Shown: positions 1-31,648 of the stretch, one piece after another
How the letters are laid out: each line of letters opens with the position of its first letter
Position numbering within the stretch: the first letter of the stretch is position 1
Virus record (IMG/VR): IMGVR_UViG_3300030103_003003
Location: 1-31,648 of that record
Strand: one strand, 5' to 3'
Length of the DNA: 31,648 nucleotides
Origin: a virus
Notes under the pieces: model-generated
What the model was told of the DNA's origin: nothing
Database searches by the model: none
Seen by the model: only the letters and a program-made list of their open reading frames with translations
Translations under genes and position numbers: made by a program

Positions 1-2
1 AA

Positions 3-89
3 GAAAAAGAAGACTTTATATATAAAACAATAGAGTTTTTAAGTAATGAAATCAAAGTAAATAAAAATTATTATAACTTAAAACAATAA
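3..89 (+). CDS. C-terminal fragment of an unknown small protein
   Basis: An open frame enters from the left edge and ends with TAA at 87-89, giving 28 visible residues that begin EKEDFIYKTIEF. The start lies outside the window. The stop is followed after 3 bases by the ATG of the next gene, the same tight spacing seen along this cluster, which is why I accept it as the tail of a real gene. The other two + frames close within the first 35 bases. No family can be recognised from so short a piece. Confidence 0.45.
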   Translation, partial: EKEDFIYKTIEFLSNEIKVNKNYYNLKQ

Positions 90-92
90 ATT

Positions 93-263
93 ATGACACA
101 AGAACGCAAAGTAGAATTAATAGACAATTATTATGAATGGTTTAACGATGAATGCTCATGCCATTATGACGAATTAAGATGGTTAATTGAATCGGCATTA
201 AACGGAAAAGAAAAAGAGAACATTATTGAAGCTTTAGAAACTACATATAAAGACTATAATTAA
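93..263 (+). CDS. Small acidic hypothetical protein, 56 aa
   Basis: ATG at 93 follows an A-rich leader (ATAAATT) typical of the cluster, and TAA closes at 261-263. The product starts MTQERKVELIDNYY and is rich in Tyr, Trp, Glu and Asp (DNYYEWFNDE), with a predicted mostly helical second half. There is no signal peptide, membrane segment or motif I recognise. It sits between a truncated upstream gene and another tiny acidic gene, in what looks like one early operon of host-takeover or accessory proteins. Function unknown; reality is supported by spacing and by the tight chain of genes. Confidence 0.6.
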   Translation: MTQERKVELIDNYYEWFNDECSCHYDELRWLIESALNGKEKENIIEALETTYKDYN

Positions 264-275
264 AAATAATAAATC

Positions 276-377
276 ATGAATGAACACACAGACGAAGAAA
301 TAGTAGATGTATTATTTAGCGACTTCCCAAAAGTAGCTGAACAAATATTAGAATATTTAGATAATATAAACCAATAA
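276..377 (+). CDS. Very small acidic hypothetical protein, 33 aa
   Basis: ATG at 276 and TAA at 375-377 enclose a 33-residue acidic peptide (MNEHTDEEIVDVLF at the N-terminus). It fits between neighbours with 12-base and 10-base gaps, both A-rich leaders ending in ATTATG or ATCATG, like the other genes here. It is probably helical. The short length makes chance occurrence possible in AT-rich DNA, and I cannot name a family. Confidence 0.45.
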   Translation: MNEHTDEEIVDVLFSDFPKVAEQILEYLDNINQ

Positions 378-387
378 ATAAATAATT

Positions 388-591
388 ATGACACACACAA
401 AACAAAAGAAACAATTAACAAGAATGCAAGGTTTTTTAATGGATGATTTAAAAAAACTAGAATATCACACAAATGAATTAATTGAAAATATCTATGTAAG
501 CGGACAAAAAGAAAACTTTAAACATGATGTTGAAGAGATTGAAAGGTTTTTTAGTTATTGGAATAACCATATAAAAAATATAAATAAATAA
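388..591 (+). CDS. Small basic-acidic helical protein, 67 aa, unknown
   Basis: The 67-residue product starts MTHTKQKKQLTRMQGF and continues as an amphipathic, probably all-helical chain (DDLKKLEYHTNELIENI). Its N-terminus MTHT is shared with the next gene, MTHTEDIKRI, which may reflect common leader and start contexts. It is separated from that gene by two bases, so the two are very likely translated from one message. No catalytic motif, metal ligand cluster or membrane segment is seen. It may be an early phage accessory protein; no function can be assigned. Confidence 0.6.
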   Translation: MTHTKQKKQLTRMQGFLMDDLKKLEYHTNELIENIYVSGQKENFKHDVEEIERFFSYWNNHIKNINK

Positions 592-593
592 TT

Positions 594-944
594 ATGACAC
601 ATACAGAAGACATTAAAAGAATTAGAGAAGATTTAAAGAAATTAAACAGCGAATCGTTAACAATAGATTCAAAACATAGAAAAGAGATGGAAAGCGATAT
701 AATTATCGATATAAAGAGTTATTGGACTATACAAGGCGAAGATAAGGTATATTCAATGCGATTAGCGAAGCTTTCTATATATTCACATACAATAACATCA
801 AAAGAGTTTGAAGTGTTGTTAGAATCGCTTAAAATGATTTACATGAATCATCCAGATGGGGAAGTAAGAATGGTCGTTACGACCAATACGGTGAAGGGTC
901 AGAAGATGGAAGTTAAGTATAATTACGAGTATTTAAACGGATAA
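594..944 (+). CDS. Hypothetical early protein, 116 aa
   Basis: The 116-residue product begins MTHTEDIKRIREDLKKL. It has a charged helical N-terminal third, then an alternating hydrophobic pattern (SYWTIQGEDKVYSMRLAKL) suggesting beta strands, and a C-terminal strand pair around VRMVVTTNTVKGQKMEV. It begins two bases after the preceding stop, and the next gene follows after 24 bases. I see no known motif. The mixed alpha-beta look is compatible with a small binding protein, but this is only a secondary-structure impression. Confidence 0.65.
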   Translation: MTHTEDIKRIREDLKKLNSESLTIDSKHRKEMESDIIIDIKSYWTIQGEDKVYSMRLAKLSIYSHTITSKEFEVLLESLKMIYMNHPDGEVRMVVTTNTVKGQKMEVKYNYEYLNG

Positions 945-968
945 ATAGAACAATAAAAACAAATAAAC

Positions 969-1304
969 ATGAGACAAATAACAAAACAAGCAGTAAACAA
1001 ATTTAATAATAATAAGAATTATAAAAAAGATAACACAAGGATTGAACGTCAAACCACATTTACCGAACCTACTACAATAATGTATCTACATAATAATATA
1101 ATTGCACAAAAGCTAAATAAAGAAATAAGAATAAGCAATTGCGGATGGTTTAGTAATACAACAAAAGAAAGATTAAACGGACTGCTAGACTCAATAGGTT
1201 TTAATAAGATTTATCAAAAGAACTTTGAATGGTTTTTAGCTGATAAAAAATGGAATGGTAAACCTGTTAAATTAATAGGCACTAATAACTGGGAATATAT
1301 ATAA
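969..1304 (+). CDS. Small phage protein with GWFSNTTKERLNG motif, 111 aa, unknown
   Basis: The 111-residue product has a basic, Asn/Lys-rich N-terminus (about residues 1-30), then a compact conserved-looking region: IMYLHNNIIAQKL, NCGWFSNTTKERLNGLLD and NFEWFLADKKWNGKP. From memory, proteins with this GWFSNTTKERLN and WF-WNG pattern are common small hypotheticals in phages and plasmids of many bacteria. I cannot confirm this without a search, and no function is established for them. The stop codon lies inside the first copy of a 19-base tandem repeat, and a terminator follows at 1341-1377, so this is the last gene of its unit. Confidence 0.75.
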   Translation: MRQITKQAVNKFNNNKNYKKDNTRIERQTTFTEPTTIMYLHNNIIAQKLNKEIRISNCGWFSNTTKERLNGLLDSIGFNKIYQKNFEWFLADKKWNGKPVKLIGTNNWEYI

Positions 1305-1334
1305 ACGCAGTAGGTATATATAAACGCAGTAGGT
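1297..1334 (+). repeat. Two perfect tandem copies of a 19-base repeat
   Basis: Bases 1297-1315 and 1316-1334 are identical (ATATATAAACGCAGTAGGT). A degenerate third copy of the core (AAACATAGTAGGTTTT) follows at 1349-1364, inside the terminator hairpin loop. The first copy contains the stop codon of the upstream gene. The core AAACATAGTA recurs at 14756-14765, just before the terminator at 14786, so it may belong to 3' ends of transcripts in this phage. Confidence 0.8.
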
Positions 1335-1340
1335 TTTTAC

Positions 1341-1377
1341 GCCCCATTAAACATAGTAGGTTTTAAGGGGCTTTTTT
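1341..1377 (+). terminator. Intrinsic terminator after early unit
   Basis: GCCCC at 1341-1345 pairs with GGGGC at 1367-1371, reinforced by TTAAA/TTTAA just inside, and is followed by a run of six T. It lies directly after the tandem repeats and closes the 1-1304 gene cluster. Confidence 0.8.
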
Positions 1378-1485
1378 ATTTCTTCATTTATACAATATTA
1401 TTAATTATATAATATATATTATGTTAATGATTTGTTAAGCTTGTTATTTAGAATCAATATAAATTAAAATTAATATTGTTTATTA

Positions 1486-1516
1486 TTTGTTAATTAAATT
1501 TATTTACTTATCTTTG
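1486..1516 (+). promoter_or_regulatory. Bacteroidota-type promoter (TTTG N19 TATCTTTG)
   Basis: TTTG at 1486-1489 and TATCTTTG at 1509-1516 are separated by 19 bases. This is an exact fit to the primary-sigma promoter pattern of Bacteroidota (-33 TTTG, -7 TAnnTTTG). It lies 30 bases before the ATG at 1546 and in the only gap upstream of the 1546-2546 gene cluster. Confidence 0.8.
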
Positions 1517-1545
1517 ATTTATATTAATAATTAAAACATAATAAA

Positions 1546-1692
1546 ATGAAACACACAAACACAAAAACAAACAGAGTATTAAACATTATTGTAAAACTTT
1601 ATGCCGGCTTTTTATGTACCTTAATTATATTAGGTTCCTTAAATCTAGTTATTCAGATGCTTACAGGAAATACACCAAATATAATTCTATAA
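1546..1692 (+). CDS. Small single-pass membrane protein, 48 aa
   Basis: ATG at 1546 follows the promoter at 1486-1516 and an A-rich leader (CATAATAAAATG). The 48-residue product has a basic N-terminus (MKHTNTKTNR) and one hydrophobic stretch around residues 12-37 (IIVKLYAGFLCTLIILGSL), enough for one membrane helix. It is followed two bases later by a second tiny membrane protein. Small paired membrane proteins in phages can be holins, superinfection-exclusion factors or host-envelope modifiers. Nothing in the sequence selects among these. Confidence 0.6.
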   Translation: MKHTNTKTNRVLNIIVKLYAGFLCTLIILGSLNLVIQMLTGNTPNIIL

Positions 1693-1694
1693 TT

Positions 1695-1829
1695 ATGAAG
1701 ACATTTGAAAAAATAATACTTAGTAAGCCCTTTATAGTATCTTTTTTATATGGGGCTATGTTTTGCCTGTTGGCTATATTTTTAATAGGCGAAAGTTTAA
1801 TTGAATTAATAATAAATAAATTTATATAA
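1695..1829 (+). CDS. Small single-pass membrane protein, 44 aa
   Basis: I place the start at ATG 1695 (MKTFEKIILSKPF), two bases after the preceding stop, instead of further upstream, since an upstream start would overlap the 1546-1692 gene for most of its length. The 44 residues contain one strong hydrophobic segment (about residues 13-33, VSFLYGAMFCLLAIFLIG) after a short basic N-terminus. Together with the previous gene it forms a pair of tiny membrane proteins on one message. Function unknown; a lysis or exclusion role is only a possibility from size and topology. Confidence 0.55.
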   Translation: MKTFEKIILSKPFIVSFLYGAMFCLLAIFLIGESLIELIINKFI

Positions 1830-1845
1830 TATTTAAACAAACAAT

Positions 1846-1980
1846 ATGGAAAAAGAACATACAGTAGATGAATTAAAAGAATTAATCTCTTTATTTAATT
1901 GGAGGCATCAATTTACAAATGATAGTGTCCTAATGGCAGGGGATTTAAAAAAATTAAATAAATTAATAGATAAATTATAA
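1846..1980 (+). CDS. Small charged hypothetical protein, 44 aa
   Basis: ATG at 1846 and TAA at 1978-1980 encode a 44-residue, probably helical, highly charged protein (MEKEHTVDELKELISLF, then a Lys/Leu-rich C-terminus). The 16-base and 12-base gaps to its neighbours hold A-rich leaders. No motif is recognised. It belongs to the unit that starts at the 1486-1516 promoter. Confidence 0.5.
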   Translation: MEKEHTVDELKELISLFNWRHQFTNDSVLMAGDLKKLNKLIDKL

Positions 1981-1992
1981 AAACAAAACATC

Positions 1993-2157
1993 ATGAACAT
2001 ATATTATAACAACTCAGGATATTTAATAATACAAGATTTATTAAATGGACAATATGAAAGTATGAGATTTTTATATTATACGAAACAAGAAGCAAAAAGA
2101 ATATTTAAACAAAAATATTCTAAATATTATTACAAAAATGGACACAAAATAAAATAA
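1993..2157 (+). CDS. Small Tyr-rich basic hypothetical protein, 54 aa
   Basis: ATG at 1993 (leader AAACATCATG) to TAA at 2155-2157 gives 54 residues rich in Tyr and Lys (MNIYYNNSGYLIIQDLL; KQKYSKYYYKNGHKIK at the C-terminus). The basic tail could contact nucleic acid. The N-terminal alternation suggests beta strands, as in small proteins with an 'xxYLIIQDxxxGxYESMRF' layout. I do not recognise the family. It is followed five bases later by the 127-residue gene. Confidence 0.55.
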   Translation: MNIYYNNSGYLIIQDLLNGQYESMRFLYYTKQEAKRIFKQKYSKYYYKNGHKIK

Positions 2158-2162
2158 ATAAC

Positions 2163-2546
2163 ATGAACACACAAACAGAAACAAAACAAGAAAAACAAAT
2201 TGATGATTTAATTAAATTATTTGAAGATTGGTTGCCTGAAATTGATATTGATTATTTTTTAAATGGCTATGAGATTGGCGAGGATATAAATGATTCAGAT
2301 GATTTATACGAAATAATAGAAAACAATGATGGCTTTAACATTGATATAATATACTATTCAAAAGCTATAAAATATTTATCTGAAAACGACGCCTCTTTAA
2401 GTGAATCAATAGAGATTGCTTCCGATATGGGATATAGTACCGAGAATTTAAACTCTGAACTATTAGCAAGCTTACACGCCTCACAAAAGGTTAGAGAGGA
2501 TTTTTATAGTATTACAGATGAAATTGAGGAAATATTAAGTAGATAA
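2163..2546 (+). CDS. Acidic hypothetical protein, 127 aa, common Bacteroidota phage type
   Basis: The product is 127 residues, strongly acidic and predicted all-helical. The first half is Asp/Glu-rich (WLPEIDIDYFLNGYEIGEDI) and the second half carries a recognisable block, YYSKAIKYLSENDASLSESI followed by NLNSELLASLHASQ. From memory, similar blocks occur in small hypotheticals of Bacteroidota phages and mobile elements; I cannot verify this here. Strong acidity raises the possibility of a DNA mimic or antirestriction-like protein, but no specific ArdA or Ocr signature is visible. It is the last gene of its unit, ending 25 bases before a terminator. Confidence 0.7.
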   Translation: MNTQTETKQEKQIDDLIKLFEDWLPEIDIDYFLNGYEIGEDINDSDDLYEIIENNDGFNIDIIYYSKAIKYLSENDASLSESIEIASDMGYSTENLNSELLASLHASQKVREDFYSITDEIEEILSR

Positions 2547-2571
2547 TATTAAATCCCCTTAGACCTAGTAT

Positions 2572-2597
2572 AAAGCCCCTTTATTGGGGCTTTTTTT
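2572..2597 (+). terminator. Strong intrinsic terminator (GCCCC/GGGGC, T7)
   Basis: AAAGCCCC at 2572-2579, loop TTTATT, GGGGCTTT from 2586, then a seven-T run. The 24 bases from 2572 are identical to those from 14786, tying both locations to the same genome. Confidence 0.9.
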
Positions 2598-2812
2598 ATA
2601 CCCTACATTTAAAGCTTTTATTTATTGGACTTATTTTGTAATTCTTTTATAATTAGATTGGTTAGCTGTTTGAGATATAACAAACAAATCCATTTTAAGC
2701 CATTCTAAGGCACTATCTCAATTCCTCCCATACCTACCTATCACTTATATATTTAAACAGCTTAAATAAGCTTATATTAAACATATTATATATTAACAAA
2801 ACTTTAACATAA
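2598..2812. other. Gene-free stretch between terminator and promoter
   Basis: No credible open frame is present on either strand. Apart from the 20-base dyad at 2667-2686 and a C-rich patch (CCTCCCATACC) near 2725 that is unusual for this DNA, I see no recognisable element. It sits between the end of the small-gene cluster and the promoter before the structured segment, a usual place for regulatory binding sites. Confidence 0.5.
2667..2686. promoter_or_regulatory. Operator-like inverted repeat
   Basis: TGTTTG at 2667-2672 and CAAACA at 2681-2686 form a perfect 6-base dyad around an 8-base AT spacer. Length and symmetry match binding sites of dimeric HTH regulators. No regulator gene is adjacent; the nearest HTH protein is encoded at 26699. 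Confidence 0.45.
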
Positions 2813-2820
2813 TATATTTG
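2813..2820 (+). promoter_or_regulatory. Bacteroidota -7 promoter box TATATTTG
   Basis: TATATTTG matches TAnnTTTG exactly and points into the structured segment at 2849-3220. A clear TTTG at -33 is not visible, so it is a half match. A start of transcription near 2827 would give a leader of about 520 bases before the first tail gene at 3352. Confidence 0.55.
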
Positions 2821-2848
2821 TTTATATGAAATTATTTTAGTATTAACG

Positions 2849-3220
2849 TAAAACGGAGACCGAGGGGCTTAATGGCTCAATTCTATGAATTCAAACCGTT
2901 TTAAATAGGGGTACCCTAATTCCTACAAGGTAAAATTGATTAGGCTAACTAGGAAATTTTAGTAGAAATGAAATAACTGCATTAAGGATGTAACTATGCA
3001 CCCCCTAAACATCTTTAAAATAAATAATAATGCAGGTAAGGTTGAATAACATTTGGGTGCTGACAAAAGATGATTAAAAGAGTAATGTTGCAATCACTTA
3101 ACTGACTTGATTTATCTGAACCAACTGCCTTACATTTGTGACAGAAGTTTAGGAACTTGCTAAGTAGATTTCCAACTACATTATGATAACTACAATATAG
3201 TGTTTTTGTTCAACCTATAC
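2849..3220 (+). ncRNA. Candidate large structured RNA or structured 5' leader
   Basis: This 370-base segment lacks long open frames but is dense in complementary pairs. There is an 8-base pair between 2849-2856 (TAAAACGG) and 2896-2903, enclosing hairpin 2879-2891. Hairpin 2906-2918 is TAGGG/CCCTA, and 2920-2925 pairs with 2950-2955. GCACCC at 2998-3003 pairs with GGGTGC at 3055-3060, and 3047-3053 pairs with 3084-3090. GTAAGG at 3036 matches CCTTAC at 3128, hairpin 3145-3158 is AAGTT/AACTT, and an 8-base closing pair joins AGGTTGAA 3039-3046 to TTCAACCT 3209-3216. Some pairs exclude each other or imply a pseudoknot. It follows a promoter box and precedes the tail operon. I do not recognise it as tmRNA, RNase P RNA, a group I or II intron, or a known riboswitch. 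Confidence 0.5.
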
Positions 3221-3261
3221 AACCAAAACAAGATAATTTATACATATTCTAAATAAGATAA

Positions 3262-3278
3262 TTGACATTTTTTGTCAA
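3262..3278. repeat. Short hairpin TTGACA/TGTCAA
   Basis: TTGACA at 3262-3267 and TGTCAA at 3273-3278 pair perfectly around five T. It has no following T run, so it is not an obvious terminator. It overlaps an inverted copy of the AGTTATC motif at 3252-3265 and lies 75 bases before the tail operon. Confidence 0.5.
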
Positions 3279-3323
3279 CAATACATACTTACTATAAAGC
3301 ATTGGTGGTACAAAACAATATGG

Positions 3324-3341
3324 TTTCAGTTATCTTATTAT
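3324..3341 (+). promoter_or_regulatory. AGTTATC-type leader motif, copy 1
   Basis: The 18 bases TTTCAGTTATCTTATTAT are identical to 14833-14850, and related copies precede genes at 10660 and 12756. An inverted near-copy lies at 3252-3265. Recurrence directly ahead of late genes suggests a late promoter part or a message-level element. Confidence 0.5.
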
Positions 3342-3351
3342 ATACAATTAT

Positions 3352-4068
3352 ATGGCTATAGTAGAACTAGAATTAAGAGTACCAGAAAAGTTAGCAGGTA
3401 TTAAGCTTAAACAGTATCAGGAATATTTAAAGATACAAAAAGAGAATGAAGAAACTGAAGACAAAGGAAACTTTCTTAATTCCAAATGTATTCAGATATT
3501 TTGTGGTTTAACATTAAAGGAATCTTATAACCTACCAGTTAAGATGTTTGATGGTGTATTAAAGCAAATAGGTAATTGCTTTGATGAACCTACTCCACTT
3601 ATAAAAGAGTTTAGTATGACTGGCTCTAATGGAGTTACTGTTGAGTTTGGTTTTATACCTCAATTAGATGAAATGACTTTTGGTGAGTATGTGGATTTAG
3701 AAAACTTTATTTCTGATTGGGATAACATGCACAAAGCTATGGCTGTATTATACAGACCTATTACTTTTAAAAAGAATGGAAAGTATAGAATAGAAGATTA
3801 TGATGGCTCAGATAAGTACTGGGAGGTTATGAAAGATGCTCCAGTAAATGTTTCTTTAGGTGCGATGCTTTTTTTTTATCGTTTAGGGAAAAAATTGTCA
3901 AAATATACGATGGATTATTTAATCCTACAAAAGCAAGCTCAGGAGGATTCCAAGTCGGAGATGGATTCGGGAAAAAATGGGGATGGTATCAATCAATTTA
4001 TGCTCTTGCTGGAGGAAAGGTATCAGGAATTAATAAAGTTACAAAAATTCCATTACACCAATGTTTAA
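3352..4068 (+). CDS. Tail assembly chaperone A, unshifted form, 238 aa
   Basis: This is the first gene of tail module A. The 238 residues start MAIVELELRVPEKLAGIKL, with a body of about 200 residues resembling tail-chaperone N-terminal parts in Bacteroidota phages (LNSKCIQIFCGLTLKESYNL; GEYVDLENFISDW). The last ~30 codons after the slippery region at 3969-3978 are low in hydrophobic pattern (DSGKNGDGINQF), while the -1 frame carries a convincing protein segment, as in lambda G versus GT. The short form alone would be the G-like product. Its role is to bind and hold the tape measure during tail assembly. It is preceded by the structured leader and the AGTTATC motif and followed by tail terminator and completion genes. 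Confidence 0.7.
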   Translation: MAIVELELRVPEKLAGIKLKQYQEYLKIQKENEETEDKGNFLNSKCIQIFCGLTLKESYNLPVKMFDGVLKQIGNCFDEPTPLIKEFSMTGSNGVTVEFGFIPQLDEMTFGEYVDLENFISDWDNMHKAMAVLYRPITFKKNGKYRIEDYDGSDKYWEVMKDAPVNVSLGAMLFFYRLGKKLSKYTMDYLILQKQAQEDSKSEMDSGKNGDGINQFMLLLEERYQELIKLQKFHYTNV

Positions 4069-4145
4069 TATGGTTGGAGTTTGAAAAAGAGAAAAACGAT
4101 TTAGAACAAAAGATGATTAAAAACGCATATAATAAAAATAGATAA
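3352..4145 (+). CDS. Tail assembly chaperone A, -1 frameshift fusion, about 264 aa
   Basis: After codons GGA AAA at 3970-3975 the ribosome can slip back one base and read on to TAA at 4143-4145, adding 56 residues. The added part includes WGWYQSIYALAGG, then KIPLHQCLIWLEFEKEKNDL, a pattern typical of the T-like C-terminal part of phage tail chaperones (aromatic pair, 'LA-G', a helix with L-YL). The extension has no ATG-led gene of its own, and its stop overlaps the next ATG (TAATG at 4143-4147), as expected if ribosomes arrive there in this frame. The fusion would be made in a minor amount relative to the unshifted form and recruit tube subunits to the tape measure. Confidence 0.65.
3969..3978 (+). 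promoter_or_regulatory. Slippery site for -1 frameshift (G GGA AAA AAT)
   Basis: In the reading frame of the 3352 gene the bases are G GGA AAA AAT. They contain two overlapping X XXY YYZ heptamers, GGGAAAA (3969-3975) and AAAAAAT (3972-3978). Both allow a -1 shift into the open frame ending at 4145. Confidence 0.65.
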
Positions 4146-4603
4146 TGACACAAGTTTACGACATACTAGACAAAATAAGAGATAGACTAAGAGATAACCC
4201 TAGTGTATTCTCTGTAACCTTTGGAGACATAAGTGAAGTCGACCTTAACAAGACAACAATATTTCCATTAAGCCACCTTACAATAACTAACGTAACATTT
4301 GAAAGAAGTGTTGTTAATTTTAATATAGCACTATTATGTTTAGATGTAGTAGATTACAATAAAGAAAAGTATGATGACGATATCTTTTATGGTAACACTA
4401 ATTTACAAGATATATATAATACTCAACTACAAGTTGTAAATGATGTTGTACAGTCTGTAAGAAGAGGGAGTTTATTTGATAGCAAAATACAATTAGTTGG
4501 AGAACCAGTAGCTACTCCATTTAAAGATAAATATGAAAATGAATTAGCTGGATGGGGTGTAGAAATTAATGTAAGCATGATTAATGATATAAGCATTTGC
4601 TAA
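4145..4603 (+). CDS. Tail terminator or tube-completion-like protein, 152 aa
   Basis: The 152-residue alpha-beta protein begins MTQVYDILDKIRDRLRDNPS. It has a central strand-rich part and a conserved-looking block, LQDIYNTQLQVVNDVVQSVR, followed by PFKDKYENELAGWGVEINVS and a C-terminal NDISIC. In Bacteroidota siphophages this type follows the chaperone or neck genes, and I read it as the tail terminator that caps the tube. The family call rests on pattern and position, not on a catalytic motif. Its ATG overlaps the stop of the frameshifted chaperone, and its stop overlaps the ATG at 4603, so it is translationally coupled on both sides. Confidence 0.55.
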   Translation: MTQVYDILDKIRDRLRDNPSVFSVTFGDISEVDLNKTTIFPLSHLTITNVTFERSVVNFNIALLCLDVVDYNKEKYDDDIFYGNTNLQDIYNTQLQVVNDVVQSVRRGSLFDSKIQLVGEPVATPFKDKYENELAGWGVEINVSMINDISIC

Positions 4604-5091
4604 TGGCTTTTGATAACTTAAAAAATGTATTAGATAAATATGCAAAGGCATATACTCAAAAATTTAAAGCTAAGTTAAAAAGCGATAGAACCAATGCTTC
4701 TGGTAGACTGGTAAATAGTATAAAACCTGAAATGCTACAGGATGGTTTTGCTATACTAGGAAAAAGATATATAGAACAAATATCTGAAGGTAGAAAGAGA
4801 GGTAAAATGCCACCATGGTCCCCTAGAGACAACAGTATCTTGAATTGGGTTAAAACAAAGAATATAGTTCCAAGAAAAGGAGGTTCAAGTCCCAACAATA
4901 TTAAAAGGTTAGCTTTTGTAATAGGTAGGTCAATAGGAAGAAGAGGAACTATAGCTAGATTTGGATACAGAGGAACTGATATAATAGACTTTGTACATAA
5001 ACAACTTGGTGTTCAAATGGGAGAAGAAATATTTGCAGCATATAAAATAGATTTAGAGAAAATATTAAACAAACAAATTAAGAAAAAATAA
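4603..5091 (+). CDS. HK97 gp10-like neck/tail completion protein, 162 aa
   Basis: I choose ATG 4603 (overlapping the previous TAA) over TTG 4597. The 162 residues begin MAFDNLKNVLDKYAKAY, with a helical N-terminus, an SGRLVNSIKPEML block resembling the 'S-G-L-ASI' opening of gp10-like tail completion proteins, a Gly/Pro-rich loop (KRGKMPPWSPRD), NWVKTKNIVP, and a very basic C-terminal helix (EKILNKQIKKK). Such proteins sit at the head-tail interface. The charged, RG-rich middle (IGRRGTIARFGYRG) is consistent with a ring-forming neck subunit. Its stop overlaps the next ATG at 5091. Confidence 0.6.
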   Translation: MAFDNLKNVLDKYAKAYTQKFKAKLKSDRTNASGRLVNSIKPEMLQDGFAILGKRYIEQISEGRKRGKMPPWSPRDNSILNWVKTKNIVPRKGGSSPNNIKRLAFVIGRSIGRRGTIARFGYRGTDIIDFVHKQLGVQMGEEIFAAYKIDLEKILNKQIKKK

Positions 5092-6272
5092 TGTCAACAA
5101 TAATCAATTCAAGAAGTCCTTATTACTTTAAAGTATCTGATGCTAATTTAAACTCAGCTACAATTCAAATTTACATTTGGACTGGTTTATATTCAGCTAG
5201 AGTAGTTGGAGATTTAAAATATACTTTATCTAAAGAAGAAGTTGGAGATACTAATTACGTTGTATTTGAAGTAAGTGAGCTTGTAAGAGACTTTCTTGAA
5301 ACAGAATATGGTAATTACTCTACTGATACAATATGGACTGATATAGACACTACAATATACGATTCAGCAGGTGCAATAGTTCAAGTAGGTGGACAAGATA
5401 TAGTAACAAGCACATTTTTAGTTCTTGATGGTTATGGTTATTTTGAAGAGAACTCTAATCCTAGAACAAGCATAAACCCAACAGCTTCTTCATATACACC
5501 TCAAGTATTACAAGATAATTTAAACATATACTTTAACTCAGGTCAAGATATTAAAATTCCTGTATTTGCAGAAGCTTTATCTTATGTTACATTAACTTCT
5601 GCTGGTGGTGCAAATATAAATTGGGATGATGCAGATGAATTTTGGGATACTTATGATGTTAATTGGGGAGCAGCTACCACTCCAATACAAATAGTAGATA
5701 GTGGAAACTCTGACCAAAAAATTCAATATATAATATTAACTGACACCGAAAACTTACAAACAGGAGACAAGGTTACTTTTGTTAGCCCAGCTCCTCCAGC
5801 AACTGCTACCCAAACTACAGTTATAAATCTAATTTCTGTTGCAGAAGCAAAATACACTCCATTAAACATAATATTTTATAATAAATATGGAGCATTACAG
5901 AATATGTGGTTCTTTAAGAAGTCAACAAATTCAATAAATGTTATGTCTGAAAACTACAAGTCTAACATACTAGATTTAGATAATAGTGGAGGAACACCTT
6001 CTTATGTTATAAATAAACATCAAGAAAAAATATTTATGGTAAACTCAAGAGAATCTATAAGTGTAAGTACTGATTTTATAAGTGAAGAATATAATGAGGT
6101 AATAAGACAACTATTAAACAGTGAACAAGTTTGGGTTGATGATGGAACTAATGTATTGCCTATAAATTTAAAAAGTAAATCATTTGAACTTAAAAAAGGT
6201 GTTAATGACAGATTTGTTAATTATACTATATCTTTTGATTATGCGTTTGACAAAATAAACAACATTCTGTAA
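5091..6272 (+). CDS. Distal tail/baseplate structural protein A1, 393 aa
   Basis: The 393-residue, strand-rich, Ser/Thr/Asn-rich protein starts MSTIINSRSPYYFKVSD. The N-terminal ~130 residues look like a beta-sandwich (IQIYIWTGLYSARVVGDLKY; ELVRDFLETEYGNY). An Asp/Trp-rich insertion near residues 179-193 (NWDDADEFWDTYDVNW) is followed by a second strand-rich domain ending SFDYAFDKINNIL. Equivalent proteins stand between tail completion and adsorption genes in Bacteroidota phages and are probably the distal tail ring or a baseplate hub part. It overlaps both neighbours by one base, so it belongs to the same tail operon. Exact position in the particle is not known. Confidence 0.6.
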   Translation: MSTIINSRSPYYFKVSDANLNSATIQIYIWTGLYSARVVGDLKYTLSKEEVGDTNYVVFEVSELVRDFLETEYGNYSTDTIWTDIDTTIYDSAGAIVQVGGQDIVTSTFLVLDGYGYFEENSNPRTSINPTASSYTPQVLQDNLNIYFNSGQDIKIPVFAEALSYVTLTSAGGANINWDDADEFWDTYDVNWGAATTPIQIVDSGNSDQKIQYIILTDTENLQTGDKVTFVSPAPPATATQTTVINLISVAEAKYTPLNIIFYNKYGALQNMWFFKKSTNSINVMSENYKSNILDLDNSGGTPSYVINKHQEKIFMVNSRESISVSTDFISEEYNEVIRQLLNSEQVWVDDGTNVLPINLKSKSFELKKGVNDRFVNYTISFDYAFDKINNIL

Positions 6273-8482
6273 TGCAAAAAATAGTATTATATATAAAAAA
6301 TAGCGAAGGAGTTTTTAAGAGAATGGACATGTTTAATGATGAATCTGTTGTTCTTAAATCTCAAATACAAAATATTAAAGATGTAGGAAAAGTGTTTACT
6401 GATTTCTCAAGAACATTTACCCTGCCATCCTCAAAAGAAAACAACAAGCTATTTAAACATTATTATAATGAAGCAATAGAAAACGGTTTTGATGCTAGAA
6501 ACAAAAAAGAAGCAATAATAGAGTTAGATTTCTTACCTTTTAAAAGAGGAAAGATATATCTAAATTCTGTAAAAATGAAAAATAATCAAATTCATTCTTA
6601 CAATATAATATTTTATGGGAATACTGTAAGTTTAAAAGATTTGCTTGGAGATGATGAATTAAGCCTTTTGTCTGAATTAGATACTTATAAGCATGAATAT
6701 AACAATATTAATGTAAAAGCAGGACTAGAAAGTGGACTTTCTTCAGGAAAAATAATATATCCTTTAATTTCTCACACTAAAAGATTTTATTATGACTCAG
6801 CACAATCTTCTCCAAATTACAGCGGAAATTTATATTACAATACTACTCAAAATAATATAGGACTTTCTTTTGATGATTTAAAACCAGCAATAAAATGTTT
6901 AACTATAATAGAAGCTATAGAAAACAAATATTCTATATCTTTTACTAGAGACTTTTTTAGTACAACTCCATTTAGCAATTTATTTTTATGGTTAAGCAGA
7001 AACAAAGGTGCTGTTGGAGGAGATGAAAACCAAGAACAATTACTAACAAGAATATGTGGTGATTGGGCTTTCAATGGAACAGGAACGATAGGTTTTGCTG
7101 TTGTTAATGATACATGGACCGTAAGTACTAAAGATAATGATGAAAGGTTTCAGGCTAGTATAACAGTAACCCCTACTTCTGGTGGTCAGACTGTTCCTTA
7201 TAAAATAAAAGTTATTGATTATGAATCAGGGAATATTATTGGAGAAAGCTCTTTGGCGGCTGGAACAAAAACATTTACTACACAAATAGTTCCAAGTTTT
7301 GAGTTGGTCACATATAAAATTAAATTTATAATAGAATCTGAATCTACTCTTTCTTTTACTCCTCTTTTAGAATTAACTAAATATGTTTTAAATCCAGTAA
7401 CAGAACAAGTTATAAGTACGAGTTCTGCTCAATATGATATAGATGGAACAGGCAATTCTATAAGTACTGTTTCTGAAATATTAATAACAGAGAATGTTCC
7501 TAAAATAAAAATAATAGATTTCTTAACAGGATTATTTAAGATGTTTAATTTAACAGCTTATTATATTGATGACTATGGAGATGCTGATTATGGGAAGGTT
7601 TATGTGGATACTTTAGACAACTTTTATGCAGATGCTTCTAACAATCCTTCTGGAGGAAAAATAAACATAACAAAGTACGTTGATATATCGAATACAGAAA
7701 TAAAACCATCTATTCAATTTACTGAGCTAGACTTTAAATATCAAGAACCCTCTACTTTATTGTCAATAAATCACAAAGAACAGTTTAATAAGGTTTTTGG
7801 AGATGAATCATATAAACCAAATAATGTAGATAGGGGAACTCCATACGATATAGAAACTCCTTTTGAACACATGAAATTTGAAAGAATAATAGATAGCAAT
7901 AAAGCTTCCTCAAGTCCGTATAGCTCAATAACCTCACCTCAAGCCTATATAACAGACATTTTGTGGGGATACTCTGCTAGTGGAGAATTTGATACTGATT
8001 TAGATGCTATTCCTAAAACAGGAAACTATGAACCAACCTTAACTAAACCTCTTGTTTTTTATGCAATTCAAGAAACAGGATTAACTGCTGGTTCTGGTAT
8101 AAAATGGGTTTCTACTACAACTCCTTCTGAGATAACACAATATTATAGACCTTCTAACACAAACGAAGATGGCTCTTCTTCTACAGCTCCAGCACATACT
8201 ATAAATTTTAGTGATGAGATTGATGAATGGAATCTTATTAATTATGCTAACAGTGGATATACAAACTCATTATTTAAGAAGTTTTATGAGAGTTATATAG
8301 TAGATGTTTTTAATCAGTACAAGAGAATATATAAATTAAAAGCAAAGTTTCCTGCTGACTTTTTAATTAACTATAGACTAAATGATATCCTTATTATACA
8401 AGACAGGGAATTTACAATAAACTCAATAAGTACTAATTTAAAAGATGGTAAGAGTGATTTAGAATTATTAATAAAATTATGA
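6272..8482 (+). CDS. Tail hub/adsorption protein A2, 736 aa
   Basis: The N-terminus of this 736-residue protein matches a layout I associate with Bacteroidota phage tail-tip proteins: YIKNSEGVFKRMDMFNDESV, IKDVGKVFTDFSRTFTLPSS and FKRGKIYLNSVKMKNNQIHS. The middle (about 180-400) is a beta-rich, Ser/Thr-rich carbohydrate-binding-like region. The C-terminal part (about 410-736) has FLTGLFKMFNLTAYYIDDYG and a final RLNDILIIQDREFTINSIST, as in hub proteins. No enzymatic motif stands out. It likely forms the tail tip in contact with the cell surface, downstream of the 5091 protein. Its stop overlaps the start of the next small gene. Confidence 0.6.
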   Translation: MQKIVLYIKNSEGVFKRMDMFNDESVVLKSQIQNIKDVGKVFTDFSRTFTLPSSKENNKLFKHYYNEAIENGFDARNKKEAIIELDFLPFKRGKIYLNSVKMKNNQIHSYNIIFYGNTVSLKDLLGDDELSLLSELDTYKHEYNNINVKAGLESGLSSGKIIYPLISHTKRFYYDSAQSSPNYSGNLYYNTTQNNIGLSFDDLKPAIKCLTIIEAIENKYSISFTRDFFSTTPFSNLFLWLSRNKGAVGGDENQEQLLTRICGDWAFNGTGTIGFAVVNDTWTVSTKDNDERFQASITVTPTSGGQTVPYKIKVIDYESGNIIGESSLAAGTKTFTTQIVPSFELVTYKIKFIIESESTLSFTPLLELTKYVLNPVTEQVISTSSAQYDIDGTGNSISTVSEILITENVPKIKIIDFLTGLFKMFNLTAYYIDDYGDADYGKVYVDTLDNFYADASNNPSGGKINITKYVDISNTEIKPSIQFTELDFKYQEPSTLLSINHKEQFNKVFGDESYKPNNVDRGTPYDIETPFEHMKFERIIDSNKASSSPYSSITSPQAYITDILWGYSASGEFDTDLDAIPKTGNYEPTLTKPLVFYAIQETGLTAGSGIKWVSTTTPSEITQYYRPSNTNEDGSSSTAPAHTINFSDEIDEWNLINYANSGYTNSLFKKFYESYIVDVFNQYKRIYKLKAKFPADFLINYRLNDILIIQDREFTINSISTNLKDGKSDLELLIKL

Positions 8483-8628
8483 TAAAGAATATAATAGATT
8501 TATTGTCTGCTTCTGATTGGTATTTATATGATGAAGATATAGATATTGCAAAAGGTAAATATAAATCTCCTTTAACTTGGAAAGAAATAAAACAAAGCAT
8601 AAAACGAAATACATACAACAATGGCTGA
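8479..8628 (+). CDS. Small tail-operon protein, 49 aa, unknown
   Basis: ATG at 8479 overlaps the preceding stop (ATGA), and its own TGA at 8626-8628 overlaps the next gene by 8 bases. This double coupling supports a real gene despite its 49 residues (MIKNIIDLLSASDWYLYDED; C-terminal LTWKEIKQSIKRNTYN). It is a mixed acidic-then-basic peptide with no motif I recognise. From its place between the tail tip and the tape measure it may be a small structural or assembly factor. Confidence 0.6.
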   Translation: MIKNIIDLLSASDWYLYDEDIDIAKGKYKSPLTWKEIKQSIKRNTYNNG

Positions 8629-10624
8629 AAACAATATTAAAATATATACTATAAAGGTTGATACTAAAACTGGTAAAATTGCTGTAGACAGTTTAACAAA
8701 AGGATTTGTTAAGTCTGAAACAGCATTAAAGTCTCTTAATACAACTCTTCAGACTACAACTAAAAAAGGAGTAAGTCCTTTAGCGGATTCTACAGGATTA
8801 GCTGGAGCTGCGGTAAATGAACTTGGTAGGACAGTTTCTGATGCTGGATATGGTATTAGAGGTATGGCAAACAACATTTCTCAGTTAGGTAGTTTATTTG
8901 CAATTTTGATAGCCAGAACAGGGAGTTTTTCAAATGCCCTAAAAGTAATGGGAAAGCAATTTGTAGGTCCTCTTGGAGTATTGTTTTTCTTTCAAGCAGC
9001 AGTTGCGGCACTAGAATACTTTAGTAGAGAAACTAAAACCGCAGAAGATGCTGTAAGTGATTTAGATAATGCTTTTGGTAAACAAGCCTCTCAATTAAAA
9101 ACCTATGTTTCTATATTACAAGAAAGTAATGTCCCTTTAGATGAAAGAAAAGAATTGGTAACTGAGCTAAATAAAGAACATAAAGACTTAAACATACAAT
9201 TAGACGAAGAAGGTAGATTAACTGAGGAATCTACAAGATTAACAGACCAATATATTAAAACACTAGAAACAAAGGCTAAAGCACAAGCTATAATTACTAG
9301 ACTTCAAGAAAACTATAATGAAGAACTAGAAAGAGAAACAGAGGAGATTGGGGAAAACTTAACCTTTTTTGACAAGTTAGCAACTGCATTTACTATAAGC
9401 AAAGGTTATGGTGTTTTGATGATGAACCTGCAAGAAAAGTCAATTAGAAAAAAGACAGAAGCTGATAGGGAAGCTAATGAAGAAAATGAAAAGCTAATTG
9501 CTATGCTTAATGAACTTGGTATTATTCCAGAAATAAATGAAAAGAAAGAAGAAGGACCAAGAAAAGCAAGAAAAGAATTTGTTGCTAAAAGATTGTCTTT
9601 TGCTGACGACATATTAAAATCAGAACAAAACGTAACAAAGCAAACTATACATGGTAAAGAACAACAATTAAGAGCAGAATCTCAATACCAAATGGATTTG
9701 GCTCAATTAAAGTTTGAGGAATTTAAGAGAAAACAACAAGAAAGAGTAGATGCAATAAAAGACAATGAGGACAGAATAAAAGCACAAAAGAAAGCAGACG
9801 AAGCTATTAAAGAGTCGGAAAACTCATTATCTGAATTTAAGATACAGAAGATGAAAGAAACAAATCAACTTATAGATATAGAAAGAATAAATGATTTACA
9901 AGGAGCAAGACTTAGACAGGCTGATTTTATGGCAAAAGAAAGAGAGGATATTTTAGCTTTTGATGTTGTTATGGCTGAAAACGAAATGAATAAAATAGAA
10001 AATGAAAGATTATTAAATGAAGAAATACATAATAATAAAATAAAAAATATACAAGATGAAATAGCTGAAAGAAAAATAGCTAATAAGAGTTATGTGGATT
10101 TAATGATAAAGGAAACTAATGAGGTAAATAAACAAACAAGACTTCAAACAAAGCTAAAGAGAAAAGAAGAAAAAGCCAAACTTGCTATTGCTAATCAAGT
10201 AGCTCAAGCTATTATAGGCATTGCTGGGGAGGGTTCTGCTGTAGGTAAAGCAGTTGCGGTTGCTATGGCTATAATGAATACCAAGAAGGCTGTTACTGCC
10301 GCTTTAGGAGCAACACCTTATGGACCTTGGAATATAGCACAAGCAGTTGCTACAGGTGTGTTTGGATTTAAACAGGTACAGGAAATTATGGCAACTAAAC
10401 TTCCTGCTGGTGCTGGTGGCAGAGCAGGTTCAGGTGGTGCTGGGGCTTCTATGTCTGTATCTGCACCGAGCTTCAACGTAGTAGGTGCCTCAGGAACAAG
10501 TCAAATTGCGGAAGCTGTTACTGGTGCTCAAGACAGACCATTTAGGGCTTATGTGGTTAGTGGAGATGTAAGCTCTGCTCAAGAATTAGACAGAAAAACA
10601 GTTTCAGAATCTTCCTTAGGATAA
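8621..10624 (+). CDS. Tape measure protein A, 667 aa
   Basis: The 667-residue protein has the layout of a tape measure: an N-terminal region with Gly/Ala-rich hydrophobic segments (VSDAGYGIRGMANNISQLGS; GPLGVLFFFQAAVAALEYF, about residues 70-145). A long, charged, nearly uninterrupted coiled coil follows (about 150-520), and then a second hydrophobic stretch (VAQAIIGIAGEGSAVGKAVA). The tail is Gly/Ala/Ser-rich (PAGAGGRAGSGGAGASMSVS), typical of Bacteroidota phage tape measures. Its length sets tail length, and it may be delivered into the host with the DNA. It is the last gene of tail module A. Glycine codons here are mostly GGA, unlike the second tape measure at 22629. Confidence 0.8.
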   Translation: MAENNIKIYTIKVDTKTGKIAVDSLTKGFVKSETALKSLNTTLQTTTKKGVSPLADSTGLAGAAVNELGRTVSDAGYGIRGMANNISQLGSLFAILIARTGSFSNALKVMGKQFVGPLGVLFFFQAAVAALEYFSRETKTAEDAVSDLDNAFGKQASQLKTYVSILQESNVPLDERKELVTELNKEHKDLNIQLDEEGRLTEESTRLTDQYIKTLETKAKAQAIITRLQENYNEELERETEEIGENLTFFDKLATAFTISKGYGVLMMNLQEKSIRKKTEADREANEENEKLIAMLNELGIIPEINEKKEEGPRKARKEFVAKRLSFADDILKSEQNVTKQTIHGKEQQLRAESQYQMDLAQLKFEEFKRKQQERVDAIKDNEDRIKAQKKADEAIKESENSLSEFKIQKMKETNQLIDIERINDLQGARLRQADFMAKEREDILAFDVVMAENEMNKIENERLLNEEIHNNKIKNIQDEIAERKIANKSYVDLMIKETNEVNKQTRLQTKLKRKEEKAKLAIANQVAQAIIGIAGEGSAVGKAVAVAMAIMNTKKAVTAALGATPYGPWNIAQAVATGVFGFKQVQEIMATKLPAGAGGRAGSGGAGASMSVSAPSFNVVGASGTSQIAEAVTGAQDRPFRAYVVSGDVSSAQELDRKTVSESSLG

Positions 10625-10644
10625 ATAAAACAAAACATAAATAT

Positions 10645-10661
10645 AAAAGTTATCATATTAT
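10645..10661 (+). promoter_or_regulatory. AGTTATC-type leader motif, copy 2
   Basis: AAAAGTTATCATATTAT runs straight into the ATG at 10660. It matches the 3324 and 14833 copies at most positions. Because it abuts the start codon, transcription starting downstream of it would not include the start, which favours a message-level role at this copy. Confidence 0.4.
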
Positions 10662-12558
10662 GAAAACCATTGAACTATATATAGACGAAGAAAACGAATT
10701 TAGTGGAATAGAAGCTATAAGCGTTGTCGAAAACCCAGCAATAGAAGAAGACTTTATTGCTCTTAAGAAACAACAAGTTAAACTTGCTGAGGTAGATAGA
10801 GAAAAAAGAATCCTTATGGGTGCTGCTTTAATACCTAATAAAAAAATACTAAGAACCAACGGAGAAGAAGAATATAACATATTCTTTAGTAAAGATACTG
10901 TAAGAAAAGCTTCTGAATTATTTTTATCAAGAGGTAAACAAAATAATTCAACACTAGAACATGACGTTAAACTCAATGGGTTGTCTGTTGTAGAATCTTG
11001 GATTATTGAGGATAAAAAGAAAGATAAATCAAGAAAGTATGGATTTAGTTTACCTGTAGGAACTTGGATGGTTTCTGTAAAGGTAAACAATGATGAGATT
11101 TGGAATGACTTTGTAAAAGAAGGAAAAGTAAAAGGATTTTCTATAGAAGGATTCTTTGCTGATAAACTAGATGAAAGACCAAAAGAAAGTGTAGAAGAAG
11201 ACTTTGATGAAATAGAAGCGTTGTCTAAATTATATGAAATAGAAGAAGCCTTTTTAGAATCTCAAAACATACAATTAGAATCTTACAACGACTATCCTCA
11301 AGCGGCTGTAAACAATGCTAAACGTGCTTTAAAATGGAAAGAAGAAAATGGCAGTTCTTGTGGAACTCCTGTAGGATGGAGAAGAGCTTCGATGTTAGCA
11401 TCAAAATCTAATTTAACAAGGTCAACGATTGCAAGAATGGCTTCATTTAAAAGACACCAGCAAAATAAAGACGTACCATATTCAGAAGGGTGTGGTGGTA
11501 TTATGTGGGATGCTTGGGGGGGTAGTGCTGGTATTAATTGGGCTATATCTAAACTAAAACAAATAGACAAAAAAGAGATGTCTGAAATAGATGAGTTTGA
11601 ATTACAATTACAAGACTCTTTGGAATGCAACGCTTTAACTCTTGCTGAGGATAAATTCAAGGATTATCCTGATGCCGCTCATAAAAATTCATTAAGAGCA
11701 TTAAAGTATAAAATAGACAACAAGTCACAATGTGGTACTAAGGCTGGATGGCAAGTTTCTCAAATGTTAGCCAAGAAAGAACCTATATCAAGATGTATAA
11801 TATCTCAAATGGCTTCTTATGTTAGATTTAGAAGAGACAAAGGAGTTCCTTATTCTGAAGGTTGTGGTAAATTGCTTTGGGATGCTTGGGGCGGAGATGC
11901 AGGAATAAACTGGGCTTCTAAAAAGATAAAAGAAATAGACCGAGAAATAAAGCCTATAGATTCTTTAAACATGGCTTCAATGGAAATAAATGAAGATTAT
12001 GCTATAATAAATGATAGGTTAGCTTATTCTACAAAAGAAAAGGCTATGGAAATGTCAGATGACTTAGGATGTCAAGGTATACACCAGCATGAATATGAAG
12101 GGAAGATTTGGTATATGCCTTGTGAAAAACATAGCATGGCTGAGATTGGACCTAGGGGCGGAGTAAAAAAAAGTCCTAAAGCTCCTAAGTCTGCAACTCC
12201 AAACAAAAACCCAAAAGGGAAAGGTACGGCAAAAGGAGATGCTTCGGGTAAATCAGGAGCAAAAGTTTCTGAAAAAGACAGAGAATCACTTAAAAAAAAG
12301 GCTGATGAATTTAATGAAAAATATAAACAAAAACTAGGCTATGGAATAACTGTTGGTATGTTGGCTTCAGTATTTCAAAGAGGTCTTGGTGCTTTTAACA
12401 CAAGTCATTCTCCAAACGTAAAGTCACCTTCACAATGGGCACACGCTAGAGTAAACGCTTTTATGTATTTGGTTAAAAATGGCAGACCACAAAACTCAAA
12501 ATACACAACTGATTATGATTTGTTACCAAATAAACACCCTAAAAGCAGTAAGAAATGA
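10660..12558 (+). CDS. XkdF-like prohead protease fused to tandem repeats and a DUF5872-like domain, 632 aa
   Basis: Residues 1-170 resemble the XkdF-type phage serine protease: SVVENPAIEEDFIAL, STLEHD with His101, ESWIIED, PVGTWMVSVKV and KGFSIEGFF with Ser161. His101 and Ser161 are the expected catalytic pair of this herpes-protease-like fold. Residues 210-303 and 336-427 are two clear copies of one domain (DYP-AA, CGT--GW, MAS--R, PYSEGCG, WDAWGG-AGINWA). Residues 466-490 hold GCQGIHQHEYEGKIWYMPCE. After a Lys/Pro/Gly linker (500-535), residues 560-605 look like DUF5872 (GYGITVGMLASVFQRGLGAF; WAHARVNAF). It sits before the scaffold and capsid genes, so it likely matures the prohead. The repeats and C-terminal domain have no assigned role. 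Confidence 0.75.
   Translation: MKTIELYIDEENEFSGIEAISVVENPAIEEDFIALKKQQVKLAEVDREKRILMGAALIPNKKILRTNGEEEYNIFFSKDTVRKASELFLSRGKQNNSTLEHDVKLNGLSVVESWIIEDKKKDKSRKYGFSLPVGTWMVSVKVNNDEIWNDFVKEGKVKGFSIEGFFADKLDERPKESVEEDFDEIEALSKLYEIEEAFLESQNIQLESYNDYPQAAVNNAKRALKWKEENGSSCGTPVGWRRASMLASKSNLTRSTIARMASFKRHQQNKDVPYSEGCGGIMWDAWGGSAGINWAISKLKQIDKKEMSEIDEFELQLQDSLECNALTLAEDKFKDYPDAAHKNSLRALKYKIDNKSQCGTKAGWQVSQMLAKKEPISRCIISQMASYVRFRRDKGVPYSEGCGKLLWDAWGGDAGINWASKKIKEIDREIKPIDSLNMASMEINEDYAIINDRLAYSTKEKAMEMSDDLGCQGIHQHEYEGKIWYMPCEKHSMAEIGPRGGVKKSPKAPKSATPNKNPKGKGTAKGDASGKSGAKVSEKDRESLKKKADEFNEKYKQKLGYGITVGMLASVFQRGLGAFNTSHSPNVKSPSQWAHARVNAFMYLVKNGRPQNSKYTTDYDLLPNKHPKSSKK
11287..11940 (+). repeat. Two protein-level tandem repeats within the protease gene
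   Basis: Bases 11287-11568 and 11665-11940 encode two ~93-residue copies sharing DYP-AA, CGT--GW, MAS and PYSEGCG--(I/L)-WDAWGG-AGINWA. The DNA copies have drifted (different codons throughout), so this is an old duplication and not a recent repeat. Two conserved Cys per copy could bind metal or form a pair. Confidence 0.85.
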
Positions 12559-12692
12559 AAAAAAAATATAAAAAAACACCAAGTAAAACAAGCCCTCGCT
12601 CTTCAAGAAGAGGTTGTCTTTGTAAAGATGGAACCTATTCGGTAAAATGTTGCGATGGTTCTTTACAGGCTCAGGGCGTAGGAAAAGTGTAA
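12555..12692 (+). CDS. Conserved-looking Cys-rich microprotein, 45 aa
   Basis: ATG at 12555 overlaps the protease stop (ATGA), and TAA is at 12690-12692. The 45 residues have a very basic N-terminus (MKKKYKKTPSKTSPRSSRRG) followed by CLCKDGTYSVKCCDGSLQAQ and GVGKV. From memory, the pattern C-x-C ... CCDGSL-AQG-G recurs in tiny proteins near Bacteroidota phage head genes. The four Cys and Gly/Asp turns suggest a small knuckle, perhaps metal-bound, on a basic arm. Start overlap and the strong motif support it as a real gene. A capsid-associated or minor structural role is inferred from position only. Confidence 0.7.
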   Translation: MKKKYKKTPSKTSPRSSRRGCLCKDGTYSVKCCDGSLQAQGVGKV

Positions 12693-12715
12693 AAATACAA
12701 CAAAAACAAAACCAC

Positions 12716-12731
12716 AAAGTTATCAAGTTAT
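12716..12731 (+). promoter_or_regulatory. AGTTATC-type leader motif, copy 3 (weaker)
   Basis: AAAGTTATCAAGTTAT lies 25 bases before the scaffold ATG at 12756. It shares AAGTTATC with the other copies and then diverges. Confidence 0.35.
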
Positions 12732-12755
12732 ACTATTAATTTAAATCAATAATAT

Positions 12756-13199
12756 ATGAAAGCTACCGATATCGTAGACAAATTTAAGAAAATCTTACTA
12801 TCTGAGACTGAAGAAAAAGTCGAAGAGATAGAAGTACAAGAAGAGGTTAAATTAGCGGAAGAAGAAATCGAAGAAGTGAAAGACGAAGTTTCTGAAGAAG
12901 ATGCAAAAGAAAAGGAAGAAGTTAAAGAAGAGGAAATGTATGCTACTAAAGAAGAACTTTCTAAAGCGATTGCTGAAATGAAAGCTATGTATGACCAATT
13001 AATGGAATCAATGAGTGATGAAAAATCTCCTGAAGTTCCAGAAGAATTAAAAGAGGAAGTTGAATTATCCTCTCAAGAATCAGAAACTGAGCCTATTGCT
13101 CATTCTCCTGAGTCTAATGTAGAAAAAAACAATATTCATTTGTATGGTAATAAAGGACCACAAACAATAATGGATAGAGTACTAAACAAAATTTCATAA
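12756..13199 (+). CDS. Scaffold-like acidic coiled-coil protein, 147 aa
   Basis: The 147-residue product is extremely Glu-rich between about residues 16 and 60 (TEEKVEEIEVQEEVKLAEEE), then forms a helix (KEELSKAIAEMKAMYDQLME) and a Ser/Glu-rich C-terminal segment ending TIMDRVLNKIS. An acidic, helical, disordered protein immediately upstream of the major capsid gene and downstream of the protease is the usual place and look of a capsid scaffold. Its C-terminal basic-hydrophobic tip could bind the capsid shell. Such proteins are removed by the prohead protease, encoded two genes upstream. The assignment rests on composition and position. Confidence 0.65.
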   Translation: MKATDIVDKFKKILLSETEEKVEEIEVQEEVKLAEEEIEEVKDEVSEEDAKEKEEVKEEEMYATKEELSKAIAEMKAMYDQLMESMSDEKSPEVPEELKEEVELSSQESETEPIAHSPESNVEKNNIHLYGNKGPQTIMDRVLNKIS

Positions 13200-13224
13200 T
13201 AAACCAAAACTAAAATAATAAAAA

Positions 13225-14157
13225 ATGGCTACTACAACTTCAATTACAAGTACTTATGCTGGAGAATTTGCTGGAAAGTATATTTCTGCTGCATTATTAT
13301 CTGGTTCTACTATCGAAAATGGTGGAATTTCAGTAAAACCTAACGTAAAATTTAAAGAAGTAATCAAAAAGGTTGCAACAAGCGGTCTTATTGCTAATGC
13401 TTCTTGTGATTTTACTGATACTGGTTCAGTTACATTAACAGAAAGAATCCTTCAACCAGAAGAATTCCAAGTTAATGTTGAGCTATGTAAAAAAGACTTC
13501 CGTTCAGATTGGGAAGCTGTACAAATGGGATATTCTACATTTGACAAATTACCTCCAAAATTCAGTGATTTCTTAATTTCTCACGTTGCTGCTAAAGTTG
13601 CTGAGAAAACTGAACAAAACATCTGGGCTGGTGTTAATGCTAATGCTGGTGAATTTGATGGATTCTCTACTTTATTAGCTGCTGATTCTGATGTTATAGA
13701 TGTAACTGGTTCTGCAATTACTTCTGCTAACGTAATCTCTGAATTGGGCTCTATAGTAGATGCAATTCCTTCTTCTTTATACGGACAAGAAGATATGTTT
13801 GTATATGTATCACAAAACATCGCTAGAGCTTATGTAAGAGCTTTAGGTGGATTTGGAGCTTCTGGATTAGGTGCTGCTGGTACAAACTCTCAAGGAACTC
13901 AATGGTGGAACAATGGCTCATTAAGCTTTGATGGTGTAAAACTATTTGTTGCAAATGGTCTTGCTGATGACACTGCTGTTGCTGCTGAAAAATCTAACCT
14001 ATTTTTTGGAACAGGTCTTTTATCTGACCACAACGAAGTAAAAGTTATCGACATGGGTGACTTAGATGGTTCTCAAAATGTAAGAGTAATCATGAGATTT
14101 ACAAGTGGAGTACAATACGGAATCGGAGGAGATATCGTATACAGAGTAAACTCTTAA
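13225..14157 (+). CDS. Major capsid protein, 310 aa
   Basis: The 310-residue protein is a probable HK97-fold capsid subunit: an N-terminal arm (MATTTSITSTYAGEFAGKYI), RILQPEEFQVNVELCKKDFR, a helical spine with SHVAAKVAEKTEQNIWAGVN, then AIPSSLYGQEDMFVYVSQN and a C-terminal strand region (RVIMRFTSGVQYGIGGDIVY). The pattern E-N-W-G-N-G-FDG is typical of capsid proteins of this size. It has GGA/GGT- and GCT-rich codons and a clean A-rich leader (AATAATAAAAAATG). A hairpin directly after the stop (14170-14198) would end or stabilise its abundant message. The neighbouring scaffold and protease support the call. Confidence 0.85.
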   Translation: MATTTSITSTYAGEFAGKYISAALLSGSTIENGGISVKPNVKFKEVIKKVATSGLIANASCDFTDTGSVTLTERILQPEEFQVNVELCKKDFRSDWEAVQMGYSTFDKLPPKFSDFLISHVAAKVAEKTEQNIWAGVNANAGEFDGFSTLLAADSDVIDVTGSAITSANVISELGSIVDAIPSSLYGQEDMFVYVSQNIARAYVRALGGFGASGLGAAGTNSQGTQWWNNGSLSFDGVKLFVANGLADDTAVAAEKSNLFFGTGLLSDHNEVKVIDMGDLDGSQNVRVIMRFTSGVQYGIGGDIVYRVNS

Positions 14158-14169
14158 TAATAATTAAAT

Positions 14170-14198
14170 AAAGGGTGGGCTTAACCACTCGCCCTTTT
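14170..14198 (+). terminator. Terminator hairpin after the major capsid gene
   Basis: AAAGGG at 14170-14175 pairs with CCCTTT at 14192-14197, with GTGG/CCAC able to extend the inside, followed by a short T run. It lies 12 bases after the capsid stop. Confidence 0.65.
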
Positions 14199-14224
14199 AA
14201 TACTAACTTAAAAAAACTAATAAT

Positions 14225-14755
14225 ATGTCTTGTAATTTATCGCTATATAGAACAGAACCCTGCAAGGATAGTGTTGGTGGATTAGATAAAGTTTACTTTG
14301 TTAATTATAGTTCTTCTTTGTATTCAACAATTACGTTTGATACAACGAATACAGATGCCATAGAGTCCATTACTGGAACTCCATCTGCATACGAATATGA
14401 TATTAAAGGAACTTCTTCTTTTACACAAAACATCCAAGCTAGTAGAGAAAATGGAACTACTGCTTTCGAGCAAGTTTTAGAATTAACTCTACACAAACTG
14501 ACTATAGCAGACCACAAAGAATTAAAATTAATGTCTTTCAATAGACCTCACGTTATTATAAAAGATAACAATGGAAATTACTTCCTAGCTGGAATAGAGC
14601 ATGGAATGGATGTTTCAGGAGGAACTATTGTTACAGGTGGAGCTATGGGAGATTTAAGTGGATACACTTTAACTTTAACAGGAATGGAAAAAGCTCCAGC
14701 TAATTTTATGGAGTCTGACCCTGCAACTGTTGGATTTACTGTAGTAAACTCTTAA
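14225..14755 (+). CDS. Tail tube-like major structural protein A, 176 aa
   Basis: The 176-residue strand-rich protein starts MSCNLSLYRTEPCKDSVGGL and contains VYFVNYSS, SAYEYDIKGTSSFTQNIQAS and a C-terminal GAMGDLSGYTLTLTGMEKAP. The last part resembles the closing beta-sheet of tail tube or related virion subunits of Bacteroidota phages. It lies between two terminators, right after the capsid gene, so it may be transcribed at high level. A tail tube role fits, since module A otherwise lacks one. A head decoration protein is the alternative, given its position among head genes. Confidence 0.55.
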   Translation: MSCNLSLYRTEPCKDSVGGLDKVYFVNYSSSLYSTITFDTTNTDAIESITGTPSAYEYDIKGTSSFTQNIQASRENGTTAFEQVLELTLHKLTIADHKELKLMSFNRPHVIIKDNNGNYFLAGIEHGMDVSGGTIVTGGAMGDLSGYTLTLTGMEKAPANFMESDPATVGFTVVNS

Positions 14756-14785
14756 ACATAGTAAGTTCTTAAACATAGAAGATAC

Positions 14786-14809
14786 AAAGCCCCTTTATTG
14801 GGGCTTTTT
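14786..14809 (+). terminator. Intrinsic terminator identical to the one at 2572
   Basis: AAAGCCCC, loop TTTATT and GGGGCTTTTT form a strong hairpin with a T tail. The 24 bases equal those at 2572-2595. It is preceded by two AAACATAG repeats (14755-14762 and 14772-14779) that resemble the loop of the 1341 terminator. Confidence 0.9.
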
Positions 14810-14832
14810 CTATATAAAACAAAACAGACACT

Positions 14833-14850
14833 TTTCAGTTATCTTATTAT
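14833..14850 (+). promoter_or_regulatory. AGTTATC-type leader motif, copy 4
   Basis: TTTCAGTTATCTTATTAT is identical over 18 bases to 3324-3341 and runs into the ATG at 14849. It is the only candidate control site between the terminator at 14786 and the portal operon. Confidence 0.5.
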
Positions 14851-15202
14851 GATAAGATTACTTCCTAACTCAAATTCTCAAACAATTAAGATAATACCTA
14901 GAGACAATACCTCTTTGTCAAACATTAGTCTTATAATAACAGAAGATGGAACTAATAAAAGTGAAACACTAACAAGCCTTAGTGCTACTGTTAATGGAAA
15001 TTTTACTCATGTCCCAATAACATCCACTATTTTAAAAGAAGGAAGTAGTTATTATTTGCAATTCAGCAAAAACAGTAGTTTATGGTATAGAGACAAAGCT
15101 TATGTTACCTCTCAAACAAATGATGAGGTAATACATACATTGAACACAAACCAATATGACCAATATGGTGAAGGGTCAGAAGACGAATATATAGTATTAT
15201 AA
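14849..15202 (+). CDS. Small beta-rich virion protein, about 117 aa
   Basis: I set the start at ATG 14849 (MIRLLPNSNSQTIKIIPRDN), since an upstream in-frame start at 14798 would lie inside the terminator. The product is a single probable beta-sandwich: alternating strands (ISLIITEDGTNKSETLTSL; GSSYYLQFSKNSSLWYRDKA) with an acidic tail (QYGEGSEDEYIVL). Proteins of this kind are found just before portal genes in Bacteroidota phages and may be head decoration or fibre-anchor subunits. One base separates its stop from the portal ATG, so the two are coupled. Role inferred from fold impression and place only. Confidence 0.6.
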   Translation: MIRLLPNSNSQTIKIIPRDNTSLSNISLIITEDGTNKSETLTSLSATVNGNFTHVPITSTILKEGSSYYLQFSKNSSLWYRDKAYVTSQTNDEVIHTLNTNQYDQYGEGSEDEYIVL

Positions 15203-15203
15203 T

Positions 15204-16934
15204 ATGGAAAATAAAAATATTAGAGTAGTTAATCTTTCTGGATATGAAATTCCAGAAATAAAAGAAGTTTACGGAAAAGACTGGATTCAATACGGTGATT
15301 GTAACGATTATTTTGATGAACTTATAAATAAATATTTAGGAAGTCCAACTAACGCTAGATGTATAAACGGTATAGTTGATATGATATATGGAAGAGGTTT
15401 AGAAGCTACAGACAGTGAGCTTAAACCTGAGATGTATACTAAAATGAAAATGTTATTAAAACCCAAGGATTTAAGAAGGGTTGTTAATGATTACAAAATG
15501 TTAGGGCAGTCTGCTGTTCAGATAATATATAATAAACAAAAAACCTCTATAATTAAAGTTTTGCATTTTCCAATGGAGACTTTAAGAGCTGAAAAAGCCA
15601 AAAAGGGTCAAGTAGAAGCTTATTACTACCACCCTAAGTGGTCAGAAATGGCTCCTAGTGACAAACCTAAGAGAATACCTTCTTTTGGTAATGGTTCAAA
15701 AAGAGAGGCTATAGAAATATATGTATTTAAGCCCTATAGGTCAGGATTTTATTATTATTCTCCAGTAGATTATCAATCTTGTTTACAATATGCTGAATTA
15801 GAAGAGGAAGTAAGTAATTATCATATAAATAATATTAAAAACGGTTTACAGCCATCTTTATTAGTTAATTTTAATAATGGAGTGCCAAATGAAGAAACTC
15901 AAGAGTTAATTGAGCATAAAATATATGATAAATTTAGTGGTTCTTCAAATGCAGGTAAATTTATACTTACATTTAATGAATCAGCAGAAACTCAGGCAGA
16001 CTTACAACCTATTCATCTTCCAGACGCTCATGCTCAATATCAGTTCTTAGCTGATGAGAGTAGAGAAAAAATAATGCTTGGTCATGGTATTGTTTCTCCT
16101 ATACTATTAGGTATAAAGGACAATACTGGATTTGGTAATAATGCAGAAGAGCTTAGAACAGCATCTATTCTTATGGACAACATAGTTATTAGACCATTTC
16201 AACAAGGAATTATTGATGGTTTAAATGAAATACTTGCTTTTAACAAAATATATCTTAACCTATACTTTGTAACGCTACAGCCAATAGAATTTACAGAATT
16301 AGATAACATTTCTACTAAAGTAAAGAGAGAGGAAGAAACTGGAGAGAAATTAAGCTCACAAGAAGAAATAGACCTATCAGACGATGGTGCAGAAGACCTG
16401 TACACGCAATTAGAGAGCCTAGGAGAGGTTATCTCTAGTGAATGGGAGCTTATACATAGCGAGGCTGTAAATGACAAGAATGAAGAGTTTGATTTAACTA
16501 AATTAAGTGTGTCTGAAGATGATGCTAGTCCTAATAAGCGTTCTGGACAAGATAATTCAGGTTATAAAGTAAGATATGCTTATTCTCCTGTAAGAAACTC
16601 GGACAAAAGTAGGGTGTTTTGCAAGAAAATGGAAGCACTAACATCTAAAGATTTAGTATTTAGAAAAGAAGATATTACCTTAATGTCTTTTAAAGGTTTA
16701 AATAGTGAATTAGGACACGATAAAAAGAAATATAATCTTTTTAAGTATAAAGGGGGTAAAAATTGTCACCACTTCTGGGAAAGAAGAGTATATAAAAAGA
16801 AAGTAACATCAGATACCGAAGTTGAAGCTTCAGATGCTGTGCAAGACGGATTTAAGGAACCAAATAATCCTCAAGAAGTCGAAGTTAGACCAGTAGATAT
16901 GCCAAACAGAGGTGCTTACCCAAAAACTAAATAA
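15204..16934 (+). CDS. Portal protein, 576 aa
   Basis: The 576-residue protein shows portal features: an N-terminal wing (YGDCNDYFDELINKYLGSPT; CINGIVDMIYGRGLE), KDLRRVVNDYKMLGQSAVQI, and the stem and clip region with LADESREKIMLGHGIVSPIL, followed by NTGFGNNAEELRTASILMDN and FQQGIIDGLNEIL. The L-HG(I/V)-SP-LLG motif with the following N-A-E-L helix is common in portal proteins. About the last 170 residues are an extra C-terminal part with KYKGGKNCHHFWERRVYKKK, a motif seen at the ends of other Bacteroidota portals, possibly zinc-binding. The dodecameric ring packages and ejects DNA. No terminase gene follows in this window. Confidence 0.85.
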   Translation: MENKNIRVVNLSGYEIPEIKEVYGKDWIQYGDCNDYFDELINKYLGSPTNARCINGIVDMIYGRGLEATDSELKPEMYTKMKMLLKPKDLRRVVNDYKMLGQSAVQIIYNKQKTSIIKVLHFPMETLRAEKAKKGQVEAYYYHPKWSEMAPSDKPKRIPSFGNGSKREAIEIYVFKPYRSGFYYYSPVDYQSCLQYAELEEEVSNYHINNIKNGLQPSLLVNFNNGVPNEETQELIEHKIYDKFSGSSNAGKFILTFNESAETQADLQPIHLPDAHAQYQFLADESREKIMLGHGIVSPILLGIKDNTGFGNNAEELRTASILMDNIVIRPFQQGIIDGLNEILAFNKIYLNLYFVTLQPIEFTELDNISTKVKREEETGEKLSSQEEIDLSDDGAEDLYTQLESLGEVISSEWELIHSEAVNDKNEEFDLTKLSVSEDDASPNKRSGQDNSGYKVRYAYSPVRNSDKSRVFCKKMEALTSKDLVFRKEDITLMSFKGLNSELGHDKKKYNLFKYKGGKNCHHFWERRVYKKKVTSDTEVEASDAVQDGFKEPNNPQEVEVRPVDMPNRGAYPKTK

Positions 16935-16936
16935 TT

Positions 16937-17452
16937 ATGGCACAGAAAGCACTTTTCATAACGATAAATGATTTAAAAAGAAAATCTATTATAGACGGTA
17001 ATGTAGATGCCGATAAATTAATACAATTTATTGAAGTAGCACAAGATACACATATTCAAAACTACCTAGGAGGATTACTTTACAATAAAATACAAAGTTT
17101 AATAATTAATAATACTATTGATGATGCTGGTAATTCAGACTATAAAACTCTTTTAGAGAGTTATATAAAACCCATGTTGGTTTGGTTTACACAAAGTTCT
17201 TATTTGCCATTTGCTATGTACCAAATTAGTAATGGAGGTGTATTTAAACATAGAAGTGAAAATTCTGAAACTATCTCACTAGAAGAAATGAGAATGATGT
17301 TAGCTAAAGTTACTGAAACAGCAGAGTTCTACACAAGAAGATTTGTTGATTATATGGATTACAATAGCACTTTATTTCCAGAATATACTTCTTCAACTAA
17401 TGGAGAAATGTATCCAGACAAAGATGTTAATTTTAATTCATGGGTTCTTTAA
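16937..17452 (+). CDS. Head-tail connector (adaptor) protein, 171 aa
   Basis: The 171-residue, helix-rich protein starts MAQKALFITINDLKRKSIID. Its N-terminal half (DADKLIQFIEVAQDTHIQNY) followed by LGGLLYNKI and SYIKPMLVWFTQSSYLPFAM resembles the DUF6712-type connector of Bacteroidota phages, a gp6-like ring that sits under the portal. Its helical second half (LEEMRMMLAKVTETAEFY) fits. It begins two bases after the portal stop and its stop overlaps the next ATG, so it belongs to the portal operon. Confidence 0.7.
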   Translation: MAQKALFITINDLKRKSIIDGNVDADKLIQFIEVAQDTHIQNYLGGLLYNKIQSLIINNTIDDAGNSDYKTLLESYIKPMLVWFTQSSYLPFAMYQISNGGVFKHRSENSETISLEEMRMMLAKVTETAEFYTRRFVDYMDYNSTLFPEYTSSTNGEMYPDKDVNFNSWVL

Positions 17453-17577
17453 TGGAACAAAAAAAAATAAAAACATATAAACCTAAAGAAAGTAATGTAA
17501 TTAAATTAGATTCTTTCTTACAAAAATTAAACAAAGATGGCAAACACAATAAATTGGGGAAAAATATATTGCAGTAG
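17452..17577 (+). CDS. Small basic protein, 41 aa, unknown
   Basis: ATG at 17452 overlaps the connector stop (TAATG), and TAG ends it at 17575-17577. The 41 residues are Lys-rich (MEQKKIKTYKPKESNVIKLD; FLQKLNKDGKHNKLGKNILQ). It overlaps the next tiny gene (17537) by 41 bases in another frame. Overlap with the preceding stop is the main reason to believe it; no motif is recognisable. Confidence 0.45.
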   Translation: MEQKKIKTYKPKESNVIKLDSFLQKLNKDGKHNKLGKNILQ

Positions 17578-17644
17578 TTCGTGGGGAGATGACAGCAACG
17601 ATGATACAGTTAAAAACGGAAGCGAACCAACTTGTTTTAGTTAA
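17537..17644 (+). CDS. Microprotein with NWGKIYCSSSWGD motif, 35 aa
   Basis: ATG 17537 to TAA 17642-17644 gives 35 residues: MANTINWGKIYCSSSWGDDS followed by an acidic NDDTVKNGSEPTCFS. From memory, tiny proteins starting with NWG-IY-SS-WG stand directly upstream of tail-fibre genes in marine Bacteroidota phages. It ends two bases before the fibre ATG, so a link with fibre assembly is plausible. With two Cys and many turns it may fold only as part of a complex. This is based on motif memory and spacing, not on a search. Confidence 0.55.
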   Translation: MANTINWGKIYCSSSWGDDSNDDTVKNGSEPTCFS

Positions 17645-17646
17645 TT

Positions 17647-20589
17647 ATGGCTACTCTTTCAGGAAATAAAATAAAAAATACCTATCAGTCTCTTGTTAAG
17701 TTTTCTGACAATGGTAATATAACAACCTCAGCTAAACAACTAACTGATGGATTTGGCAACAATTCTCCTATATATGTTTCAACAACTCAAGTAGGTATAG
17801 GAGTTACTCCAGAATCAGGATTAAATCTACACGTTTACGGAGATGCAAAAATAGGAAGCAATTTAACTGTAATAGGAAACCTAGTGGTTGAAGGAAGCAC
17901 AACAACTGTAGGAACTGATACATTAACAGTAAAAGACCCGTTAATTGTACTGGCTAACAACAACACTTCAACAGATGCAGTAGATATAGGTTTTTACGGT
18001 AAATATACACCTTCAGGAACCACATTATACTCTGGATTGTTTAGAGAGGCTCTAACAGGCAAATACAGGCTATTTAAAGGGTTAGAAACAGAACCAACAA
18101 CTACCGTAAATTTATCAGGAACAGGGTACGCTAAAGCAGATTTAATAATAGGTAATATAGAGACTAATGGACTTTCAGAAGGTTCATCGTTATTTGATTT
18201 TACAAAAAATGTTGCAATAGATGGAACTTTTGCCGTTACTGGAATAGCTGAATTTGATAGCACTATAAATCATATACAAATCAATACCACAGTCACTAAA
18301 TTTACTGGTATATCTGGAAGCGGTTTTAATGCGAGTAAACTAGAATTTTTTAAAAATATAGATTTACAAATAAGATTAAATGGTGAGGACGGAGAAATAA
18401 CCACTCTCGGAACTTTGTCTGCTGGAGGAATAACTAGTACTGGTAATTTAGGTGTTAATGGAAATATATCAGCTGGAGGCACTGGTTCGTTTACTGGACA
18501 AGTTACTATCCCACAAACACCAACCTCAAATACTCACGCAGCATCAAAAGGATATGTGGACACACAAATTGGTGCTAACAACGAATTGTCAGAGGTTTTA
18601 GCAAACGGAAATACTACTGGAGGAACAGATATAGCTATTACAGCAGGTGACAAAATAACTAATTTTACGTCTACTGGAATTGATGACAATGCCACTTCTA
18701 ATGTATTGACAATAGCTGATACAGGTCTAACTGTTGGAAATTCTGGAACATCAAGATTTACAGACACAAACCTTTTACCATTACAATTAAGTTCTGGTGT
18801 AGATGTTACCACACAAGGTTCAACATCCGCATTATTAGGCATAGGCGGTTTAAATGGTTCTACTTATACGGATGCAATACAAATTGGCGGTCTTTTGAAT
18901 GCAAATGGTCAAGATGGTAAGTTTTTTTTAAATTTATCATCCTCAACCTCAACATATCCAACAGTTTTAGAGATAGACAGTTCTGGGGAAATAACAAATA
19001 CAATGTCTGGTGGTAAAGTTATTACAGATACAAATGGACATATAACAAGCTTTCAAACTTTAGATACTGCAACAGCAGGTGGTAGATTTATTGGCAAAAG
19101 TAATAGAGGTATTTTAGGTTCGATTCATATAGAACAAACTACTACTGGCGCTGATGGTGGTTATATAGGTTTTGAAACATCTCCTAATGGCTCGACCACA
19201 CCTACTGAAAAAATGAGATTAGATGCTGACGGAAACTTAGGAATAGGAGTAACACCAGAAGCTTGGACAGTATTTAAAACTTTACAAATAGGTCAAGCAT
19301 CGGCTTTTGTTGGTAGAATATCTTCAAATCAAACTGATGTATCAACTAATTTTTATTACGATGGAGTTGAAAAAAGAATAACTACTGGGTATACTCAAAG
19401 ATATACACAAACATCAGATGGAAACCATCAATTTTGGACAGCAGGTACTGATAGTGCAGATTCAGCGATTACTTTTTCAAAAAAATTTGAAATATTAAAT
19501 AACGGAAACGCAACTTTTGCAGGTAGTGTAGATATAAATGGTTCAGGGAATAATTCTATTGCAGGTGATTTATATTTTGGTGTTAATGCTGATATATTTA
19601 AAAGTTCAGGAACATTAGGTATAAATGCTGATAACTCAACTTTTTCAGGAAATGTAAGTATTAATTCAACATCAGCACCTGTTAAAAATTTAGTAGTTGA
19701 AGGAGATTCCTTAGCTTATGCTACTATCAGAATTTTAAGTAATTCAACAGCACACGGAGCAGAAATAGAATTTGGAGATTCATCTGATGTTGATTATGGT
19801 TCTATAACACAATTTGCTTCAAGTGCAGGTGAAGGTGGCAGAATGAGATTTAGAGCAGGAGGAATTGAAACAATGAATTTGAAAGATGGAAATGGAACTT
19901 TTGAAGGAAATCTAAAAATAAATAGTTATTTAAATATAAATGGCGTTGCAGCTGGTACATCAACCTATCAAGAATGGAGAAATAATGATGTTTTATTTGC
20001 TTATAATGGAAGTGCAGCAGCTATTATCAGTGGTGGTTCATCAACAGATTATGTTGCTGGAAATACAACTGGTGGAACAAGTGTAATTTTAGCCACTAAT
20101 AACACAGAAAGGTTTAAAATAAGCGGTACTGGTGATATTGGGATTAATTTAGCTCCCGCCAGTGGCATAAGAGTATTAATAAAAGGTCATGGAACAACAT
20201 CAGGCACAAGGTCATTACAAGCAAATAATGGCAGTAATCAAGACATGTTTTATATCAATGATGATGGCTCAGGATTTTTAAAAGCTAGTGCATGGACGTA
20301 TGGTTCTGATATAAGCTTAAAAGAAAATATTACAGATGTTGAAAATGGTGTTGATATGGTTTTACAAATGAAACCAAAACATTTTGATTATATAGAAGGA
20401 CCAAAAAATAATTTAGGTTTTATCGCACAAGATATTCAAAAAATAATTCCTGAAGCTGTTAGTGTTGTTAATGAAGAAAATGAAACTTTAGGTTTAAAAA
20501 CTGATTTTTTAGTTCCTTATTTAGTTAAAGCAATACAGGAAGTAAAAGCAGAAGTCGATTTATTAAAGCAACAATGTGAATGTAAATAA
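17647..20589 (+). CDS. Tail fibre with C-terminal S74 self-cleaving chaperone domain, 980 aa
   Basis: The 980-residue fibre starts MATLSGNKIKNTYQSLVKFS. It holds repeated short beta-helix-like units (VTPESGLNLHVYGDAKIG near residue 57; LGIGVTPEAWTVFKTLQIG near 532; INLAPASGIRVLIKG near 837) and two VxxGNTTGGT motifs. Residues 887-980 are an intramolecular chaperone of endosialidase type (Peptidase S74): SDISLKENI, where Ser887 and Lys892 have the Ser-x4-Lys spacing of the catalytic dyad, then MKPKHFDYIEGPKNNLGFIA and a C-terminal coiled coil. After trimer folding it should cut itself near Ser887. The fibre binds the host surface. Codon style shifts along the gene, making it the likely joint of the two halves of this window. 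Confidence 0.85.
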   Translation: MATLSGNKIKNTYQSLVKFSDNGNITTSAKQLTDGFGNNSPIYVSTTQVGIGVTPESGLNLHVYGDAKIGSNLTVIGNLVVEGSTTTVGTDTLTVKDPLIVLANNNTSTDAVDIGFYGKYTPSGTTLYSGLFREALTGKYRLFKGLETEPTTTVNLSGTGYAKADLIIGNIETNGLSEGSSLFDFTKNVAIDGTFAVTGIAEFDSTINHIQINTTVTKFTGISGSGFNASKLEFFKNIDLQIRLNGEDGEITTLGTLSAGGITSTGNLGVNGNISAGGTGSFTGQVTIPQTPTSNTHAASKGYVDTQIGANNELSEVLANGNTTGGTDIAITAGDKITNFTSTGIDDNATSNVLTIADTGLTVGNSGTSRFTDTNLLPLQLSSGVDVTTQGSTSALLGIGGLNGSTYTDAIQIGGLLNANGQDGKFFLNLSSSTSTYPTVLEIDSSGEITNTMSGGKVITDTNGHITSFQTLDTATAGGRFIGKSNRGILGSIHIEQTTTGADGGYIGFETSPNGSTTPTEKMRLDADGNLGIGVTPEAWTVFKTLQIGQASAFVGRISSNQTDVSTNFYYDGVEKRITTGYTQRYTQTSDGNHQFWTAGTDSADSAITFSKKFEILNNGNATFAGSVDINGSGNNSIAGDLYFGVNADIFKSSGTLGINADNSTFSGNVSINSTSAPVKNLVVEGDSLAYATIRILSNSTAHGAEIEFGDSSDVDYGSITQFASSAGEGGRMRFRAGGIETMNLKDGNGTFEGNLKINSYLNINGVAAGTSTYQEWRNNDVLFAYNGSAAAIISGGSSTDYVAGNTTGGTSVILATNNTERFKISGTGDIGINLAPASGIRVLIKGHGTTSGTRSLQANNGSNQDMFYINDDGSGFLKASAWTYGSDISLKENITDVENGVDMVLQMKPKHFDYIEGPKNNLGFIAQDIQKIIPEAVSVVNEENETLGLKTDFLVPYLVKAIQEVKAEVDLLKQQCECK

Positions 20590-20590
20590 G

Positions 20591-20598
20591 TATATTTG
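20591..20598 (+). promoter_or_regulatory. Bacteroidota -7 box TATATTTG before 20622 gene
   Basis: TATATTTG followed by TATAGAATTATAAAT is similar to the boxes at 21358 and 22607 (GTATATTTGAATAAAATTA). No TTTG at -33 is evident; the upstream bases lie within the fibre gene. Confidence 0.5.
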
Positions 20599-20621
20599 TA
20601 TAGAATTATAAATTTAAAAAA

Positions 20622-20867
20622 ATGAGCAAACTAGAGGAAAAAGAATTAAAAGAATTAAGGGAATCACAAGGAAAAATCAACGTAATCAAAATGGATATTG
20701 GAACTTTAATGGGTCAAATACATTCATTAAATCATATGCAAATTGATGAAATAAACAAACAAAGTGAATTAAAAAAGTCATTAGAGGAAAAATATGGAAA
20801 AATAACAGTCGATTTAGAATCTGGAGAATTTACTAAAATCGATGATGATTCAAAACTAAAAGAATAA
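20622..20867 (+). CDS. Short coiled-coil protein downstream of the fibre, 81 aa
   Basis: The 81-residue protein is one continuous amphipathic helix (MSKLEEKELKELRESQGKIN; LNHMQIDEINKQSELKKSLE) with a short beta tail (EKYGKITVDLESGEFTKI) and an acidic C-terminus. Small proteins with this exact order (coiled coil, then a YG-I-VDL-SGEF strand pair) are frequent just after S74 fibres in Bacteroidota phages. A role as fibre chaperone or small virion component is plausible. It has its own -7 box and is followed 3 bases later by a tail tube gene. Confidence 0.6.
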   Translation: MSKLEEKELKELRESQGKINVIKMDIGTLMGQIHSLNHMQIDEINKQSELKKSLEEKYGKITVDLESGEFTKIDDDSKLKE

Positions 20868-20870
20868 ATA

Positions 20871-21344
20871 ATGGCTTTAATAAATGGATCAAGTTTTTTA
20901 ATATATAAAGGTGATGATCCTATTGGTCATAGTAATAATGCTGTAATAAATTTAGAATGTGATTTACCAGAAAGTACAACAAAAAATTCTGGTGGTTGGA
21001 AAGAGGTTTTAGCTGGTGTTAGAAGTGGAACTGTTGAGGTTGAGGGGTTGATTGATTATAGTGATTCAGTAAACTTTGAACAACTTGCCGAAATGGTTTT
21101 GCTTAGGACCACAACAAAATTTTATTTTAGTCAGGATATAGAAGGTTTTGGGGATGGTTTAGTGTTATTAGGCGATGGATATATTTCTAATGTTGAGGAG
21201 GAGGGAAGTCATGAAGCCCCAACGAGTTTTAACCTTTCAATAACTTTAACAAGTGTAATATTAATAGATGAAAGGACTGGTGAGGTTTGGGATACCAACT
21301 TTGATGAGTGGGAAAATTCCGACTATAATTGGGAAGCGGCATAA
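20871..21344 (+). CDS. Tail tube protein paralog B1, 157 aa
   Basis: The 157 residues begin MALINGSSFLIYKGDDPIGH and share a clear block with the next gene: DLPESTTKNSGGWKEVLAGV, RSGTVEVEGLIDY, and a closing SFNLSITLTSVI. This is the TP901-1-like phage major tail protein pattern (the tube subunit). The C-terminal extension EVWDTNFDEWENSDYNWEAA is Asp/Trp-rich and absent from the paralog. It recalls the NWDDADEFWDTYDVNW stretch in the 5091 protein. Having two tube paralogs suggests one forms the tube and the other a variant ring or decoration. Confidence 0.7.
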   Translation: MALINGSSFLIYKGDDPIGHSNNAVINLECDLPESTTKNSGGWKEVLAGVRSGTVEVEGLIDYSDSVNFEQLAEMVLLRTTTKFYFSQDIEGFGDGLVLLGDGYISNVEEEGSHEAPTSFNLSITLTSVILIDERTGEVWDTNFDEWENSDYNWEAA

Positions 21345-21357
21345 AAATATTATTTTG

Positions 21358-21365
21358 TATATTTG
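21358..21365 (+). promoter_or_regulatory. Bacteroidota -7 box TATATTTG before 21398 gene
   Basis: TATATTTGAATAAAATTA shares its 3' extension with the box at 22607, so more than the core is conserved. It lies in the 53-base gap between the two tail tube paralogs and would give the second its own transcript. Confidence 0.6.
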
Positions 21366-21397
21366 AATAAAATTATTAACTAATAAAAATTAAATAA

Positions 21398-21820
21398 ATG
21401 GCAACAGTCGGAGTGTTCAATGGAACAAATTTATTATTAAAAGTCATAACGGATGGTGGTACATTAGCAACAATAGGACACACAACATCGTGTTCACTAT
21501 CTTTGTCTAATGATTTGCCAGAGGCAACAACCAAATCAAGTGGTGGGTTTCAAGAGGTTATCGCTGGAGTTAGATCTGGAGAAATTAGTTTTGATGGTTT
21601 AGTCGCTTACGATGATGCGGCAAATGCTATTGAAATGGCTGATTATCTTTTAGCTAGACAAAAAGTTGATTTTAGTTTTGGAACAGCTGAAACAGGGGAT
21701 GCGGTTTATAGTGGTGAGGGATTCTTTTCTAGTGTTGAAATGAGTGCTGAAATGGAATCACCAGTAACTTTCTCAGGTTCAATCACTGTTACTGGCGCAA
21801 TCACTAAATCTACAAATTAA
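21398..21820 (+). CDS. Major tail tube protein B2, 140 aa
   Basis: The 140 residues begin MATVGVFNGTNLLLKVITDG and include SNDLPEATTKSSGGFQEVIA, GVRSGEISFDGLVAY and a last strand FSGSITVTGAITKSTN. This is a compact, canonical member of the phage major tail protein family (Phage_tail_2-like). It aligns by eye with the preceding gene across the whole core. It has a dedicated -7 box and an A-rich leader, fitting the high output needed for the tube. It is followed by a hairpin-containing leader and the chaperone gene. Confidence 0.75.
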   Translation: MATVGVFNGTNLLLKVITDGGTLATIGHTTSCSLSLSNDLPEATTKSSGGFQEVIAGVRSGEISFDGLVAYDDAANAIEMADYLLARQKVDFSFGTAETGDAVYSGEGFFSSVEMSAEMESPVTFSGSITVTGAITKSTN

Positions 21821-21840
21821 GATTTAAACTTTTAATAATC

Positions 21841-21867
21841 GACAACTAGATTAAGGAACTAGGTGTC
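21841..21867 (+). promoter_or_regulatory. Hairpin in the leader of tail chaperone B
   Basis: GACA at 21841-21844 pairs with TGTC at 21864-21867, and CTAG at 21846-21849 with CTAG at 21859-21862, leaving one mismatch and a 9-base loop. No T run follows directly, so it may stabilise or attenuate the message instead of ending it outright. Confidence 0.5.
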
Positions 21868-21883
21868 TTAAATATATATATAT

Positions 21884-22273
21884 ATGGCAAACAGGAAACG
21901 AGGATATTATTCTCTTAGTATAGGTGGTAAAAACCGCACCATGCATTTTTCAATGAATTTCTGGGCAAACTTTACTGATAATTTAGGTGTATCAATAGAA
22001 AAAATTGGTAATGTTTTTCAAGATGGGATTTCACTATCTGGAATTAGAGCTTTGGTTTATTCTGGTTTATTAGCTAATGATCAAGAGCAAGGCAATGAAA
22101 TTGATTACAATGAATTTAAAGTTGGAATGTGGCTTGAGGATTTAACATCTGATGAGCTTACTAAAATAATTGAATCCATGATGGAATCTAGGATACTTGG
22201 AAATGATCTAAACATGGGCATTAATAGAAACGTAAAAAAAACCACTAAGGTGGGAAAGCGCCCAGCCAACTAA
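21884..22273 (+). CDS. Tail assembly chaperone B, unshifted form, 129 aa
   Basis: The 129-residue G-like product starts MANRKRGYYSLSIGGKNRTM, then FSMNFWANFTDNLGVSIEKI and ISLSGIRALVYSGLLANDQE. This is the pattern of tail assembly chaperones (a strand pair, 'N-A-F-E--G--', and 'ALRALLWAGL-A'). The last residues after the GGGAAAG site are VGKRPAN. Length matches lambda gpG (about 140). It stands directly between the tail tube and tape measure genes, the classical position. The ATG follows a run of TA repeats without a Shine-Dalgarno site. Confidence 0.8.
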   Translation: MANRKRGYYSLSIGGKNRTMHFSMNFWANFTDNLGVSIEKIGNVFQDGISLSGIRALVYSGLLANDQEQGNEIDYNEFKVGMWLEDLTSDELTKIIESMMESRILGNDLNMGINRNVKKTTKVGKRPAN

Positions 22274-22590
22274 CCTGGGATAATATACTAGATTATTACA
22301 TTGGTCAGGTTGGCATAAATCCTAGTAATTTCTGGTCAAATACTTGGACTGAGAATCAATTATTAGGTGAATCACACAATATAAAATTGAATTTAGATTG
22401 GGAACGAACTAGGTATCTGGCATCAATGATTTTTAATGTTAATTGTGAAAAGAGGGCGCAAATGATTACACCAGATAAATTATTCCCATTACCACAAGAT
22501 GTATATTTGGAGCGTGGCAAACCTAAATCAACTAGGGAACAATATGAATCATTTTTGAAAAAAGTTAACAGTATGAAGTCATCAAAATGA
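21884..22590 (+). CDS. Tail assembly chaperone B, -1 frameshift fusion, about 235 aa
   Basis: A -1 slip on GGGAAAG at 22252-22258 joins 125 residues of the 21884 frame to 110 residues read from 22258 to the TGA at 22588-22590. The extension begins APSQLTWDNILDYYIGQVGI and continues NPSNFWSNTWTENQLLGE. This closely follows the 'W-LL-YA-G-LG--P--FW--T--E' pattern of T-like chaperone parts. It ends in a basic tail (NSMKSSK). No ATG-led frame covers this extension; the first start-like codon there is TTG at 22387, in its middle, which argues for frameshift synthesis. The fusion would bridge tape measure and tube subunits. Confidence 0.85.
22252..22258 (+). promoter_or_regulatory. Canonical slippery heptamer GGGAAAG
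   Basis: G GGA AAG in the frame of the 21884 gene is the same heptamer used by phage lambda G/GT. The -1 frame is open from 22249 to 22587 and closed just upstream (TAA at 22246), so the shift must happen within 22249-22270. This heptamer is the only good site there. Confidence 0.9.
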
Positions 22591-22604
22591 TGGCTTTTTT
22601 TTTT
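22578..22604 (+). terminator. Intrinsic terminator at the end of chaperone B
   Basis: GTCATCA at 22578-22584 pairs with TGATGGC at 22588-22594 (one G-T wobble) around loop AAA, followed by ten T. The hairpin contains the stop codon of the frameshift product. Confidence 0.85.
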
Positions 22605-22606
22605 CG

Positions 22607-22614
22607 TATTTTTG
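22607..22614 (+). promoter_or_regulatory. Bacteroidota -7 box TATTTTTG before the tape measure gene
   Basis: TATTTTTGAATAAAATTA begins three bases after the terminator T run and shares its extension with the 21358 box. It would restart transcription for tape measure B, uncoupling its amount from the chaperone. Confidence 0.6.
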
Positions 22615-22628
22615 AATAAAATTACATT

Positions 22629-24581
22629 ATGTCAAATGAACTAAAAGTTAAGATTATTGGCGATGCATCAAAATTAACCGCATCATTAAATAAGGCAAGT
22701 TCTAAATTATCAGCATTTGGTAAATCGGCAAGGAAAGTTGGAAAAGATTTATCATTAAAATTAACATTACCAATTGCATTGGCTGGTGGGGCCGCAATTA
22801 AATTAGCTAGTGATTTTGAGGAATCTTTAAACAAGGTTGATGTCGCATTTGGTAAATCATCGGCAGAAGTCAAAAGTTTTGCAAAAACTACATTAACACA
22901 GTTTGGGATTGCTGAAGGATCAGCACTAGATATGGCCGCTCTTTTTGGCGATATGGCCACTTCAATGGGTATTACTAGAAATGAAGCATCTTTAATGAGT
23001 ACATCAATGGTTGGATTAGCTGGTGATTTAGCATCATTTAAAAATATTGGTATCGAACAAGCAACCACCGCATTAGCTGGTGTTTTTACTGGTGAAACCG
23101 AATCATTAAAAAGATTAGGTATTGTAATGACTGAGATAAATTTAAAACAATTTGCAATGTCTCAGGGTATTCAAAAGAATATCAAAGACATGACACAAGC
23201 GGAAAAAGTAAGTTTAAGGTATCAATTTATTTTATCTAAAACTGGCAACGCTCAAGGTGATTTCGCTAAAACCCAAGGGGGTGCGGCAAATCAAATGAGA
23301 ATATTTACCGAGGGTTTAAAGCAATTAGGTCAATCAATTGGTTCAATTATGTTACCAGCATTTACAAAGATTGTAGCTTTTACAAATAAAATTATTGAAA
23401 AATTTATTGCATTAGATGATACAACCAAAAAAATAATTATTGTTGTTGGTTTAGTTGTTTCAGCAATAGGTCCATTTATTTTTATACTAGGATCAGTTTC
23501 AACAATTTTAAGCATCGTTACTACTAAGTTTACAATTTTAAACACAGCAATGAATGCAAATCCTTTTATATTAGTTGGAACTGCTGTTGTTGGACTTGTG
23601 GCTATATTTGTTACGTTTGTACAAAAATTAGAACCAGCAGTTAGTAAATGGCAAACTTTTGTTAATATAATTAAGTCATTTGGTAGTCCTGGTAAATTTG
23701 CGGCATTACAATTGAAAACAAAAGCTGAAAATGCAAAAGAAGCCGCCGCACAAGCTGAGAAAGACAAAAAAGCAACGGATAAATTAACAAAAGCAAATAA
23801 TGAATTATTAAAATCTTTACAAAATATTAATAGTCAATCTGGAACTAAAGGGAATGTACAAAGACAAACAGTTGGCCAAGTAAATCAAATTGCACCTGGG
23901 GCTGCTGGATTATCAGAAACAGCAATGGATCCAATAACCCAAATGGCAATGGGCGCGAAAAATGGAAACGCTATAATGGCTGAGGAATTGGCAAAGTCAA
24001 ACGAAATGTTACAATCAAACATTGAACAAAGAAAATCAAAAATAGAACAATTTAAACAAATAGGTCTCGCAATGGGTGAATCTATGCAAAATACCTTTGC
24101 AACAATGGGGAATTCAATTGCACAATCTTTGGGAATGGGTGAAAGTGCATTGGGTACTTTTGCCGGTACATTAGTGCAAACAGCGATGACATCAATCGGA
24201 TCATCATTGGCAACCACAATGGGTTTTGGTGCTGAGGCCGCGGCTGGTACTGCTAAATCATTGGGACCTATTGGAGCTTTTGTTTTACCTGCATTATTAG
24301 CTGGTGCAGCTGTTGCAGTTAAAGGCGCTTTTTCAAAAGTTCAAGCACCACAAAAATTTGCTAATGGTGGTATTGTATCAGCACCAACAATGGGGCTAGT
24401 TGGTGAATATGCTGGTGCTAAATCCAACCCTGAGGTTATTGCACCACTAGATAAATTAAAAGGAATGATTGGTGAAAAAGGTCAACAAAAAGTTGATGTG
24501 GGTGGTTCATTTACTTTAAAAGGTCAGGATTTAGTTGTTGCATTACAAAGGGCAAACACAAACAGAAACAGAGTATTATAA
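22629..24581 (+). CDS. Tape measure protein B, 650 aa
   Basis: The 650-residue protein has a PhageMin_Tail-type N-terminal part: KIIGDASKLTASLNKASSKL, LTLPIALAGGAAIKLASDFE, VDVAFGKSSAEVKSF and FGDMATSMGITRNEASLMST. A TM-like region follows around residues 265-330 (KIIIVVGLVVSAIGPFIFIL; LVGTAVVGLVAIFVTFV), then a Lys/Ala coiled coil and a Gly-rich C-terminus with FANGGIVSAPTMGLVGEYAG. That last motif is typical of tape measure C-termini. It is unrelated in layout to the 8621 protein, and its glycines are mostly GGT. Its stop overlaps the next ATG. It sets tail length for module B. Confidence 0.85.
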   Translation: MSNELKVKIIGDASKLTASLNKASSKLSAFGKSARKVGKDLSLKLTLPIALAGGAAIKLASDFEESLNKVDVAFGKSSAEVKSFAKTTLTQFGIAEGSALDMAALFGDMATSMGITRNEASLMSTSMVGLAGDLASFKNIGIEQATTALAGVFTGETESLKRLGIVMTEINLKQFAMSQGIQKNIKDMTQAEKVSLRYQFILSKTGNAQGDFAKTQGGAANQMRIFTEGLKQLGQSIGSIMLPAFTKIVAFTNKIIEKFIALDDTTKKIIIVVGLVVSAIGPFIFILGSVSTILSIVTTKFTILNTAMNANPFILVGTAVVGLVAIFVTFVQKLEPAVSKWQTFVNIIKSFGSPGKFAALQLKTKAENAKEAAAQAEKDKKATDKLTKANNELLKSLQNINSQSGTKGNVQRQTVGQVNQIAPGAAGLSETAMDPITQMAMGAKNGNAIMAEELAKSNEMLQSNIEQRKSKIEQFKQIGLAMGESMQNTFATMGNSIAQSLGMGESALGTFAGTLVQTAMTSIGSSLATTMGFGAEAAAGTAKSLGPIGAFVLPALLAGAAVAVKGAFSKVQAPQKFANGGIVSAPTMGLVGEYAGAKSNPEVIAPLDKLKGMIGEKGQQKVDVGGSFTLKGQDLVVALQRANTNRNRVL

Positions 24582-26563
24582 TGGCTTACGCGGTAAAATA
24601 TAGATTGGAATTTTCAGATAACAATGAAAAAGACAAAAAAATTGAAATTTTAAAAAAAAATTATACAGGATCAGTATTACCAATAATTGGAACAGATAAT
24701 CCATGTGAAATTACATGGGAAGGCGATGATGATTTTTATTCGCCAATTAAAGGATCTAAATGTAAACTTAATTTATTTGTTACTGACACTGTTTCGTATG
24801 ATAATTTTTATGAATTTGATGAAAGGGAATATCAAGTTAAAATATCTTATAAAGATTCATCTAATAATTATCAAATTTATTGGATTGGATGGCTCGTGGT
24901 TGATTCATTTAGTGAGGCGATAACATCAAAACCATTTACCATTTCTTTGACCGCACTTGATGGATTGGGTACATTAGATTCCTATTCAATGCCCATGGAC
25001 ACCACGACAACTGATTTTCAAAATGCTAGATTTTTTATTACAAATTGTTTAAATAATTTAGATTTAGAGCTTGATATTTATGTTAGTCAGGATATATTTA
25101 TTTTAAATCCAGGCGCAACAGTTTTTTCAATTTATGATGTAATGAATATAAAACCATATACATTACAAAAAGATAAATTCGCTCTAAATGATGCAAAGAA
25201 AATTTTAGAACAAATATTGAAATTTACAAACGCTAGGATTTTTCAAAGTTTTGGTAGGTGGTATATAATTAATAATTCTAGTTATTCAGCACAAAGTATT
25301 AAAAATTCTAGTGCATCAACAGCTCAAGGTGGTACAATACCAACTGGTATTAGAGCCGCTGAATCGGCTTCGTTAGTTGCTAATAATACCGAATCAATCC
25401 AGTATGTTATTTATAATTATTTAGGTTCATATCAATCAACCACCACAATTGATGTTTTAAAACAAGTTCCAAGTCAATTATTACCTATTGATAATAGTTT
25501 GACTAAAGAATATTTAAGGCCATTAAACGAGTTTAACATTACCCATGAAACATCACAATTTTTAGATGTTAATACTATAAAAAATAGTGGTTTAGAAAAT
25601 GGTTTAGCTGATTGGACAACCTATACATCAACTGGCACGACATCGCCTGGTGAATTATCAACAGATTTTACAAAACAAGGAAATAACAGTTATAAAAACA
25701 CACAAGCGCAAACCAATGAAACTGGAACTAGAAAAACACTAACAACATCAGTGGATGTTTTATCACAACCTTTTTTATCAAATACATTAAAAATCAACAC
25801 TTATTTTGACACCAATAGTGGTTTTGGCTCTATTAGTTTTAGATTTAGAGTTAAAATTGAAGACACATCAAGTGGTCAAGTTAGATATTGGAACAGCACG
25901 ACAGGTAGTGGGTGGGGTGGTAGCGACCATATAAACATACAATCAGTAAAAACAGGCAATGTATGGAAAGAGTTTTCATATAATTTAGAAAACTATCCAA
26001 TATCTGGTACATTAACAGTTGATTTATTTGAACCCTTTGTGCAAAATAGTGGTGGTTTAAATGCAATTTATTATGATAATATAACACTAGAATTTAAAAG
26101 ATTGGAAAATAACAGGGAAACAAATTTTTTCTCTAGCATTGATGGTTTTGCATATCAAAGAATTAGAACGACTGGTAGCAATTTAACTGGTGTTTTAGAA
26201 TTTAGCGATTTACAGTTATCTAATAATAATTACAACAACATCACAACAACTGATTTTATACGACCTAGAGATGACAACGCGAGTTTTATAAAGTCAGTTG
26301 AACAAATTGTTACTCAACAAGTAATAAATGATTATAGAACTAATCTTGTTAGATATGAGGGCAAACTATATAATCTTATTAATGATCCAATAAGTTTAAA
26401 TAATAAAGTTTGGATTAATTTTGGCTCTAGTGTTTTAAGGGAACCTGTTAGTTGTTATATTGATGGAATGACTTACAATGTGATTAAAAATTCTTTTGAT
26501 GTTATAATGCACATACCAAATCAAGATGATGACCAAACAAGCACATTTAAGACAACTTTTTAA
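24581..26563 (+). CDS. Distal tail/adsorption protein B, 660 aa
   Basis: The 660-residue protein begins MAYAVKYRLEFSDNNEKDKK. Its first ~240 residues follow a scheme common in Bacteroidota tail-tip proteins: PCEITWEGDDDFYSPIKGSK, YQVKISYKDSSNNYQIYWIG, FTISLTALDGLGTLDSY and ARIFQSFGRWYIINNSSYS. Residues about 325-490 look like a carbohydrate-binding beta-sandwich (NSGLENGLADWTTY, ending GGLNAIYYDNITLEFK). The C-terminal part closes with WINFGSSVLREPVSCYIDGM. It parallels the module A tail tip at 6272 in role but not in sequence. It probably reads the host glycan surface. It overlaps the tape measure stop and ends 28 bases before a strong terminator. Confidence 0.7.
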   Translation: MAYAVKYRLEFSDNNEKDKKIEILKKNYTGSVLPIIGTDNPCEITWEGDDDFYSPIKGSKCKLNLFVTDTVSYDNFYEFDEREYQVKISYKDSSNNYQIYWIGWLVVDSFSEAITSKPFTISLTALDGLGTLDSYSMPMDTTTTDFQNARFFITNCLNNLDLELDIYVSQDIFILNPGATVFSIYDVMNIKPYTLQKDKFALNDAKKILEQILKFTNARIFQSFGRWYIINNSSYSAQSIKNSSASTAQGGTIPTGIRAAESASLVANNTESIQYVIYNYLGSYQSTTTIDVLKQVPSQLLPIDNSLTKEYLRPLNEFNITHETSQFLDVNTIKNSGLENGLADWTTYTSTGTTSPGELSTDFTKQGNNSYKNTQAQTNETGTRKTLTTSVDVLSQPFLSNTLKINTYFDTNSGFGSISFRFRVKIEDTSSGQVRYWNSTTGSGWGGSDHINIQSVKTGNVWKEFSYNLENYPISGTLTVDLFEPFVQNSGGLNAIYYDNITLEFKRLENNRETNFFSSIDGFAYQRIRTTGSNLTGVLEFSDLQLSNNNYNNITTTDFIRPRDDNASFIKSVEQIVTQQVINDYRTNLVRYEGKLYNLINDPISLNNKVWINFGSSVLREPVSCYIDGMTYNVIKNSFDVIMHIPNQDDDQTSTFKTTF

Positions 26564-26590
26564 CTTTTTTCTTTTCCTTGTTTGCTTGGG

Positions 26591-26628
26591 AAACCCTCTA
26601 ATTTTTTATAGTTAGGGGGTTTTCTTTT
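26591..26628 (+). terminator. Intrinsic terminator after tail module B
   Basis: AAACCCTCTAA at 26591-26601 pairs with TTAGGGGGTTT at 26612-26622 (one wobble), followed by TCTTTTT. It separates the tail genes from the DNA-metabolism genes. Confidence 0.85.
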
Positions 26629-26651
26629 TGCAAAATAAATTAAAATAATTC

Positions 26652-26680
26652 TTTTATTTAAAAATATTTTTTTATTTTTA
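26652..26680 (+). promoter_or_regulatory. Weak Bacteroidota-type promoter before the HTH gene
   Basis: TTTT at 26652-26655 and TATTTTTA at 26673-26680 approximate TTTG-TAnnTTTG, with one base off in each box. The surrounding AAAATATTTTTTT resembles the promoter at 27930-27961, which argues that both are read by the same polymerase. It precedes the ATG at 26699 by 18 bases. Confidence 0.4.
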
Positions 26681-26698
26681 CAAGCTAAATATATTAAT

Positions 26699-26899
26699 AT
26701 GGAATTTGAACTACATTTTAGAAATGAGTTAAAAAGATTAAAATTCAAACGATACCATGTTTGTGAAATCTTAGCTTGTACCATGCCAACACTAAAAACG
26801 AAAATTGAGAACCCAGGTCGTTTCACTGTTGATGATATTACCAAATTAAACAACTCTGGGTTTGAATTAAACAGAATTATTTATGAACTAAAAAATTAA
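26699..26899 (+). CDS. Small HTH DNA-binding protein, 66 aa
   Basis: The 66 residues start MEFELHFRNELKRLKFKRYH and contain a likely helix-turn-helix: VCEILACTMPTLKTKIENPG (about residues 22-41), with ILACTMPTLKTKI as turn and recognition helix, then FTVDDITKLNNSGFELN, as in short XRE/Cro-like regulators. It is the first gene after the terminator at 26591 and heads the recombination-replication genes, so it may control this unit. Basic N-terminal helix KRLKFKRYH supports DNA contact. The HTH class is inferred by eye; no effector domain is present. Confidence 0.6.
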   Translation: MEFELHFRNELKRLKFKRYHVCEILACTMPTLKTKIENPGRFTVDDITKLNNSGFELNRIIYELKN

Positions 26900-26907
26900 T
26901 AAACATT

Positions 26908-27396
26908 ATGAAATCAGTAAATATTAAAGGCAAGGAATATATTACAGTCAATGAACGACTAATATATTTTAGATCACAACAAAATTTTAAAAATTGGCGA
27001 ATTTCTGAGGATCTTGTATCCTTAGATGAAAAAGAGGGTTTATTCAAAGTAACTATAATAAATAGCGATGGAAATGAAATGGCTGTTGCTCATGCTCAAG
27101 AGTATAGAGATTCAAGCTACATTAATAAAACATCATTTGTTGAGAATGGTTTTACTAGTGCATTAGGTAGGGCATTAGGTTATTTGGGAATTGGTATTGA
27201 TACATCAATTGCATCAGCTGATGAGGTCCAAACAGCTGTTAACAATCAACCAAAAGATAATAAATCTTGGTTAAAAGAAGGCCAACTAACTGCAACCCTT
27301 AAAGGTAATAAAGAACAAGCCGAAAAAGTAATCGCAAATTTTAATATGAAAAAAGAATATAGAGAAAAAATCAATAAACAATTTAATTTAAAATAA
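26908..27396 (+). CDS. Putative single-strand annealing protein (ERF/Rad52-like), 162 aa
   Basis: The 162 residues begin MKSVNIKGKEYITVNERLIY, with strands FKVTIINSDGNEMAVAHAQE and then NKTSFVENGFTSALGRALGY followed by LGIGIDTSIASADEV (residues 73-107). This 'N-TS-IE--ETSA-GRALG-LGIG' block is a hallmark of a widespread phage family often grouped with ERF/Rad52-like annealing proteins. The C-terminal ~45 residues are a charged helical tail (KGNKEQAEKVIANFNMKKEY). Its neighbours (an SSB-like protein and a RecE-type exonuclease) make a two-component recombination system likely. Family grouping is from memory of the motif. Confidence 0.6.
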   Translation: MKSVNIKGKEYITVNERLIYFRSQQNFKNWRISEDLVSLDEKEGLFKVTIINSDGNEMAVAHAQEYRDSSYINKTSFVENGFTSALGRALGYLGIGIDTSIASADEVQTAVNNQPKDNKSWLKEGQLTATLKGNKEQAEKVIANFNMKKEYREKINKQFNLK

Positions 27397-27401
27397 TAGA
27401 T

Positions 27402-27677
27402 ATGAATCAAAAAGAGAAAATTTTTACAGAGGGAATGATTGTCAAAAGAAATGACAATGCACCAGATTTCGTAATTGGAAATCTAAGCGTTAAGGTTGAT
27501 GACTTTAAAAAGTTTTTAGATAAACACGCAAAAAACGGATGGGTTAATATTGACCTTAAAAAATCACAAGGTGGTAAATACTATGGCGAAATAAATAGTT
27601 GGGAACCCAAAAGCAATGATGTGGTTTCAAATGTTAATTCAATATCATCTGTCAATGATAATGATTTACCTTTTTAA
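27402..27677 (+). CDS. SSB-like protein with acidic C-terminal tip DNDLPF, 91 aa
   Basis: The 91-residue product starts MNQKEKIFTEGMIVKRNDNA and has a compact beta-rich core (PDFVIGNLSVKVDDFKKFLD; KNGWVNIDLKKSQGGKYYGE, INSWEP). A Ser/Asn-rich linker then leads to a terminal NDNDLPF. An acidic, Phe-ended tip after a flexible linker is the classic protein-docking tail of single-stranded DNA-binding proteins (D-D-D-I-P-F). Together with the annealing protein just upstream and the exonuclease downstream, it likely protects ssDNA in replication and recombination. It is shorter than cellular SSB (about 170-180 residues), and the OB fold cannot be confirmed by eye. Confidence 0.65.
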   Translation: MNQKEKIFTEGMIVKRNDNAPDFVIGNLSVKVDDFKKFLDKHAKNGWVNIDLKKSQGGKYYGEINSWEPKSNDVVSNVNSISSVNDNDLPF

Positions 27678-27686
27678 ATATATATT

Positions 27687-27866
27687 ATGAGTTTAGAAAG
27701 GGAAATAAAATCCATTGAAGGTGAAACATTTGACCATTATAGGAAACAAGCCAGAAAAATTAATGATGCAATACGCCTTTTGGTCCAATTTAATTATCAA
27801 ATAATTGATATGGAAAATAAATTTATTAATAAAGATAATATTAACAAGCACACAAACCCTAATTAA
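27687..27866 (+). CDS. Small helical protein, 59 aa, unknown
   Basis: ATG at 27687 to TAA at 27864-27866. The 59 residues begin MSLEREIKSIEGETFDHYRK and form an amphipathic helix pair (QARKINDAIRLLVQFNYQII) with a hydrophilic Asn/Lys-rich tail. The first part resembles the coiled-coil arms of small replication or recombination accessory factors, but no family is recognised. It is the last gene before the terminator at 27891. Confidence 0.6.
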   Translation: MSLEREIKSIEGETFDHYRKQARKINDAIRLLVQFNYQIIDMENKFINKDNINKHTNPN

Positions 27867-27890
27867 AATTAAAGCAAACTAGGGAAATTA

Positions 27891-27920
27891 AAGGGCGTGA
27901 TTTATATCATGCCTTTTTTT
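27891..27920 (+). terminator. Intrinsic terminator before the exonuclease unit
   Basis: GGCGTGAT at 27894-27901 pairs with ATCATGCC at 27906-27913 (one wobble), flanked by AAG/TTT and followed by a run of T. Confidence 0.85.
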
Positions 27921-27929
27921 TATAATTAA

Positions 27930-27961
27930 TTTGATTTATTAAAAATATTTTTTTAAATTTA
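27930..27961 (+). promoter_or_regulatory. Bacteroidota-type promoter (TTTG N20 TAAATTTA)
   Basis: TTTG at 27930-27933 and TAAATTTA at 27954-27961 are 20 bases apart. The -7 box differs from TAnnTTTG only in its last base. It lies between the terminator and the ATG at 27985. Confidence 0.65.
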
Positions 27962-27984
27962 AAATCAATTTTAATATTTATAAT

Positions 27985-28215
27985 ATGAAGGTAAATAAAG
28001 TAAACAAAATTTATCGACCAATGCGAGTATGGTTTAGAAATATAAAAACATTATTTTATGATATTTTTTATCCTGGTGAATCCACACATGGTTGGATTCG
28101 ATACCCATTGAATGTTAAAAATAAATACCAACAAACAAAAGTTTTAAAAGTGATAAAAAAATCAATAATAAAAAAACAAACAATTACAAATGATAGTAGT
28201 AAAAGACAGCAATGA
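27985..28215 (+). CDS. Basic hypothetical protein, 76 aa
   Basis: The 76-residue, strongly basic protein starts MKVNKVNKIYRPMRVWFRNI. It has an aromatic-rich centre (FYDIFYPGESTHGWIRYPLN) and a Lys/Gln-rich tail (KVLKVIKKSIIKKQTITNDS). It overlaps the start of the exonuclease gene by 26 bases, so the two are coupled. Basic composition and neighbourhood suggest nucleic-acid contact, but there is no recognised fold. It is the first gene after the 27930 promoter. Confidence 0.6.
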   Translation: MKVNKVNKIYRPMRVWFRNIKTLFYDIFYPGESTHGWIRYPLNVKNKYQQTKVLKVIKKSIIKKQTITNDSSKRQQ

Positions 28216-28945
28216 TCAGTACCATTCACATAAATCAATAAGTGCAAGTGGTTTAAAAGAAATACATAAAAAATCTGTTTATCATTTTATAAATAGAAAA
28301 TTTAAAGAATCACCAGCCATGAAATTAGGCACCGCAGTTCACCAGGCAATATTAGAACCATGGGATTTCCACGATATTTACCATGTAATTGATAAAATTG
28401 ATAAAAGAACAAAAGCTGGAAAAGAAGCATATAAAAAAGAATTGGATATTGCCGATAATAAAATTATTTTAGAATCGGATCAAAATCATATTATTAATGA
28501 GATAATTAAAAAATTTAAAGATCATAAATTGGCCCAGAAATATTGTAAAGGCGAAATGGAATTATCGCATTATACTAAATATGAGGGGATTGATGTAAGG
28601 GTACGCCCAGATTGCATAAATAGAATTTGCAATTTTATTAGTGATATTAAAACTTGCCAAGATAATTCACCAGAAGCATTTAAAAGGGATGTTTACAAAT
28701 GGGGTTACCATTTACAAGCGGCATTTTATATGGATGTTTGTGGTATTGATAATTTTAAATTTATTGCTGTAACAACAACCTATCCTTATACAGTTGAGGT
28801 ACACACTTTAGATGATGACACATTGGAATTTGGAAGAAGTGCCTACAAACAAGCTATTGAAAAATGGAAAATTTATTTAAATACAAATGTTGCACCGAGT
28901 TATCATTGGTATAAATATGCCGATGATGGCTCTTATTTACTATAA
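28190..28945 (+). CDS. RecE-type (PDDEXK) exonuclease, 251 aa
   Basis: The 251 residues show the exodeoxyribonuclease VIII-like fold (PF12684 type): SISASGLKEIHKKSVYHF (16-33), KLGTAVHQAILEP with His51, RVRPDC with Asp141, then FISDIKTC, where Asp152-x-Lys154 is the D-x-K of the nuclease core, and YHLQAAFY with Gln176. These are the motifs of the lambda exonuclease/RecE superfamily in order. It would chew one strand of dsDNA ends to feed the annealing protein encoded at 26908. Size (about 250) matches phage relatives. I keep the ATG at 28190 (MIVVKDSNDQYHSHKS), which retains the conserved N-terminal Y-H-S-SAS segment. Confidence 0.8.
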   Translation: MIVVKDSNDQYHSHKSISASGLKEIHKKSVYHFINRKFKESPAMKLGTAVHQAILEPWDFHDIYHVIDKIDKRTKAGKEAYKKELDIADNKIILESDQNHIINEIIKKFKDHKLAQKYCKGEMELSHYTKYEGIDVRVRPDCINRICNFISDIKTCQDNSPEAFKRDVYKWGYHLQAAFYMDVCGIDNFKFIAVTTTYPYTVEVHTLDDDTLEFGRSAYKQAIEKWKIYLNTNVAPSYHWYKYADDGSYLL

Positions 28946-28947
28946 TT

Positions 28948-29400
28948 ATGAAATTAAAATATTTTAAAGAGATTGTACAAAGACATTTAAACATTGATAT
29001 AAAAAATCCTAGTCGCAAATTTGAATATATTTTTGCTAGATCTTGTTATTATTATTTATGTAGAAAATTTGCAAAATCTAGTTATGCCAAAATTAGTGGT
29101 TCTTTAAATAAAAACCATGCAACTGTAATGCATGGATTAAAAGAATTACCATATATTCTAAAACAAAGAAAAGATTTAAATGAAACTTTTAATTTGATTT
29201 TAGCTGAAGCAGACAGAAATTATATTTATAAAAATACTAAAATGACTATTGATGAGTTAGTTATGGAATATAATTTTTTATTGTTAAAAAATAGTGAACA
29301 TGAAATTAAAATAAAAAAACAAGATAAAAAGTTAAAAATGTTAAAATCAGAAAATAAAGAAATGAAAAGAGTTATTTACATGATGGCTGACACTGACTAA
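28948..29400 (+). CDS. DnaA domain IV-like DNA-binding protein, 150 aa
   Basis: Residues about 5-75 resemble the C-terminal DNA-binding domain of DnaA: KEIVQRHLNIDIKNPSRKFE, YIFARSCYYYLCRKFAKSSY, AKISGSLNKNHATVMHGLKE. The NHATVMHG at 56-63 corresponds to the D-H-T-T-V-(L/M)-H-A signature, and Arg/Lys23-24 to the basic loop. There is no AAA+ ATPase part; instead residues 90-145 are a Lys/Glu-rich coiled coil (EHEIKIKKQDKKLKMLKSEN). It could compete with host DnaA at DnaA boxes or mark a phage origin. The gene lies between exonuclease and VRR-NUC genes and about 1.4 kb before the candidate origin. Confidence 0.7.
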   Translation: MKLKYFKEIVQRHLNIDIKNPSRKFEYIFARSCYYYLCRKFAKSSYAKISGSLNKNHATVMHGLKELPYILKQRKDLNETFNLILAEADRNYIYKNTKMTIDELVMEYNFLLLKNSEHEIKIKKQDKKLKMLKSENKEMKRVIYMMADTD

Positions 29401-29408
29401 ATATTTTT

Positions 29409-29416
29409 TAATTTTG
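29409..29416 (+). promoter_or_regulatory. Bacteroidota -7 box TAATTTTG
   Basis: TAATTTTG fits TAnnTTTG exactly and lies 13 bases before the ATG at 29429. A TTTG at -33 is not evident. The extension GTAAATAAATTTT recalls the other boxes of the right half. Confidence 0.5.
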
Positions 29417-29428
29417 TAAATAAATTTT

Positions 29429-29803
29429 ATGAAAAGAAACCCTTATGCTAAATATTTGGGAAAAGAGGATGTATTGCAAAATCAAGTAATAAAATACTTG
29501 AGTTTAAAATATCCAAAAGCGTTATTTACTCATGTAGCTAATGAGGGTAAACGAACACCTTTTGAACAATACAAAATGAAATATTTAGGCACTAAGCCAG
29601 GTATTCCAGATTTAATGATATTTACACCAAACTTAAATAAAAGTGGTTTAGCGATCGAATTAAAAGCTGGGTACAATAAACCCACCGAAAACCAAAAAAA
29701 GTGGTTAAAATGGCTTAAAAACGCTAATTGGGTGGCTGTTTGGCATAATAATTTAGATCAATGTATTGAAACAATAGATAAATATTTTAACAATGACATT
29801 TAA
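29429..29803 (+). CDS. VRR-NUC domain nuclease, 124 aa
   Basis: The 124 residues carry the VRR-NUC motifs of the PD-(D/E)XK class: LQNQVIKYLSLKYP with Gln18 (the early helix), HVANEGKRTP (35-44), GTKPGIPDLMIF with Asp61, AIELKAG with Glu77 and Lys79, and TENQKKWLKWL with Gln89. All catalytic positions are intact. Stand-alone VRR-NUC proteins in phages are replication- or recombination-associated structure-specific nucleases, sometimes thought to cut flaps or Holliday junctions. It overlaps the next gene by 11 bases. Confidence 0.85.
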   Translation: MKRNPYAKYLGKEDVLQNQVIKYLSLKYPKALFTHVANEGKRTPFEQYKMKYLGTKPGIPDLMIFTPNLNKSGLAIELKAGYNKPTENQKKWLKWLKNANWVAVWHNNLDQCIETIDKYFNNDI

Positions 29804-30050
29804 TAGGACAAAAAAAATATACTTTCATGAAAGCACACAAAAGGTGAGATGGACACAAACTAGTTCTGATAATTTTAAATACGATTATAAATATATCGGC
29901 AATGCAAACGAGCCAGAATTTGATTTACTAATGGATTTTTTATGGTTTTTGTATGAGGATAAAGAAATAACATTTGATCAATTTTTTGATACTTTTAAAG
30001 AGCTTAGAACTTTTTGTGATCAAGTAAAAGGATTAGTTGACAAAGATTAA
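29793..30050 (+). CDS. Acidic hypothetical protein, 85 aa
   Basis: The 85 residues start MTFNRTKKIYFHESTQKVRW with an N-terminal strand pair (KIYFHESTQKVRWTQT; KYDYKYIGNANE) and an acidic, aromatic helical C-terminus (LLMDFLWFLYEDKEITFDQF). It overlaps the VRR-NUC gene by 11 bases and ends two bases before the initiator gene, so it is translated with both. I cannot recognise a family. An accessory role in replication would fit its company. Confidence 0.6.
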   Translation: MTFNRTKKIYFHESTQKVRWTQTSSDNFKYDYKYIGNANEPEFDLLMDFLWFLYEDKEITFDQFFDTFKELRTFCDQVKGLVDKD

Positions 30051-30052
30051 AT

Positions 30053-30901
30053 ATGATATATAATAAAATTTTAAAACCTAAAAAGTTTGATAATTTTACC
30101 ATAATACCTAGTTATATATTTAGAGACAAGGGCATATCAGTTGGCGCAACTGGTTTATACTGCTATTTATTTTCACATACATCCGATCAATATATTACCA
30201 TTGAGTTTATATGTGGCCATTTTAAAGAGGGCAAAGATGCCATTAGAGCAAAGATTAATGAGCTTATAGATAATAAATATCTGGAACGAAAAAAGGTTTT
30301 AGACAAAGGAAAATTCAAAGGTTACAACTATATTTTAAAAGCTAACCGAAAGCGGAAAAACCGATGTCGGAAAAAACCGATGTCGGAAAATCCGCCACAA
30401 AGTAATATTAATATATATAATAATAACAATATAAGTAATATTACACAAACTGAGAAAATACAAAAATCATTTCCTCACTTTGTTGAATTATTTGATTTAA
30501 GGTATCGCCCAAAAAATGATAATCAAAAACTAAAATGGTTTGAATGCATTGAACGATGTGTGAGAATCGATAATTATAATTTAGATGATATTTATTTAGC
30601 AGTACAATATCATCGTAATGATAATTTTTGGCGTGATAATTTTTTAACGCTTTTAAAATTAAGGAATCATGATAAAAATGGAATTATGTTTATTCATCGA
30701 TTTATGGAAAATTATAAAAATCAAAATAAACCAAAATGTTTTTATAAAATAAAAGGCATACAAGAATATAAAATATATAATGATCCAGATGGTTCACAAA
30801 GATTAGGTGCTATTACTAAGTATAATAAACTCAATGAATTTAATTTATCACAAATTTTAAATAGAGATGAAATTGAGGAACTTAAAAACTTTATAAAATG
30901 A
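30053..30901 (+). CDS. Replication initiator (replisome organiser-like), 282 aa
   Basis: Residues about 15-97 form a probable winged helix-turn-helix (FTIIPSYIFRDKGISVGATG, LYCYLFSH, HFKEGKDAIRAKINELIDNK, YLERKKVLDKGKFKGYNYIL) like the N-terminal domains of phage initiators. A low-complexity linker follows (KRKNRCRKKPMSENPPQSNI, then Asn-rich), and a C-terminal part (about 135-282) of helices (SFPHFVELFDLRYRPKNDNQ) may load the helicase. The linker-coding bases 30345-30396 are iterons and are followed by an AT-rich stretch, so the gene probably carries its own origin, as lambda O does. Length (282) is close to lambda O (299). It overlaps the methyltransferase gene. Confidence 0.75.
   Translation: MIYNKILKPKKFDNFTIIPSYIFRDKGISVGATGLYCYLFSHTSDQYITIEFICGHFKEGKDAIRAKINELIDNKYLERKKVLDKGKFKGYNYILKANRKRKNRCRKKPMSENPPQSNINIYNNNNISNITQTEKIQKSFPHFVELFDLRYRPKNDNQKLKWFECIERCVRIDNYNLDDIYLAVQYHRNDNFWRDNFLTLLKLRNHDKNGIMFIHRFMENYKNQNKPKCFYKIKGIQEYKIYNDPDGSQRLGAITKYNKLNEFNLSQILNRDEIEELKNFIK
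30345..30396 (+). other. Iteron-like repeats inside the initiator gene (candidate origin)
   Basis: Three copies with 15-16 base spacing: ACCGAAAGCGGAAAA (30345-30359), ACCGATGTCGGAAAAA (30360-30375) and ACCGATGTCGGAAAA (30376-30390), then a partial TCCGCC. Each has an internal dyad (CCGA-TG-TCGG in two of them). They are GC-rich islands in very AT-rich DNA. Confidence 0.75.
30400..30450 (+). other. AT-rich stretch next to iterons (possible unwinding element)
   Basis: About 50 bases after the iterons are nearly all A/T (AGTAATATTAATATATATAA and onward, with few C). It encodes an Asn-rich linker (NIYNNNNISNI). The iterons-then-AT-rich order is that of lambda-type origins. Confidence 0.6.
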
Positions 30902-31320
30902 ATATTAAAACAATAAAATTATTTCAAAGTAAAAAAAGTGATCATTGGCAAACACCACCTGATTTTTATAATAAACTAGATCAAGAGTTTAATTTTGATT
31001 TTGATCCATGTCCTTTTAAACATGATATAACTAAATGGGATGGACTAGAAATTGACTGGAAAAAAAGAAACTTTATAAATCCACCCTATTCAAATGTGAA
31101 AGTATGGATTGAAAAAGCATTAAAAGAAATTGAAAAAAACAATGCAGAGGTTTGTGTTTTTTTAGTAAACGCTAACACAGATACTAAATGGTTTCATGAT
31201 TATATTTATAATAAACATGAAATTAGATTTATAAAAGGAAGATTAAAATTTATAAATTCTTCTGTTAAAAAAAATTCACCTAATATGCGACCAAGTATGT
31301 TGGTAATATTAAAAAAATGA
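30898..31320 (+). CDS. Phage DNA N-6-adenine methyltransferase, 140 aa
   Basis: The 140 residues match the short phage Dam-type family (PF05869): SKKSDHWQTPPDFYNKLD with W17-Q-T-P, FDFDPCP (34-39), RNFINPPYSNVKVWIEKA with the catalytic NPPY at 61-64, and CVFLVNANTDTKWFHDYI. Then RFIKGRLKF and PSMLVIL, the last two conserved blocks of the family. All motifs are present. It would methylate adenine in phage DNA, commonly to evade restriction. No partner endonuclease is visible next to it. It overlaps the initiator gene by four bases and the next gene by four (ATGA). Confidence 0.85.
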   Translation: MNIKTIKLFQSKKSDHWQTPPDFYNKLDQEFNFDFDPCPFKHDITKWDGLEIDWKKRNFINPPYSNVKVWIEKALKEIEKNNAEVCVFLVNANTDTKWFHDYIYNKHEIRFIKGRLKFINSSVKKNSPNMRPSMLVILKK

Positions 31321-31648
31321 TAATAGGCAAAGTATATAAATTAGATAAATGGGAACAACAAATCGTTCAGCTTTCAGCTGAGCAAAGGCATAACAATAAA
31401 ATTAAAACTGGTTGGGATGGTTTTAAAACAGTTAATGAAAAATCTGATTTAAAATTAAATATTATTGGATTTGGTGGTGAATTTATATTTTGTAGAGAGA
31501 ATAATTTATATCCAGATTTTAAAATACATAATACTAGCAAAGTATTAAAAACAGATGATTATGATGCTACCTGGCTGGGCCATAGTGTTGATATAAAAGT
31601 AAATCGCAAAGATCATCCATTAATGATACCAGAATATGCCAAAACTAA
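31317..31648 (+). CDS. Nuclease-like phage protein, N-terminal 110 residues, cut by the window end
   Basis: ATG at 31317 overlaps the methyltransferase stop, and the frame runs open to the edge. The visible part starts MIIGKVYKLDKWEQQIVQLS and has FGGEFIFCRENNLYPDFKIH, then DYDATWLGHSVDIKVN. The E-F-F ... YPD ... DYD ... G-S-VDIK-N order resembles a small PD-(D/E)XK-like phage family (Asp-Val-Lys type core). The Asp-x-Lys pair is visible (DIK). The remainder and any catalytic completion lie outside the window. Confidence 0.55.
   Translation, partial: MIIGKVYKLDKWEQQIVQLSAEQRHNNKIKTGWDGFKTVNEKSDLKLNIIGFGGEFIFCRENNLYPDFKIHNTSKVLKTDDYDATWLGHSVDIKVNRKDHPLMIPEYAKT

Follow-up and report, generated by a model that had tools for sequence, protein, structure and literature searches.

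A conserved pseudoknotted candidate RNA beside the structural operon of uncultured phages, apparently read leftwards from a putative late promoter

The DNA analyzed here, referred to as the window, covers positions 1 to 31,648 of the 49,843-base virus record IMGVR_UViG_3300030103_003003. Near its left end, a rightward ORF ends at 2546 and is followed by an intrinsic terminator, and 3' of the segment under study, 2849-3220, lies an operon that matched a protease, a portal, a tail fibre, and a tape-measure protein. An earlier note on this DNA had described the segment as gene-free, and no ORF of at least 60 aa was present in it; a stop-to-stop run of 64 codons was found on the minus strand at 3018-3209. 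No tRNA or tmRNA was found in the window. The flanking features are as follows.

2572-2593, plus strand: intrinsic terminator closing the upstream rightward genes, called by a terminator scan
3352-4068, plus strand: first gene of the structural operon, whose homologs follow the RNA in related phages

The terminator sequence AAAGCCCCTTTATTGGGGCTTTTT is present twice, at 2572-2593 and at about 14786-14809, and each copy precedes a unit with the promoter motif described below. At about 2690-2790, repeated words like TTTAAGCC and CTTAGAAG are common to the homologs and are possibly protein-binding repeats or an origin. In the phage collection searched, the sole relatives of the proteins of ORF 3352-4068 and ORF 6272-8482 were those of two Nonlabens phages, P12024S and P12024L, with which they share about 28% identity. 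In P12024L, the homolog of ORF 3352-4068 lies directly after the large terminase gene, with no space for an RNA. No relative was found when the alignment of the ORF 3352-4068 family was searched against 84,980 species genomes. The host of these uncultured phages is likely flavobacterial.

The proposal of a structured RNA at this locus had started from five perfect pairings in the single sequence. Four were exact (2849-2856/2896-2903, 3039-3046/3209-3216, 2998-3003/3055-3060, and 2920-2925/2950-2955), while 3047-3053/3084-3090 was off by one, its true form being 3048-3053/3084-3089. Such pairings in one sequence were no commoner than chance and mean little alone. The segment contained 36 complementary 6-mers, whereas dinucleotide shuffles averaged 30.0 and 58 of 300 attained the observed count; the corresponding figures were 11 and 8.5 for 7-mers (77 of 300) and 3 and 2.1 for 8-mers (94 of 300). 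Similarly, there was no excess folding stability on either strand (folding z of 0.16 on plus and 0.04 on minus).

The queries used to collect relatives from IMG/VR were the protein of ORF 3352-4068, proteins taken from two relatives, an alignment, and a pair of DNA patterns; each protein scan contributed at most 80 loci, and the relatives in the set are the matches listed. Profile searches placed the segment upstream of the same gene, the homolog of ORF 3352-4068, in many relatives. Among the matches listed, 173 distinct loci had 500 nt or more ahead of that gene, and 70 of these carried the conserved core upstream of it. Because the set was gathered through similarity to core-bearing phages, with near-identical loci counted separately, this proportion is no natural frequency. 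In cultured phage records, the window segment as query gave short matches only, covering at most 7% of the query, and two other variants of the RNA gave none; no match for the RNA was found in plasmids.

Comparison of these cores gave the fold listed here, in which the percentages are cells paired and the helices are read on the minus strand.

2846-3182, minus strand: predicted structured-RNA transcript of about 335-340 nt, with the fold taken from homologs, a putative 5' end near 3180 from the promoter motif and a putative 3' end from element I
3164-3167 with 3176-3179, minus strand: helix S2, 88.5% paired, double changes in 4 of 4 pairs, 95.0% in model rows; its loop holds one S1 arm
3152-3155 with 3170-3173, minus strand: helix S1, forming an H-type pseudoknot with S2, 90.9% paired, double changes in 3 of 4 pairs, outside the covariance model
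3125-3127 with 3142-3144, minus strand: hairpin G, 100% paired, 99.3% in model rows
3033-3041 with 3096-3104, minus strand: helix D, 94.9% paired, double changes in 7 of 8 pairs, 92.9% in model rows, with one conserved non-pair
3048-3053 with 3084-3089, minus strand: helix C, 98.5% paired, double changes in 6 of 6 pairs, 98.0% in model rows; one arm of A and one of B lie in its loop
2998-3003 with 3055-3060, minus strand: helix A, crossing C and D, held out of the model, 72.6% paired on MAFFT columns, where its register is uncertain
3010-3016 with 3066-3072, minus strand: helix B, crossing C and D, held out of the model, 71-73% paired on MAFFT columns, where its register is uncertain

From 5' to 3' on the minus strand, the order is the S2/S1 pseudoknot, hairpin G, and helix D (9 nt, one non-pair) around helix C (6 bp), from which D is separated by a 6x6 internal loop. 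The B and A segments in the C loop pair with the strand beyond D. Helix C was maintained through variants that include AACATT/AATGTT, ATTACT/AGTAAT, GTTGGT/ACCAAC, ATCTGT/ACAGAT, and GATACT/AGTATC. In a plus-read MAFFT alignment of 22 cores, made with no structure used, 85.0% of the cells were paired, 28 of 38 pairs showed double changes, and the covariation score was 0.544, compared with 0.204 (sd 0.013) in shuffled and at most 0.124 in slid controls. A second, minus-read alignment of the same 22 loci gave 87.5% paired cells, 29 of 38 pairs with double changes, and a score of 0.572 against 0.207 shuffled and at most 0.112 slid. The count of further pair types was not above shuffles, being reached in 392 of 500 for the plus-read and 85 of 500 for the minus-read alignment. 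Covariation above both shuffled and slid controls, the general mark of a structured noncoding RNA, was thus found in the homologs, as the earlier note had proposed to check, and its proposal of a large, structured, pseudoknotted noncoding RNA is borne out to that extent. On the evidence of these alignments, the core has a real structured RNA-like fold of seven covarying helices, some of them pseudoknotted.

The distribution of the fold was followed with descriptors and a covariance model. The descriptor of D and C, applied to both strands, matched 92 places, and 89 of them also had the A partner and CCAA downstream, with some contigs present more than once. With CCAA required, the wobbles of both strands treated alike, and an enlarged locus set, 125 matches in 26 variants were obtained. 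The covariance model, which was limited to S2, G, D, and C, detected the core in all 52 loci selected for having it (E <= 1e-5). Among 38 loci mostly picked as lacking a clear core, it confirmed the divergent cores of L257 and L147, first seen by profile search, and added four fragments. Among 40 mostly new loci, it found nine new contigs (L318, L337, L338, L350, L351, L354, L359, L373, and L376), and its four further matches there were already known contigs. In the more distant loci L040, L043, L056, L061, L071, and L072 it had no match up to E = 1. The 51 distinct model rows had 95.7% of cells paired and double changes in 20 of 21 pairs, in an alignment fitted to those helices. A coding explanation was also checked: the frame of the 3018-3209 run was open in 6 of 52 cores and each other frame in 0 of 52, so that no frame is conserved.

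Since helices A and B were undercounted on MAFFT columns, they were tested by permutation over the 26 variants. For the held-out A, the longest complement between loop and outside strand averaged 6.35 nt, compared with 4.38 between differing variants; for the held-out B it averaged 7.38 nt, compared with 5.10. The observed sums were reached in 0 of 10,000 permutations, by a statistic that ignores kinship. Helix B was weak in L232 and L272, where the longest perfect run was 4. Two of the five pairings named at the outset therefore correspond to conserved helices, A and C. The arms 2849-2856/2896-2903, which belong to a separate element described below, showed consistent changes by eye only. The pairing 3039-3046/3209-3216 lies outside the conserved fold, and its arm 3209-3216 overlaps the start of a promoter motif at 3185-3209; 2920-2925/2950-2955 sits in a variable stretch, with one pair altered on both sides in L004. 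The mutually exclusive pairings had also been taken to suggest a switch or a pseudoknot. We found no support for the switch: A and B covary together with the helices they cross, and this fits a pseudoknot.

The strand of the RNA was approached through a promoter motif, ACAAAA-N11..14-GTTATC, which has five copies in the window against 0.03 expected.

3185-3209, minus strand: putative late promoter, leftward, ACAAAA-N13-GTTATC, the sole minus copy in the record, at the core's edge
3310-3334, plus strand: putative late promoter, rightward, before the structural operon, ending 17 nt before the ATG at 3352
10630-10654, plus strand: motif copy ending 5 nt before the ORF start at 10660
12700-12724, plus strand: motif copy ending 31 nt before the ORF start at 12756
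14819-14843, plus strand: motif copy ending 5 nt before the ORF start at 14849

The whole 49.8-kb record has four forward copies and one reverse copy, and a reversed control had none. The ATGs at 10660 and 14849 come only 5 nt after GTTATC, so that leaderless mRNAs are probable there. A somewhat looser motif had 37 copies in 22 core-bearing loci, of which 21 were before ORF starts, 14 were on the minus strand at the core's edge, and 2 were elsewhere on the plus strand; no other minus copies were found in those loci. The looser motif was missed on the minus strand in 8 of the 22, namely L022, L054, L140, and L154, where weaker forms are present, and L338, L359, L373, and L376; in L359, L373, and L376 it was unmatched on both strands. 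By loose patterns, GTTAT[CA] or a similar word stood near the gene in 66 of the 70 core-bearing loci, and a minus copy was present in 59 and missed in 11. The loose minus pattern, the only one for which a chance rate is given, matched 2.8% of shuffled regions (96 of 3,460). Of the 103 other loci, 42 had a plus copy and 22 had a minus copy, while 58 had neither. Among 17 more distant loci (L040, L041, L043, L047, L050, L052, L056, L058, L061, L062, L064, L066, L070-L072, L075, and L077), 16 had no GTTATC or GTTATA within 75 nt before the gene, the exception being L062, with GTTATA.

The motif thus stands both at the 5' edge of the RNA and where virion genes begin, and we infer from its placement that it is the phage's late promoter. 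As the sole minus copy abuts the RNA, the RNA would be read leftwards from about 3180, and it thus apparently lies on the minus strand, divergent from the structural operon. The core was modelled first in its plus-strand reading, which was set aside in view of this promoter evidence. The earlier note had also read the segment on the plus strand, with a promoter box upstream of 2849; the evidence instead places the promoter at 3185-3209, on the minus strand.

Two words, GATAAC at the edge of the core and GTTATC ahead of the next gene's start codon, change jointly (GATAACT/AGTTATC, GATAACG/CGTTATC). They were considered as a covarying long-range terminal helix, which was dropped, the arms being two opposed copies of one longer motif; in 43 rows, with loci lacking a GATAAC-like word skipped, both words belong to that motif with similar spacing in both orientations. 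The complementarity and joint change of these words, and the fact that core-bearing loci (70 of 173) have the RNA immediately before the same gene, would also suit a 5' leader on the plus strand, controlling the structural operon in cis in the manner of a riboswitch or a translational operator. However, a promoter motif of the operon's own stands at 3310-3334, between the RNA and the gene, and the match of GATAAC and GTTATC is explained by two copies of one longer motif at a fixed spacing. In addition, the gap from core to gene in L100 is 2602 nt and is occupied by leftward genes, an operon that separates the two promoters; the RNA there retains a promoter of its own. Such a cis-acting leader is considered improbable.

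At the opposite edge of the predicted transcript lies a second conserved feature.

2847-2903, no strand assigned: element I, a boundary element with an A-tract, a hairpin, and a T-tract around the conserved words ATGAATTCA and ACGTAAAA

In 57 of 60 distinct loci, a regular expression matched element I no more than 1.8 kb from the core, at a median of 157 nt from helix D (57 loci), and single copies missed by the expression are visible in L127 and L227. It was doubled in 9 of the 14 loci displayed; since tandem copies share a base, a tandem count of 0 from the regular expression is an artefact. It was not called by the terminator scan. The region 2847-2903 behaves as a separate, sometimes doubled boundary element, distinct from the core; situated between converging transcripts, it may serve to terminate both or be a site of processing. 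Matches to the expression in L044, L045, L077, and L078 were set aside as probably false; the intervening genes there are mostly rightward. Seven loci without a detected core (L110, L129, L098, L176, L138, L145, and L173) carry element I, doubled in five of them, followed by leftward genes, which in L145 include the large terminase.

Wobble pairs were also considered. In RNA helices, G.U pairs are expected to outnumber A.C, and in the 26 variants of D and C the G.T and A.C mismatches numbered 7 each, so the wobbles give no strand and are oddly few for an RNA. A hand tally had leaned toward the minus strand; the systematic count was 7 vs 7, and this line of evidence was left unused. Rare wobbles, equal on both strands, are a point in favor of a DNA-level element, such as a replication origin or a packaging or recombination site, folding as single-stranded DNA. 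The conserved boundary element with its doubling, and the GIY-YIG genes inserted beside it in four loci tested, would fit this as well. We nevertheless give it little credence, because the core is tightly linked in one orientation to the promoter motif and the fold begins at the expected transcript start.

The slot occupied by the RNA holds other genes in several phages. Among 13 slot loci examined, L159 had no ORF of 80 aa in the slot, and the slot ORFs were leftward in eight (L148, L191, L022, L123, L262, L100, L176, and L129, with element I in L262 identified by regular expression only); the remaining four were L044, L045, L077, and L078, set aside above. GIY-YIG genes adjoin element I in L022, L018, L021, and L123, all leftward and thus in sense with the predicted RNA, as would be expected of a ribozyme or an intron-like mobile RNA with homing endonuclease genes in its loops. 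This reading is judged very unlikely, since no Rfam ribozyme or intron matched and the element is intergenic, with no exons on either side, both in the window and in the homologous loci examined. Moreover, the L022 endonuclease gene is outside the core, between it and element I, and the covariance model did not find the core in L018 or L021. The L022 gene, being downstream of the core on the predicted transcript, might instead point to a leader controlling leftward genes. In the window and most loci, however, the distance from the core to element I is too short for a gene of any size, and the leftward operon of L100 lies upstream of the RNA's promoter rather than after the RNA, making such a leader highly improbable.

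Taken together, the reading we prefer, with a probability of roughly 60%, is that the locus encodes a stand-alone structured noncoding RNA of about 335 nt, transcribed leftwards from a late promoter directed away from the structural operon, and ending at or near element I. The promoter copy at 3185-3209 would start a minus-strand transcript near 3180, which would run leftwards to element I or its vicinity and would be made late, together with the virion proteins. Its 5' end is predicted to fold as the S1/S2 H-type pseudoknot, and the loop segments A and B of the D/C hairpin would pair with the outside strand. As for function, our guess, held tentatively and as possible rather than probable, is that the RNA acts in trans, as a folded RNA or an RNA-protein particle in virion assembly or at the end of infection, and not by regulating a neighbor, much as a late, stand-alone role is supposed for GOLLD and ROOL. 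A more speculative and rather unlikely extension is that it belongs to a new class of late phage RNAs in which A and/or B form between molecules, building an RNA or RNA-protein ring or cage. This would take part in packaging or virion assembly across a large group of phages that are uncultured and probably flavobacterial, with sister phages carrying other folds in the same late-promoter slot.

Other sequences were seen in this slot. The same divergent promoter pair, with GTTATA, flanks another, shorter candidate RNA in L202, L205, L210, L215, L216, and L353, where a 5' helix is consistent by eye (GAATTTT/AAAATTC, GAATTGGA/TCCAATTC) and a conserved word like CTTAGGGTAACTATAC occurs. In L307, L191, and L349, a third kind of sequence follows the minus promoter, with a word near AGTGGGTAAG common to all, and may be another RNA in the same slot. 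The slot thus seems to hold different folds in sister phages, providing a natural comparison set. The present family, with strong comparative support and a predicted strand, promoter, and 5' end, adds to the few large phage RNAs of unexplained role. The motif shared with virion genes predicts a late, leftward, and abundant RNA and permits a clear genetic test. It also supplies a promoter motif for phages whose sole relatives in the phage collection searched are two distant Nonlabens phages.

No recognized RNA family had been seen at the locus from motifs, and Rfam agreed. Rfam 15 gave no family at cut-off over the window, and at E up to 10 over 2600-3360 there were just three weak snoRNA matches, far below gathering scores; in eight homologous loci, the five weak matches obtained all lay away from the RNA. 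GOLLD, ROOL, group I and group II introns, phi29 pRNA, and tmRNA were each considered as its identity and set aside for want of an Rfam match. In the published literature, searched mostly by listing, no description of this RNA or promoter was found. A 2023 survey by Fremin and colleagues reportedly catalogues candidate structured RNAs in viruses, and such catalogues could hold the present RNA as an unnamed candidate.

The phi29-like pRNA is a phage packaging RNA with interacting loops that binds the packaging motor. The RNA here is likewise a phage RNA with interacting loops, and packaging would suit late expression, but it is larger and has no Rfam match to pRNA. GOLLD is usually near tRNA genes, although this criterion is not strict; the present RNA lies beside the structural operon, in a window without a tRNA, and has about 335 nt, whereas GOLLD often exceeds 800. 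It is also smaller than ROOL, from which it again differs in having no Rfam match and no tRNA found in the window. GOLLD is characterized by an RNA-only nanocage and ROOL by a homo-oligomeric one. According to a recent report, GOLLD is a large pseudoknotted phage RNA with covarying loop-to-strand pairings that rises during lysis, and ROOL is phage-borne and ornate, with several pseudoknots and no known function (PMC12286853). The present RNA is like GOLLD in being a large, pseudoknotted phage RNA with covarying loop-to-strand pairings, and like ROOL in being phage-borne and ornate, with pseudoknots. Some of the loop-to-strand pairings derived from covariation in GOLLD and ROOL proved to be intermolecular (PMC12286853). 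By analogy, A and B may also form between molecules; within one molecule, an H-type pseudoknot is feasible too. Judged by Rfam, the RNA appears distinct from GOLLD, ROOL, group I and group II introns, and pRNA, and as far as can be told it resembles the ornate phage RNAs, sharing with GOLLD and ROOL the general kinship of kind proposed at the outset, that of large, structured, pseudoknotted, noncoding RNAs.

Follow-up and report, generated by a model that had tools for sequence, protein, structure and literature searches.

A viral record with two siphovirus tail modules is very probably an assembly chimera of two unrelated marine phages

Gene content of the record

The DNA analysed here (the window) covers bases 1 to 31,648 of the 49,843-bp IMG/VR record IMGVR_UViG_3300030103_003003. 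It is followed directly by a run of ten Ns at 31649-31658, which represents a scaffold gap. The contig L004, otherwise identical, bridges this gap with 22 bases. The features of the window are listed below, with the names phage A and phage B for the gene sets to the left and to the right of the fibre gene.

1-3351, +: phage A small open reading frames, truncated by the left contig end (the A-type contig G003 has window 1-1302 after the phage A terminase)
3352-4068, +: phage A tail assembly chaperone (phrog_32199), with a conserved -1 extension to 4142 whose peptide is kept in relatives
4145-6272, +: phage A tail-region proteins (starting at 4145, 4597 and 5091), placed by synteny with A relatives and phage P12024S
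6272-8482, +: phage A distal tail/baseplate-like protein, 736 aa (phrog_38559, function unknown; homologue in P12024S; role by position)
8621-10624, +: phage A tape-measure-like protein, 667 aa (phrog_30292, function unknown; role by position and mosaic length variation)
10660-12558, +: phage A head maturation protease fusion, S78-like (PF14550)
13225-14157, +: phage A major capsid protein (phrog_11320; weaker head-protein matches; synteny)
14225-14755, +: phage A tube- or neck-like structural protein (phrog_19091; AlphaFold model with weak, non-significant PDB matches)
15204-16934, +: phage A portal (phrog_33693, E 2.8e-108)
16937-17452, +: phage A head-completion-like protein (phrog_35048; role by synteny)
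17647-20589, +: fibre gene joining both phages, with its 5' part in A context (matched by A contigs G002 and G003) and its 3' end in B context (L004, 100% from 20461)
18670-18746, +: 77-bp segment exactly identical to the last 77 bases of the record (49767-49843); putative graph branch point
20622-21820, +: phage B 81-aa open reading frame and two tail-tube proteins (PF06199, E 1.7e-07 and 1.4e-15; phrog_1407)
21884-22590, +: phage B tail assembly chaperone (phrog_2115, open reading frame 21884-22273), with a -1 frameshift at GGGAAAG (22252); slip site in 13 of 13 relatives
22629-24581, +: phage B tape measure protein (phrog_1535, E 1.5e-38)
24581-26563, +: phage B distal tail protein, a 660-aa virion/tail protein (phrog_23570; partial homologues in Cellulophaga and Flavobacterium phages)
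26699-31648, +: phage B early/replication genes, continuing past the window to the terminase (36583), portal (37809), capsid (41855), lysis genes and a fibre start (48675-49843)

All genes concerned in both tail modules lie on the + strand, and Rfam and tRNA scans gave no matches. Downstream of the window come terminase subunits, a MuF-like protein, connectors and a further portal, protease and HK97-type capsid, together with an endolysin, a holin and the 5' part of another fibre gene, which runs off the record end. Portal, major capsid protein and fibre start are each present twice in the whole record, and the sole large terminase detected is that of the second (phage B) set.

The two tail modules

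The original prediction, made from the letters of the window, placed complete siphovirus tail modules at 3352-10624 and 20622-26563. Both were found there; they are unrelated, and each has a chaperone, a tape-measure-like gene and tube or distal tail genes. Module B presents the siphovirus tail genes in order: tube, frameshifted chaperone, tape measure and distal tail protein. Its lambda-type slippery site GGGAAAG leads into a 110-codon -1 extension. The annotation of module A is weaker than that of module B, as all its PHROG matches are of unknown function. Gene order and sequence homology relate it to part of the genome of Nonlabens phage P12024S, an isolate. Its character as a siphovirus tail is suggested by this synteny and by the conserved -1 frame; the putative tape measure and tube were placed only by position and weak fold matches. 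In the fold search of the 14225 protein against PDB, for example, the best matches were tail-terminator, neck and tube proteins, all non-significant (E 0.08 or worse).

A -1 frameshift had been proposed for both chaperones. For B it was borne out by the conserved slip site. For A, what is conserved in the relatives examined is a -1 frame (peptide FGKKWGWYQSIY...) overlapping the 3352 open reading frame; the GGGAAAA at 3969 is not conserved among relatives, and the T run at 3870 is a candidate slip site. The expectation that the two tape measures differ was correct, as they are unrelated (best BLASTP E 1.4).

Two further observations concern single proteins. The tape measures (8621-10624 and 22629-24581) are mosaic in both phage groups (relatives L005-L013 and L019-L023): identity falls to about 15-45% in internal blocks but is much higher in the remainder of the protein and in the neighbouring tail genes. 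The A protease fusion (10660-12558) and the B portal (record 37809-40067) carry the same C-terminal domains, DUF3721 and DUF5824, with one piece 35% identical, an odd appendage common to two different head proteins.

Composition and motifs of the two halves

Tetranucleotide profiles of the two halves, which the original prediction had suggested computing, separate A from B. The z-score correlations are 0.39-0.45 within A, where the segments included a part of G003 absent from the record, 0.42-0.50 within B, and only 0.07-0.28 between them, so composition differs across the join. The contrast in glycine codon usage is milder than had been described: B tail genes do favour GGT (GGT 0.52, GGA 0.28), but "mostly GGA" overstates the usage in A (GGA 0.48, GGT 0.41).

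Two promoter-like motifs had also been assigned to the halves, and in counts this contrast is real. AGTTATC occurs 5 times in 1-17646 (expected 1.4) compared with 2 times in the B part (expected 2.6). The phage A sites, at 3328, 10648, 12718, 14043 and 14837, are mostly upstream of late genes, several of them just ahead, as had been noticed, and the motif is possibly a late promoter element of phage A. TAnnTTTG is indeed enriched in the B tail, where 13 occurrences compare with 3.6 expected; A has 6, with 7.5 expected. The boxes had been described as lying between tail genes, but most of the 13 are within genes.

Relatives of each half

Searching each half against phage genomes, another check proposed at the outset, linked A to P12024S and G003 and B to G025, with the two never together. 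G003, an IMG/VR contig of 31,079 bp, begins at window 3547 and is 98.5-99.1% identical to the record over 3547-8899 and 9568-18736, with a divergent stretch within the tape measure between them. Its own fibre gene is followed by genes for an amidase and a holin, by replication-type genes and by a terminase gene, and the contig ends in sequence that matches window 1-1302. Module B is absent, and adding the missing 1303-3546 would close the contig to about 33.3 kb. The single homologue of its terminase in the record, at 29% identity, is that of phage B. On the other side, G025 (32,652 bp, identical 99-bp ends) is homologous to 20622-49843 with the gene order portal, capsid, connectors, lysis, fibre, tail B, replication and terminase, and it lacks the A capsid. 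The order in G027 is the same. Each half therefore exists elsewhere without the other, and both of these contigs, which match the respective phage in content and order (98-99% identity for G003, about 72-82% DNA identity for G025), have a single head and tail set.

The same separation was seen in the wider collection. The A capsid is encoded in none of 20 B-type records and the B capsid in none of 12 A-type records, while the B tail tube is present in 14 of the 20 B-type records, the other six being short contigs. Across all loci fetched and mapped, the A and B gene sets never occur together. The lone A-gene matches in B contigs all concern 10660-12558, a gene that has C-terminal domains in common with the B portal.

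Among known phages, Nonlabens (Persicivirga) phages P12024S and P12024L (Inhavirus) resemble phage A in having the same order of chaperone, tail proteins, protease, capsid, tube-like protein and portal. Protein identity is only about 28-51% (38% over 99% for the portal), and P12024S matches the A set only. No phage isolate matched phage A in a DNA search at near-identity, and no close isolate of phage B was found. A remote likeness to phage B's distal tail protein is seen in Cellulophaga baltica phages phi18:1, phi17:1 and phi12:1 and Flavobacterium phage 11b, whose structural or hypothetical proteins are 27-28% identical to the N-terminal third of 24581-26563. In a scan of genome contigs for the B capsid, the sole match was L127 (PBPJ01000031.1), a 35.8-kb contig in a Woesearchaeota MAG whose encoded capsid shares 73% identity with the phage B protein; it is probably a mis-binned phage contig. 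The record reads as part of an Inhavirus-like phage plus a nearly complete separate siphophage.

The join in the fibre gene

The junction had been suspected in the fibre gene, within 17600-21000, and the 77-bp repeat at 18670-18746 agrees with this. The last 202 bases of the record (49642-49843) match window 18545-18746 at 93%, with the final 77 bp exact, so the join lies in fibre sequence common to both phages. The crossover itself may be anywhere from 18670 to about 20461. This range is broad because the record fibre is matched by the A contig G002 as far as 20386, at 99% up to 19892 and at 94.5% beyond a length difference, and by the B contig L004 with full identity only from 20461 onward. 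In exact-pattern scans of viral contigs, 20431-20460 had no match and 18742-18772 was found in the A contig G002 only; no independent contig was therefore found across the join.

When the fibre regions (17647-20589; record 48675-49843; G002 and G003) were compared, segments 91-93% identical at the DNA level, with exact stretches, were observed between phages having unrelated heads and tails. This suggests that fibre cassettes move between phages A and B, which may have a common host.

Origin of the record

The explanation in which we have high confidence is that the record is an assembly chimera of two ordinary, unrelated marine phages. It is based on the exact 77-bp match at the very last base, on the intact relatives of each half, and on the halves never being together in any other contig examined. 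Two unrelated Bacteroidota-type siphophages would have coexisted in the sample with near-identical stretches in the tail-fibre gene. Where the fibres were identical over at least the assembler k-mer, they would have collapsed into a single graph path, with an entry and an exit for each phage. Having reached this path along phage A (1 to the fibre), the assembler would have exited into phage B, following fibre, tail B, replication, terminase, head B and lysis for one turn of a circular genome, and halted on meeting the same branch point again. In the simplest reading, phage B is circular and extends from about 18747 to 49843 (31,097 bp), and phage A joins it at the branch point, coming from the left. 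The length of the exact end match suggests k = 77. Contigs from de Bruijn assembly are known to break at branches and to share end sequence of maxK length (PMC10914622). The join would then be computational rather than physical, and each tail module would work in the ordinary way within its own phage.

A physical origin of the same structure has to be weighed against this. Phages A and B could have co-infected a cell and undergone a single crossover in the shared fibre, giving a real fused cointegrate with two complete morphogenesis sets. The 91-93% identity of the fibre segments, with its exact stretches, makes such homologous recombination possible. Nevertheless, the full cointegrate would measure about 64 kb, twice either genome, and would probably be too large for either capsid; no independent fused contig exists among the relatives examined; and the contig stops precisely with the second copy of the 77-mer, as expected of a graph artefact. 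We consider this origin very unlikely.

The original prediction offered three readings, the chimera first, then adjoining prophages or phages and a two-tail mosaic phage; the first is strongly supported and the last is contradicted. Two prophages adjoining in a host chromosome would present structural gene sets in tandem on one strand, as here, and beyond this nothing favours adjoining phages: the join, which lies within one open reading frame, showed no sign of an integrase, attachment sites or host genes, and the relatives are phage contigs with circular gene order, which leaves this reading barely a chance. A genuine single phage building two alternative tails, for which the intact state of both modules could be cited, is just as improbable and was rejected, as portal and capsid are duplicated as well, one per tail, rather than one head and packaging set serving both, near-complete genomes exist for each half without the other, composition differs, and the 77-bp contig-end match lies in the fibre.

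The assembly chimera also agrees with what has been described for viromes, where chimeric contigs consist of two genomes fused at highly similar regions (PMC5610896; PMC3901335); in a benchmark, under 5% of the contigs with a length of at least 10 kb were chimeric (PMC5610896). The present record looks like an ordinary example of these, and no difference was seen. As a consequence of this reading, a false two-tail phage is removed from consideration and the 49.8-kb record is flagged as two viruses. For similar claims there is a simple check, namely whether the end of a contig matches its own interior exactly.
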